DNA of 64,000 nt. Source: Xanthostigma xanthostigma (Eukaryota; Arthropoda; Insecta; Raphidioptera; Raphidiidae). The position numbers and the translations under genes were made by a program. The stretch lies in assembly GCA_963575645.1 (NCBI GenBank), contig OY754469.1, positions 46,520,753-46,584,752 of the forward strand. The letters run 5' to 3'. Below, piece after piece: positions 1 to 64,000 of the stretch (position 1 is the first letter of the stretch; each line of letters opens with the position of its first letter). Under the pieces are notes generated by a model, which was not told where the DNA came from, did not search any database, and worked only from the letters and a program-made list of their open reading frames with translations.

Positions 1-244
1 TTTTGCGACCGAAAGGTATAGACTATAGATCATCCTTATATAAATGTAATATGTATCTATGTTGTGTAACATTAATAATCATTAAAAACTATTTTAATGC
101 ACATATATGCAAAAACACTTATTATACTATTCAAAAATAAACCACACATCTGTAATTGAAAATATAATTGCCATGCCGTTGAATACTTTTATATAATGGG
201 TATACAGTTGATACAATTAACATACAGAGTGTATTTAGAAAGAA

Positions 245-985
245 CGAAGCAGGTCGTTTCGACGCCAACGGTTCGACGCCAACGTTCCGACGCGTGGTCA
301 GTTCGACGCCGTACGTTTCGACGCGGGGTCAGTTCGACGCCATACTCTTTTTTCGTGCTTTTTTTTATTTTTCGAATAACTTTGCATCATCATTCAAATA
401 AAAGCGATATGCCTGATATAACATATATTTTATATGTTATATATATGTAGCGCACCCCGCTTCTTGTGACACATGAACTGCCTACAAATTAGCATTAGGC
501 GCATTCTATACCCATTATTGTTCTGTGGATAGATACTTATATTGACGAAAATGCAACTTTTCCACCGCACATTTGGGCAGACTTTACTGCCAGTATGGAC
601 ACGACAACAAATTGTTGTGATTCGTTCCACGTAAAGTTCAACGGGAAATTTTAATAGTAAAGTACAACGACAGGTTTTTCTTATCAACGAAGTAATTCCT
701 GTTGAATTCTTTGTTATAGCTTTTTGGGTTTCAGATTAACATTTATTATATTATTATATATAATATCTATTATATCAGTCATATTACTTATTTATTTGAA
801 TCACGCTTCATATATATAACATATAAAATATATATTATATTATATCAGGCATATCGCATTTATTTGAATGATGATGCAAAGTTATTCTAAAAATAAAAAA
901 AATACCAAAAAAAGTATGGCGTCGAACTGACCCCGCGTCGAAACGACCACGCGTCGAAACGTTGGCGTCGAACTGACCTGTACCG
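245..985. mobile_element. 741-bp foldback element, MULE-type candidate
   Basis: The two arms (about 245-452 and 804-985) are long inverted repeats. The outer part of each arm is an array of short variants of GGTCAGTTCGACGCC; the inner part is an AT-rich stretch ending in TATATATAACATAT. The same 9-mer TAGAAAGAA flanks the element on both sides (236-244 and 986-994), so this looks like a real insertion with a 9-bp target duplication. Nine-base duplications and long TIRs are typical of Mutator-like elements (Merlin is an alternative). The interior of about 350 bp has no recognisable coding sequence, so it would be non-autonomous. Confidence 0.7.
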
Positions 986-1698
986 TAGAAAGAAGACAGA
1001 AGTAAAAATAACCTATTTTTGAGTTCTAAAAAGTAGTTAATATTTTAATACGTATCTACTACTTCAATATAATTGAAAAAATAATCGACAACAATATGAT
1101 TATATTATTTTATTAATATTTATTATATTTTCAGATATTTTAGTTTTTTTACCGATGATATCTTTACAAAAGCAACGTGATTGCTGGGACAACAAAACAA
1201 TATCGTTTAGAGAAGAAGGTGGGGAATCTGCGTAGCAAGAGGAGTGGGGAATAGCGATTTGTATAGTGCCCGCACGTCATCAATAATATGGTAGTGAACG
1301 CCTACTTGCCCGCAGACAGTGGCGTGTGGAATAAATTCGACAGCGGAACTTCAAATTAGGGCGCCAATGGTCTTTATTTTACTTAAATCGCCATCAGCGC
1401 AACAGCCCGGAACACAAGCATTTCCAGATCGCTTAGTTTTCTACTATGTTTTCTTTGTAATTAAAAAAACTTCATAAAATTATAACAATTTTCACTTTCA
1501 ATAAACATTGCTCACTGACATACGGAAAATTTGAGTTTGAAGTTTCCCCTAGTGCTCACCACAAACGCTCGCATCGAAAAATATGTAACTCCGCCTCCCT
1601 GCACATAGCCCATAGTCAGCTTTGGCTATGCTAATTTAACAAGATCTACAGAAATGGATAACTTCAGTATAAAGTAGTGTTGATCCAATAGAATATTA
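986..1698. other. AT-rich stretch, nothing recognised
   Basis: I see no convincing gene, repeat or RNA here. The last 35 bases (from about 1664) recur at 40928 next to the same foldback family, so they probably belong to the element that follows. Confidence 0.4.
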
Positions 1699-1757
1699 AG
1701 ATGAAGGAAGGTTTTGGTTGAGGATCATAAAATAAGCTTTACTAGTGTTTCGTTAGT

Positions 1758-1796
1758 GGCCAACGTTTCGAAAAATTTATTTTCATCTTCAGGGCC
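1758..1796 (-). ncRNA. hammerhead-like ribozyme core (P2, left arm)
   Basis: This is the reverse-complement partner of the core at 1831-1869, with the same GGCC/GGCC stem I, stem II and GAAACGTT. In a full transcript of the foldback the two arms would pair with each other and compete with the ribozyme fold. Confidence 0.45.
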
Positions 1797-1830
1797 TCAA
1801 GCTGGTCTTACCACCACTTGCCCAGCTTGA

Positions 1831-1869
1831 GGCCCTGAAGATGAAAATAAATTTTTCGAAACGTTGGCC
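1831..1869 (+). ncRNA. hammerhead-like ribozyme core (P2, right arm)
   Basis: In order: GGCC (stem I, 1831-1834), CTGAAGA (1835-1841), one extra T, stem II GAAAA/TTTTC around a 5-base loop, GAAA (1858-1861), ACGT, and GGCC again (1866-1869) closing stem I. GTT at 1863-1865 fits the NUH cleavage triplet. The A-C-G-T step would form stem III only with no loop, so a single copy probably cannot fold as an active monomer. The base between CTGAAGA and stem II is a deviation from the usual consensus. An identical mirror copy lies on the minus strand at 1758-1796. Confidence 0.5.
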
Positions 1870-1930
1870 ACTAGCGAAACACTGGTAAAGCTTATTTTAT
1901 GATCCTCAACCAAAACCTTTCCTTCATCTT

Positions 1931-2734
1931 GAAATGGATAACGCTTAGTAGGCTAGTTTTAAGTATAGTGTTTTCAGTAATTCGATATGAGTTAAGCAAC
2001 TAAATAATACAATTTGATATTTTTAACTTATAAGGAACGGAATAAAACACAGGCTGTATGGCTATGAAAGGCAATTATAAATCATACAAACACCTCTTTG
2101 AATAGTATGCGTATTTATGAAGGGTCGATAATAACTACTGCTTAGTATACATATAATATATACATATACCGTGGATATAACTGTAATTTCTTCATTTATA
2201 TTTATATTCAAATTTTAAATTGAAATCCGTGTGCAGGATTTGCATTATTTGCATATAAATATTACACAATTTCGTTCATATACCGCTACCAGTTTTGCGG
2301 ACGGGTTAATTAATTACAATCTTCTAACTTTTAATGAATATTTGAATAGAATAATTGTTATTGTAACCAGTCGTTCCAACTGCATAAAAAACAGCTGCCT
2401 ATTTTCTCAGCTCAAATTATGTCAAATTATAATACCTATACTGCTCAAAAATTAAACCCGAAAAATATTCCTTGTTAATGTAACGAGACGCCACTGGAGG
2501 CGGCGGTAGTGTATTGTTGTCAGAGCCGCGTAGAATACAATACTATATAGACAACAATGCGCGTATTGTTACACTCATTGTCATCGTAGCCGCATAGAAA
2601 AATACCGAATATTGTTCCAGAACGCTGTGAATATGTTAACTACTCTAGTCGCCAAAAATAAAAATATTTACTTTCAGCACACTTCACTTCGTCTACAACC
2701 GCTAGACAATTTTTTTACACTAGTGCCATTCTAA
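1931..2734. other. AT-rich stretch, nothing recognised
   Basis: There is no supported gene. Around 2500-2580 the words TGTTGTC and GACAACA recur in inverted orientation near GCCGCGTAG and GCCGCATAG, which may be a decayed inverted repeat. Confidence 0.3.
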
Positions 2735-2836
2735 ATCTTCTTGGTTTCCGGGCTTGTATGCACACACTGCACGGCATACAAGCCCGGAAACCACGATTTG
2801 GATCAACACCGGCCGTGAAAGCCTACACACTTGGAT
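2735..2836. mobile_element. Penelope-like foldback, family P3, short copy
   Basis: GGTTTCCGGGCTTGTATGC and its reverse complement face each other across a short loop, followed by TTTGGATCAACACCGGCC and a tail to CACACTTGGATA. The same sequence ends the larger copy at 35461-35836. A decayed hammerhead arm (TCGTCTACAACCGCTAGAC, near 2688-2706) lies just upstream. Confidence 0.55.
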
Positions 2837-3437
2837 AGTGCCATTTTGGTCACTTTTTGTACTGTTATTTGACGTTTCTAAATGGACACTTTTCAGTTTT
2901 ATTCCCGTATAAAATGGTTCTCCTTACCTCTTACCCTCCATACTTCATACTGTACAGAAAAATATACGCCAGTAAAATTAAAATCATTATAAAATTTTAC
3001 ACGAAACTTGGTATGGTGTTTGAAGGCGATACAATTGTAGCAATAACAAAACCATTAAAAAGTTTTTCACATAAAATATTTATGTCAATCTATCGTGTAA
3101 TAATAGTTATGTATTACTAACCAGCAGCAACGGAAAAACTTATTTCCTCTCGTGTTTACAACTCGATAAAAAATTTAAATTCATACACTTCATAACATTG
3201 TCATGTCGGAAAAACTTAGTGCAAAAAAATATGAAATTTACCTTAGCTTTGTAGGTATGTAAGCACCTGCTAGCGGTGTCAGTCGTCACCTTTAATATGG
3301 CAACTTCCTGAACTTACGGAATATACACACACTGCCCTACCAAAATATTACACACATTTTTATTTTTACCGCGTGAGTGCTATGCAGCCGATTCGGGCGG
3401 TTTTGATTTCGAACCACGGCTAATTTTCCGTGCTTAG
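2837..3437. other. no gene recognised
   Basis: This is AT-rich DNA with only short frames lacking any family signature. I see no repeat shared with the rest of the window. Confidence 0.3.
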
Positions 3438-3832
3438 TCAATTTTGGCCGCGCTAATCTCCGAAACCCCTGAACCAAATTTAATTAAATTTTGTAATTGT
3501 GTCTTGCTTGGTCCAACTTACACTATAGGATAGTTTTTATTCAATATTTTGCACAAAGTTACGGTGTTTTGTAAAAAAAATCTGTTTAGTAACATGTAAC
3601 GACATCTCATAAAATTTGTCCAAAACTATTACCTAGTTCAGAAGCAAATCAAAAAAATTATTTTAGTACCATGTAGCGACGTCGGATAGAATTCGCTCAA
3701 AGCTATTAGTTCAGAAGCAAATCTGGTAGAATTTGATCAAAGCTATTAGTTTTGATGCCGGACCGCAAACGAAATACATTTTGCAGAATTATATCTATCG
3801 CACCCGGGTGAAACCGGGACGGACTGCCGCAG
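3438..3832 (+). mobile_element. Helitron-like element, copy 1, 5' end eroded
   Basis: It shares GGCCGCGCTAATCTCCGAAA with the copies at 37.1 and 45.5 kb, then contains two or three units of the 40-bp motif with AAAGCTATTAGTTCAGAAGC. It ends with the hairpin CACCCGGGTGAAACCGGG and a short tail to GCCGCAG. A GC hairpin about ten bases from the 3' end is the usual Helitron terminator. The 5' TC end seen in copy 3 is no longer visible. No Rep/helicase coding remains. Confidence 0.6.
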
Positions 3833-3892
3833 TCAATACATAAATTAGAATTTAAAAAAAAATGTGTGTGAATCAGCTCCGACGTACGACTG

Positions 3893-4102
3893 GTTTACTC
3901 TTTAGATACGCTGTGTAATTTATTCCGTCTCATTCTTTCGCACGTTAAATCCTACAGATATATATGTCTGTCTCTTTTGAAGCGGACGAGCGTAACGCCA
4001 CACTTGAAGCGGTGGAGCGTAATGCCTCACCAATTGATTTTACTACTCATAAAATTTCCGTACCGGGCCTTATAACTAAAAATAGTTTCTTAAGGAGTAA
4101 AC
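3893..4102 (+). mobile_element. TIR MITE, copy 1 (partner at 35190)
   Basis: It is bounded by GTTTACTC and GGAGTAAAC as short inverted ends and matches 35190-35373 in reverse orientation over its whole length (TTTCGCACGTTAAATCCTAC, TTTCCGTACCGGGCCTTATA). Copy 1 has an extra internal duplication of a GAGCGTAACGCC-like unit. The superfamily is not determined and there is no clear target duplication. Confidence 0.55.
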
Positions 4103-4476
4103 TAAAAAAAAAAAAAATAACGACGAGACCAAGGTGTGGAATTCACCGAGCTGTTTCCCTTTATCGGAATGTTTCTAGAGTTTTACCAGGGCAGTAGAAA
4201 TATTCGGTTATAGAGTACGTATGTAAGAGAGCATAGAAATCACACAGAGAATATTATGTACGTATTCCCGTGGAGATGCAGATGAATTATAGAATTCGTT
4301 TCGATTTGTGGCATAACGGTTGCCGCGGGTAGATGGTGACAAATACACCTATCTCTCATAGCAGACACAACCCGCCGACACTATATACAATACAAATACA
4401 GGTACGACTGTATGTGTAATGTATATATCTGCGGACAAATCGCAAAACCGCTAAGTTCGATTATAAGCAAATTTTG

Positions 4477-4815
4477 ACGTATAATACGCGCCATGGATCT
4501 AAAAGGTTCGGAAGTTAGTCACAAACAGCGTCGCAAAGGCACATTTTAGAGCCGTTGTGACTCCCATCATCTCCCAGCTACCTGCACGGAACGTGCGCTC
4601 GTCGGTGATTGGCCGTGATCGCTCGTTGCCTTTGTCACTTGTCGCTTTCCTGCTTTAAAGTACAGTCGAGTACGCTATTGTCAAGTTGTTATTGTTATTT
4701 TAGTTTAGTTGAGTTGCGAGTTTGTAGTTTTTCAACAGACTGTACAAGCGCAAGCCCGCATTCGCATCTAACTTCCGAGCCTTTTAGATTCGTGGCGCGT
4801 ATTATAAAAACGTCT
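4477..4815. mobile_element. TIR element with GC-richer interior
   Basis: Arms of about 40-45 bases are inverted: GACGTATAATACGCGCCA with AAAAGGTTCGGAAGTTAG on the left, and CTAACTTCCGAGCCTTTTAG with GGCGCGTATTATAAAAACGT on the right. The interior, around 4550-4660, is richer in G and C than its surroundings and resembles a promoter or 5' leader, but no TATA box or initiator is clear. No copy is seen elsewhere in the window. Confidence 0.5.
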
Positions 4816-4967
4816 ATTCGCTCGTTAACTACAGTGATAGTCGGTTGAACTTTTTGTGTTACACTAATGTCTGCGATTAACACAATTATTATGTCCTCGG
4901 TGAGTTATTTCCACGGTGGACACAATTATGTCCAAGGTGAACACTAATCTTCACGATGGGCACAGTT

Positions 4968-5710
4968 AGGGGGCGTTCACAAATTGCGTGAGGCAAATTT
5001 GACCCCGTCCCCCTTGGTGAGATGATGTGAGTTTTTGATCGACGATCCCCCATTCTCTAATCTCACGTGAGATTTTTCAAAATGCTTGATCGCATTCGAT
5101 TTATTTAAAAAAAAAACATAATTTTCTTAATTCTTTTTATTTTTTAAGACTATAGCACTATAAAGACTTCATAAAGAACGTAGTCTAGAATCATAGATAA
5201 ATATTATTGTATATGATTTAGCCATATTTTAGTGGAGAAACATTTTTTTACTTAATAATTTAACCCAGTTTTCTCGCAATTTTACAGTTTTTTGCGGAAA
5301 AAAAGATAACATAATGTAGCAAGTATTGTTACATTAACTTTCTCTCTCTTTTTTGTAATAATGATAATATTACAAAAGAGAGAGAGAGTAAATATAGCAA
5401 GTATTGTTACATTAACTCTCTCCGTCTCTTTTGTAATATTGTAAAAATTAGTTTTCCTTAGCTACGCACGAAAAATGAATTTTATCAATTTGAAAAAAAC
5501 AATTAATTAATCAGATCTTGAGAAAACAGTTTGTCACGATTTTTTTATAATTCAAGTTTAAGCGTTTTTTATTTTAAAGTAAGAACTTTTCTAAGTGCTT
5601 ACAATGATATTTGCCGAGACCCACCTCTCCCCCACGCGAGATTGGGTGAGGTCCGGCTCGACCACCTCTCCCCGCTTTCAGTTTGAAAATTTTAATGCGA
5701 CATAAACTAT
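4968..5710. mobile_element. possible decayed TIR element with internal palindromes
   Basis: It begins with GGGGGCGTTCACAAATTGCG and a run of CCCC-rich sequence. Around 5620-5690 there are related CACCTCTCCCCC blocks in the opposite sense, as expected for the two ends of a dispersed insect TIR element. The right end is too eroded to place. At 5320-5440, GCAAGTATTGTTACATTAAC occurs twice as a direct repeat around a palindrome of CTCTCTC and GAGAGAG arms. Confidence 0.35.
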
Positions 5711-6159
5711 TTTGCCTGCACGTCCCAAATATACACATACTTACCTATAGGTGTGTGTGTTTATATGATGATGTAGAAGAGGAAATCAAATGTCAAAGCA
5801 GTAAGAATCTCATCTATCAAGCTCAGCCGACATCACCTTAAAGCTTCCATGTGTATGTGTATAGGTTATTCGTACATACACTTGTACACGTCACACGTGT
5901 GACTGTATGTGTGCACCGATGTCTGAATTATGTTTATATTATATTCGTTTATATTCCAAGTTTATGCTCTAAACCAGCGCTTTATACACTAGTGATGTAA
6001 CGAATGTCAATTACTAGAATGCGAATATCTGTCGTCAATATTCGCGAATGCTTCAGGATTCAAATCTGGCGCCATTTGTTCAAGGCTAAAATTTGGCAGC
6101 TGATTGACTGCGCAAGTCGCACGCACGCATTCTAGATACTAGGTTGAATACTAGTCTAA

Positions 6160-6303
6160 AGGCCGCTGTCCACGAGGGTGGATTTGCCGCTAGATTTGAC
6201 CACTAGTTTTCTAGCGCAGGTTTTCTTGATTGCTTTTATGTGCTCACTGCTCGCTTCACACGAGACGTGTTTTCGAGTTTGTTTTGTGGACGGATCTGGT
6301 GCG
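6160..6303 (+). mobile_element. fragment of the GGCCGCTG TIR family
   Basis: It matches the ends of the two fuller copies at 27482-27905 and 28519-28904 (AGGCCGCTG, CACGAGG, CTAGTTTTCTAGCGC, TTGCTTTTATGTGCTC). The right half is missing. It sits inside the hAT MITE at 5990-6684. Confidence 0.55.
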
Positions 6304-6429
6304 CACATTCATCTTAGTTTATCGAGATGAATGTTGTGTCCAAATTTCATGTTACTGTTCAAAAGTTTTTGTCGGACGGACAAATTTTACACTTTGCAAC
6401 ATTTTTCATTGATGCTTCACTCCTATTGG

Positions 6430-6582
6430 TCGTAGCGTGATATTATATAGTCTATAGCCTTCCTCGATAAATGAGCTATCCAACAAAAAAAAAATTCAAT
6501 TCGAACCAATAGTTCCTGAGATAGCGCGTTCAACCAATCAAACAAACAAACTATTCAGCTTTATATATTAGTATAGATTATT
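6430..6582 (+). repeat. 3' tail of a dispersed insect retroelement
   Basis: The sequence runs from a CCAATAGTTCCTGAGATAG-like segment into AACAAACAAACTATTCAGC and TATATTAGTATAGAT. Tails of this form end many insect non-LTR elements and their SINEs; the exact clade cannot be told from the tail. Confidence 0.4.
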
Positions 6583-6954
6583 TGTCACATTAAAAAAATG
6601 ACTTTTTCAGATATTAATATTCGCATGAGTTTTCGAATGTGAATCTCAAAAATTAAGCGAATGGGAATATTCGTTACATCACTAATGTATACATACGCCG
6701 TCTGATGGTATTACCACATATGCACAATATCCGATAGCACCTAGTGCAATCTGTTTCATGCATTAGTACAGTCGGTTCTCTCTAAGACGTACCTCGCAAT
6801 CTTCTCTTCAATACAAGCACAAGACGTACTATAAGTCACATTATTCCTTCAGAAACAAAAATATAATTTGGAAAACAAATATTTCCAGCATATCAACAAA
6901 CATTACCAAAGGGTGGCAATTCACTCAAACTAATCAATAAAAAAAAACTATTAA

Positions 6955-7525
6955 GTACTAGCCGCTACCCGCGGCTACGCCCGCGATTGAGATGGAAATC
7001 GACTTTTGACATGCATATCAGGGGTTGTTTTGACAAACAATTTTCTTATTTTTCGTAAAAAATTTTTATTTTTTTTTAATAAAAAGTATCCTATGTTACT
7101 TCTAATACCTTCAAGAGTGTATGTGCAAAGTTTCATGATGATCGGTTAAGTAGTTTTTGCGTGAAAGCGTAACAAACAAACTTACATTCGCATTTATAAT
7201 ATTTCGTTTTCATAAAATTTGTAAGTCCGGTCCTGTCGGGCCGATTTTAATGAAATTTTAATAGCACATTTTAATCATTACTAAAGGGTTAAATTTCAAT
7301 TTTGAAACGATTCGGAGAAATTTTTCGGTATTTTTGGGCCCAAAAAATGTTTTCAACCCTTTCTTATTTTTCGTAAAAAATTTTTATTTTTTTTTAATAA
7401 AAAGTATCCTATGTTACTTCTAATACCTTCAAGAGTGTATGTGCAAAGTTTCATGATGATCGGTTAAGTAGTTTTTGCGTGAAAGCGTAACAAACAAACT
7501 TACATTCGCATTTATAATATTAATA
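6955..7525 (+). repeat. duplicated dispersed repeat tail
   Basis: CTAGCCGCTACCCGCGGCTA at 6959 opens a repeat common in arthropods. Its tail (7042-7202: TATCCTATGTTACTTC, TTTCATGATGATCGG, AACAAACAAACTTACATTCG) is repeated almost without change at 7362-7522. The two tails are separated by about 160 bases including GGTCCTGTCGGGCCG. Their near-identity suggests a recent local duplication or two insertions of one family. Confidence 0.55.
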
Positions 7526-7951
7526 TGAATATGATGTCATTTAAATTATTACTCTTTTCATATCATATTGATAACAAACTGATATATTAAAATTTTTAAA
7601 AAATCCGTTTACTACTGTATTTTATTCATATTTACACTTAATTGAAAATATTATTGTACAAAAATAAATTTTTAACAAAATATATTAACAAGTTGTAGGA
7701 AGTTCAGCTGAATCTTTCCTTACGGCTGTCATATTTCTATTATATAGCGAAGACAAGAACCACGGGTATATCAACTTAAAAAAAACCGCTCCAAGGCGAT
7801 TTTTATAGTGCGAGTAATAACGCATAGATACTTTTTAATTAATAATAATCTACAAAACAATTAACAGTAACAATACAGTGCAATGACGTATTTTTAGGTA
7901 TATGATATTTGTCAAGCAAAGAATGCGGCCCTTTAAATAGCCCATAAATAT
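7526..7951. other. AT-rich stretch, nothing recognised
   Basis: No gene, TIR or tandem repeat is apparent between the duplicated tails and the hAT element that follows. Confidence 0.3.
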
Positions 7952-7959
7952 GTCATAAG

Positions 7960-8482
7960 TAATGATGTGCCGGATCGATAAAAATGCATATCCGCGGATA
8001 CGGATCTGAATACGGATATTTGATTTCAAGATCCGCGGATACGGATACAGATCTTAACTTTCTTAGAGTACGCGGCGGTAAATATTGCACATCGACCTTT
8101 GGAAAGAGACTATCTGTTATGGGAAAAAGTTATTGACCTCTTTAAGAGTTAACTCTCATAACAGATTGTCTCTTTCCAAAGATCGATGTGCAATATCTCA
8201 TTATAAAGATAGTTGATTTAGTACCTTTGAGTTATGTACTATTGGTATGGTACTCACTACGATAAATGTTTGTAAAATAAAGGTGCCAAATACGAATTTA
8301 AAAAATAAAAAATAATCTGAATGGAATTTAACAGTTTTTCATTATTACCTATATATATATAAAATTTCATCTTTGAATTGAAAATTAATAAGGTAAAAGA
8401 TCCGCCAAAAACTAACGGATACGGATACGGATCTTTCTTCTCCCACGGATATCCGCGGATACGGATATCCGGCACATCACTA
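7960..8482. mobile_element. non-autonomous hAT element, copy A1
   Basis: The 8-mer GTCATAAG flanks the element exactly on both sides (7952-7959 and 8483-8490), the target duplication length of hAT elements. The ends are TAATGATGTGCCGGAT and the inverted ATCCGGCACATCACTA. Next to each end are repeats built on GGATAC and ATCCGCGGAT. The centre (about 8088-8200) holds a second inverted repeat with CTTTGGAAAGAGAC. No transposase is encoded. The copy at 20713-21249 lies in the opposite orientation. Confidence 0.85.
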
Positions 8483-8874
8483 GTCATAAGGAACGCAACT
8501 GAGTGCGACCAACACGACCTCGATCGGTTTTTATACGAGTACTTGCATTCTGGATAGAAGAGAATGACGCAGAGCTAATTACAAATAATCACTGTAAAAC
8601 TCTAGACTTTTCCCGAAAGTGCAGCCGTGAAATCACTGCATTGCAATTGTTCGAGTTATATGATGCATTGCAGATTTTCAAACTGACCACCGTTGCACAT
8701 ACAATTCTGTATTCAGGGCAGTGCTTCGTCGTCCTATCGTTATACAGGGAGAATAATCCTAGAGCTTCATCTGCGATAAATCAAAGTGCAAACGCGAAGT
8801 TATACATACTAATTTTCATGGAATTTTCTATAAAATATGCACATGACCTTCATACTCAAATAAAAAGAGGTAAA

Positions 8875-9385
8875 CGCTTTAATTGTACAATCGATAATGT
8901 ACTAAAAACTAGAAAATAAATACGAGTCACCATTGGGGCTTTGATTAAAATAAAATAAAATCGTGGGGGGGCATTTAATAATAAACTTTCATTTCTATGA
9001 GATTGGAAATTATTTTTATCTTTCGACTGTCTTCTTCGACCATAATGTATAACTATAAACAAATCTTCGATTAACGTCTGATTAGAACTCTTCAATAAAT
9101 AAAATTATCGATCAATTTTTCAGACAATATATTAACAAAAAATATAATTAATACATTAACGTTTCGATCCGGATTTGAAGAAGATCCAAATCCGGATCGA
9201 AACGTCAATGTATTAATTATATTTTTTGTTAATATATTGTCTGAAAAATTAGTCGATAATTTTATTTATTGTATAACTATAAAATTACCCCCCATGAATT
9301 TATGTTACTTTAATCAAAGCCCCCAATGGCGACTCATATTTATTTTCTAGTTTTTAGAACATTATCGATTGCACAATAAAAGAGT
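8875..9385. mobile_element. nested foldback containing Penelope-like family P1
   Basis: Outer arms 8875-8950 and 9308-9385 are inverted (ATCGATAATGTACTAAAAAC against GTTTTTAGAACATTATCGAT). Inside, 9093-9271 is a second palindrome made of family P1 arms, with GATCCAAATCCGGATCGAAA at its centre. The P1 element also carries CTGATTAGAACTCTTCAATA on its left flank, found at the other P1 copies. No coding sequence is supported. Confidence 0.6.
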
Positions 9386-9394
9386 TTAACTTAA

Positions 9395-9480
9395 AAGTTT
9401 TTTTACCGCTTTTTATGTCGGTAGTTTTTGAGTTTATTGCGTTCAGACAGACGCGGCGGAGGAACTTTGTTTTATAATAT
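9395..9480 (-). repeat. fragment of a dispersed repeat (also at 19193)
   Basis: Read on the minus strand it contains CTGAACGCAATAAACTCAAA and the AAAACTACCGAC-like block also found at 19193-19682. Here only the first 80 or so bases remain. Confidence 0.5.
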
Positions 9481-9526
9481 GTAGTGATTACAAGTCAATT
9501 GTTATTGACGTGAAACTTTTTTTAGA

Positions 9527-9700
9527 CGCGCTAGGGGGGTAAATTAGCATGATCCAGACGAAACTTTGACTTCACCCGGTTGTTGAGAGAAAAGAGTGTG
9601 TGAATAGTTTCGCTAGGTGGGTAAATTGGCCTAGATCAGACAAAAATTGAAACGGTTCCCCTTCTCCAACTTGATCTTAAAAAATCTATACCATAGTTAT
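9527..9700 (+). repeat. imperfect two-unit direct repeat
   Basis: CGCTAGGGGGGTAAATTAGC and CGCTAGGTGGGTAAATTGGC begin two related units about 85 bases apart. I do not recognise the family. Confidence 0.35.
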
Positions 9701-9734
9701 TCAACATATAAGGTAATATAAGATTACTAATGTC

Positions 9735-10064
9735 CAGTGCTGGATTAAGACTTCTTGATGCCCTAAGCATTTCTTGCTTATGGACCGCCATCTCTTCAGT
9801 TTATAAAAAAAAATTCAAATTGATAGAAAAAAGTTAAGAAGCATAGATTTTTAGGGGAAAAAATTGAATTTTACAATCATATTTATTTTTAACTTTTAAG
9901 ACATATCAGTAGATCAAATTTTTGAGAACATGACAAAAAGAAAAAAAAAATGTTGACATGGTTTAGTGAGGTACTTTTCATTTCTGAGTTGTGCTTCTTG
10001 GTGCCCCCTGAGACGTGATGCCCTAAGTAATTGATTACTTTACTTATAGGTTAATCCGGTACTG
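9735..10064. mobile_element. hAT-type MITE, family D, copy 1
   Basis: Exact 8-bp duplications CTAATGTC lie at 9727-9734 and 10065-10072. The ends are CAGTGCTGGATTAA and TTAATCCGGTACTG, matching the CAGTG start common in hAT elements. GATGCCCTAAG occurs near both ends in the same strand. There is no coding capacity. A relative is at 54226-54515. Confidence 0.8.
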
Positions 10065-10072
10065 CTAATGTC

Positions 10073-10696
10073 AATACAATTCTTTTCCCTGGAATTTTAA
10101 TGCTATTTTTAATGCGATTTCAAAGTTAGGTGATCAGCTAAGCATTTCTAGACAATACAAAAATAGATTATAAAGACATGTATCCTACATTAATAAATAC
10201 CTATTCAAACTGATAACTCTGCTACGAAAATGTATATTTGCGTAACTAAATACAAAGTTCATCCGATTTTGAAAGTATTTCTCCACTAAACCGTCTTCCT
10301 TCACAGGTAAAATCTAACTTCAACAAACGTGAAAATACATAATATTATTCACAGATGTATTAAATTTTATTCAAAAACCCTTATAATATGCATCAATAAC
10401 TTCCGAAATACACTTCTGAGTTCTAAATCTAAACAAACAGATGCAAGAAATATTTGAAACGTCAGAAAGGTACCGACTGGCCTTTATAACTACACTATTT
10501 CATTAGAAAAGAGCCGACATGGAACTTATTAATTAAATAATATTTCATAGTACTTTTTATGGGTCTGTTTATACTATTTGTGCAGACACGTATTCGTTTA
10601 AACCGATAACACAATTTTTACTGTATTTTAATAAAAAGAGACACTAAACACACTACAGAAATAAAACTGATATAATTGTAAAAAAAAGTGATAATG
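10073..10696. other. AT-rich stretch, nothing recognised
   Basis: No supported gene or repeat. The last 60 bases may be the 3' part of the SINE-like sequence that starts on the minus strand at 10775. Confidence 0.3.
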
Positions 10697-10775
10697 ATAC
10701 CCACCGCCGGTAACGAACCTACGACCTTTAGGTTACGAGGCAGGTGTTCCACCTCACGGCCACCTTAGCTTAATG
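10697..10775 (-). repeat. tRNA-derived SINE head, tRNA-Thr-like
   Basis: The minus strand reads as a tRNA-like head: an A-box-like TGGCCGTGAGGTGGA, an anticodon-loop-like CTCGTAA (CGT, threonine) and a B box close to consensus, GGTTCGTTACC. The acceptor stem does not close, so it is not a functional tRNA. The downstream minus-strand sequence is AT-rich, as in a SINE body, but no second copy is visible here. Confidence 0.5.
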
Positions 10776-12495
10776 TTCTTCAGTCAGTTTTTATAGTATA
10801 TGGTACACGTTCGTTACATTTCAAGAACGAATTCCAAGGAATTTAATAAAATCAAATACCATTCCGTAAGCATTTTGACGTCGAAAATTTTCAAATCGTT
10901 TAAGGATGTGTATAAGGTCAAATTGTGTAGTACATCTAATTAAATTTTCAAAATCATAAATATATAAAAAATTTTCATTTGCGAAGACTTTGTGTTAATT
11001 TTAATGATTTTTTATGATAGATTTTCTAAAAATTTTCCTATAATTAAATATTATGAACAAATATTTAACATTTAATTTGACTACTGTGACTTTCGTTAAA
11101 AAAAGTCAGGCAACATGGCTGTCCACGTGGTCTTCTGACACTCTGAAACATAACGTGGAGATAGAATTTCTGACCTCAAAAATTTGAAGCTATGGATACT
11201 ATAAAAATAATAATAAATAAAAATGTCAAATCAAAATTCAAAGGAAGTATTTATTTATTATGAATTATTATCAAGCAATGAAAGTGGTGATTAAGAAATC
11301 AATTATCATTACACAAAGTAATAAACGGATACATAAAGTCAGTAATTAAAGTTTACTTTTGGCAGATTTTTGTTAAAGCAAAGTTTTTTCAAATTAATTG
11401 CAGATAATCTGTACGAACATTTTAGTTTTCCAAACAAAAATAAATATCTCAAATCTTTTACATACTTTTGTTACATTACAGCGTTTATCCGACATATAAA
11501 CGCATTTTGTGTTCTAAATGCACATAAATCTCAAAAATGACAGGTCAAGAATAATTGACAGTTGGTTCACGTGATATGACATTTCATAAATGCGATCTTT
11601 ATTATCGACATGCAGAAACGCGACGTTGCCCCATTGTCTCATTACATCCGCCATTAATTAAGATTAAGATTCGGAAAATTGATTTCATCACTTTCAAAAT
11701 AAAATATTTCCGTGGAATTGCCGGTAATCCCACGTTTTTTTGGGCTTGAAAAATCGCAAATTGTACAAAGAAACTGATAATAAGTTTTTGAATCATAAAT
11801 CTTTGAAATAAAATGATAAATGTTTTAATCTTCTCAAAATTTTTAACACTTCCGGTAGAAATAACATGGAGTGAATGATGATTTTAAAATGAATTTTTTC
11901 ATAAAAAAGGTCGGTAAGGTATCTATTTTTTGGTTTTAATCGATGCAGGAGGTCTAATTCTATAACATATTTTAAATTTAGGCGAAAATCTTTGAATTCA
12001 AAAATGTTATATACATCCTTAAACCCTCGGAAAGTTATAGCTGAGCAAAAAAAAATAATACATAACTTCTTTTTGGACGTCCCAAAACACTTTGCGTTAT
12101 TATTCAATCCTTTCTATATGTTCTGCAACAAATAGAAGTGATTTTTATTTTTGTATTAATTTAACCCTTAAATTCATTACGTTTTATTCATATTTAAAAA
12201 AGTATATATGCATGTCTTATTTATTATTATATATATCAGTGTACAGATGTTTAACAACTGAAATCATTGGTTAGTCCAAACCAAAATTATAACATGGCTT
12301 TTTAGTTTATTTCGCCGTAACCTTAGCCGGGAGTGTCATTATTTTTCATATTTTTGTAGAAGCTAAGCAGAAATAAATGAATCCGACATCTTGTTTGTAA
12401 CACGGATTTAAAACATGGCATGTTTGTGTAAAAAGTTTATATTCCCTAAACAGCAATTCTGAAAGCATTATAATTGGCGTTTTCAGAAGAGCGGC
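10776..12495. other. unique AT-rich DNA
   Basis: No repeat shared with the window and no credible gene. Several short frames of 60-100 codons occur on both strands, as expected by chance at this composition. Confidence 0.35.
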
Positions 12496-12575
12496 ATTAT
12501 CCAAGCGTCATAATGACGTGAAAACTCGAACTATATATAGAGGCAATCGTATTACCCCGTGTGTCTATTCTTTTC
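12496..12575 (+). promoter_or_regulatory. weak TATA-type promoter candidate
   Basis: A CRE-like TGACGTG (12513-12519) stands about 15 bases before CTATATATAG (12531-12540). A pyrimidine-rich start-like stretch, TCTATTCTTTTCACC, follows at the expected spacing. There is no downstream gene I can identify, so chance is a serious alternative. Confidence 0.2.
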
Positions 12576-12601
12576 ACCACACAAACAAGCTCTTTTCGCT
12601 T

Positions 12602-12604
<3 letters not shown>

Positions 12605-12643
<39 letters not shown>
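12605..12643 (+). repeat. CA dinucleotide microsatellite
   Basis: An uninterrupted run of about 19 AC units; the reading frame across it is only the trivial Thr-His repeat. Confidence 0.95.
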
Positions 12644-12645
<2 letters not shown>

Positions 12646-12708
12646 AGGTATATATACAACCTAATGGGCAAACAAGAGCCGGTCACAAACGGATCAACCG
12701 CTAGAGGA

Positions 12709-12780
12709 CAGCTTGGTGTAACGGATATCGTGCTGGCCGCCTTTGATTTAAACTGACATGGGTTCGAAGCCCACCTTCGG
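12709..12780 (+). repeat. tRNA-like / SINE head
   Basis: GCTTGGTGTAACGGATATCG resembles an A box and D-arm, and GGGTTCGAAGCCCA is a perfect B box with its T-arm stem. The anticodon region is not a regular stem-loop, so this is a tRNA pseudogene or a tRNA-derived SINE head rather than a working tRNA. Confidence 0.5.
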
Positions 12781-12919
12781 TTATACAGTTAAGTTTGTTG
12801 TCGTTTTTAGTACTGTAATACCACGTCTTAAAAAGTCACGCCGCCACTGGTGTACCCTGGTGGTAATGTGGAGAAACAGAGGCAAGATGGCAGCGGAGCG
12901 TATGAACTAGGAAATAGTG

Positions 12920-13060
12920 TTCATGTTCAAAAACTTAAATTAATAAATGTGTTGAATTAAATAATATTCATGTTACAAAATTACGTTAATAAATATGTTG
13001 AATTAAATAATATTCATATGTTACAAACTTACGTTAATAAATATGTTGAATAAAATATTA
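12920..13060 (+). repeat. three-unit tandem repeat, period 46-47 bp
   Basis: Units begin at 12920, 12967 and 13013 with TTCATGTT or TTCATATGTT and continue to AATAAATATGTTGAATTAAA. The second and third are most alike. Confidence 0.75.
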
Positions 13061-15140
13061 ATAATTAATAATCAAACTTAGAAATTTACGTCAGTACGTA
13101 TTTGAGTTTGCAAGATTTCTACTCTCTGAAGATGTTGAGCGGCTATACGCTACAATCAATCAATAGAAACTGAATATTTCATTTATAAAGTAAAACCAAA
13201 CGGTTTAAAAAGTTTCGGTCGTGTGTATGAAACTTTAGGCGACGAGAAAAATACCAGTAACGAACACTTTGTTTTTACACCGGGCATATTTTCCTCCCAC
13301 ATAGACGGTAGAGATGACCAAACGCTTCTGCAGTTAAGTTAATGGGGAGTATTCAATCGCAAACGCTCGTAAATGGAATGTGCTGTCATAAAACTGTGAT
13401 AACTGATAATCTAAAATCTCGAATCACTGTAATTTTCTGGTATTATAAATGCTGTCCTTCCTTTTTTTAATGTGCCAAACTGTAATCAAATCATATTTCT
13501 CTCTGTATAGGTATCAAATCTGCCTTATCAAAACAAATAAACTCAAAGTACGCAGAGAACACAACTATTTACAAGGTATGTTTATGTGGATGATCTATAT
13601 TTATGTATAGAATCAATGGTATATTCCAATTCCTTGTGTCATATTCTGTGATTTTAGGCTCGATTTTTATGATTAAAAAAAAGTCAATTAGAATTTATTT
13701 AGTTCACAGTATCGGTACGCGATTAAGCTAGGCAACCCATGTGTTATTTATCAATGTGTATATTATCTAACATAATATAATCTATCATCATCAAATAATA
13801 GATGAGGGTATATATTTCTAATACCGGATCTTAGACTAATATTTCCACTAAACGAATGTCTTTTCACTAGTTTAAATTTAAATAAAATTGATTTAAGATT
13901 AAAATGTACTTTGGTGGCAATTTTGTTAAAGAGAAAGATTTTACTGATTATATCAACGCCTATAAAATTGTAAAATGAACAGAAAGTTTAAACTTACTTA
14001 TAATTTTATATTTCCGAAATTCTGACATACTCTATTTCGCATTATGACCAGTGATATGTACTTGAGTGTGTTTGACTTCATAAAGAAAACGAATAAGAAA
14101 TAAAATGTAGTTTGCTACCAAAAAATATAAAGTGCTATGTAAAAAGTAAATTCAACCGGTTTCAAAACACTTTTGTATGGATTAGTTCTTTTCAAATGTC
14201 AGTACCTATAAACTTGCAAGCAATTTACTTGTTACTTTTTTGTAAGTAGTTCTTTAATTTCTTGTACTGATTTGAGAAACTAGCATTTCATGATGGAAAC
14301 ACAATATCGTCTTTCTGCGGTATTAATGAAAAATCATTAACTACTTTTTAATTCTTCCCGGCAAATTGAAAATAAAAATATATTAGTTGTATAACTTGTA
14401 AGTTATCATTCGAAAATACGGAGGTTTACGAATATTTGGGATTCAAAGGTTAGTAAGTGCCGTTTTTAACGCCTATAGAAAGTATTGAATGTAAATCTCG
14501 TATTTATTTTGTCTCATTTTAATTTAAAAATTTGGCAATATGCGAAAAATATAAATGTATTAGTTCTGCCCTATTTAGGAAAATCGCCATATTAAATACC
14601 TTGTTCTTCCTGATGTATATCAAACAATGTGTTTATCAGTAGTTCTTGAGTAATTAAACTGCCATAAAAATTCTGGAAATAGCTAGGTTTACAACAAACT
14701 GTAACAACTATAGACGAATGTTATTTATTTTCGTTGCTTAAAAATTGCATGATTCATTAAATGTATGATTCATTAACAAGAAAAAATTGAACGCGACTGT
14801 TTCACGGATGTAGTATTGATGTATTTGATATATGTATTGATAAAGAATCGTTTAAATATACTTACATAATCTGATCGCAAATTATTGTGGCCCAAAAGTC
14901 ACCACGGACTTATATTCCCACCGTGAGTATAGTGAATGTTGGACCACCTAGAATTAAAGATTATTACGTTTCAAATGTAGAAAATTCTCTACAAAAAAAC
15001 AATAATAATACGATTTCTTATAAATTAGCAAGTAGGTCGATAATTTTAATACTTTAATAAATGAAATATTTAATACTAAATAAATTAAATTAAATTAACA
15101 ACTTAGGGTTGTTGTTTTCGTCCATGTTATCCCTATATTA
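13061..15140. other. unique AT-rich DNA, about 2 kb
   Basis: I see no gene, TIR, tandem repeat or tRNA-like box here. It may be intron or intergenic spacer. Confidence 0.35.
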
Positions 15141-15149
15141 TTAAACTAC

Positions 15150-15220
15150 CTTTTTTTTTGCGGAGGTGAGGAAATCCATCATGGACACCCGTTGGTCTTC
15201 CAACGGGTAGTGCCAGACTA
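15150..15220 (+). repeat. short retroelement-like fragment
   Basis: GCGGAGGTGAGGAAATCCAT, GGACACCCGTTGG and GGGTAGTGCCAGACTATT resemble a non-coding tail found in many insect genomes. The family cannot be settled from 70 bases. Confidence 0.3.
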
Positions 15221-15235
15221 TTATTAAACTACCTA

Positions 15236-15590
15236 TCTATGTACCTATAATGTCCCTAAATATTTTCACGAAAACGGCCCTAACGATTTGGATGAAATTT
15301 ACTGAAAAGGGATTTTGGGGGGCAAAAAATCGTTTTAGCTAGGTCTCATCTCTCGAAAAAATCGTTTTCTTACAAATTTTATCATTATAAAAATCAATTT
15401 TTTGACGTATGAAAAACTTAAATATTGTAAGTCGGTTTTGGAATTTTATACAAACAATGAAACAATTGTTTTCAAAATATTATGACAGTTAATCTTTAAT
15501 TACTATCCAAGTGAGACTTAAAATAAATACGTATTTGAATATTAGTATTTTATTTAACTTTCCGAGCAAAGCTCGGTCACCCAGGTACTT
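15236..15590 (+). mobile_element. possible Helitron-like element
   Basis: A 5' TCTATGTACCTATAATG start and a 3' GC hairpin, CCGAGCAAAGCTCGG, followed by about a dozen bases to GGTACTT, fit a small Helitron or Helitron-like element. The terminal CTRR is not clear and no second copy is present for comparison. Confidence 0.35.
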
Positions 15591-15712
15591 AAGTATTAAT
15601 TATAGATTATCGGATACTTGAACAGGTTAAATAAATAGATATTAGTTTTTCAAATGTTTCGTTGATAATTTTCAACTTCTTCAGGCAATCTACAAAATAA
15701 TTACAATATATA

Positions 15713-16210
15713 CAGGTGTCCCACGACATGACTGTCATAGCCTGGGACTGTGTTGCTGGGGTGATTTCAAGTAAAAAATGTCTAATGAACGTATACCCGG
15801 AACGCTATCCTAACTGAGCTAGAAGCATTTGAAATTTTAGATAAGTAGTAGTAGGAATTTCTTACTAATTTAAAAACCATTTAAAAAGAAATCGCTTTAT
15901 TGAATTAGTTGCTCAAAATGTCCACCCAGTTGTTGTATACATAGTCTAGCTCTTCTTAGAATTGAAGTGGCAGCTCTGCGAAGAGTCTCAGGATCAGCAC
16001 GGTGATTCACAGCCACCTGGTCTTTTTAATAATAACAAAACCAACAGCCGAACCTAATACCTGCATTAGTGGGCTTACTTATTTAAAATTTCAAATGCTT
16101 CTAGCTCAGTTAGGATAGCATTCCGGGTATATGTTCATTAGACATTTTTGACTTGAAATCACCCAGCAACACAGTCCCAGGCTATGACAGTCATGTCGTG
16201 GGACACCCTG
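15713..16210. mobile_element. Tc1-like element, internally deleted, with long TIRs
   Basis: Near-identical inverted ends of about 120-130 bases start CAGGTGTCCCACGACATGAC on the left and, as reverse complement, CAGGGTGTCCCACGACATG on the right. TA flanks each end, as expected for Tc1/mariner. The interior keeps the very end of a transposase on the minus strand (15897-16022). It sits inside the P4 foldback, so it is the younger of the two. Confidence 0.75.
15897..16022 (-). pseudogene. Tc1/mariner-type transposase C-terminus
   Basis: The minus strand translates without stops from 16022 to a stop at 15897-15899. It gives a tail that contains RRARLCIQQLGGHFEQLI, preceded by VNHRADPETLRRA. A closing Arg-rich helix and GGHFE-like ending is typical of insect Tc1-like DDE transposases. 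A stop lies two codons upstream of 16022, so only about 41 residues survive and none of the DDE catalytic positions are present. It is non-functional and belongs to the 15713-16210 element. Confidence 0.65.
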
Positions 16211-16382
16211 TATAACATGTGTTTTGTTGAAGTGTAATTTTTTGTTTTTTATTTGAAATGGGAAAATATTCATATAAAAATTGTATCAAACATTTATAGT
16301 AAATGTAGCAAATGTAAATAATGACATGAATGCTATCTATTTGTTTTATATGTTATATTATATATTGTAATTATTTTGTAGA

Positions 16383-16422
16383 TTGCCTGAAGAAGTTGAA
16401 AACTATGAACGAAACGTTGCAA
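16383..16422 (+). ncRNA. hammerhead-like ribozyme core (P4)
   Basis: Stem I TTGC (16383-16386) pairs with GCAA (16419-16422). Between them are CTGAAGA, one extra A, stem II GTT/AAC around a 10-base loop, GAAA, and ACGTT. Stem I differs in sequence from that of family P2 but pairs perfectly over four bases. In the left-arm partner, stem II is longer (GTTGA/TCAAC), but the cleavage-site segment is deleted. Confidence 0.5.
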
Positions 16423-16490
16423 CATTTGAAAAACTAATATCTATTTATTTAGCCTGTCCAAGTATCCGATAATCTATAATTAATAAATTA

Positions 16491-17871
16491 ACAACTTTAT
16501 TTTTTTATTAAAAATAGCTGTGCCAGGAAATTGAATGTCAACCAAATCAATTTTTCTTTATTAATACATTATATTATCAAAATTTAAATTTCATTAGAAA
16601 ACTCGATGGGTGAAGATCGAGTCAAATCAGGATCTTAGACTAATAGGAACTGAGGAAAATGTAAAAATAAGTACTAACAAATTTTACACAGTTAGATTTT
16701 TTATGTCGATAGAAAAAATTCTGACTTGTTAATAAACACAACTTAATGGTTTTATGTCATATGCCGTATGAATTGACTGCATATGAAACATAAATGCACC
16801 GGATCTCATGTTATCTTGTCGTTGTGTTTCCGTTTTGCACAGATATACGAGAGACGTCAGATCCAGATACTTACTGTGTACTCATAATTCGTATAAAATA
16901 TCTTTAATGGGGATTTTTTTAAAAGATAAGTTTGCGGTGTGATTTATATATAGTATACCATGTCCAGATAAGCAGTTGGTCAGTTTAAAATAAAAAAAAG
17001 TACATACTCAAATAAAAAATTCGCGAACATTAATTATGACTAGCAAAACAAACTTGTTTATCTGAAGTTCTTCATATAAAGAGTCTAAAGGATGGGGGTT
17101 CATTAGCCAGGTTTTTGCTTTTAAAAATGATTACAAATTTGAATTTGATACTGCTAACGAAATAATTGTTTTGCCCAAATTTAAAACCAACTATTTCGCC
17201 TTTGTGACGTGATTTATATTTATTATTTTTACAAAAAAATCCAAAACAAATTGTTCGATGACGTCACACGCAAAACAAATCGTGCGCGATGAACTCGTAA
17301 AAACATGCCCTATTCTTTGTGGGCTCAGCCATTGTTAACGCATTACAAGGGCGTAGATACTTATTTTTTTCTGAGGGGGGGCTAAAGCAAATAAATCAAT
17401 ATTTCTTAAGTTTTATTAATACGACCCGTAGTTATTAGCGACTGAAATCTAAGAGTATTTGGTAACACAAGAAATCACTGTACTTAACGAGCAAATAGAC
17501 GTTTTCACATAAAAAAAATGCACTAGTTGTTTTTTATTTAAAAAATGTAGTATAAAAAGAGGAATTTATTTGATTTGCAGAAAAATGTATAATTTCCTCT
17601 AAAGCATTAAAATTGTATTAAGAACTGATTCGGTTACACCAATCAACAAAATCTTTCGAAGAACATTGTCCTCGATGTATTTATGTGGGCAGAATTTACA
17701 TCCAGTGTGACGTCACAGATTTTTACGCGCAATGGTACCTACACCTACGTATATCCTCAGATCACCGTCTTCTTGATAAGTGAGACTGGAAATGACGCGT
17801 ATATTTATTATTCAGAAATACAATAGCCAACTACTGAATTCGTATAAATCCGTCATAACATATCGTTAAAA
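16491..17871. other. AT-rich DNA with one short shared repeat
   Basis: There is no gene. At 17344-17420, GGCGTAGATAC, TTTTTTTCTGAGGGGGGG and TTAAGTTTTATTAATACGAC match part of the element at 52319-52632. The rest is unassigned. Confidence 0.35.
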
Positions 17872-18147
17872 TCTTTGATTAACGTCTGATTAGAACTCTT
17901 CAATAAGTAAAATTATCGAAATAATGAAAAAATAATAATTATTATTTTTTCATTATTTTGATAATCATTAATAATTTTGAAAGATTTTATAAAAAGCTAA
18001 TTAGAATTTGAATATTAATTATTTTTTATATTTTTTAGAACAGTTCTGAAGAAGGTCCAAATCCGGATTGAAACGTTAATGTATTAATTATATATTTTTT
18101 TATTAATATATTGTATGAAAAATTGGTCGATAATTTTATTTATTGAA
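17872..18147 (+). mobile_element. Penelope-like element, family P1, asymmetric copy
   Basis: It has the family ends (TTTGATTAACGTCTGATTAG on the left, GGTCGATAATTTTATTTATT on the right) and one core: CTGAAGA, an extra A, stem GGTCC/GGATT, then GAAACGTT. The left arm that would mirror the core is missing and is replaced by a simple hairpin around 17922-17962. Confidence 0.6.
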
Positions 18148-18214
18148 AAATATCGTTAAAACCAGAATCACCTCAGTGAATTTGGCCAATTCATAAATCC
18201 ATCCTCTTAGTGGT

Positions 18215-18480
18215 GGCCATTTTAAGACAAGGGGGATAAAAAATTTCAAAGAGGGTAAAAAAAGGGTTAAAATTAGAAAAAAAATGTCTGCCGCTTCTTT
18301 TTCAGGTTCTGTTATCCACTTTCTTAGGAGTTGTTTGGGGAGGGTGCAATTGGTCAAAAATGTCTGCCACTGGTATTTCTCGGCCATTTGGCTCTAACAG
18401 AACCTAAAAACAAAGCGGCAGAAATTTTTTGAATTTTAACTATTTTTTTGACATTTTTTATTCAATTTTCGACATTTTGG
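18215..18480. repeat. foldback repeat with partner copy at 30780-30975
   Basis: GGTTCTGTTATCCAC with the sequence before it is an inverted copy of CTCTAACAGAACCTAAAAAC and what follows it, giving arms of about 90 bases. The segment TTTGGCTCTAACAGAACCTA recurs on the minus strand at 30875-30965. The family is unknown. Confidence 0.5.
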
Positions 18481-19039
18481 CGTCAAATTGCGGGACCAAC
18501 ATTTCCGCGTCCAAAATTTCTGCCACTATTTTTCCAAAAAGAAAATTTTCCATTTTGCTAGATCCGGTTAGGGTTCACTTTTTTTTTAATTCACGCACGG
18601 AAAAATGGCCCATGAATTTTTCCGGGAATGTGGAGCACATAAAGTAAATTATACCGTCAAAATCAAGCGGTTAAGCCAACATGTTTTTTCGATTTGTGGT
18701 TTTTCCCGGTATCTGTTCAAATATTGGAGGCCATTTTGGATTAAACAATATAATATAAATTATATAAGCATGTACAAATATGTGGGTAAACGATCAAGAC
18801 GTAATTTACCGACACTATGAAGGGATGAGGGCACAATATATACACATACATATATACAGAACGTACTGTCTATGTTAGAGGTCTTGCATAATATGTGCAT
18901 AACTATAATATACAGGTGTTTTGAGCACTATTATTGGATATGGGGAAAATAGTTCTTCTTCAATACCAGTTATTGGAAAATAATGGTTCCTTACAGTGTT
19001 ACGTGCCAAAGAATACTTATTTATCACTACATATTATAT

Positions 19040-19188
19040 TTTTAGCTCAATTCCGAAGAAAATACAAATCCAGACCGAAACGTCAACTAACTGAATTAAA
19101 ATTGTATAATTTTTGTTTATATATTGTCTGAAAAAGTGGTAGATAATTTTATTTGTTGAAGAGTACTCAGTCGCTAATCAAAGATTTG
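19040..19188 (+). mobile_element. Penelope-like family P1, decayed 3' half
   Basis: The core is degenerate: CCGAAGA replaces CTGAAGA, and stem II hardly pairs. The downstream tail with TATATTGTCTGAAAAAGTGG and GATAATTTTATTTGTTGAAG identifies it as family P1. Confidence 0.55.
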
Positions 19189-19192
19189 TATA

Positions 19193-19682
19193 AAAAACAA
19201 AGTCCCCTCGCTGCGTTTGTCTGTCTGAACGCGATAAACTCAAAAACTACCGAACGGATTTTCATACGGTTGTCACCAATGAACGGAATAATTTAAGAGA
19301 GAAAGGTTTATGTGTATAATTCATTAATGTTTTGTGTAAATTGATTGAAATATGACGATAATTGTTGAAGATGTCGGATACTTTCACCGAAAACGCTGCC
19401 TAATTTCTTTGAGATATATAACAAAACAATACTAAATTAATTAATGTATATTGTTATTTTTGTATGCTAATTTGGCTTTTGCCGAAGCATTTATTATTAA
19501 AATAAAAAAAACAATGTAAGGTGTAATTGTTCCATTTTTATAGGTCTACAGAAAAGTCCGCGATGTCTATCTTTTAAGGATAGCTTACTATAACCATTTT
19601 AATGTTAAACGCTTTTCGTGGATATCAATTTTGCAACGTAAGTTGACGAAAAAACTACAGCAATCTACAAATTCGAGCGAAA
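19193..19682 (+). repeat. dispersed insect repeat
   Basis: It runs from AAAACAAAGTCCCCTCGC through TCTGAACGCGATAAACTCAA, AATTTGGCTTTTGCCGAAGC and AAAAGTCCGCGATGTC to TTGCAACGTAAGTTGACG. This combination is familiar from interspersed repeats in many insects. Fragments are at 9395-9480 and, for the last part, near 36930-36985. I do not see terminal features that settle its class. Confidence 0.5.
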
Positions 19683-19691
19683 TAATATTTT

Positions 19692-20052
19692 GTTTTTCAA
19701 TAAAATTATCGACCAATTTTTCAGACAAATACCTATATTAACAAAAAATATATAAAATTAATACATTGACGTTTTGGTCCGGATTTGGATTTTCTTCAGA
19801 ACTGATCTAAAAAATATAAAAATAATTAATAATTAGTTACTAATTCGTATTTGAAAAAATTCGCTTCAAGTTTTTAAATTGTTATGAAATATTAACAAAA
19901 TAAATACTTATTTGATAATAATTTAAAAACTTGGAAGCGAATTTTTTCAAATACGAATTAGAAACTAATTATTAATTATTTTTATATTTTGTCTGAAAAA
20001 TTGGTCGATAATTTTATTTATTGAAGAGTTCTAATCAGACGTTAATCAAAAA
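19692..20052. mobile_element. Penelope-like foldback, family P1
   Basis: Arms 19692-19870 and 19925-20052 are inverted copies, for example TTCGTATTTGAAAAAATTCG against CGAATTTTTTCAAATACGAA. The left arm has the core on the minus strand (TTCTGAAGA ... AAAACGTC). The right arm lacks it, so the foldback is asymmetric. Confidence 0.6.
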
Positions 20053-20704
20053 TGTGAATATTTTGTTTAACTAAACAGGAGGAACACATTCATTAATTAA
20101 ATTTTAACATATTAATCAACGATCTCTTCTTACAATTAATCCTAAATACCAAAATTACTTTAAAATGATCACCCCAATAAAGTCGGCCATTAAACGTACG
20201 TAAGTAACATGATTCTGCATAGGTATATGTGTGGATGGAACGCCATGTACCTAACTCAGACAACAGCAGGAAATTGCTGAAGCTGGTGTAATTGCATATA
20301 CATACATAGAAAGGCATGTGTAATGCGCAGACAGGTAATTTGGTTGCTATGACTTGGATACCTCATATTCACTGACAATACAAAATTATGTATTGGAAAT
20401 AAAATATTCCAATCGCTATTTATGAGCCAAGCTTAGTTCTGAATTTAATTCACTCGCTAATTAAACAGGCGCGATGAATATCAAAGTAGAATAAATGATA
20501 ATGCAGCCGCCGCAATAGTTTGAATCCCGACAGTGACACTATTTAAATATTTATAACCGTTCTGATCCCATAATGAAACTGCCTAACGATATTAAAGCAA
20601 CCAAAAACACAAATAAATTTACAAAAGCGTGTAAAGCTATATTATATAATAAATGCTATTATAGCAATAGTGAATTTTTAAATTATTAATTTTGATTTAT
20701 GTGT
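20053..20704. other. no gene recognised
   Basis: Unique AT-rich sequence between the P1 foldback and the hAT element. It holds only short chance frames. Confidence 0.3.
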
Positions 20705-20712
20705 GTACCTAC

Positions 20713-21249
20713 TAGTGATGAGCCGGATATTTGTATCCGTATCCGCGGATATCCGAGGGAGAAGAAAGATCCGTATCCGTATCCGTTAGTTTATGTGCGG
20801 ATCTTTTACCTACCTTATTAATTTTCAATTCATACGTAGATGAAATTTTATATATAAACGTGATTAGGTAATAATGAAAAACTGTTAAATTCCATTCAGA
20901 TTAATTTTTAAAAATCGTATTTGGCACCTTTATATTGCAAACATTTATCGTAGTGAGTACCATACCAATAGTACATAACTCAAAGGTACTAAAAAACTAT
21001 CTTTATAATGAGATATTGCACATCGATCTTTGGAAAGAGACAATCTGTTATGAGAGTTAACTCTTAAAGAGGTCAATAACTTTTTCCCATAACAGATAGT
21101 CTCTTTCCAAAGGTCGATGTGCAATATTTCCCGCCGCGTACTCTAAGAAAGTTAAGATCAGTATCCGTATCCGCGGATCTTGAAACCAAAAATCCGTATT
21201 CAGATCCGTATCCGCGGATATACATTTTTAACGATCCGGCACATCACTA
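20713..21249. mobile_element. non-autonomous hAT element, copy A2
   Basis: Exact 8-bp duplications GTACCTAC lie at 20705-20712 and 21250-21257. The ends are TAGTGATGAGCCGGAT and ATCCGGCACATCACTA. It is the reverse complement of the element at 7960-8482 with the same subterminal GGATAC repeats and central inverted repeat. No transposase is present, so a hAT source elsewhere must have moved both copies. Confidence 0.85.
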
Positions 21250-21263
21250 GTACCTACATTGTA

Positions 21264-21969
21264 CAGTGTAACCTCTCATAACGGACACCTCTAATGAGCG
21301 GACAGCTCTATTAGGCGGACACTATGTGATAGTCCGGAATGAAGTACAAGAGAATTCCATAAGACATGATCTCTCTTGAGCGGACTCTCTCTTGGGCGGA
21401 CGCGGACACAATATTTAAGTACAAAACTTATAAAATTCTCTCTTAAACGGACACAAAATTATAAATGTTGTAACACGTTACACTAATAATTAGCCAGCGC
21501 GACGAGTGGCGCGCGGCGACAACAGTTCTGGGGACTTCCCCATTGTATGTGTGCGATTCCTTGCAAGCACTAATGAACACGTTGTTTTTATGGTTAGTTC
21601 GTTGCTTTGTCTTGTATGTATGTACATATTGTTTTTTAAATAGAGACAAACATGTCCGAAAAGCGTCGTGTATTAAGTCTTAAAGAGAAAATTGATATTT
21701 TGGACATCTATAATAAAGAGAAACTTAGTGTTAAGTTATACTTTTTATGTTTGATTTTTTGATTTCATACGTATGTATTAATGTATATGAGAAAACAATA
21801 AATTTCTACCCTATTATGTAAATAAAAAATATGTATGCACATATGTAGTATGTATGTATGTAAATTCATAATAATATGTGTTTTTTAATTTTTCCCATAC
21901 GCGGACACCTCTGTTAGGCGGACATATTTTAATAGTCCCGAAGGTGTCCGCTTAAGAGAGCTTTCACTG
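21264..21969 (+). mobile_element. internally deleted pogo-family element
   Basis: TA flanks the element at 21262-21263 and 21970-21971. The inverted ends are CAGTGTAACCTCTCATAACG and (as reverse complement) CAGTGAAAGCTCTCTTAAGC, each followed by repeats of GCGGACAC. Inside, 21652-21762 encodes the first residues of a transposase with the Pipsqueak/CENP-B type DNA-binding start. The catalytic DDE part is deleted. The short tandem GCGGACA words near the ends are probably transposase binding sites (inference). Confidence 0.8.
21652..21762 (+). pseudogene. pogo transposase N-terminal remnant
   Basis: ATG at 21652 begins MSEKRRVLSLKEKIDILDIY and the frame runs 36 codons to TGA at 21760. The VLSLKEKIDILDIYN stretch matches the first helix of the CENP-B/Pipsqueak helix-turn-helix in Tigger and pogo transposases, where this start binds the element's own TIR. 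The remaining helices, the CENP-B second domain and the DDE domain are absent because of the internal deletion. Codons after Val-Lys-Leu read into unrelated sequence. There is no functional enzyme. Confidence 0.65.
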
Positions 21970-22071
21970 TATTTGTTGACTTTTCAAAATGTATTTTGTA
22001 TACATTGTTTAAAATAAAATAAATTTGTTTTATTATTATTATAGTATAGATTTATTTGGTTGAGGAACAAC

Positions 22072-22136
22072 AGCTTTACCAAAGTATCGCGTGTGGCCAA
22101 CGTTTCGAAAATTATATTTTCATCCTCAGGGCCTAT
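22072..22136 (-). mobile_element. Penelope-like family P2 fragment with intact core
   Basis: On the minus strand: GGCC, CTGAGGA, T, stem GAAAA/TTTTC, GAAACGTT, GGCC. This keeps the stem I and stem II pairing of the copy at 1831-1869. The loop sequence differs (TATAA). No mirror arm is present. Confidence 0.55.
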
Positions 22137-22518
22137 GAACATGTATATATAGTTACAATTACATTAATATTATTATGATTTCTAAATTACAAATAAGTGC
22201 ATTATGTGATACTTCCGAACGGACACACTGTATGTAATAAAACGGCGAACGTGTAATTGAACGTCAAGTAAGGTGACAGCTAGAAGCAACGAAAGCGTTT
22301 TACTCGTATATACTTGCACCGCCATCGTGCTATGAGCTTCACATTACGTCACTATGTGAAGTTTCATCGAGACGTATACTTTCAATATGACTTTGTAATT
22401 ACCACCTATTGTACACGCCCCACCCTCCTCATCTACAAGTTCGTTTGTCTATCGACATTCAACTAAACTTCACACCTCGACTTCTACTCGCAATTTGAAA
22501 CAAATTGATCCTTTAAGC

Positions 22519-23148
22519 CAGGGGTCGGCAACCCGCGGCCCGCGAGCCTATACCTTGCGGCCCGTGACTGTTTTAAAGTCTTATATACATGCATAAATAA
22601 ATAATTAAATTAATTTTCACAAATCCTTTTTCTTATGATATTGAGGATGTACTTAGTCATTTACAAATGAACGTGATTGATCTCCAATCTAATGATACTC
22701 TCAAGAAATCAAAGATCTTGTTAAATTTTGTGTCAGTTTGCCATCTAATTTTGACGAATTGAAAAGGTTTGCTCTGCAATTAATTACAATTTTTGGTAGT
22801 ACTTACTTATGCGAACAAACCTTTTCGATTCTCAATTACAGAAAAAATAAATATGCTTCTCGTCTCACAGATGAGCACTTGAGAGCTATTCTACGGATTG
22901 CAACTATAAACCTGTAAGCTAACACACAAAAAATAGCCACTCAAATACAATCTCAAACGTCACACTAATTTTTGTAAAAGAACAGTTTCATTTTGAAGTT
23001 CTCAGTTAAATTTTTAATAAAATTCAAATGAAATGTTTTCGAATTTTTAATTTCCCAAATACCTATTATTAAAATTATGAACAAGTGCGGCCTTTATTTC
23101 AATTTGCCACTATGTGGCCCTTGCTTGCCAAAAGGTTGCCGACCGCTG
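22519..23148 (+). mobile_element. hAT element with partial transposase
   Basis: The exact 8-mer CTTTAAGC flanks both ends (22511-22518 and 23149-23156). The ends are CAGGGGTCGGCAACCC and (inverted) CAGCGGTCGGCAACC. CGCGGCCCGCG and GTGGCCC words next to the ends are typical of this hAT group. The internal part carries only the last third of a transposase (22622-22917), so it is an internally deleted copy. A more decayed relative is at 51411-51738. Confidence 0.85.
22622..22917 (+). pseudogene. hAT transposase C-terminal dimerisation domain
   Basis: Translation from 22622 gives NPFSYDIEDVLSHLQMNVID, then DLQSNDTLK. A one-base loss near 22700-22715 shifts the frame, which continues as DLVKFCVSLPSNFDELKRF, FGSTYLCEQTFSILNYRK and SRLTDEHLRAILRIATINL, with a stop at 22915-22917. 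The FGSTYLCEQTFS and RLTDEHL motifs are characteristic of the hATC dimerisation domain in Charlie/ZBED5-like transposases, including the final short tail. The zinc-finger BED domain and the DDE/RNase H-like core are missing, and the frameshift makes it non-functional. Confidence 0.8.
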
Positions 23149-23572
23149 CTTTAAGCCATGCACAAAGAAACTGAAAATTTTCTACGGAAGCCTTTGTACG
23201 ATAGTTCTATCCTCACATACCAACTTTCTTTAAGAAACAGTTAAATTGAGGTTAGAAATTAGTTTAGACTTTTAGAGTAAAATTATCATCCTTATAGAAT
23301 TGTATTGTGAAATTGGAAGGCACAGGATCAAATAAAGCAAAACTTATGTTCAAATATCACATTTAATACAATAACTTTCCGATACTCTTTGTAACATTTT
23401 CGAAATATTCAATGCAAGACAAAGTATACTGATCAAATATTGATAGCATTGAATATAATCTGAAGACGAAATGAAGTACAAAAACGTTAGTACATTAAAT
23501 GCATCTTTAAACATCTTTATTTACTGATCAGGTGGCGCGGCACCCTTCAAATTACACATTAAAAAATACTAG
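23149..23572. other. no gene recognised
   Basis: Contains the right target duplication of the hAT element and then unassigned AT-rich sequence. Confidence 0.3.
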
Positions 23573-24064
23573 CGTGACCTGTGCGAATTATTCGCACTAA
23601 ATAAGTATAATAATTATCACTTTACAAAATTATTTTTTAAATATGATTGCAGGTATTCAATTCGTTTCTAATTTTGCACACTGCTTATAACGTTCTTCTT
23701 TTTGTTGTAAAAGAAATATTTTACTCAAATTGTCATATAGAGGCGCAAGTAGCAAAAGCGTTGTTCAGCGTTGCCCGTCAGATGGCAGTATGCAGTAGGT
23801 ATTTACAATATGAAGGTCAGATGTATGGATGACAGATCGAAGTGTTAACGTTACGCCGTCAGATGGCAGACGTTGTTCAGAGTTTAATTAATTTAGGTAA
23901 TTATTTTACAAAAACAATAGCAATAATAAATTTTTTAGTTGTCGATGTCAGTAGAGCAAGCAATTATCTGTAAAATGATATATAATTTATGTGGAGAAAT
24001 TGTGAGTTTTTTTCTAAAAAGGGAGGCAAACATCTTAAAACTTAGCGTATTAATATATATGATA
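23573..24064 (+). repeat. 500-bp interspersed repeat, copy 1
   Basis: It matches 35843-36343 in reverse orientation over its whole length (AATTATTCGCACTAAATAAG, TTGCACACTGCTTATAACGT, AAAGGGAGGCAAACATCTT). There are no inverted ends. Both copies contain partial repeats of CCGTCAGATGGCAG and ACGTTGTTCAG. The class is unknown. Confidence 0.65.
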
Positions 24065-24276
24065 TCTCTTGAAGGCACGCATTAATATATATATTTTTTT
24101 ACTTTTGCTCAGTCATCAATAAACTGCCTCAAAAAAAAGGCTTGTAAATCAAACTTGGGCCTCTAAAAGATTACTCTGTTTAATTTTTTTTTGTCAAATC
24201 AGTCACCATCAGTATAATATTTCAAAATTTAATTACAATTTGAAATTAGATTTATACAGCAGTTTTCGTTAGAGTA

Positions 24277-25301
24277 TAGTGCATTTCGGTTATAGCGATG
24301 ATAAAGGGATCACATAATTCCGTCGCTATATCCGGAAGTCGCTATATAGAAAGAAAAGTATACTTTAAATTCAAGGGACTTAAGTAGTGCGTCGCTATAA
24401 CCGAAAAGTCGTTACAACTGTAGTCGTTAAAAATGAAATCGACTGTACAGTGGATTTCGGTTATAGTGACGATGAAGGGACTACATAAACTCCGTTGCTA
24501 TATCAGGAAGTCGCTATATAGAAAGAAAAGTATACTTTAAATTCAAAGAAGTTAAGTAGTACGGCGCTATAACCGAAAAGTCGTTACAACCGTAGTCGTT
24601 AAAAATGAAATCCACTGTACAGTGGATTTCGGTTATAGTGACGATGAAGGAATCACATAACTCCGTCGCTATATCAGAAAGTCGCTATATAGAAAGAAAA
24701 GTATACTTTAAATTCAAAGAACTTAAGTAGTACGTCGCTATAACCGAAAAGTCGTTACAACCGTAGTCGTTAAAAATGAAATCGACTGTACAGTGGATTT
24801 CGGTTATAGTGACGATGAAAGGACCACATAACTCCGTTGCTATATCAGGAAGTCGCTATATAGAAAGAAAAGTATACTTTAAATTCAAAGAACTTAAGTA
24901 GTACGTCGCTATAACCGAAAAGTCGTTACAACCGTAGTCGTTAAAAATGAAATCCACTGTACAGTGGATTTCGGTTATAGTGACGATGAAGGAATCACAT
25001 AACTCCGTCGCTATATCAGAAAGTCGCTATATAGAAAGAAAAGTATACTTTAAATTCAAAGAACTTAAGTAGTACGTCGCTATAACCGAAAAGTCGTTAC
25101 AACCGTAGTCGTTAAAAATGAAATCCACTGTACAGTGGATTTCGGTTATAGTGACGATGAAGGGACAACATAATTCCGTCGCTATATCCGGAAGTTGCTA
25201 TATAGAAAGAAAAGCATACTTTAAATTCAAGGGACTTAAGTAGTACGTCGCTTTAACCAAAAAGTCGTTACAGTCAAGGTAATTATAAATGAATTCTACT
25301 G
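24277..25301 (+). repeat. six-unit tandem array of a 169-170 bp pogo-type MITE
   Basis: Units start at 24277, 24448, 24620, 24791, 24962 and 25133, each separated from the next by a single shared TA (period 171-172). A unit opens with CAGTGGATTTCGGTTATAG and closes with AAATCCACTG or AAATCGACTG, so the TIR is about 11 bases plus an imperfect inner repeat of CGGTTATAGCGACG. Units 2-3 and 4-5 are most alike as pairs, indicating a dimer-based expansion. The TA junctions and the TIR suggest a Tc1/mariner (pogo) origin. No coding sequence. Confidence 0.85.
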
Positions 25302-25553
25302 TACATATACAATAATTAACATATTAATAATATCAAAATCGATCAATATAAAATAATATAACTATAGATCATTGCTCAGATATCTAATTAATTACTAAAC
25401 ACGTGCATTGCGACATACCTGCACATTAATTAATGTCACGTGAAGTACAATTAATTACTCCTGCACAAGAGAGAATTTCATTTAAATACGACTGCGAGAA
25501 TTTTATGCATTGTATCACAAGAGCTGTAACGTATATGATATGCTTGTGTTGTA

Positions 25554-26544
25554 GGGGAGACCGGGTACAAAAGTAACATTTTGTATATTTACCTTAAGTT
25601 TCTGGTTAGGTGTTATTTTAATGAAATTAATATAGCCATATGTAAATTCCGTTCATGTCATTTACATTAGTATCTTGATTTACCTTATTATTGTGTATTT
25701 TGTATGAATTACAGAGACTTAAAAAAAATTCGTCAGTTGTTACTTTCGACCACGCTAGCAGGTCGAAAGTAACACGTTGTTTAGTTTAAGTATGTATGTA
25801 TAATGAGATCAATTATTATATGATAATCATTTTTTTATAATCAGACTATTCAGTATCTGCCTTCTATTCAGACTCGCAATTATGGCACACATAATTTGCA
25901 TCATCATTGATGCATTCAGAATGTGCCCACATTTTACATTCGATACATTGTATCCATTGCTCATTTGGTCGACTATCGCTAAAAGTTTCTAAGCAAACGA
26001 GACAAACTATCTTCGTCAGATTTATTTTCTTTGTTTTTGGCTGCCTTCTTTGACTTTATTCCTTTTCTCTTTCCTTTCGTGAATATCAACATAAAAAGAT
26101 TAGGTAAGTAAATTAATGCGGGGACAAAAGTAACGCGTTACTTGTGTACCCATAGGGCTATGTTACTTTTGTACCCCACCACATTTTTGTTAAAATATGA
26201 AAGATAACTTTGAAACGGAACGTGCTAGACAAAAACGAATTAAAACACTGTGTAATCAATCTAATCAAGTATTACTATGCAAATATACAGATTAATATAA
26301 TCCTTTTAATACTAAGTAAACACTAAATAAGTAAACGTCAAAAAACTTACTTTTGATGTGTGAAATCACGTATTGTCTTTTCACACAACTTAACAGCGCG
26401 CGGCATGCGCGATTATTGAATACAAGTGAGGGGGGAACCACCAACTATCGCTTGAGGGCAGCGAAGTGGTTTTTTGACTATTGGATAAACCTACAGAACA
26501 TTTGTTACTTTCGACCCGCTGTTACTTTTGTACCCGGTCTCCCC
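25554..26544 (-). mobile_element. 991-bp TIR element with pogo-like features
   Basis: Perfect inverted ends, GGGGAGACCGGGTACAAAAG and its complement, continue for 24-25 bases, and TA lies immediately outside each end (25552-25553, 26545-26546). Extra copies of the GTTACTTT(C/T)G word occur as hairpins near 25740-25770 and 26120-26180. A cysteine-rich transposase tail is encoded on the minus strand (25864-26042). Confidence 0.75.
25864..26042 (-). pseudogene. zinc-finger C-terminal remnant of a transposase
   Basis: The minus strand reads IVCLVCLETFSDSRPNEQ, WIQCIECKMWAHSEC, INDDANYVCHNCESE and a stop at 25864-25866. The spacing (Cys-x2-Cys, Cys-x2-Cys, His-x2-Cys, Cys-x2-Cys) is that of a PHD-type C4HC3 finger, which ends some insect pogo/Tigger-like transposases. 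Upstream codons are Lys/Arg-rich and need small frame changes to connect, so the copy is broken. The catalytic domain is absent. An unrelated PHD protein exon is a less likely reading, because the sequence sits neatly inside a TIR element. Confidence 0.6.
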
Positions 26545-26546
26545 TA

Positions 26547-27478
26547 GATAGGTTCATAGAGAAAAAAAATGTCGCTCTTTGCATAGTTCATCTCTACAAA
26601 CAATATCGTTAGAAGAAGGCAAAAAACGTTTAATATTAATTACTTTCTTTTGGTTCTCCGTGGTTTTTTGAAATTTTAGGCGGTTCATCATCTTATTAAA
26701 ATGTACCAATAAGCCAAGTTTCATTTAATTATGAACAGTAACTCTCTAACCGACAATACTACCTTAAAAAAAAGAAATTTCAAAAAAGAATTAAATCAAC
26801 CTTTTCTAAGAACTGCAGTGCCATTTAAATTTTTTTGACGTTTTTAATCCATTTGCTGGCAGTGCAAATAAATATGTTCTATTATTATTATTATATTCTT
26901 TACAATGAAAAAATAACGAGCCAAAAATTTTAAGCTATTAAAAATATAACTATAGAGTTGAGTTAGCGCAACTTGGTATTCTTTCATGTAAATCGACATA
27001 ATAGAGGATTCGCCAAGTCCAGAAAAACAAAAAGAAAAAATTAACTAGCACGTAAAATAGAAGTTTCGAGCTGGCAGAGATATGCCACCTCACCCCCCCG
27101 TTTCGGTGGTCGCATAGTGTGCGAGCATTCTCTATGTTTATATGTCTTACGAGGGGCCAAATAAAGAAATATGAAGGATATAAAGTCAGCGGAACGACTT
27201 CCTGTACACAGGGAAAAAGAAGAAACAAGTTGAATTATGGTAACACGCAATGCCCGTAAATAATAACCATCGAATGTTGGCTGGTTTCGTTGGTCTCGGT
27301 TATTATAAAAACAGCCAACTCTCAAAACAATAGCAGGTATCTATATACAGTATTGTGAAAAAGAATCTCGCGTAATACTAATAACACAATGCATAGTAGA
27401 GTAGAACCCATGTATTTTCATCTTCTACAATCAGAAAACAACTTTTATTAACTCGTGGTTAAACGTTGGATGAAACAC
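26547..27478. other. no gene recognised
   Basis: AT-rich sequence with an unassigned GC-richer patch near 27060-27200. The overlapping minus-strand frames there have no family signature. Confidence 0.3.
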
Positions 27479-27481
27479 TAA

Positions 27482-27905
27482 AGGCTCTGCATACGAGGCT
27501 GGAAACACTGCTTAGACTTCTGCTGGCTGGACAGGAGGCTGGTAATGTCACTGCGGGCTCGCCTGCTAGCTCACAAGACAGATTTTAAAACTAGAACAGA
27601 GACTATTTTTCTTGCTTTGTACTTTGTTTGCTCCGAGCAAGAACCAATCAGGAAACAGTATCTTGTCACGCGGGCGACACGAACAAACGCCCACAAACTA
27701 AAATGGCGTCATTCTGCTCAGAGTCAGACAACAGACACGTTTTGCTCTGTGTTTATATTTGAACTGCCACTGCGCGCGCACTAGACCTATCCACAAAGCA
27801 AGCTTGAAAATACGTCTCGCGTGAAGCGAGCACAGAAAACCAGCGCTAGAAAACTAGATTTATCAAGGAATCTAGCGGAAAATCCAGCCTCGTGTGCAGC
27901 GGCCT
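27482..27905 (-). mobile_element. TIR element, GGCCGCTG family, copy 1
   Basis: The inverted ends are AGGCTCTGCATACGAGGCT and AGCCTCGTGTGCAGCGGCCT, with TAA on both sides (27479-27481, 27906-27908). A 3-bp TAA duplication would suit PIF/Harbinger. Interior words such as CAAAACGTGTCT and ATTTGAACTGCCAC are shared in reverse with copy 2. The frames across it, up to 79 codons, are chance frames of the element. Confidence 0.65.
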
Positions 27906-28518
27906 TAAAACCCTTTACTTATTTAGTTTCTTTTGGACAATACTGTGTTATGCAGGCAACTTAACCTTACAACACATTTATTTGTATACAGCAGTTTTAC
28001 ACATAAATATTTCTTGATATGATATATTTTTTCTGGTACCGTTTTGTATTTATTTCTCCATAATTTCACAAAGTTTGCCTGCGTGGAGACTGAATTATGT
28101 GAAATTTTTATTTATATAGGTACCTACTCGAAAAAAAAGCACTACTAATGTAAGTAATTGCGTCTGGAAAATATAGTTGTTAACTTGTTAGTTCTACACT
28201 ATAATTTTGATCATTAAAATTTAATCATTTTATTAATTAAAACCTTCCGGATTGACAGTTATGAATTTGTTAAAACATCAAAACACATAAAAACCAGCTT
28301 TTTTACAGGACTTCAGTCTACAATTTCGTTTTCTTGCGAATTTTTTTGCATGTTTCTTTATGACATCTAATCTAGATGAAAAAGGGTTTGACAGTAAGAC
28401 CGATTTATCCATTATCAACTGGTAGTTTTTCTGGTCGGATACAATCGAGTTAAGATTTTGTTTTTTTTTTTAACATAGCTACAGTATTTTATAATTTCTC
28501 TTCAATGATACACACCTA

Positions 28519-28904
28519 AGGCCGCTGCACACGAGGCTACTAGTTTTCTAGCGCTGGTTTTCTCAATTGCTTTTATGTGCTCGCTTCACACGAGACATTT
28601 TTACAAGCTTGTTTTGTGGATAGATCTGCTGCGCGCGCAGTGGCAGTTCAAATATAAACACAGAGCAAAACGTGTCTATTGTCCGAGCAAAATGACACCA
28701 TGTTGGCTTGTGGGCGTTTGTTCATGTCGCTCTATGTGACAAGATACTGCTTCTTGGTCGGAGAGGACCTATCAAGAAAAATAGCTCCTGTTCTAATTTT
28801 AAATTTCTACCTTGTGAGCTATAGCAGGCGAGCCGGTAGTGACGCCATTTCAAGCCGGCCAGCAGAAGTCCCAGCAGTGTTTCCAGCCTCGTGTGCAGTG
28901 GCCT
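28519..28904 (+). mobile_element. TIR element, GGCCGCTG family, copy 2
   Basis: The opposite-orientation copy of 27482-27905, about 600 bases away, with ends GGCCGCTGCACACGAGGCT and AGCCTCGTGTGCAGTGGCCT. The flanking bases (CTA or TAA against TTA) do not give a clean duplication. Two inverted copies this close could pair. Confidence 0.65.
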
Positions 28905-28907
28905 TTA

Positions 28908-29799
28908 CAGTATTTTATCGATGAAACACGAAATTAGTATTTAAGATAAGATAAACTTTTGATCGTGATTAGATCAGCATTTCTGATCAGGGCAACTTTT
29001 TTGTGAATATTTATTTTTGTTTAATTATTTTATTTTAAATTACATTCTATGAGGCTTGAAGCACTTATGTGTTCGCCATTTCCCCACTTTCCCCTAATAA
29101 AGCCAGAAAGCAGTACCTTTGCCCTAATATGGAAATCTCAGATGTAACTAACACCTACGAGTTTTTGTGTAAATTCAATATCACACTTTAATCAACCTGG
29201 CGCCGAATGAATTTGTTCTCTATTGTTAAAGAAAACAAATAAAAAATATACATATTTCGCGACTGTTGACGGTGTATTAAAAACAACGTGACAGCTCGTA
29301 CAGCGGGAAACAGGTGGTAAGCGGCATGATTTCATTCGACACAATACACGTATGGGTGGAGAAACAGACTCACATAGCGTGCTATGTAATTTGTATAGTG
29401 AAAAAAAAAAAGAGAATCCATCACGGTTATTACACCGAACCTGTAGCCATGTTTATTTTTTTACAGGTATAAGTGGAGAAAAAGAGCTAATTTTATTACG
29501 AGAAGAGTGCCAGGTAGGCGACGTCGTAGATATTTTAAATGTAAAAGGAATACGAATATTATTATATACCCATATTATGATAAAAAAATCATGGTAAACC
29601 GGAAACCTAAAATACCGATTAATTTTAAAAGAAAAAAAATTGGTTGTCTGTAAAGTCGGTTTACGGACGATAGTTTTACGTGATAACGTATTCCGTAATA
29701 CATAACCTAAATTTATATAATAATTATAATAAATTTGAATCTATGATATTGCATCTTTCGCTTCAAATTTAGGTAAATTTTATTAAGTAGAATAATAAA
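28908..29799. other. no gene recognised
   Basis: AT-rich with short frames only (the longest is 81 codons at 29352-29597). No repeats shared with the window. Confidence 0.3.
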
Positions 29800-30010
29800 A
29801 CACTATAAAAAGTACACTATTATTATATAAAAAACAACTATGGCATGTATCTCTTTTGCGCATGCGCCGATTTTCCCCAAAAAATTTACAAAAATTTCTA
29901 GTAAAAATAGATAGAGTAAAAACCGTTTTAAAAACTATATTATTATTATATAAAACATCATTATAAGAGATATATTCTTTTACGCATGCGCCGATGTTCC
30001 CCAAAAACAA
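29800..30010 (+). repeat. two-unit tandem duplication, about 120 bp
   Basis: TATTATTATATAAAA, ATCTCTTTTGCGCATGCGCC and GATTTTCCCCAAAAA recur about 120 bases later as TATTATTATATAAAA, TTCTTTTACGCATGCGCC and GATGTTCCCCAAAAA. Confidence 0.6.
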
Positions 30011-30499
30011 TAGGCCACTTCATATTTGCATATCAAACATCCTCCCAAAATTTGGTTTCAATCCGCTTATCCTTGGTGTCGGAATGATAAGAAATGTCAA
30101 AAGTGACGTTTGCAACTGTCAAAGTATTATGTTCTAATAATAATTAGTTATTCCAATACTTAGAAGGCGTTGCATTTGACAAAATACTAATGTCAAAAAA
30201 TTGAATTAAACATTAGAAATGCAGCCGTTTTCATGTTAAGACAAGACATACGTTATATTCTAATTTCCATGTACGGCAAACAAAGACGACCGACCGCGTC
30301 GCGTCATGCATTAGACAACTCACATCATTGCATTTATACAACTATTTTTCTATATAAATTTGTATAAAAAAACTGTTTAGGCAAATTCTGTTATACGAAA
30401 TCTATGTAAAATGTTCTCCTCTTTCGTTTAAGACTGGTTTCAAACCGATCTGATTTAAATTGAGCGAGAAATTAGCAAAAAGCACGCACAGGGTCAGGC

Positions 30500-30553
30500 G
30501 GAACGTTACGCGTTAGGAGCGTTACGAACGTTACGACCGTTAGGAACGTTACA
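30500..30553 (+). repeat. short tandem array of an 11-base GTTACGAAC-like unit
   Basis: GAACGTTACGCGTTAGGAGC is followed by GTTACGAACGTTACGACCGT and TAGGAACGTTACAC: about five degenerate units. It stands out as GC-richer than its surroundings. Confidence 0.6.
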
Positions 30554-30779
30554 CTTTTTCGTGCATGCAGCCGGTGTTTTATCAATTTATAAGATTGGTG
30601 ATTCATCAATTTATAAGACGTTATCACGTCAAAAAGAAAAATCTCCTTTAATTTAATTTCGTTTCATTGTAGAACAGTCAACGAAAGAACCGATAGTTAA
30701 AAGCCATGTCGTTCCAACTTTCTGTCGCCTGGTGTATAAGCTATTTAAGTAGTATAGAGAATTTTTTTCTTATATGATA

Positions 30780-30975
30780 TATAGGCAGAATTTGAGCTTA
30801 TTTTAAGATAAGGCGAATAAAAAATGTCAAAGATGATAAAAAAATGGTTAAAATTTAAAAACATTTCTGCAAAACCTAAAACCGAAGCGTTTTTAGGTTT
30901 TGTTAGAGCCAAATGATCGGGAAATACCAGCGGCTGAAAGTTTTGATCAATTACACATTAGAAAGTGGATTTATG
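30780..30975 (-). repeat. copy of the 18.3 kb foldback repeat
   Basis: On the minus strand it contains TTTGGCTCTAACAAAACCTA and a GGTATTTCCCGATCATTTGG block, matching 18344-18480. Near 30870-30900, AAAACCTAAAACCGAAGCG and CGTTTTTAGGTTTTG form a short hairpin. Confidence 0.45.
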
Positions 30976-31007
30976 AACATAAATCCATTTTCTGTCAACA
31001 AACGAAA

Positions 31008-31219
31008 TTTTAGTAACTAAATATCGCCCTGTTGTTAAAAATTGCCCGGTCATCTAGTTGTCGCCTTTGACAAAAGCCAAGTTATAATCTAACGCATACA
31101 TAAAGCAAGCGTTAAGAAATACTAGTAACTAAACTAGTAACCAAATTTTGCCCTGTTATCTAGATGTCGCCTTCAACTGAAAATCATGTTTAATCTAACG
31201 CACAGAAACAGCAAGCGTA
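31008..31219 (+). repeat. two-unit imperfect tandem duplication, about 120 bp
   Basis: TAGTAACTAAATATCGCCCTG ... TCTAGTTGTCGCC ... AATCTAACGCA ... AGCAAGCGT is followed by a second unit, TAGTAACCAAATTTTGCCC ... TCTAGATGTCGCC ... AATCTAACGCA ... AGCAAGCGT. Confidence 0.6.
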
Positions 31220-31683
31220 CTGAAAACGTAACGTTTAGTATTTACCATACAATTTTCATTACATTTAATCAAAATGACTTGCATTAACCTTTGAATAAGT
31301 AATTTTAAATAATATCAAAATATTATGACGCAAGTGTCATAATAATTCCAATAAACTAATAGTCTAAAGAAACCGTTTGCATATTATACCTGCATATTCA
31401 ATGTAAAGGAAAAAACCCTTTTGTATTTCTTGAAGACCTGACCATATGTCGATGCCTTTAATTATAATTGAATTTGATGCCGCAACACTGATTTCCCTTT
31501 TAAAATCGAACGGGTTTTTATTATTAATATACTGCAATAAAAACCCTGATTTAATTAAAACACAACCGATTTTTTAGTTTTTGTTATATTTTTTTTAAGA
31601 AATTCAAGTCATCGTTTTTTATTCCATTTTGAAGAAGATAAAACAATTTTTTGTCTATTCGATAAAAATAAATTAACTAATAG
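31220..31683. other. no gene recognised
   Basis: AT-rich DNA. Its 3' end (31685-31701) is pyrimidine-rich before an AG and could be the intron side of the open frame that follows. Confidence 0.25.
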
Positions 31684-31941
31684 AATTCTTACAATTTTAC
31701 AGGCTTTAGTTTCAGATATACAATTAGACTAGCCTTCACCGCCGGCTTACTAATCGGAGAACAGCGGGTTTATATTATGAAAACCGACTTTGTTTCAGAC
31801 AAAATACGAGAAATCACTTACGACAATAAAAGTCTCATCAGCGACTACACAACGCCCATTAATATCGTGCGGCCATCTGTTAACATAAGAAATAATCGCG
31901 TTGTAATTTCGACGAAAGGAAGTGACATGCCGGCAAACTGA
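31684..31941 (+). other. unassigned open frame, possible exon or coding remnant
   Basis: A frame of 85 codons is open from after a stop at 31681-31683 to TGA at 31939-31941. It includes FSFRYTIRLAFTAGLLIGEQ, VYIMKTDFVSDKIREITYDN, SLISDYTTPINIVRPSVN and NNRVVISTKGSDMPAN. Composition is more even than the surroundings, and TTACAATTTTACAG before GCTTTAG looks like a splice acceptor. I do not recognise the protein. A short minus-strand frame also crosses the region, and CGTAAGTG on that strand looks like a donor, so the coding strand is not certain. It may also be an old transposon or viral-like fragment. Confidence 0.25.
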
Positions 31942-33330
31942 TACAGAATTAAGTAATGCTATCGAAGAATCTCGTTGGAGATTCTTTTCTGTGTGCTAAA
32001 TGTCAACGAATCTCTAGCGTATTCTTATACATTGATTTTGCCTTTCTCCCATATAACGCCGTGTATATGAAGCCAGTTTCCAAGTTTTATAGTTCTGTGA
32101 CCACGTGACTTTCATGTCATAGTAGGTATATACAAGCACACCGATTAAATAACTGATAAATGCATCTTGCAGCATTTTTTGATAGGAAAGTCATTACCAA
32201 AATAATCCGTTCTTTAAAATGGCTTTTTCTCGAAGCACCATTTTGCAATGTGGCGGGCACTCTCCAGAGCGTAAAAAGAAAGATTTTATTATGCGGTTTG
32301 CGCCAAATGACTTTAAAAGAACCTCGTTCTCATTTCAACCACTAAAATTTGGCATTTTTTGTTCGGAAATATTTTTTATGGTGTGGTAAAGGTAAAAAAA
32401 ACTCATTTTTTTTTATTTTGTTTTCTAAAATTTTTAAAGGTCACAAAAAATGTTGGGACCCTCATACTATGGTTCACGCGATAGCGACAAGCACCCTGAG
32501 AAAAAATATTCTTCATTTTTTGGTGTCAGAGTCGTTGGAGAGCAGCTAGAGCACCCGCCATCCGACCACTTTTTTTCGATTAAGTTACAAGAATGTCAGT
32601 ACGGGGCCACTCAGTGGAGAAATTTGATTTTTTCAAAAAAAGGAATTGTACCTGAAACATAGCTTAATATTAATCATTAATATGCCCCATTAAAATAGAG
32701 ACGGTAAAAATAGCTCGGAACCAATAAGATCGGCTTGAAGTTAGCCCGACAAAAGTTGTAATATAGTTAGCTAATATGCGGTATGTATGTACCCTATTGT
32801 CTAATATTCTTTCCTACAAGTTTATCCCCGAAATCTTCTAACTAATTTGCTATGTCGCATGTTCCACGCCTTCTTATACGCGCACAACACTGAGATTATG
32901 TTATGTGCGCAGTGAACATATCAGCTAGACGGGGTCTCTCACCCTTATATCTATTTATATAATTCCTTATGCCTTTACCACAAGCTTGCTATACGGAGTG
33001 TTTGACAAACCATTAACTTCATAAACACAAAGAAACGGCATACAAATCTTCCATGGTCAACTTTTTACCCACGACGGAACGGATAAGATATAATATATGC
33101 ATTTGAGAGATTGTTTGTTTGTTTGTTAGTCACAAATAGGTTACAGACGAACTAGAGATGGGTTATTTCAAGTGAAAATAATCGAATTATTAAAGTATCC
33201 CGTGAGGCCATTAAAAATCATTCAAATGATTTTTATATCTACGAGTTACGACTTGTAATACAATCTTCATTAATATATTATTTTTATACGCTTTTTTACT
33301 CTTTGAAACACTGTATTACTTAAGTGTTTT
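31942..33330. other. unassigned AT-rich DNA
   Basis: Three short overlapping frames near 32160-32662 contain no family signature. Nothing else is supported. Confidence 0.3.
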
Positions 33331-33701
33331 ATCTGCCTTTGTTCTATGAAACATTGCAGGTGATTCTCTCAAATCTCACAATAAAAAACTAGAGCTAAAT
33401 TCATGCGTGTTATATTAATATATCGAATACATATGCAGGTTCCAAGGGCAAAGTCTACCCTTCACGGGGAGGGGTTTTTGTCAGTAAGAATCTGACGCTA
33501 CCTGACTAGGTCGGGTGCCTTATTCAAGATTTCCCCTCCTCGCAAAAAAATTCGAATGCATAGACAGACAGAATAAATTGTATCTTCACTCACATAGTAC
33601 CTAACCACTCCAGATATGCATTGCACAGTATTGAATACGATCAGTAATGTTTTTTATCTGCGTCTGTTCTATGAAGCATTGTATGCAGGTGATTCTCTCA
33701 A
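33331..33701 (+). repeat. direct repeat pair 321 bases apart
   Basis: TTTATCTGCCTTTGTTCTAT, GAAACATTGCAGGTGATTCT at 33331-33375 recurs at 33652-33701 with a few changes and a short insertion. This second copy lies inside a 110-codon chance frame. Confidence 0.6.
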
Positions 33702-33949
33702 GATTGAAAATCGAAACAGAGAGCAAAATTTTCATTTATTCGCGCATGCGAAGGATTCATTTCGAGTGAATCATTCGATTATTCGCAAGTCTAATAAGAA
33801 CCGCTTTTCACTCCTTATATCAAAAACTTTCTATAAGGAAACGTTAAGTTTAAACTGTAGTGTAATAAAAATTTTAAAAAGTACAGTAGCACGACTTTCG
33901 TCTGACGCCCAAACTTCCATCAAGCCCGTACCGCGGAGCGAGAGCTGAG

Positions 33950-34532
33950 ATGTTTTACACACAAAAAAAATGAGAATATTACAAGTAAAAAATTAATTAG
34001 TTTTCATAACGAACACCTTGTATATATTATACTTCCGACAGACTTGTAAGTACAAAGCCTGTTGTCGGAGGATATTCTTGGATCACTTCCATGATTCAAT
34101 TTAGACGCTGTTCTGCGTACAATTATGGCAAGGAAACGAAAATCTTTCACAGGGAGAGCTGTTAAAGATTGATGTTGATTAATAATACTGACGGGACTTC
34201 TTGGATTATCAAAACTTAATAAAACAGTCTACCTTCTTACTGTCTCGAATATTCATTTATAGAACTGTTTAATTATTATTCAATGTATTCGGTTTGATAA
34301 ATATAATTTAATGTTGAAAAATTATATCATAGCGGACTGAATGCGCTGGCCAAAATCTCATGTACCATTTCGAACCCATTTCGATTCTCCTCTATCTCTG
34401 AGGCTTCTAACGTTATAAAACTGATTTTTTTCCAGGGGAACTAAAGTTATCATAAAGAAGCTGTATTCAGAATTTCATACGTCCAGGTGGAATAGTTCTC
34501 AAGACACAAGAAAATATTGTGTGAACTGAACT
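33950..34532. other. no gene recognised
   Basis: Unique AT-rich sequence with no supported feature. Confidence 0.3.
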
Positions 34533-34596
34533 GCCAAACTTGGCAAGGTTTTAAAGTAAACATTATTGAAACCCTTGAAAACTTGCCAAGTTTGGC
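34533..34596. repeat. short hairpin, 19-base arms
   Basis: GCCAAACTTGGCAAGGTTTT and AAAACTTGCCAAGTTTGGC are inverted around a 25-base loop, with one bulge. It is not obviously part of a larger element. Confidence 0.6.
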
Positions 34597-35189
34597 TTGT
34601 AAAATTAGGTATCAGTTACGGCAATATCAAAACACTGGTAAAAACGTATAGGCAAAGAACTTGGCGTATTTTCTATACATTTCAGTTATTTTTTTAAGAT
34701 AACAAAACCCAGTTTTTACGAGAACTTGGCCCCTTTTTCGCATTTCTATCTTTAGTGGGATAATATCTACATGAAATTAATACGTCAAATTACTCAATGA
34801 ACTTATTATCATGAAACAATAAAATTGATAATGTATTAATATTTGCTCTAAACATATTTATCAAATTTTGTAAACAAATATAATTATGAATTAAAACGTA
34901 AATTTTGTCAGGAAATTTAGAACGATTGCTTTTTCGGGAATAAAACTTATAAATGTACGACACTTCCCTTTTACCTTTTTCACATGGAAATTGCAAAATT
35001 GGTTCAAAAGTTAAAATTACCTGTATAGTAGGAATTTACACGATCTATACTATAAATGAAATTTCGACCGTACCTTTGTTGGCTTCCACATGGACGTTGA
35101 TATTTTACAATTTTATGCTTGCATAATTAAAATGGGCATATCTTGCTTTTAATTCATGAATAATTTAAATGATTAAACATTGTTTATTG

Positions 35190-35373
35190 GAGTTTACTCC
35201 TTAAGAAACGATTTTGCGTTATAAGGCCCGGTACGGAAATTTTATGAGTAAAATCAATTGGTGAGGCGTTACGCTCGTTCACTTCAAAAGAGACAAACAT
35301 ATATATCTGTAGGATTTAACGTGCGAAAGAATGAGATAGAATACATTACACAGCGTATCTAAGGAGTAAACTC
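35190..35373 (-). mobile_element. TIR MITE, copy 2 (partner at 3893)
   Basis: GGAGTTTACTCCTTA and its complement bound the element. It is the reverse complement of 3893-4102 without that copy's internal duplication. The central words are TTATAAGGCCCGGTACGGAA and TGTAGGATTTAACGTGCGAA. Confidence 0.6.
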
Positions 35374-35460
35374 CTGTCGTGCGTCCGAGCTGACACATAC
35401 ACACTTTTTTTTAATTAATGATTAAAATGTCCACTTTTCAGTATTATTATTATTATTATT

Positions 35461-35836
35461 GGTTTCCGGGCTTGTATGCCGTGGTTCAAGGTATTTCTAC
35501 CTGACGTTTCGTCTACAACTGCGGTAGACATTATCAAAAGCGATGCGGTAGCGGGCGAAGTGTCCTTCTAGGCTGCTCACAGGTAAGCGTACCTGTGAGC
35601 GATCAATCACAGAAGAGCATACTACGACCGAGCAGAGAACACGAGCACGCTGACCATAAAAGAAGGAAGTACCACACTTGTCGACACACTTATCTGTGAG
35701 CAGCCTAGAAGGACACTTCGCCCGCTGCCACATCGCCTTTGATAATGTCTACCGCAGTTGTAGACGACGGCATACAAGCCCGGAAACCAAGATGATTTGG
35801 ATCAACACCGGCCGTGAAAGCCTACACACTTGGATA
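35461..35836. mobile_element. Penelope-like foldback, family P3
   Basis: The outer words GGTTTCCGGGCTTGTATGCC and GGCATACAAGCCCGGAAACC are inverted. So are TAGACATTATCAAAAGCGAT and TCGCCTTTGATAATGTCTAC, and GAAGTGTCCTTCTAGGCTGC with its partner. The right arm has lost the segment containing GAAACGTC that the left arm keeps. The tail TTTGGATCAACACCGGCC is shared with 2735-2836. Confidence 0.65.
35503..35543 (-). ncRNA. hammerhead-like ribozyme core (P3)
   Basis: On the minus strand: TTGATAA in place of CTGANGA, an extra T, a six-pair stem II GTCTAC/GTAGAC, then GAAACGTC. GTC is the preferred cleavage triplet. The flank AGG after GTC pairs with CCT in the right-arm version of the sequence before TTGATAA. 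Changes in the first box (TTGATAA) make activity unlikely. Confidence 0.4.
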
Positions 35837-35842
35837 TTATTA

Positions 35843-36343
35843 ATATCATATATATTAATACGCTAAGGTTAAAGATGTTTGCCTCCCTTTTTAGAAAAAA
35901 CCTCACAATTTCTCCACATAAATTATATATCATTTTACAGATAATTGCTTGCTCTACTGACATCGACAACTAAAAAATTTATTATTGCTTTTGATTTTGT
36001 AAATTAATTAAAATACAGCAACGCTGAACAACGTTTGCCATCTGACGGTGACGGCTTTAATTTTGAAACAGCGAGCAACGCTGAACAACGTCACAGCAAT
36101 GCTGCATGATGCCATATGACGGCTTAACTCAACGCTTTTGCTATTTGCGCATCTATATGACAATTTTAGTAAAACATTTCTTCGATCTGTCATCTGAGCT
36201 TCATATTGTAATACAACAAAAAGAAGAACGTTATAAGCAGTGTGCAAAATTAAAAACGAATTGAATACCTGAAATCATATTTAAAAATAATTTTGTAGTG
36301 ATAATTATTATACTTATTTAGTGCGAATAATTCTCACAGGTGA
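35843..36343 (-). repeat. 500-bp interspersed repeat, copy 2
   Basis: The reverse-orientation partner of 23573-24064. The two differ mainly around the repeated CAACGTTGTTCAG and ATCTGACGG words, where small duplications differ between copies. Confidence 0.65.
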
Positions 36344-36783
36344 CACTATTTATTCAATATTCATCAGACTGCAGGAAGTTCGTCTTGTGAATCTTAGGTT
36401 CGTTTGTTGTGATTTATATAATGTCTTATTAAGAATATGTCAGTGAATAAGTACTAAGAGGCTATATGTGAATACCTGTGATGTCGGTACGTGAGTATAG
36501 GTAAAAGATCAGTTGATACAGAGTGCGGTCCGCGAAATTCAATTAATGGCGTAACACAGCATGTGCAGAGGTTACAATGGCAAACCAGGAGACAGCCAGC
36601 AGGAGAGAAGCACTTGGATAGATATCAAGGGTTTGGTACACAAATATCCCGTGTCTTATTTGTACTAAAATACTGGAATAGTTACGCATCAAAACATAAA
36701 GAAATAAAATTAGAGTGTAAAGAAACTAAAAAATCATGCTATTATAGCGATTTTGACTAAAACGTAAAAAATAAATTTTAAAT
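36344..36783. other. no gene recognised
   Basis: One 89-codon frame (36491-36760) has no family signature. Otherwise nothing. Confidence 0.3.
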
Positions 36784-36880
36784 ATAAAGATTTTGTTCAA
36801 CAGCGATGGAAGTTCACTCAAAAAAAAATAAATTATACCGAGTTAAGGGACTTTCTACCGCTGTTGAACAAAATCTTTAT
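36784..36880. repeat. foldback with 22-base perfect arms
   Basis: ATAAAGATTTTGTTCAACAG and CTGTTGAACAAAATCTTTAT face each other around about 53 bases. It may be a very small MITE; no target duplication is clear. Confidence 0.55.
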
Positions 36881-36885
36881 GCTTA

Positions 36886-37087
36886 AAACTGGCGACGCGG
36901 TTCGGCTTCCCCCGAATTTTTAGATTGCTACCGTTTTACGTCGACTTACGTTGCAAAATCGGACTCAACGAAAAGCACTTTTATTTTAACACATATGTCC
37001 ATCCCGAAGTCATTCTAAAATTGGTAAAAAAAAATTTAAAATCGGATGAGCAGTTTCGGAGATTACCTCCTACATCCAAACTTTACC
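36886..37087 (+). repeat. retroelement-like tail
   Basis: It contains GACTTACGTTGCAAAATCGG, AAAATCGGATGAGCAGTTTC, GGAGATTACC and CCAAACTTTACCTCC, in the arrangement of dispersed insect retroelement tails. The first part matches the end of the repeat at 19193-19682 in reverse. Confidence 0.4.
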
Positions 37088-37798
37088 TCCTTATAATATA
37101 AAATTCTCGAGTCACAATTTTGGCCGCGCTAATCTCCGAATTCACTGAACCGATTTTAACGAAACTTTTTAAATGTGTATTGCTTGATCCAACTTACACT
37201 ATTATGGTGTTTTGTCAAAAAATACTGTTTTAGTACCAAGTAGCGACATCTGATAGAATTTGCTGAAAGCTATTAGTTTAAAAGCAAGCAAAAAAATGTA
37301 GCAACGTCTGATAGATTTGCTCAAAGCTATTAGTTCAGAAGCAAATCTGATAGAATCCGCTTAAAGCTATTAGTTCAGAAGTAAATCTGATAGAATTTGC
37401 TTAAAGCTATTAGTTCAGAAGAAAATCTCGTAGAATTCGCTCAAAGCTATTAGTTTAGAAGCAAATCTGGTAGAATTCGCTCAAAGCTATTAGTTCAGAA
37501 GTAAATCTGATAGAATTTGCTTAAAGCTATTAGTTCAGAAGAAAATCTCGTAGAATTCGCTCAAAGCTATTAGTTTAGAAGCAAATCTGGTAGAATTCGC
37601 TCAAAGCTACTAGTTCAGAAGCAAATCTGGCAGAGTTTGCTCAAAGCTATTAGTTCAGAAGCATATCTGGTAGAATATACTCAAAGCTATTAGTTCAGAC
37701 ATTGCTGCGCTGTAGTCATTTTCATTATATTTTGCAGAATTTTCCGATAACACAAAATATATTTATCGTATTCGGGTGAATTCGGAACGGACCGCCAG
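37088..37798 (+). mobile_element. Helitron-like element, copy 2, expanded by a minisatellite
   Basis: The 5' side reads TC then TTATAATATAAAATTCTCGA and the shared GGCCGCGCTAATCTCCGAA. The 3' side has a weakened hairpin, TTCGGGTGAATTCGGAA, and ends CCGCCAGT. About 400 bases of its interior are a 40-bp tandem array (see 37300-37700). It is almost twice as long as the 379-bp copy at 45519, with most of the difference in the array. Confidence 0.65.
37300..37700 (+). repeat. 40-bp minisatellite inside the Helitron, about 10 units
   Basis: Each unit has TAGAATTCGCTCAAAGCTAT, TAGTTCAGAAGCAAATCTGG or close variants. A 120-bp, three-unit block with CTCG, CTGG and CTGA endings is repeated once in order, so the array grew partly by three-unit duplication. 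The other Helitron copies have only two or three units. Confidence 0.85.
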
Positions 37799-37959
37799 TA
37801 TTAGAATAGATTATTTTCTACTTTTTAGTTCGTGTTCCTATAAAAGCGTGGTAATCTGAAGAACGGCAATTTATATTTGATTTAATTCGGGGACGAGAAG
37901 GTTATTTCCGAATCAGATTACCGTTATATATATACGTATATAGGTAGGCTAAACTATAG

Positions 37960-38130
37960 TCGAGTGCGCTGACCACAGATCTAGGTGTTCACGCGGATAA
38001 TGAAGGGGGATTCGCCAGTCTCCACGATCCCCGGGGAGCAGACAGCCTCCCTGCCGACGGTCAATTCTCTGACTACTTGCTGCACTGACTGAACGTTTCT
38101 CTGACCACGAAAACCGCATTCTACCGCGTT
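37960..38130 (-). promoter_or_regulatory. GC-rich island, possible minus-strand promoter
   Basis: Local base composition is clearly richer in G and C than its surroundings. Read on the minus strand, TTCAGTCAGTGCAGC contains TCAGTC, the insect initiator consensus, near 38088-38094, followed by about 130 bases with no repeats. No TATA box precedes it and no gene is visible downstream in the window. A fragment of an unknown element is an alternative. Confidence 0.25.
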
Positions 38131-38422
38131 CAGAAATTATACAATACATTTACATTTGTCATTGATACGTACTTACTGTTGTTTTTAAAACATATTTTAA
38201 CGACTGCAAGTAATTTAACAAAGCTCTAATTTGATTTGCAAAAATTGATGGATAGATTTTGAGCACTACATACTTTAAAGAACGAAAGAATTTCAATAGG
38301 TCATCGTTTAGAAACGTCTAAAAACTTTTTGAAAGAATTGAAGTGTGGGACGAAAACATTGCAAAAGTTATTAACATTTTAGTAAAAGAAAGAAAACTGG
38401 TTTGGTGTTTTGCGAATATCTC

Positions 38423-38776
38423 AAAAACTATTGCAGATATCTGAAATCACAAAAAAGATTCTGAAAGAGTTGGAAATTTCCTACAAAAATGTCTCATCTC
38501 CCGGAGCTCTACCGCCAATGTTTCTAATTTTAATTTAGAGGTAAAAATAGGACAACAATTTTTTTTATTTTTTATATGATTTTCAATATTTTTGTGTCTT
38601 TTAGCTTGTCGTATAAAAAATAGAAAAACAAATTTTGTAGCTCTATTTTCACCTATAAATTAAAATTTTAAAAATATTAGTGGTAAAGATCCGGGAGATG
38701 GGACTTTTTCGTAGGAACTTTTCTGCTCTTTCTGCAGAACCTTTTTTGTAATTTCAGATATCTGCAATAGTTTTTT
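38423..38776. mobile_element. foldback element, arms about 140-150 bp
   Basis: CTATTGCAGATATCTGAAAT and ATTTCAGATATCTGCAATAG are inverted, and so are ATCTCCCGGAGCTCTACC and GGTAAAGATCCGGGAGATGG, around an AT-rich middle with TTTTTATATGATTTTC. No target duplication is found. The superfamily is unknown. Confidence 0.6.
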
Positions 38777-38799
38777 CTTTTAATCGAATGACACCATGA

Positions 38800-40390
38800 T
38801 CATAATTTTCGGTGAAGGAGGACTGAATTTACCAAAAAGAAACATGTGAACTAGACTAAGGGACAAATTTTTATATTAGATTACAGTTGTGATTAAGCCA
38901 AGTTTTTAAAAAATATTTTATGATTCGGCGTTGAAAATTGTATTAATGGTATTCAAGTCATTAAATTGTTGATTAGCTATTATAAATAGACTTATGAATA
39001 TTGAAAAAATATAGCCTTTGTTATATTTAAATGTACGATGAACTTCTTTTGCAACTACTGTTATCAGTTATCATTTGTTTAATTCATAAATTATATTAAT
39101 TTATGTTAATAATATATATCGACAAAGAGAACGTATTTATAAATATCGCGGCGTAAACAAATATATTATGTACAAATAATATATATGCTATAAATCTATA
39201 ACCTTACGACCTCAAAATAATGATAAGAAATATCGCAATAACAAGGACTTAGTCATAAAACTAAAATTTTTCAATTTGTATAGTCATCGATAATTCCGTA
39301 AATATGTACATTAATTATTGTCTGTACTTAAATGTTGAAATCAGTTTAATAAAAAAAAACCATTAACCATACGCATAAATTAAAAATATAAATTAATTAG
39401 ACAATATAATAAAATTGAATGGAATTTTGTTTACATTTTAAAAATATATAACGAGGATTGCACGTGTGTTCATAATTTCAATTAAACTCTCTTTGTGTAT
39501 TGTTGACAATATTTATCTCAAAACCATTCAGCCTAAGTAAAAATTCCATGGAATGGCCAGTTACAAATGCTTGCGATATTTTATGTTCTTAAAAGTGGGG
39601 AAAAAAATTGTCAGTCGAAAATAAAAGTCAGCAATATAACTTTTATTGGTCAAAAATCAGAGAAAAATCTAATAGCAAAAGGCACAGTAAATAAAATCAA
39701 CTTAAGTTTATGTAGTTCATGAAATTGTGTAAGGGACAAGTCGTATATCACAGAACTAGTTCTTGGTTTTAGCTAGAGAATAGCTTTACTACCTTTCACT
39801 GGTGGCGCTGGGATCAATACTGGTCATACCGTCCCACCGTACCATAGACTAGTTAAAGTATATGAGAAAGTCAAGGAATTGACAGCTTATTTTCAAAAAT
39901 TATCATTCAGTTAGTGAAGATATGAACGTGGATGTTTGTAATGGATTTCAGAAATAAACAAGTGCATGCGGATTAGGGCGTCAAGGTCAATGCCCCACCC
40001 GGCGCGATATACAAAATAAATTATAGAGCGGTATATTTTCATACGATCGACCAATTGGTATTTGTATTTACGAATCTGAATATATAATACAGAAATGTAA
40101 TTCAGAACACGTTTAAACTCAATCAGCACCCCGATATTTTGGGGATCCGAAGGCCTACCTATAAAAATTATTAAAAATCGGCAATGAAATATAAAATTAC
40201 ATTCACAAATATTAATTTTTTAAGGTTAAATTTTATAGTTTGTTTTTATGCAAAAAAATTTTGCCACACTTTTTAAACATTTTGAACACTATTTTCCAAG
40301 AAACACGATGGTAAAAAAATAAAAAGATTACTGAAAAAAAAGGACGACTACACTATCCCAACTACAAAATAGGAAGCTAAGAAATATTTA
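38800..40390. other. unique AT-rich DNA
   Basis: There is no supported feature. The minus-strand frame at 39911-40129 is short and without signature. Confidence 0.35.
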
Positions 40391-40396
40391 TTAAGT

Positions 40397-40745
40397 AAAT
40401 AAAATTATCGACCAATTCTTTTCAGACTATATATTAACAAAAAAATATAATAAAATTATAAATCTATATTTCACTAGATGACGTTTCGATTCGGATTTGG
40501 ATCCTCTTCTTATATTTCGATAATTCAAACTCCATTCTATTAGAAAATATAAGTAGATATATCAATTAATTTTTATATTTTTTTAGATTATTTCTGAAGA
40601 AGGTCCAAATCCAGATCGAAACGTCATCTAGTGAAATATTGATTTATAATTTTATTATATTTTTTTGTCAATATATAGTCTGAAAAAAATTGGTCGATAA
40701 TTTTATTTATTTGAAGAGTTGTATTCAGACGTTAATCAAAGATTT
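40397..40745. mobile_element. Penelope-like foldback, family P1, both arms with core
   Basis: Inverted arms contain TTCACTAGATGACGTTTCGA on the left and TCGAAACGTCATCTAGTGAA on the right. The plus-strand core at 40594-40625 reads CTGAAGA, A, a stem GGTC/GATC with one wobble, GAAACGTC. The tail ATAATTTTATTTATTTGAAG and TCAGACGTTAATCAAAGATT identify family P1. Confidence 0.65.
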
Positions 40746-40927
40746 TAGAAATATTTTTTTAAATCAACGAAAAAAATCATATATGAAGATATGGATGATT
40801 TGTTGCACAAAATTAATCGGTAATTTTATCAAATAAATTATATTTTAATGTTTATCGGTCTTAAACTGAGCTGTCTGGATAAAAATAAATTTTAGTAAAC
40901 ACAAGAAATTGATGAATATTTGAAATT

Positions 40928-41016
40928 AAGTATAAAGTAGTGTTGATCCAATAGAATGTCACAATGAAGGAAAGTTTGTTTGAGAATCCTCAACCAAACC
41001 TTCCTTCATCATTAGA
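40928..41016 (+). mobile_element. Penelope-like family P2 remnant
   Basis: AGTATAAAGTAGTGTTGATC leads into CAATGAAGGAAAGTTTG and an inverted CAAACCTTCCTTCAT, as at 1664-1720 and 1905-1930. The body with the ribozyme-like core has been lost. Confidence 0.5.
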
Positions 41017-41588
41017 AATTATAAACGATAGATATAGCCGCGGTTATTAGCGAATTAAAAAATGTATGTTTTCATTTTATTAAAAAAATACTTTGAAACC
41101 CTACTCAATATTGTTAGGAAGTTGCGTGTTGGCCTTGATCTCTGTGAGCAATAGAACGATATCTACACAGCTTGATTTAAGAGCTTCTACAAGTGCATGT
41201 ATGTTTTATGTTTGCGTGCGGAACTCAAACCTTAGTAGCGTACGTGTCGAATGAAATGTCCAAGGTACTTGGGTCGTACGTAGAGACTGGCCACGAGATA
41301 TCAACCTGAAGGTTGAGATTGGCCAGCTCTACAACAAAAACTAAAAAGCGACACATAGATTCCGTCTCTCTCAATGATCAACTCTGGATCAAAGAAACAT
41401 AGAGTGGGAATTTTGCAATTTGTAATTGAGAGAGTGATAAAGAACGACTAAGAAATGAAAAATGTTTGATTTTTTTTAGCATTTTAGAGAAAATAGCGTC
41501 AATATTTGCATCATTTTATTAAATAGTTTCCAATCAGATGAAGTTTTCGCTTTCGACGATTCAGCCAAATAGTAATCTTAGCACGGAT

Positions 41589-42090
41589 TAGAGATGAGGA
41601 GATAAACGGGTCTTTTTAGTGATCTGCATCTTTGCATCTGGATCCCGTATGTGAGCCGGCTCCCTGAACCGGTTCAAAAAGAGCCGAGTTCTGAATATGT
41701 TATTCGAGTCAACTGAGCCACTGAGTTAGTTGAGTCAAGTCAATCATATCACCTAATATTATGCCAGTGACTGACTCACATATTATAAAGCGGGGTTTTA
41801 CAGGTTGCTACTTGCTATGTTACAGAAAGCATATTACAGTATGCAATACAATACCTTAAATAGTTGTGACTTAAGTAAAACATTGTACCGCCTGTGCGTA
41901 TAGTGTGTACCATAGCCAGACATATTATGATGCATGAGTCATTTGAGCTGACAGTGCTTCTTTGTAAGTGTTTCACTGAGTTATGCGGATCCCTTGAGCC
42001 GTCGGCTCATAAAAAAGTGAGCCGGCTCTCACGGATCTTCTGTCGGAGCCGGCTCTTTGAACCGGTTCAGATCTGAGTTACCCAAGCCTA
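41589..42090. mobile_element. hAT-type MITE, family C
   Basis: The exact 8-mer GCACGGAT flanks both sides (41581-41588 and 42091-42098). The ends are TAGAGATGAGG and ACCCAAGCCTA (reverse complement TAGGCTTGGGT), which fit a hAT TAG start though the TIR is short and imperfect. GAGCCGGCTC and AACCGGTTC words recur near both ends. The 60-codon frame inside is not a real gene. Confidence 0.75.
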
Positions 42091-42989
42091 GCACGGATGG
42101 ATATTTCATTTATCTGCACTTACATTTTCTTGGAGATCAAAAGAAATGAATTTTAATGGTAATTCAGTGCTAAAAATACTTTTGAAAATGTTCACGTCAA
42201 AAAATTGTATTAGAAACCAAACACGTAAGTCTACTCAATAAATGGACAATATTATTATGGTGTCATCCCATAGATCCGGAGATAAAATGGGACACATCGT
42301 ATTACGTACGCAGGCCGTGTTATACGAACGGTTTTGAACGGTTTTCACAAGGCCATGGTAATTCGGTTTTACACTATACATACATATAACTGTGCACCAC
42401 TCGGAATTTACGCACAACTGAAAGTTGAGGTTATGTCAACCTTATTTGGGATGAATATGTCTACCACTAGAAAATAATTGTTTTACAACAAATGACTCGT
42501 ATGATTTGAAATTTTCAATCATAAATATAATAGTACTACGTTATTATGTACAGTATGTAAACAGTACATAGGACGTTTTAATATTAGATTACAATGAAAG
42601 GATCACAATGCGCGCCATGATAGCAAATTACTGTAACAACCATAAATAAATCAATACTAATAATAGTCATGTAGGAAGGCCACTAAAACGACGAACTCAA
42701 TTTCAAATAATAAGAAAATTAGAAGAACTTTTCAGTGGTTCCAATATTGAATTTTGGCCAAGATACAAAAAAACTGATGAAACGCGGTTTTTTTAACTAT
42801 TTTTTAACAAGTTCCAGTCATCACACTAAGGCGCAACTTTGACAGATTGTGAATAATACTCATATAAATGTTCCCTCAAAGCACCCTTTTGAGATTTTGT
42901 GGAAATGTTTAGGATCAAATCATCTTCATTTTACTAGCCTGCATGCTTTATTTTGACCCATTTATTTTATCTCAATGCTAAATGTACCT

Positions 42990-43175
42990 TACAGCCTTAC
43001 ATAGTGTATTTTTTTACGATATGGAAATACAATTTTCAATTATTAACTGTTTTGAAGACAACGTCTTCAGTGGCCAAACGGTCCAAAAACAACGCAATTA
43101 CTGGTACGAAATTTGCATTTGTTAGCTAACGTTTTGAAGGATATACCTTCATCATCAGAGCACTCAAAAAAGAAA
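42990..43175 (-). mobile_element. Penelope-like remnant, family P5, two cores in the same orientation
   Basis: On the minus strand one core reads GCT, CTGATGA, T, stem GAAGG/CCTTC, AAAACGTT, AGC: stem I and II pair but GAAA is AAAA. About 85 bases further along the same strand is a second, weaker copy: CTGAAGA, C, GTTG, TCTTC, AAAACAGTT. Direct repeats of this kind are what Penelope-like terminal repeats look like. Confidence 0.45.
43125..43162 (-). ncRNA. hammerhead-like ribozyme core (P5)
   Basis: Minus strand: stem I GCT/AGC, CTGATGA, extra T, stem II GAAGG/CCTTC around TATAT, then AAAACGTT. G12 of the catalytic box is changed to A, which would be expected to abolish cleavage. Confidence 0.4.
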
Positions 43176-43701
43176 ACAAAATTACAATATTGAATTTAAA
43201 TTTGTTAAACTAATTTTAGATCGCTTGTTCTTTATTACTATAATTTTCAATATACTTATGAAAAAAATTCATATTAACAATTTGTGAGCAATATACCGTG
43301 TGAATCACTGATTATGAGCATCTATTAGATAATCATATTATAATTACGTTTTAATCACTTTGTTACAGTGGACGAGGGACTTTAATGAAAAAGACAGTCC
43401 GCAATTATACAATAGGTAACCCTCGTAGAGGACCAGGCGACGGTACAGGTCAATCAACGTATATGACCTGTTCAATTCTCCGTCCTCCGATTATGACGAT
43501 GACAGGCCTGGCCTGGCCTCGCCTGGTAGGCAGGCCATGTGATGTTTGGGTTGCTGATTAATGAACAATTGTATTTGTACAAACGCGCACTAATCACATA
43601 AACGAACACTGAGTAAACGCGCGCTGATTCTGGCTGTATCTCAATGCAAACCCACGGACACTCCAAACGGCGGCACACCCGTCCACGTCTACCCTCCAAT
43701 A

Positions 43702-44106
43702 TTCACACAAAGAACGAAAGAACGAATCAGGGGTTGTGGCTAATATACCGTTAATGCACGTCAACCTGTGCTCCCCTTATCCTGAATCTAGCCCTCCAAC
43801 AGTCTGGATCTTTTCACGAACTCCAGAAGATTGGTGACTAGATGAATGACTACTCCGTTCTCATCAATGTATCCAAAGATGGTTGTTCTCATGTAGGCTA
43901 GGGCTGTTCACACAAAGAATGAATGAATTAGGAATGCTAATATCTCGTTAATGCACGTCAGCCTGTGCTCCCCCTTATCTTGAATCTAGCCCTCTAACAG
44001 TCTGGATCTTTTCACGTACTCCAGAAGATTAGTGACTAGATGAGGGACTACTCCGTTCTAATCAATGTTTCCAAAGATGGTTGTTCTCCTGTAAGCTAGG
44101 ACTTCA
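43702..44106 (-). repeat. 205-bp tandem duplication at a LINE 3' end
   Basis: Units 43702-43906 and 43907-44106 each begin TTCACACAAAGAA and contain TCTAGCCCTC, CAGTCTGGATCTTTTCACG and TTCCAAAGATGG-type words. They hold the last coding segment of a LINE on the minus strand. The distal unit (43702-43906) keeps an uninterrupted frame to the stop, while the proximal one has stops. Confidence 0.7.
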
Positions 44107-44263
44107 AATTCGAACAGTAAATGGTTGGCTGTTTCGTCCTACCATTTCGCAAAACCTACACTGTGTCGATTCTTGATGTATCCACATCGCGTGTAGATAT
44201 TTCCTCGAACTAAACTAGCTTTCGAAGTACCAACGATTGAGAAACCCTGTCGATTGTACATCG
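43986..44263 (-). pseudogene. C-terminus of a non-LTR retrotransposon ORF2
   Basis: The minus strand translates as GFSIVGTSKASLVRGNIYTR, CGYIKNRHSVGFAKW, a stop, ETANHLLFEFEVLAYRR, TTIFGNID, a stop, NGVVPHLVTNLLEYVKRS and RLLEG with a stop at 43986-43988. The order 'small Cys/His region, TANHLL..., LAYRR, ..LL.YVKRSRLL' is that of the post-RNase H tail of Jockey/R1/LOA-like elements, although the cysteines are mostly lost. The neighbouring duplicate unit encodes TIFGYIDENGVVIHLVTNLL without internal stops. The reverse transcriptase domain is absent. Confidence 0.6.
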
Positions 44264-45518
44264 GTATAAACAGTGACTGTACACCTCTATGTATCTAGCT
44301 ATGTGTATGCAATGTTTGTGTTTGCTGATGTTTTAACTGAGTTAACTTTAGAAATCATAGCTTGACGCAATATATTTGATTACAAGTGTAGAGAGCTTTC
44401 CGTGTAGTGCTGTTGCAGAAATATTAGCAGAATACACAGCGCGAATGGTAGTAAAATGCAGACATCAAAATTTATTGTACAGTTAGTCTCACATGTCCTT
44501 CCTTGGTATTCGTTTTTTTTTTCTTTCGAAACAAAAGCTCGCAACGATACATTCATTTGTCAATTTTGATTTAAACATTACCTCAAAACAGGACATTTTT
44601 ATAGTAATCAGTAATAGCGTAAAGCTGGAATATATTGTGTATATTTGTTTGTGTTCACTATATTTTGCTTTTAAATCACTTCAAAACCACAGAGATATTT
44701 TGATTGTACAGAACGCCTCTGCCAAATTTTGTTCAAATTGGTCTACTAGCAAAAAGAACTAAATGCCGAGCTTTGCTAACTATATTGTGTATTTAAAAGC
44801 ATGCCTAAATAAAGCGAACTTCGCTGTAAAACTTTAAATGTACACCCACTGACTTCACCGCAATGGAATGTTCATATCCAACAAACTACAGTAGAATAAT
44901 TTCATTTACACAAAGTTACTATATGTACAAAGACCAACTCAAATTTATCTACCAACTACGTAAATACGAACATCACAGATGGCAGACGACTTGATTTCCA
45001 GTTAAAAAAGATAATAACAATTTATACAAACATTAATGTCTAGACTGATTCTAAATAAACAACTCTATCAAAGGTGTATCCCAACCCCTCCATCACATGT
45101 ATTGGTATATTTTTTATAGTATCCAAATTTAGTTTACATCTAGTTAAGGCCCGGGGGTTAATAATGCATATTATAATCTATCAAGTATCAGGTAGAGGCA
45201 AAGCAATTCAAAGACATTGCGATATCTCTTCGTTGTCACTTTCTAGGTAAAGGAGTGGGAATCCACCAACGGAGCAATATGAAGGCAATACATCAATATG
45301 TGACTAAGAAGGGATTTTTCAAAATTCCACTCCTAGGAGAGCGAAAAGGAGGTGTGTTTTTACAGATGTAACCGTTTTGTTCACATTATTATTTTCTAAA
45401 ACACTTAAGTAACTCTAAAATATGTAAAATATGTAGGAGAGGAGAATAACTGAAGAAAATATAAAAATTCTGCTGGCCACTGGCTCTTAGACTATGTAAT
45501 AGATACGTATATCAGTTA
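44264..45518. other. no gene recognised
   Basis: AT-rich, with one 89-codon frame (44493-44762) lacking any signature. No shared repeats are seen. Confidence 0.3.
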
Positions 45519-45897
45519 TCTATATATAAAATTCTCGTGTCAATATTTTGGCCGCGCTAATCTCCGAAACCACTGAACCGATTATAATGAAATTTTGTAA
45601 ATGTGTTTTGTTTGGTGCAACTTACGCTATAGGATAGTTTTTATTAAACAGTTTGTACAAAATTACGGCGTTTTAGTAACATGTAACGACATCTGATAAA
45701 ATTTACTCAAAGCAAACCTAAAAACTGTTTTAGTACCAAGTAGCGACATCTATTAGAATTCGCTCAAAACTATTAGTTCAGAACCAAATCTGGTAGAATT
45801 GGCTCAAAACTATTGGTTCAGACGCCGGGCCGCAAACGAAACACATTTTGCAGAATTATATCTATCGCACCCGGGTGAAACCGGGACAGACCGCTAA
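45519..45897 (+). mobile_element. Helitron-like element, copy 3, best preserved
   Basis: It starts TC then TATATATAAAATTCTCGTGT and ends with the hairpin CACCCGGGTGAAACCGGG and CCGCTAA, between A and T of the target: the classic non-autonomous Helitron architecture (5' TC, 3' hairpin and CTRR, no target duplication). It contains two 40-bp units like those amplified at 37300-37700. No Rep/helicase coding. Confidence 0.75.
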
Positions 45898-46052
45898 TAT
45901 AAAATACAATAATATGTATTCAAAACTTGATTTTGACACAACGTTACAATTTAATGCGACAGATAGAAAGCAAAAGGAGCGAACGTAATCGTGCATACAA
46001 ATGAAGTTTCGCTTGCGCCTTCTTCTGTTTAACTCCGTTGTACTAGACACCC

Positions 46053-46061
46053 CCCCCCCCC
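46053..46061 (+). repeat. poly-C tract
   Basis: A run of about eleven C bases, probably mutable. Confidence 0.6.
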
Positions 46062-46375
46062 TATTCTATAACCAACATCACGCAGTATCCGTACATATTT
46101 ACGGTCGCGCGGCTAAATGGCTTACGCTACAATTTGGCTCCATACGATGGCCATACGTCGCGTTTATATGCCGGTCGTTCCGCCCTTACAGTAAAATTTA
46201 ATTTCGAATTACTTGTGTAGTCAAAAATGTCTCAAAACAGAAAAATTACCTATAACTTTAACCTAAAAAATTAATGTAAAAATTTCAGATTTTCAAAAAT
46301 CGTAGTACCTATGGGGTTTTCTTCGTTAAAATGTCTACTTTCAGATGGTGTATGGATGTGCAATTTATCTATTAA

Positions 46376-47262
46376 GGACGTAGTCCTATGTTCAGGCTCG
46401 TTTTCAACTGTTATTTCAGAATATCAAAATAATGTACGATGTCTTCAATTTTGTTACATGTTTTTACTGACATCGTAAACTAAGACAAAAAATTTTTTTT
46501 CCTTAATTTTACGCCATTTTATAATTGTTTTTTTAACCTAAAGTAGACAACTTTAAGTGGAGGTAGGTGGGTAGCGCGGGTGATAACGACACTTGGAGTC
46601 AACTGAATTATAAAAATTAAATTGGTTATTGTTTCGTAGGCTTGTTGCTCTATCCCGTACTAGAAATAAACATTTTTATTGATAAATAACAAAATGGCGG
46701 GTTTTAGAAAAAAAACAACGAGAAAATCGTGATTTTTTCGTTAAAAATCGGTTAAAAAAATATAAATAATTTTTATAATTAAGTAATTCTAGTACCGGAC
46801 GGAGCTATTGTTGTGTAGAATACCCTGTGCAAAACTGAAAGCAATCGGTTGTATACGATTGTTTCAATCACCCGCGCCACTTAGAAAAACGTAGTTTTGA
46901 CAAAAACGCGTTTAAAGTTTTAATTTCAGATTTCTTACAAAAAAATAAAAATGAATATTTACACTAATCAGCTATGCCTGGTGTATATTAAATCTTCCGT
47001 TTCTTCAAAGGCATCGTTTTCTGTTAATTTGTTTGCTCTACTCTGCGAGAGTATAAGGGTAACGTGATAACAATTGAGGAGTAAGAGCAGGTAAGAGTCT
47101 TACCGTAAGACCGTTGCTGATCTCGACTATATGCTATACCTTTGTAAATATTTAATATTTCGGTCTAAAATTTTTACAGTATTTTCTTAATATATTATAC
47201 TTACTGAAAATGAAAAAAAATATAAATTCGTTTTTTCAAAACCCGAACACCAGACTACGTCC
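46376..47262. mobile_element. TTAA-flanked element, 887 bp, no transposase
   Basis: TTAA lies directly outside both ends (46372-46375, 47263-47266). The inverted ends are GGACGTAGTCCTATGTTCAG and, reversed, GGACGTAGTCTGGTGTTCGG. Inside, 46570-46690 and 46770-46890 form a second inverted pair (CGCGGGTGATAACGACAC with GTTTCAATCACCCGCGCC, and TCCCGTACTAG with CTAGTACCGGACGGAGC). TTAA flanks suggest piggyBac or Kolobok, although the ends do not start with CCC. Confidence 0.6.
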
Positions 47263-47266
47263 TTAA

Positions 47267-49789
47267 ATCAATAATAAATATAAACCAAGAGAGTGGACCT
47301 CTCGTTAAACTTAATATTATCAAAAATATGGCATAAGTCACTTCGCCTTGTGACAATAGATATAATATGCAAAGGTTACAATATAATGTTTAATGTATAC
47401 AGTGTCGGTAAAAACACTGATGTTGCTACAACAAATTAACTGGATGTAGTGAACCGCCCCTCATTTCCTCTACACAAAACCTTAATCCAGCAAAATTCAG
47501 CACGCGTTTTTCTATTAAAAATATTGACCTAAACGTAAGTAAACATACCTGACATGGAATTTTAATTCAGTTTAACTTTCGCTTTAATTTGACGGGCAAA
47601 AAATCAGAGATAATCATCCGTGAATTCTCTACATCTACCGATTTATACTGTGTGTATTGACTGTACAAACACAATTTTAAAAATGAATTGCTCTTCGACA
47701 GAAATCCGGAAACAATTTTCATTTATTTACCGTCTGTTATTAGTTTTAGCGATAATTAAATTTTTTTACATGAATTTCAGTTTTTCAATTTGACGTTCTA
47801 TTAAAATAGTCTACCAAAAACACAATATTCTAATAATCCAATATTGTAACACTATTTCAAGATAATGAGGTCAGAGTTGACAAATAGATAATAAATAGTG
47901 TTAACTAAATCTAAATTTGAGATATTTGTATTATAAAATATAGTCTGCAACTTTTTATAAAAATAAAAAATACAAATAATTGATAAATTGAACTATAGGT
48001 ACAGTCCAAACAATAAAAGAAAATAAAAAAAAAATCGTGTTGTTTTGAAACTTGGCAGAGATGTGGGAGGAGTTTCCCGATAACATATTAAAAATCCCAA
48101 AAAATGGGTGGGGCACTAGGGGTAGAGGGTTGCATTTAAATATCGTTTTTCTCAATTTCCTTTAAATATAAAAAAACTACGCTTTTTGTGCAAAATTAAA
48201 TAACATAAAATTTTCTACAGTACAAAATTGAACAGTTTAGGAAAAAGTGTGTGTTTAGTGTAAGCAAATATGCTTAAACGAATATTATTCAATATGTTAT
48301 TGTTTTATGAACCTTTTAATGTTTATGAATAATAGTTTACATTATAAACCGCGTATCGATATGAATCACGGTATTGTAAGTGACATACTAAGCAATCTTA
48401 GAGACGCGGAACACTCATTGTGAAGATTGAATGGAGATCACATGTATATTGTAGATCACAGAACAATAATAGTTCTGTGTTGTAGATTGAAGAATAGAAA
48501 TATATTTTCTTATATTTTCTTGAATTATTAATTATTTATTCATATTAATCCTTTGATTAATCTAACAGAAGTTTTAAAAATTGGTTTTATTTGACACACA
48601 AAAGAGATCAGTGGTGTTTAACACGGTACGATTTTGGTCTTTATTGCACGGGTTAAAATTTGTACAATTACAGTTTAAACAAAAAATACAGAAACAAATT
48701 AAAAATACAATAACTATAATATAAATTTTGTACTCGCGGCATGCACGTTTCTATTATGATTAAAAAAAAAAAAAAACAAGAAAAAAAAAACGATAAATTT
48801 ACTTCTACAGATAAATCAGACAACGTTTACTGGGTATTGTGTTTATCGTTAGTGTTTCTAATAATAACGCAGTCACTGTTATATGTAAGTTTAAACAAGA
48901 AGTGAAGAATGATTGGTTACTTCATTCGGAGAAATCACATAAAAATTATCAACTTTTTAAAGAAAAAATTTAAGGACAAAAATTTACTAGGTATTTATGA
49001 GAAGAAATTTAAAAGTACTTAAGAATGCTTTAAATGTTAAAAGCTAAGCATTAAAAATAGATAAAGCAGCCATGAAAGGTAAATTTAAGAATTAAGAAGT
49101 ACCTACCTATGTAGAAATAAAAGATAACCATTTGTACACATCAGCTCTATAAGGATTTATTCAAATGCCACTGCCGAGATTCAAACCCAAATTTCTCAGC
49201 TTCAACCTTGATATACAAGTCAGTCAATTTTCTTCTATATCAACTATAACGAACATTTTTTTTAAAATATAAATTATTGTGGATTGACACACCAGATCTA
49301 ACTTTAGGCATACGCAAAAACTAAAAGTTTAAGATGGTCCTTGACTGGTTTATAGTACATGAAACATTTTAGAGTTTTTCTGACATCCTCTGTAAATTAT
49401 ATTACCTGCATTATGTTGGTAGTTGTTCAAGTTATCTTTTGTGACATAAAGATCCTTTATAACGAACATTGCTATTCCAATAAAAAATAAGTTCAAAAAC
49501 TAAAACCCGACTACTGAAAATTATGAAACAAGAAAATATTCTCATCTGAGGATAGCCGTGGTCATATGCCACCTATCCTAACAAAACATCACATTTTAAC
49601 AGTAGTAAACGATCATAAGTTCTAGGGCAAAGTGCATCGCTGTACATCTAGAGGGGCATCATATATTATATGAGATGGCATGCGATCCTGGTTATCTTCA
49701 AATGAGAATGTTTTCTTGTTTCATACTTTTCAGTAGTCGGGTTTCAGTTTTTAAACTTATTTTTTATTTAAATTTATTTTTTCCAACTT
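47267..49789. other. unique AT-rich DNA, about 2.5 kb
   Basis: There is no gene or shared repeat. At 49170-49185, CCGAGATTCAAACCC on the plus strand is a B-box-like GGGTTTGAATC on the minus strand, without other tRNA features. Confidence 0.35.
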
Positions 49790-49990
49790 TTTTTTGTTTT
49801 CAAATTGCTCCCCTCTGGAACCAAAATAAATGTAGCCTATGTTACCCGGGTCATAATAACGAATCGATTGACACCTTATTTATCAAAATCGGATGAATAG
49901 CTTAGACGCTACGGTGGAACATCCGTAAATACAAACATAGACTGCTAAACTCATAACCCTTCCTTTTGGCTTCGCCGCAGTCGGGTAAAA
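49790..49990 (+). repeat. 3' tail of a dispersed insect repeat
   Basis: ATGTAGCCTATGTTACCCGG, TCAAAATCGGATGAATAGC, CATCCGTAAATACAAACATA and CTTCCTTTTGGCTTCGCC follow in the usual order for non-coding retroelement tails in insects. Confidence 0.4.
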
Positions 49991-50157
49991 AAAAAAACGG
50001 AATGTCTATTTTTGTGACAAAGAACCGTTTTGGTGCGAAATCGAAGAAGCTTGATTCGAATCCCGATATGGAAAAAGTTTTTTTTAGTTTAAAAATGTTT
50101 TATTATTGTAGGGTTCTATAATAAAAAAATAAAAATAAATGATAAGATGAGACCAAC

Positions 50158-50311
50158 CTGGATGTACGTAGCTCATAGCAGAAACAGAGGCGACGTGGTA
50201 GAGTTAGCTGGGGCGTAGCGGGGGACGATGTTGTTAGTGAGGGCTGGGAACGTAGCGCGGGTGCAGTTAAAAGACCGAGCGAGGTACATGGGGCTGCGGC
50301 CTATATCTCAC
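50158..50311 (-). other. GC-rich island with splice-like borders, candidate exon
   Basis: On the minus strand the sequence AATTGTTTGTTTCAG precedes GTGAGATATAGGCC, and the island ends CTACGTACATCCAG before GTTGGTCTC. This gives a 154-base block with good AG and GT borders in otherwise AT-rich DNA. No frame is open throughout: the first has a stop after 14 codons, and the second opens only after a stop and then encodes MYLARSFNCTRATFPALTNN before ending. So it is not an internal coding exon; an untranslated, terminal or lncRNA exon, or a conserved regulatory block, would fit. Confidence 0.35.
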
Positions 50312-50456
50312 CTGAAACAAACAATTAATATAATATGATGTTTTTCTCAAGTACAGGTACTTTCTTTTAAACGGTAATTTTTGCCCGAGTATATAATAGT
50401 AGAGGATCCCAAGCAAGATCGACTTTCACTGATCTGCTTAACGGATGAAAATTATT

Positions 50457-50762
50457 CAAATAAATAAAAATATCGACCAATTTTTTTCAGACTATATATT
50501 GACAAAAGAATAATAATTAATTTTTCATTAATATTTCGAAAAAATCAAACTCCTTTCTATAAGAAAATATAAGTAGATATACTAATTAATTTTTACATTT
50601 TTTGGATATTCTTGAAGATCCAAATCCGGATCGAAACGTCATCTAGTGAAATATTGATTTATAATTTTATTATTCTTTTGTCAATATATAGTCTGAAAAA
50701 AATTTGTCGATTATTTTATTTATTTGAAGAGTTGTATTCAGATGTTAATCAAAGATTTTGAT
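50457..50762 (+). mobile_element. Penelope-like family P1
   Basis: It shows family ends TAAAAATATCGACCAATTTT and TTTTATTTATTTGAAGAGTT. Its core, CTTGAAGA with stem GATCC/GGATC and GAAACGTC, has a changed first box. The left arm is shortened, and no mirror core remains. Confidence 0.6.
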
Positions 50763-51410
50763 GAAAATTATATTTGATCAAGTAAAATATGCTCCTGAAT
50801 ATATATATCGATAGGGTGCGTAAAAAAAATGTTCATGGCTATAATGAATTAAAATTATGATAAATTGTATTTTTTATTAGGTTGAATTTACTTGGGATCC
50901 TAGATTATAATATAATTAATATTTTATACAGTTTCTTATAATAAGACCACGCTTTTAAATCTTAATTATTTTATTCGATTACATGAAATGACAGTATTTA
51001 TACAATATATATTATACCATCGAATCCTGGCTTCAACAATTAATATGATTAGAGGATAAAGTTAATTGCAAAGAGGGTGACTATGCACAATTCTTATACA
51101 AAGCGGCTTTCAACTTTGATTTGCTAATAGTACTTACATTACAAATATTAGCGATTACTAAAGGAAAATAAATTGAAAAGGCCAGTATTTCTTTTAATGA
51201 GAAAAGTACATTTGGAATTATTCGCATTTATTGCAATGTGAATAGTATGAATCGAGCTCCAATAATACAATTTTTATAATACCAATTGATTATTTAATAC
51301 ATATAAAATTATGATAAGTATAAAACTTATAATTAAAAAATACAATAATTAACAAAATTCGTTCGTTCGTAATGGTCACTGTATTTAAACAGAGGGCAAA
51401 AATATACTTT
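50763..51410. other. no gene recognised
   Basis: AT-rich, no supported feature. Confidence 0.3.
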
Positions 51411-51738
51411 TTACCTACGGCTCACGAGCCGCATGCGGCTCTTTTGATGTAAAGTTGCGGCTCTCCAGTTCCATACGCAAAAAATAATTATTATATATAT
51501 AAACCCTTAAAAATCGTCCAATCGATCCATGATTGAGCACCATGTCTATCTCTCAGGCATTTCCACTCGCGTCTCACCCACACCGCCCCCCTCACGACGT
51601 GTCGTCCTCGGATAGATATATATATATATATTATACTTATAATACTGAAACGAAAATGTTTAGTGGCTCTTTAAAAACTGGGAAATTTTGTAAATTGTAA
51701 CTTTTGGCTCTTTCGTCTCAAAAGGTTGTCGACCCCTG
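51411..51738. mobile_element. hAT element remnant, related to 22519
   Basis: The right end is GGTTGTCGACCCCTG (reverse CAGGGGTCGACAACC). The left has TACCTACGGCTCACGAGCC and CATGCGGCTCTTTTG, in the usual order for this hAT group, but the terminal bases are gone and no target duplication is seen. A TATATATATA microsatellite lies inside at about 51617-51632. No coding part is left. Confidence 0.5.
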
Positions 51739-52318
51739 GCCTAGGATAACCGATTCATATTTTCAATTAACTATTTTTTAATTGAACGAAAATTTTAGAT
51801 TGGACGAGCCACGGAGACGCCTAATAACCAACAGTATCCTTCCGAATTTGGCTATTTTTTACATATATTTGAGAAATGAGTTATGCCAACGTTTTCATGA
51901 TCCTAGCAATTAGTAGAAACATTAAAATTACTTTCTAATCATCGACCTGTATCTATAAATCATATGAGAGAATGGCTCTGAACAGTTTTGAATTCTGACT
52001 TCATGGTTGAGTTGTCTATGATATGTAATCTCCATTTTGTACACATTAAATGTTTCCAATCTGTTATTGCAAATCAACGAACAAAAATCTAGTTATACAT
52101 AAAATACATAAATACCGGGTGACCCATCCGCATAATTTAAATCGAATTTAAAAAAATGTTAATACATACCCTTAGTTTAGTATCTAATTTTATAGTCACT
52201 ATTCTGATTTCCAAAAAAACATATTTCTTTATAAATAATTCAATTGAAGGAACTTCAGATAAAAACAGTACTTGACGTTCGCCTGTAAATAAGCGATTAC
52301 TATACTACATCTTTTAAA
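51739..52318. other. no gene recognised
   Basis: AT-rich. ACCGGGTGACCCATCCGC at 52116 resembles an element end, but its partner is unclear. Confidence 0.3.
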
Positions 52319-52632
52319 ACAGGGGTGCACAAACAAAATGGCGTAGATATTTTTTTCTGAGGGGGGGGGGGGTAAAGCAAAAAAATCAATATTTTTCGTA
52401 AGTTTTATTAATACAAAAACAAGGCCCTTTCATTTCCGCCAACAACAACAAAAATGTTTTTTTTCGTTTGTTGTGGCTGGGTGCCTGCGTTCCTGATGAA
52501 TCATGTATCCCCCCATATCTAACGAGCTATACCGTGGGAATATTTAAAATATTCAACATTATTGTAATAAATTTTATATAAATATATTTTACAATTTTTT
52601 TAAACGTATATTTCAAGAATTGTGCACCCTGT
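52319..52632. mobile_element. short TIR element
   Basis: ACAGGGGTGCACAA at the left and TTGTGCACCCTGT at the right are inverted. The interior includes TTTTTTTCTGAGGGGGGG and AAGTTTTATTAATACAAAA, shared with 17344-17420. TA follows the right end (TGTATAA), but the left flank is AAAAC, so the duplication is not clear. A Tc1-like origin is possible. Confidence 0.4.
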
Positions 52633-52975
52633 ATAAAATTAAAGGGGAAAGTACATAATACATAATAACTAATATACTTTTATACATAGGTTAGCTATAT
52701 CAATATACTCAAGTATGATTAAAAATCTTTCTACTGCGCTGTACAAACCTATCCACTCTATCAATTCTCCCGTTTTTGTTTTTCACTAATGGTTCACTAA
52801 TCCAACTAGGTACACTAATTTATTAAATATCATCATCATTTAAACCTGACTTATGACGTCATCATCCTTTATAATTCTTAAATACCGCTACAGGCAAACT
52901 ATTTGCTTAAAAAGCTAACTCAGACGCTTAAACATACGAGCCTTTTTCCGCGGCTTCATTCGCGTTAATAATAAT

Positions 52976-53135
52976 AAAATAAAATAAAACCCACAGCTTT
53001 TCGGACAGTTATAGTGATTTAATGTTATATATTATTTAGTTATTAGATACTAATTATTCTAATTAAAATTAGAATATTAATATCTAACATTAAATCACTA
53101 TACGCATAAAAGCTGAGAGTTTGTTTTATTTTATT
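52976..53135. mobile_element. small foldback MITE
   Basis: AAAATAAAACCCACAGCTTT and AAAGCTGAGAGTTTGTTTTA are inverted, as are TATAGTGATTTAATGTTA and TAACATTAAATCACTATA. The arms reach almost to the centre, where ATTCTAATTAAAATTAGAAT forms the loop side. The family is unknown. Confidence 0.6.
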
Positions 53136-53138
53136 GAC

Positions 53139-54217
53139 GCATGGATGAGACAAACAAGTTAATAATAATTTTGACATCCGAGTGTCATTAAAATCAACCT
53201 AGCTGTTCTATGATGCTAGTATAAACTGACAAAAAAATTACTCCGTCTAAATTACTGGCAAAGGTTCCGTTATATATTATGATATCTCGGAGTCGTCAAA
53301 TGGTGTAACTGGGCATTTCAAAAAATGTCTTATCATTTACAGAAGGCTGCGATGCCATACAATCGTTAGTACAAAAATTGATTTCTATTTAACCACTAAC
53401 GCTTGTGTACAGATATAGATTACGCAGTAGTCTAAATTAATCGACGTGATAGTATCTGTAATTTGGTACTCTTCTATAACCTACAATCAAAACACAATAA
53501 CAGACCGGCGCAGCTATTGGATTTTTTAATAAAGTACTCAGCAATTTTTACGATATCAATAGTTTATAAATAGAGAAAACATTTCCACTTATTAAATGGA
53601 ACATCTCAACATTAATGGTAGGACGTACATACTTCATATTTTTACAAGCGTAGTATGCTTTTTATTATCAGGTACTGCATTAAAAAGTATTTCTATAAAG
53701 GCTTTGAAATAATAGTTATGGCTACGAAATACTTTGCTGAAATTGGAAATGCTTTTATTATCGATTTTAAAGAGAATAAAAACTACGATCATTAGAGATA
53801 AAAACTTAAAATACAAAAAAAGGCATCGAAATAAGTACTCTATTTTATTTATTTGTTATCAGCAGATAATTTTTGCTTTTTGCTGTTTATATTAATGCAC
53901 TGTACTCATAAATCATTCCAATTATTGTAAGTTTAAAAAGTTTACTTGAAGAACATACATTTTTGTGTAAATTATGATCTCTTATCTATTTAAAAAGTGT
54001 TTGTGCCAGTAAAAAATATTTAGTCGTGAGCTTATGTTTGTATTTTCTAAAACACAAACCCAAAAAAAAGCACAGTTTACAAATTTGAAGTTAGAACAGC
54101 TTCAATTCAAATGTGATAAAGTTTGGAGTAAATGAAATCAGCCATTCAAAGAAAAAAAAAATTTCAAGGTAAAAAAATTGAACTAAAACTAAATAGCATA
54201 ATTGGAAGTTTTTTATG
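53139..54217. other. unique AT-rich DNA
   Basis: No gene or repeat recognised. Confidence 0.3.
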
Positions 54218-54225
54218 GATTGTTA

Positions 54226-54515
54226 CAGTGATGGTTTTATAATAAGGCCCACTAGGCACTAGCCTAGGGCACCGCCACAAAACGAGATAAATTATATGTT
54301 TGCATAGGACTTTATGAAAATGTAGATTACGTTTCTTCTGGCTCAAATAATATGATAAATGGTGGAACTATAAAAATTAAAATGGACATATTAAAAGATG
54401 ACGATATTAATAAAAGCCAAGATCATGCACTATAGACAAAAATAGAGAAGAGAAAAATTAGGACACCGTTCATTACAAAATTCTAGGGCGCACAAAAAAG
54501 TAAAATCCGGCGCTG
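54226..54515. mobile_element. hAT-type MITE, family D, copy 2
   Basis: The left end is CAGTGATGGTTTTATAATAA and the right end AAAATCCGGCGCTG (reverse CAGCGCCGGATTTT). CTAGGGCACC and CTAGGGCGC recur on the same strand. The flanking 8-mers GATTGTTA and TATCGTTA agree at 6 of 8 positions. It is related to 9735-10064 but older. Confidence 0.55.
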
Positions 54516-54523
54516 TATCGTTA

Positions 54524-57500
54524 GTATATTTTTTAGAAATTAAGTAAAATAATTAATATTCTAAACAATCCACAAGTAAACGGATATTATTTCTAAAAAA
54601 AATGAGTAATTTTTATTTAAGTAATGTTTTATATTTGAAAAATATCTTTAATACCTACATTTGGATCTATAAACATTAAACACATGTAACTGGGTGAAAT
54701 TCTGCCCGTCGGCATTTAACTGTGGTCACTATAGATGCAATTAAGCTTTAGTAAACGTATGTTAGCGAGCAATTTAACCACAGTTAAGGACTAACCGCAC
54801 ACATAGATAGTTCACGCGTACACTCACTTAGTAAACTGTTCGTTTTACAACTATCAATGCAAACCTACTAAAATAATCTGACTTCGTAATAATTGTTACA
54901 CAAAGTTGTTTGGTTTTAGTGTAGTTCGCCGATGTACGGGTGTACCTATTATGTAAACAAACTTGAATAATGCTATAGTCATTTACAAGTTTCTAATTAT
55001 TATATTGGTTCTATTTGTTATTGAAATCTGATCGCATTAAATTAACCACAATGACACAAATATCACGGCCGTCTTTAAACTATTGGAGGTCCAATCCTAT
55101 CATCGAAGAAACAGACGCAAATATATTTTCGATAAGCTTTGTTGCGTTCATTCACCGCACATTGAGTAGATAGGCAATGATTCATATAGTTAATTAGGTA
55201 ATGGATATATGGTTTTTCACGAAAAGAACAGCACCTGGATGCAAGAAAGATGCACAGAAAAAATACAAGAGTTTGGCAAAAAGTATTAAAATACGCTTAA
55301 TTTCTTGAATGGTGGGTCTGAACTCTGAATCACTCGGACCAGCCTGTATAACTGAAGATCTCATTCATGTAACAAAATGTTCAAGGACGCTTGAGAATTA
55401 TTTTTGTATGCCCTTACGTTTAATACCTAAACGATTATTATACAGTTATTTTCTAAGATAGCATCAAAATATATTTTCACACAGAACCCAAACAACCCCA
55501 GCTAAAAGGTTATCTCCAGCCATTAAATTTTATAATAAAGAAGTATAAAAACTTGAATATAATTTCCAGTTCTCGTACACTGCAAACATATATTACGCTC
55601 TGCGAAACACATAAGAACTGATATAAAATCTTTCGAGTTGCATTTTATAACGGAGAAACTGCATTCTATATGGAAACTTTCCAAAGAATTTTAATGAAAA
55701 TGAGAAAAACCAAAAAACGAACATCTTTGAAAGAGTGGAAGAATTGTTTCAGTGCATTATCTTGAAATTTCTTTATTTTTGTAAATATCTAATACTTTTG
55801 GCCGAAAGCAATACTGTCTATTAGGTATAATAATATTACATTTTATATGCATATTTTTTACCATAGCTGTTACACATTCACAATTCCTAGGTTTAAAAGA
55901 AAAATATTTTTAATATTCAATATTTGTTACCAGGGCCAAGATAACTCTATAAAAAACAGGTGGCCTAACATAGATTTTTGAAAATAGGATTTTTAACTTA
56001 TATTTTGTGCAAAGCAGTGTCAGTTTTAAATAACGTCTAAAATTAATAATTAATTATTACAACTTGACAAGGTTACCATGCTTGGACAAAAACATGTTGA
56101 CTGCAACATTTATTCAACGTTAAATTGGTTTTAATTGAAGAAAATCTACACTGATTCATCGAATTAAAGTTTTAAATTTATGGCGATCATTATCAAATTT
56201 AAGTTTCTATATCAATAGTCAATACCTAATATTGTGCTCGTAACTTAATACCCAAATTTATTTCCGGGTGACTACAAAAATTGAGATAATCGTGTTCCGG
56301 TCCTTAACCAGAAAATGTTTAGGCTTAGAATATGAACAAGTATAATTTTGTATCTGATCATTTGGTAATAATTACTGTTTCGACAGAAATAAATATCCAA
56401 ATTAGCAAGTTTTCAAAAAACCGGCTGGATATTTATTTCTTAAAATATATTATATTACACTAATAGAATTTTCTTTCATAACAACAGTAAAACAGCTCAT
56501 TTCTAAATATATTATTTATTGTGAGTTGAACTTTGCCTACACCCTGGGATCTCTAGTCTAAAATATTAAAGAAATACATATCCAAGACACAACATTTAAA
56601 AAAAAAATATCTTTCCTTGGTGAGAATTAATCTTAAACCCCTGGATATTTTATGTCTAATGGAAAAATAATAAAATTTCCTAAGGTCAGTTTTTTTATCA
56701 AAACAATAGTAAAAATCAATTATTTATGCTTGAAAATTTTGAGCTGAACTTTGTCCCCTAGTACTTTGAAATATCACAAAATTCGTGAAATATTGAGTGT
56801 TAACTAATAATGTTGAGTCAAACCAGTTTTTTTCTTCCATAGGTATAACTTTAAATATAACACAATTGGTATTGAAAAAAATCCTATTATTGTAGAATCA
56901 TTCATTAATCAACTTGAAATTTGATATAATCTATGTCAAAAAATATTAATTTAATAGTAAAGTAGGTATACACTACCTACACATTTTATAAAAACCGTTA
57001 AAGAAGCAGGAAAAAGTACTTTTTTTTAAATCAACATAAGATGAAAATAAGATAAAAACGTCAGCTGTTAGCCGATAATTTAATTTCTTAGAAGAAATTC
57101 CTTGAAATCTCCATCGCCTTCATCTTAAGTAAAAAGATCTTACATACGTATAACTGTGAAAAAACTAAGTACGTGAAATACCTTATGATAATTACAAAGT
57201 TATTTTTTAAGGACGCTAAAATCAATTTCAATTTAAAATTGGGTATATAACAAAACTGAAAAACGTATAATGAATTAAAATTAATAGGTATTAAAAAAAT
57301 GCATTCTAATAAAAGGCCAATTAACGTCAAAATCTTCTACCTATATCAATCTAAAATATGCGTTGCTATTAACATAAATCTGCCTTTCTTTTTTAAAAGA
57401 ATATTATTCAAAAGCAGGTATTCTGGAACTAGAAAATCGTAGAATAAATTCTACGACTTTTTTTAGTTACAGAATACCTACGTTTAAATCTATAATGGTA

Positions 57501-58438
57501 CTGTGGGAAGTCCACCTATTTCGAATTTTGTCATTTTTTATTTTATCTGATTTCTGAAATTTCCTACAGTACCTACATATTATAAAGAATTAGAAATAAT
57601 ATGTTTTGTGATACTGTAGTATCTTTTTTCAAAATAGCAAATTATTCATTTTTATTTTTAATTTAGGTATAGAAATCAAACTCTCAATCCCGATCATTTA
57701 CTGCACTTAAATTAAAAATTAGCAGCACTCGTATTTTGATATCTTTCACCCATTCCATCACCATCACTATAGAAACGGCCTATAGAAATACTTCCGTTGC
57801 ATTTTATCTACATCCGTTTGAAATCACAGCGACTTAAAAGTTTTACGTCAAAAATTTGATCTTCAAGCAAAAGTCATCAAGACATATTATAAAAGGGATT
57901 TTGTGCAGGTATATTTCTGTTCAATAGACAAGCAGGCATTGATTTTTTTCACATTTCACAGACTGTTTCTTTTATACTTTATAGTTAAAAACACCCACGT
58001 CTATCCTTCATAGCATACGTGCTGCCCTACACAATAGCTAGGTAACTATTTACTGAATGCTTCGTGACAATGCTATTTTTAATAACCTATCATTATATTG
58101 TTCAATATATGAAACTGAAAAATAACAAGCAATGAGCGATCCAATACATTCATTAATGAAGAAACGCTGAAATATTGATCATTGGAACTAATTTTATAAT
58201 TCGTTTTTGAACAATTAACTCAATTTCTCTACTGTAATACAAAAAAAGAAAATATAAGTCCGAATACCGGTCATTTTTGATCGGGATGAAACTTGTTAAC
58301 CTTGGTGGGACATGAAAAACCCCAAAGTGACTTTTGGCACAAATTCCCCATAACATTTTAATGGGGGTTTAAAGTTTTTATCATTTAAATCCATTCATTC
58401 ATAGAAATTTTGCATTAAAGGAGTGGAAAGGGTTCATA
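54524..58438. other. repeat-poor AT-rich DNA, about 4 kb
   Basis: There is no credible gene, TIR, tandem array or tRNA-like box. Conspicuously few repeats compared with the rest of the window, so it may be intronic. Confidence 0.35.
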
Positions 58439-58516
58439 CACATCGTGATGAAATATATATTGTGCAGTCCTCTCATTAAAACGAAGAGGCGATGATGTAT
58501 GTTTCATCACAATGTG
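58439..58516. repeat. short hairpin, 15-base arms
   Basis: CACATCGTGATGAAA and TTTCATCACAATGTG are inverted, with a smaller CCTCT/AGAGG stem in the loop. Confidence 0.5.
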
Positions 58517-58522
58517 TGCGAA

Positions 58523-59505
58523 TTAACACACTCAAATCGCTACCACACAACGTTTTTCCTTCTCGTATTTATATATCGATGATTCAATAAATCTTGTTTT
58601 TCGATATGAACAACCTTTTCATATTTTGTTGATATTACTGTTAAACAAATGTTAATCGTTTTATCAGCCTGTTATGTAGTTCTACTATAGATAAAATCAA
58701 TCGTGTACACCTAAAGCCATCGCAATACAGGTACGTTTATCATAATTTAAATTACTCGATAAATAACCTAACACTGAACATGTATAGACAACTACATTTT
58801 TGGAATTAATGCTTCCATATTATTTATATTCTTTTTTTTATTAAAAGTGCATTTTTGACAAGTTGGTCATTGAAGCGAAATAATAAAATAAAATAACAAA
58901 TATAGGTATACATCGAACAATTTTTTTTTGTTCTTCATTTGTTTGTGTCTGATTTCAATTGGTTTAAATAATAATAGTCTAAATTTTTTATTCAATTCAT
59001 TCAAATATTAATAAAACTTACTAGGGACTACACTAATGGTCTGGAGAACGAAAACATAATTCATCGAAAAATCGACCGGTTATAACTTCTGTTGTCGAGC
59101 GCCTATAATTTGCAATATCATGAAGCATAGATTGCGTAAGTTATGTTTTTCTTTACGTTGTTCAAAATCAATAAAAGCACGGGACTAAAATTCTCATACA
59201 AAAACCGCCTGTACAAGCCGGCATTGGAAATAATGTCAGTTCCTAATTGGTTTTCGTTATTCGATACCTTTTAAATACCATTTGTAGCAGTTCACAGTTG
59301 AACTTGAACACATGGTTTTGTTTTCCTTTGGATTCTAATGTTAGATAAACACATTTAACGCTAACATTAAACTCGGTTATATTCGATTTCACGATTTCGA
59401 CGTGGGAAGTTGTCATTCCACTGTTACTTTCAAAATCATTTCAAAAGTTATAGCTTCCTACGTATTTATTGGCACAATTTACAAATATATCTAACACGAC
59501 TAAAT
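58523..59505. other. no gene recognised
   Basis: Unique AT-rich sequence. Confidence 0.3.
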
Positions 59506-59509
59506 TCAT

Positions 59510-60150
59510 GCTAACATTATAAATGTGTAACTCTATCTGACTGTCTCTCACGGCCATACCGCTGGACCGATTGTGATGAAATTTGATATGGAGATAGTTT
59601 AAGCTCTGGGGAAGGATATAAACTACTTTTTTTTGAAAAATTAACCCCTAACAGAGTTAAATGCCTTCTCATAAATTAAAGTTAGAAGTGGGTGCTCCGG
59701 CACTTTTAATGTGAAGTTTTGATGCGCCCAAATTATGTAATGGTACATGTTTACAAGTTTCTCATCAGGGTCGAAATATTTTCAGAATTTCGAATCTAAA
59801 AGAGACACTGTCCACGAACACCATTTGTACCAACGGATTTGCCTTTTCAATTTAAAAGACAATTTCCTTTAAAAACTGCGTTCGGAATAACTTCTAAAAA
59901 CAGAGCCCAGTGGTAAACACTTAAGGTAGCTGGCATTCATTTAGAAAAAACATGTTTTTCGCACGGGCAGCTGTATGTGGCTTGCTCACGTGTATCGAAT
60001 CCACAAAATCTTTAGGTTTTTGCAAAAGATGGTAAAACAAAAACATTGCTTAAACTAGTCTTGCTTGAGTTTGTGCATTATTTAATCAATTATATCAATT
60101 GTGCACATTGATTCCACGCAGACGTAGTCGCAGGTAAAAGCTAGTTCTGT
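59510..60150 (+). repeat. dispersed arthropod repeat
   Basis: It starts TAACATTATAAATGTGTAAC, continues with ATACCGCTGGACCGATTGTG, ATGAAATTTGATATGGAGAT and TTTAAGCTCTGGGGAAGG, and ends with ACGCAGACGTAGTCGCAGGT and AAAAGCTAGT. This order is typical of a widespread arthropod repeat whose other orientation begins like the copy at 6955. No coding capacity is seen. Confidence 0.5.
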
Positions 60151-61845
60151 ACGAAGTGATAATTAAAAAAATAAAATTGTAGGTAAATATGGTACTGACA
60201 AAACTGTCGTGGGTTCGAATCTGCTAATAGATATTTTGTGATGTTTTGACCCTGCAGCTGCAGTAATTTGATAACATGTACTGTGTAGATAACTTATATG
60301 TTCAGACCATCCCAAGGGATATTCTCTTGTATAATTCCATATTCTCTATGTATTACTTATATTATGTGGACAAATACAATTAGATAAGCATAACTTCTAT
60401 GAAAAAAAGCAAATGGGATTATTGTACTACGTTACTAATAAATTATTAAACCTGTTATCTTCATATTACTTCTCCCCCGACGCTATATTATGAAAAAAAG
60501 AGAACAACAGTAAAGTAAATTGCAATCCCTTGGTGCATATTCTTTGAAATTATTTTTTTCATCTTACGTTAAGTTTGTACAAAATTATAAAAAAAATGTA
60601 TTAACAATTATAATGCGTTCACAAAAAGAAAACCCATAAAAGAAGTTATCATTTAACTTTTTCGTTTATAAGTGGCCCAGTGGTATTTTTAGGTGCTTCA
60701 TCATATTCCATCTGTTTATTATGACTGAAGTTGTTAATTATTACTTCATATTTCTTTGCATTAAGGAATAACTATTATTATAAATATTTAACATTTCTTA
60801 AATACTTGTTTTAATTAAGAGCACGATAAGCACAATAACCTATATTTAATTTCAACAAACGATTTCTAAAACATATACTGTTTTCTTGTTCTTCAGGCTT
60901 TAGTGTCCTTTTAAATTGCAGAGCAATTTTTAAATTTCATCAAATTCATTTCAAACGAACACGAATTTATCTTTGATAGTAAGTTGCGCTTAATAATTTA
61001 CAATTGACCCATATGATAGCAACTGTTAAAAAAGAGAACTTGGTAAGTTGCTATAATATTTTAATGACAAATGTAGACAGAAAGACAAAAATGCTTGAAA
61101 TATGATCTTGCTGCAAAAGATACAAATTCTTCGACATTTTCTTCAATATTACAAAATCTCGTTGATTGTTCAATTTTACTAATTTAATTATAATTATTCT
61201 GTAGACTTGATGAATAGCAAGGTAATATATATGTTCTATATTTCAATAGGTATCGTTTAGAGGTTTCATAATCCTACGCAAAATAAGTTATGAATTTTTA
61301 CCATTTATTTAGTTGTTCATATCAATTTATTGTGTACTTTTCAGTAGTATAGCATATCAAACTATTCAGGACATTTCGTGTGATACTTATAGACGGGAGA
61401 ATGTGTCTTTAGAATTTGTGTCTGTATCGCAATTACTCGAAAACGGTTGAGCAAATTTTAATGAAGCTCATTAATAGCTCTGTGATTTTACCTACATATT
61501 AATTACCGTATACTATACAGCACCGACTTAAGAAGTACTAATTATATCATATTAAAATAAAATTACGTAATACATGAACGCCAAGAATATATCCATCCAA
61601 ATAATGCAGAACACATCACAAAAAGCACTTCAAAAAACCATTTGGTAACAGAACAAAAAAATAACCATGAACAACAACATTCACTTAACAACAAACTACT
61701 TACACTATTCAAATTAATACGATTTCAAGTAAAAACATTCACGTTTTATTTTAATTAGATCCAACAACAGCACAATAAAATTAATAAGAACAGACAGTGT
61801 TGATGATATTATGAGTTCACTAACACCAGTACCACTAACAGAAAA
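60151..61845. other. unique AT-rich DNA
   Basis: No gene. A GGGTTCGAATC word at 60209-60219 is a B-box match without a matching A box. Confidence 0.3.
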
Positions 61846-61849
61846 CCAG

Positions 61850-62100
61850 AGCTGCACAAAACGAAGAGAAGCGCGTCTATACGCGACACTCGCGGACTTC
61901 GATATAAACACTGGAACACGTGTGTTCAACTGCAATACCCTCTCGCTACGAAGAACGACCGATGACTAAAGACCATGGCGCATGCGGAGCATCCAATGGA
62001 CTGAGACGCAGGACTTCTCTATGTTTACGCGTCGCATTCGGCTCTCTACGGACGACGTCGGTTTTCAGCTCTCTTTCCTTCCTATTCCATAGCCATCACG
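61850..62100. promoter_or_regulatory. GC-rich island, possible promoter or 5' exon
   Basis: GAGCTGCACAAAACGAAGAG, GCGTCTATACGCGACACTCG and TTACGCGTCGCATTCGG form a CpG-containing, GC-rich block of about 250 bases in AT-rich DNA, and no repeat matches it. Short frames open on both strands across it (61714-61935 minus and 61920-62120 plus). No TATA box or clear initiator is visible. The strand is undecided. Confidence 0.3.
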
Positions 62101-62980
62101 GATTTATAGGATTTGAATAAATATGTGCATATTAAATATTATGATGTCACATGTGTGTATACGTGCAGCTCTCTTCTTGTAAATGGTTGAAATTATCTTC
62201 TGACCACAGACCACCCGCCATGGCAATTACGATCAGTTTGTCATTTCAAATGTTTCACATTTCTAACTCAGTAGATCACCCAGCATTTTCACTGATTTTT
62301 GTGTGGTTTTCTGAAACACGCACTTCAATCGTGAATTCGTACAAATGGAATAATTGGACTTTTAAAGATACAAAGTTATTATTAGGCTATTAATTATGCA
62401 CTGATTATGCACTGATTAGAGGACAAGTCGGATCGGAAAATACTTTATTGAATTTCATTTTCAGCGATTGACTGAACAACATTATTTGACGGCAGATTAT
62501 TGGCCATTCCCTAAAATGACGAGAATTTTCAGTCAAATACAGTAACATGCCATTGATTAGGTACTGTCTTCGTCGGCTTTACGGGAAAATCCTAGATTTT
62601 CTGCGTCGGTGTAGCCTCAGGGAATACCAGGATTTTTTCTGGTGGGCCGCCGGTCTTTCGTAGGCCGATCCAGTCCGTTCCGGATTTTTTCTTCTTATAG
62701 TTACACGGTCTCGTAGAGGCTTTTTACAATTTTTTAGGTCCCAGACCAACCCTTGAATGACAGTACGTCGATTACCCACGACATATATACTACAATAGGA
62801 ATAAATTTCTTATTAGTATTGTTGTTGTTCCTGGTTTCTAATCCGAATATTGATGAAAGTATCAGTTCAATTTCCATTTTCATTAACATATTTAAAGTAC
62901 GACTTAATCCTATACCCTCAGATAATCCTGACAGTTGGTGAGCTTTAAAATGAACATACATTTTAAATCTAAATAAACTC
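62101..62980. other. no gene recognised
   Basis: Short overlapping frames on both strands lack any signature. The segment at 62580-62700 is a little richer in G and C. Confidence 0.25.
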
Positions 62981-63252
62981 GCAAAAACGGAAATCATCCT
63001 CTAATCAAAGACCACCATCAGCAATGATGATTACGATGGTTTTGTAAATAAAATATTTTACATTCCTGATTCCATGGAGTAGGTACCATCCGTGGTCCAT
63101 TTTGATTGATTGAAGTGCAAAAACGGAAATCATCCTCTAATCATAGACCACCATCAGCAATAATGATTACGATGGGTTTGTAAATAAAATATTTTACATT
63201 CCTGATTCCATGGAGCAGGTACCATCCATGGTCTATTATGATTGATTGAAGC
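62981..63252 (+). repeat. 136-bp tandem duplication, two units
   Basis: GCAAAAACGGAAATCATCCT begins units at 62981 and 63117. Each continues through GACCACCATCAGCAAT, TTACGATGG and TTGATTGATTGAAG-like ends with only a few differences, so the duplication is recent. Confidence 0.85.
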
Positions 63253-63839
63253 AAGAGACAGGATTTTAATTCGACCGAACGAGCGGAGCGATTGAAATTT
63301 CGTTTTAACTCGACCGAAAGAGCGAAGTAAGGCGTACTTCTCGCCTGGCGTTTTGCAAGAAGAGCGCAATAATGTGTACCAAAAGGATGAAACGTGATCT
63401 TCAACAACAGATGTGAGATTGAGATAAATACATATGTTATGTCCTCAGAAGAAAATGCATTATGCTAGGTACACAACAATATGTTTGTCTATGTTTTTTT
63501 TTTGTTAGGCAATGTACACAGAATAAAGCTGACATATTTGTAATAACAAACTCTATATATGTAAGCTTCATACGCATATAATATTATGTCGAGGTAGATG
63601 CCATTTCTTTCCGGATTAAATATTTAAGCATAGATTATTTCCTTATGATACTCGAGCTGTGTATTTCAAAAAGGCAAAAAACACAATCTTCTATAGCTTT
63701 AAAATGTCAAACAAAAAACAAGTCGTGAGGTAGGTCGTGTATTAAGGTCCACACGATCAAATTGTCGGTATGATTAATATTGAATATTAAAAAATATATA
63801 TTCAAGAAACTAGATGAAAATGACAAAGAAATCCTTTCC

Positions 63840-63965
63840 AAAAATGTTTATTTTCAATTAATTAATTAAGCGCTTTCGGACAATTATTAGTCCATCTTGT
63901 GACAGTTATATGGACTAATAATTGTCCGAAAGCGCTTAATTAATTAATTGAAAATAAACATTTTT
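63840..63965. mobile_element. perfect 56-base inverted repeat, decayed Penelope-like candidate
   Basis: Arms 63840-63895 and 63910-63965 are exact reverse complements (AAAAATGTTTATTTTCAATT, AAGCGCTTTCGGACAATTAT). A further GATGAAAATGAC pair lies outside, interrupted on the left by a 15-base insertion. On the minus strand, CACAAGA, T, stem GGAC/GTCC and GAAA are arranged as in the P families, but TG is replaced by AC, so the core would be dead. Confidence 0.5.
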
Positions 63966-64000
63966 GTCATTTTCATCTAAATTTTTCCAAATTTATTTGC

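Follow-up and report, generated by a model that had tools for sequence, protein, structure and literature searches.

Hammerhead motifs have reportedly been described in the pseudo-LTRs of Penelope-like elements (PLEs) by Cervera and de la Pena in 2014 and by Lunse, Weinberg and Breaker in 2017. Such motifs share with those analysed here the type I order, a missing or palindromic helix III, minimal helices and a pseudo-LTR site beside the ORF start. In the present genome every element family examined has one additional base after A9, ahead of stem II, and one of them, P5, carries U3-A8 where C3-G8 would be expected. One extra core nucleotide, also between A9 and stem II, reportedly occurs in the viroid hammerhead of De la Pena and Flores in 2001; there it concerns one viroid, whereas here it concerns all retroelement families examined.

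Cleavage and extension of both strands by the protein of Poseidon PAc (Anolis) proceed from two RT start sites, one on either side of the tail; in vitro the hammerhead mutants were without effect on insertion, and each start site was used for each of the strands (PMC11167929). Our elements appear to resemble PAc in the hammerhead near the ORF start, the two RT starts flanking an optional tail, and the cutting and extension of both strands; in contrast to the lack of a strand difference in start site reported in vitro (PMC11167929), nearly all paired insertions studied here have one of each (30/31). In Penelope of Adineta vaga, inverted pseudo-LTRs lie mostly head to head with palindromes at the junctions, target duplications (TSDs) are short (8-10 bp in the quoted cases) and an optional 31-bp tail occurs at one inverted pseudo-LTR (PMC3846280). 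All these traits, including the short TSDs and the tail at one end, have counterparts here, whereas the window copies are short, non-coding and members of abundant families, with TSDs mostly of 11-15 bp. The origin of the inverted copies and the role of the hammerhead in Penelope are treated as open questions in the literature (PMC11167929; PMC7761336).

Hammerhead-like motifs in the window

The window is a stretch of 64,000 nucleotides from Xanthostigma xanthostigma (assembly GCA_963575645.1, contig OY754469.1, positions 46,520,753 to 46,584,752). We consider it very probable that its hammerhead-like sites are Penelope-type motifs of PLE pseudo-LTRs and of their short non-autonomous kin, and that the foldback arises at insertion. 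The first-pass annotation had recognised one common order at seven sites, and a pattern search recovered it in 7/7: stem I, CTGANGA or a close variant, an additional base, stem II, GAAACGT, C or T, and stem I again, with some limits shifted (22072-22136 became 22095-22133 on the minus strand, 35503-35543 became 35499-35541 on the minus strand). The core is exact in five of the seven, the exceptions being 35537 (TTGATAA, with C3 and G8 altered) and 43125 (GAAA changed to AAAA). The exact matches contain CUGANGA...GAAA with a predicted cleavage base H, and P5 deviates at positions 3 and 8. A single family, P1, comprises site 40594 together with the weaker sites 9174, 18050, 19055, 19780 and 50612.

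These sites were scored with R1, a covariance model derived solely from motifs beside PLE genes elsewhere in the genome, with no window sequence; the underlying alignment A2 has stem I of L054 misplaced. The nine best R1 matches in the window are eight of the previously noticed sites and one partner arm, the best having E 2.4e-7. This score belongs to both cores of the P2 insertion at 1663..1930 (plus strand), which has head-to-head inverted pseudo-LTR arms (1708-1805/1822-1919, 98% identity), an inverted tail at the left end with the tail word at 1677-1688 (minus), an untailed right end, and a 12-bp TSD, GAAATGGATAAC, at 1651-1662 and 1931-1942. Its left core (1758..1796, minus) and right core (1831..1869, plus) each reach 39.7 bits, and the right one reads GGCC/CTGAAGA/T/GAAAA..TTTTC/GAAACGT/T/GGCC. 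A P2-related core, 79-81% identical to P2, occupies a single arm at 22095..22133 (minus; 37.5 bits, E 9e-7). The P4 insertion at 15594..16485 (plus) consists of two arms (15594-15712/16359-16485) enclosing another inverted-repeat element, and a search for a 10 bp TSD around it found none; its core at 16383..16422 (plus) scores 34.8 bits (E 4.2e-6) with a model that includes the P4 relative L033, and its other arm bears an extra core with a deletion past GAAAC (15648..15688, minus; 26.1 bits, E 6e-4), also recovered by regular expression.

The P1 insertion at 40390..40746 (plus) is untailed on the left and tailed on the right, with the TSD AGAAATATTT at 40380-40389/40747-40756, arms at 40393-40509/40596-40712, and a core at 40590..40628 (plus; stem II GGTC/GATC; 20.2 bits, E 0.018). 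Other P1 insertions lie at 17872..18149 (plus; TSD ATATCGTTAAAA; sense core at 18042-18081, 20.9 bits, E 0.013) and at 9060..9269 (plus; 14 bp TSD TGTATAACTATAAA; 18.9 bits, E 0.039), the latter with arms fused close to the core (9173-9209). Two more were missed by R1: one at 19696..20056 (minus), with a decayed core near 19766-19803, a 12 bp TSD and a single tail, and one at 50456..50759 (plus), with a partly deleted core near 50609 and the TSD GATGAAAATTAT.

The P5 core at 35499..35541 (minus) reads TTGATAA (U3/A8), an extra T, stem II GTCTAC/GTAGAC, then GAAACGTC/AGG; its R1 score (14 bits, E 0.66) is not significant alone, and the same core is found in 10/10 fetched copies, counting that of the window, and in 1238 matches genome-wide. 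A short P5 insertion without a hammerhead lies at 2731..2835 (plus; TSD TAGTGCCATT) and carries the tail word TTGGATCAACAC, which P2 and P5 elements have in common although their arms are unrelated. The P3 core at 43124..43162 (minus; 29.2 bits, E 1e-4) lies in a single arm and has G12 changed to A; among eight fetched copies including this one, GAAA is present in 6/8, CTGANGA in 6/8 and both in 4/8. The description of the repeats as “foldback” copies does not hold for this P3 site and the P2 relative at 22072, each having one arm in the window, and P3 inverted pairs are present elsewhere in the genome.

Stem pairing and the extra core base

Covariation was counted by anchored positions, and the MAFFT alignment A1 of 12 motifs, which misplaced the cores, was left out. 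In nine families stem II pairs in 36/36 cells, a result equalled in 0/20,000 permutations, against 12-18/36 in slid registers. In ten edit-distance clusters, unselected beyond the first G-C pair, stem II pairs in 28/30 cells (0/50,000 permutations equal), and an earlier clustering with merged families gave 22/28 (6/20,000 equal). Thus the covarying stems proposed from the window reappear across unrelated families. Stem I pairs in 27/36 cells with the P5 row mis-indexed and in 30/36 after correction by hand; in P1, two of the four core-adjacent positions pair unless a 5-nt bulge is permitted. Helix III, read by eye, is ACGT in the P families, ACTAGT in L043 and ATGTACAT in L054, being reduced and self-complementary. 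Minimum-energy folds of P1, P3 and P5 did not form the full hammerhead, and the weak single-motif energy z-scores (-0.9 to -2.2) were not counted as evidence.

Exact cores that have the additional base and four or more stem II pairs occur five times in the window and in none of 60 Markov-1 resampled windows; the pattern CTGANGANGN{8,16}CGAAACG likewise has five matches against none in 100 dinucleotide shuffles. In the whole genome this extra-base pattern has 16,832 matches against 11 for its reversal, while the pattern without the extra base has 165 against 27. Stem II begins one base later than the canonical place directly after A9 in 22/22 stem-bearing PLE loci. The idea that the extra base is a piece of an AUG start codon found no support in the L049/L050 tandem.

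Association with Penelope-like coding elements

The suggested Penelope connection is supported: the genome contains long RT and GIY-YIG frames with the same motif downstream (L054 and L043 have an RT with a C-terminal GIY-YIG domain), and the P4 insertion aligns with the end of L033, a GIY-YIG element, at 76% identity across 138 bases. Among 30 loci fetched of 37 matches, 24 have CTGANGA..GAAA, no stem being demanded, downstream of the GIY-YIG domain. Stem II lies in the +1 register in 22 of these 24, which represent 21 distinct sites and roughly five element families, and in the canonical register in none. The pseudo-LTR location within an RT/GIY-YIG element was found for L033, L043, L054 and their relatives, and for P4 by homology, although 4/5 fetched loci of the L033 type are without a stem-bearing exact core. 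In the L049/L050 tandem, 124 nt separate the core start from the first in-frame ATG of L050, in the RT frame of the following copy, whereas the PAc ORF begins within the motif (PMC11167929).

The window copies themselves are non-autonomous. The PLE loci examined in this genome yielded no autonomous partner for P1, P2, P3 or P5; the tail word, with one mismatch tolerated, is absent from the 30 GIY-YIG loci, which identifies no P2/P5 helper there; and tblastn with three PLE protein fragments at E 1e-3 gave no match in the window or in the flanks of 30 P2 loci.

Insertion structure and alternative explanations

Exact TSDs of 10-14 bp flank 7 of the 13 window zones examined, and a TSD was found for 19/29 P2 insertions; over both sets the length is 10-15 bp. 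TSDs, inverted pseudo-LTRs and a tail at one end, as expected of PLE insertion, are thus all present. Since the inner-end pair, read by hand, differs in 19/19 two-armed P2 insertions, all of which match the query at 99-100% identity across 109 bases, and 30/31 paired P1, P2 and P5 insertions have one tailed end, the data fit reverse transcription (RT) begun once per DNA strand. The label “five foldback families” given initially is misleading in that the P2 inversion is remade at each insertion and some copies are one-armed, including inserts with TSDs (L015, L022). Neighbours within 600 bp among 100 genome places listed are head-to-head in 18 cases, direct in one and tail-to-tail in none; for P5, counted by hand among the first 100 places listed, the numbers are six, two and one.

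The P5 pairs bear on the suggestion that certain families inherit the inversion through the copying of a whole foldback master RNA. Three of the six head-to-head pairs, from the first 100 places listed, are nearly equally spaced (motif starts 106, 106 and 109 bases apart), which would fit the copying of one foldback, and two window P1 copies are alike over their whole length, loop included (77.6%). We regard this as rather improbable, given the different inner ends of all 19 P2 insertions and the single-arm inserts with TSDs. An origin as MITE-like foldback DNA transposons, with the core a part of the terminal repeat and not an RNA structure, is scarcely credible: it would account for the long inverted repeats and short loops, but the ends are unlike (one tailed, one untailed), the TSDs vary from 10 to 15 bp instead of having a fixed length with symmetrical ends, single arms insert with TSDs, the P2 inner junctions vary, the motif is common to RT/GIY-YIG elements, and DNA ends give no reason for stem II to covary.

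Metazoan retrozymes, which form tandem units that give rise to circRNA and bear canonical type I hammerheads, are described as short AT-rich non-coding elements that have the type I order and TSDs longer than 4 bp (PMC7229834), as do ours. We nevertheless consider a retrozyme origin very unlikely: direct neighbours are rare (1/19 pairs; 2/9 for P5 among the first 100 places listed), helix III is reduced, and motifs in the register that lacks the extra base are rare (165, as compared with 16,832). It is also unlikely that the motif serves Penelope RNA as a protein-binding or packaging hairpin and is hammerhead-like in looks only. Such a role would agree with the amplification of P5 despite altered C3 and G8, and with PAc hammerhead mutants that still insert in vitro; however, PAc cleaves with protein, earlier self-cleavage of PLE motifs is mentioned in the same paper (PMC11167929), and CTGA-GA and GAAA recur across our families while the stems vary, though the search patterns required these letters.

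Proposed mechanism

Judged by sequence, the window motifs are probably small self-cutting RNAs as in Penelope retrotransposons, of a class that is defined in these terms by the type I order, a helix III reduced to the palindrome ACGU, and one further base that separates A9 from stem II. The motif sits in the PLE pseudo-LTR, ahead of the ORF start, and also in similarly built short non-autonomous elements. In autonomous elements it would cut the tandem element RNA at GAAACGU-H/stem I, 5' of the ORF, the cutting unit being probably a motif pair joined via ACGU/ACGU. The RT/endonuclease may nick both strands about 10-15 bp apart, with reverse transcription from each nick, one RT start presumably being the end of the tail of about 35-45 nt and the other its near edge. 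Joining of the two cDNAs head to head would produce the foldback observed in the products; in many copies the hairpin shape apparently derives from the mode of insertion. The P2 window copy is predicted to fold as a single hairpin (-193 kcal/mol); because complementary arms would lock both motifs in such a long hairpin, two-armed copies are most likely silent insertion relics, to judge from this one predicted fold.

The kind of motif is already known, and the points worth testing are the extra base, the U3-A8 core of P5 and the one-tail rule. Tentatively, and as a reading less likely than not to hold in full, we suggest that the two RT starts of one RNP are each used once, one per strand, in every two-armed insertion, as a built-in two-start mechanism instead of random priming; that P2 and P5 share a Penelope RT acting on them in trans; that the obligatory extra base marks a distinct core class; and that U3-A8 is a natural replacement of C3-G8 in P5. 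Because the genome has at least 16,832 exact copies of the motif, as well as young two-armed insertions flanked by clean TSDs, the one-tail rule and the extra base can be counted and tested here.

Rfam searches

The Rfam hammerhead models, recommended as a check by the first-pass annotation, were negative: cmscan of the window gave no hammerhead at the gathering score nor at E up to 10, where its 30 matches were mostly miRNA-type hairpins. This miss most likely results from the shrinkage of helix III to the palindrome ACGT. A motif missed by Rfam at such a scale means that ribozymes are understated in the annotation of such genomes. On the whole genome, with 73 candidates scored, neither of the two RF00163 (Hammerhead_1) matches passed the cut-off (best 33.6 against 34 bits), and both represent a different, canonical motif. 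Similar sub-cut-off signals of RF00163 were obtained in 11/14 control genomes.

Hammerhead-Like Motifs in the Window

The window (64 kb, from a 623 Mb assembly of 28 contigs) has a GC content of about 33% and is without any ORF of 150 aa. The first-pass annotation had described a hammerhead-like core in seven listed sites of the repeat families P1–P5, and the order it gave is present at all seven: the 5′ side of stem I, CTGANGA or a near form, one extra base (A or T), stem II, GAAA (AAAA in site 43125), CGT, one T or C, and the 3′ side of stem I. In these sites, the first base of stem II is G and the last is C. In hammerhead numbering, we take the motif to be C3U4G5A6N7G8A9, one extra base, 10.1–11.1, G12A13A14A15.1, C G, U16.1, H17, and 1.1. 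The sites that it had listed as weaker proved to be P1 family copies, and an additional P4 core was found in the partner arm.

The Rfam hammerhead models proposed as a check found no match in the window. Model R1 is a covariance model of 37 positions whose input was six motifs located elsewhere in the genome beside GIY-YIG coding sequence (L033, L039, L040, L042, L043, and L054); it is free of window sequence, but L033 is a P4 relative and stem I of L054 is misaligned in it. In the window it gave 11 matches up to E 10. The best nine are eight of the sites noticed at first pass plus the partner arm: the P2 cores at 1758–1796 and 1831–1869 (both E 2.4e-7), the P2-related core at 22095–22133 (9e-7), the P4 core at 16383–16422 (4.2e-6), the P3 core at 43124–43162 (1e-4), the P4 partner-arm core at 15648–15688 (6e-4), and P1 cores at 18042 (0.013), 40590 (0.018), and 9173 (0.039). 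The weak sites 19055, 19780, and 50612 were missed; a non-site at 23456 (0.54) ranks right after the best nine, and the P5 core at 35499 (0.66) is below it.

An exact core with the extra base and at least four stem II pairs occurs at 5 places in the window vs. 0 in 60 resampled windows; the counts are 1 vs. 6 with one core mismatch and 6 vs. 46 with two, the resampled values being sums over 60 windows.

Covariation of the Stems

The claim that the stems covary is borne out for stem II, where 36/36 cells are paired over nine families, each having a stem II of its own, and AT, TA, GC, and CG are all seen at three of the four positions. When the 3′ strands were redealt 20,000 times, the mean was 19.9 and the maximum 35, so that 36 was never reached, and slid registers paired 12–18 cells. 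Stem I pairing was 27/36 as computed (equalled in 3/20,000 permutations), with the P5 row mis-indexed; scoring P5 by hand (4/4) raises it to 30/36. In both P1 and L054, a 5-nt TATTT/TATTG bulge lies, by eye, between stem I and the core.

Since several motifs had originally been found by asking for stems, two stem-free tests were made. Downstream of GIY-YIG domains, CTGANGA..GAAA is present in 24 of the 30 loci fetched (from 37 matches) and absent from the other six. In 22 of the 24, representing 21 sites (L042 and L044 are one site) and about five element families, 4–6 stem II pairs start one base past A9, and the canonical register gives 0 pairs; L034 and L036 have the core with no such stem II. 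L036 resembles a host gene, and L034, L035, L037, and L038, all related to L033, lack a stem-bearing exact core. The second test used 100 listed of the 16,832 extra-base pattern places (45 distinct cores, 10 clusters); the first stem II pair is imposed by the pattern, and at positions 2–4, which were scored, 28/30 cells are paired (permutations: mean 14.1, maximum 26, 0/50,000 reaching this value).

The Extra Base and the P5 Core

The extra base is present in all element families examined. Genome-wide, CTGANGANGN{8,16}CGAAACG has 8,399 + 8,433 matches (reversed pattern, 5 + 6), and dropping the extra base from the pattern leaves 79 + 86 (reversed, 13 + 14). Among 75 distinct sequences from 100 listed of the latter 165 places, pairing is best with the extra base in 22 and without it in 14, while 39 have fewer than four pairs; several of the 14 resemble, by eye, P1/P2 copies minus one base. 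A hammerhead of a viroid that has an additional nucleotide in its core reportedly cleaves weakly, and deletion of this base increased cleavage with loss of infectivity (PMC11014351).

Two places on one contig (C1; L001 and L002, 1501–1546) carry a type I hammerhead of canonical form that lacks the extra base (CTGATGAGTCC..GGACGAAACC); its stem I is long by eye, and Rfam Hammerhead_1 scores it at 33.6 bits, slightly below the cut-off.

The P5 pattern, which accepts C/T at position 3 and A/G at position 8, has 1,238 matches in the genome, and the cores of 100 listed are TTGANAA (99) and TTGATGA (1). C3-G8 has thus become U3-A8; the change could have produced a compensated core pair, or could represent two transitions in a motif that is no longer needed.

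Link to Penelope-Like Elements

The proposed Penelope link holds in the genome, where the same motif adjoins RT/GIY-YIG frames. One long frame encodes RT and then GIY-YIG in L054 (RVT_1 5.5e-12, GIY-YIG 1.1e-5) and L043 (3.6e-11 and 1.0e-5), and the core lies 251 nt (L054) and 389 nt (L043) beyond the frame end. In L033, GIY-YIG is followed 0.4 kb on by a core matching P4 (76%, 138 aligned bases), and in the tandem pair L049/L050 a core lies 124 nt upstream of the initial ATG in the frame of the next copy. Penelope-like elements have this arrangement in their pseudo-LTRs (PMC11167929; PMC3846280). No helper element was identified for P1, P2, P3, and P5. The first reading was right in kind; since hammerheads in Penelope elements are already known, the window motifs add a member to a known kind, and the parts worth pursuing are the extra base, the unusual core of P5, and the rule of one tail per insertion described below.

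In autonomous elements, the probable role of the motif is to trim tandem RNA 5′ of the ORF, and this trimming would probably be performed by a pair of motifs via ACGU/ACGU. Perhaps it needs protein, as it does in PAc, the Poseidon element of Anolis (PMC11167929). Two-armed copies are expected to be silent, because the one P2 copy folded (1690–1940) forms a single hairpin (predicted −193 kcal/mol vs. −53 for shuffles).

Insertion Ends and a Proposed Origin of the Foldbacks

Exact target site duplications (TSDs) of 10–14 bp are present at the element ends in 7 of the 13 window zones examined; the remaining six (P3, P4, the P5 copy at 35 kb, and the zones at 19.0, 22.1, and 41.0 kb) either lack one or show only repeats that are short or out of place. 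By eye, exact TSDs of 11–15 bp flank the element ends in 19 of 29 distinct P2 insertions (from 30 loci, L013 and L014 being the arms of a single insertion).

One P2 end stops at CCTTCATCTT, and the other, tailed end runs ~35 nt further through TTGGATCAACAC. Counted by hand, exactly one end is tailed in 19/19 two-armed P2 insertions (on the left in 14 and on the right in 5); in the remaining 10, no inverted outer end was seen within the stretch searched, where L006 shows an inverted inner piece. An automatic count of 31 paired insertions in three families with unrelated arms, omitting pairs whose ends were poor matches or fell no more than 60 bases from the edge of a locus, found one tail in 30, none in 1, and two in 0. 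By family, one tail was found in 8/9 for P1 (a biased count, as the fetching query held the tail, while the P2 and P5 queries did not), 13/13 for P2 (overlapping the by-hand set), and 9/9 for P5. The word TTGGATCAACAC, at 1677–1688 (−), 2798–2809 (+), 35797–35808 (+), and 40940–40951 (−), is common to P2 and P5, whose arms are unrelated, and may be where a single reverse transcriptase shared by both starts. A short P2-type foldback at 40931–41020 consists of outer ends and tail only, without a hammerhead.

The arms stand head to head: neighbours within 600 bp among 100 listed of 16,832 places are −+ in 18 cases, ++ in 1, and +− in 0. The 19 two-armed P2 insertions, each 99–100% identical to the query, have 19 different inner-end pairs (by hand), and L015 and L022 carry one arm only, in inserts of about 310–345 nt with TSDs. 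In work on the purified Anolis element, both strands of the DNA were cut and extended, and reverse transcription started at two sites flanking the tail, the strands being alike in vitro (PMC11167929). Together, the one-tail ends, the private junctions, and this activity suggest that a two-armed insertion would consist of two cDNAs begun on two strands, one per start site, and joined at their inner ends. The insertion products are visible in the sequence; the order of events we infer. Room is left for some ready-made foldbacks having been copied as such, since two P1 copies (at 40.4 kb and 50.5 kb) have a loop in common, and some P5 pairs are alike in spacing. Among 100 listed of the 1,238 P5 places, the pairs counted by hand are head to head in 6 cases, direct in 2, and tail to tail in 1, and three of the six head-to-head pairs are spaced at 106, 106, and 109.

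Other Repeats in the Window

A large inverted repeat at 27480–28905 has several arm pieces (86–90%) and a 0.7-kb centre, and model R1 found no motif match within it. Another inverted-repeat element (15709–15847 and 16076–16214; GGTGTCCCACGACATGACTGTC..) lies between the two P4 arms. A perfect palindrome at 63839–63966 (57-nt arms, 14-nt loop) includes GGACTAATAATTGTCCGAAAGCG, which resembles stem II and the GAAA that follows it in a further Penelope motif, with no recognisable core upstream. Tandem arrays occupy 24274–25272 (171-bp unit, 5.8 copies) and 37307–37699 (40-bp unit, 9.9 copies), and a 73-aa ORF fragment at 22696–22917 resembles the C-terminal part of a hAT transposase.
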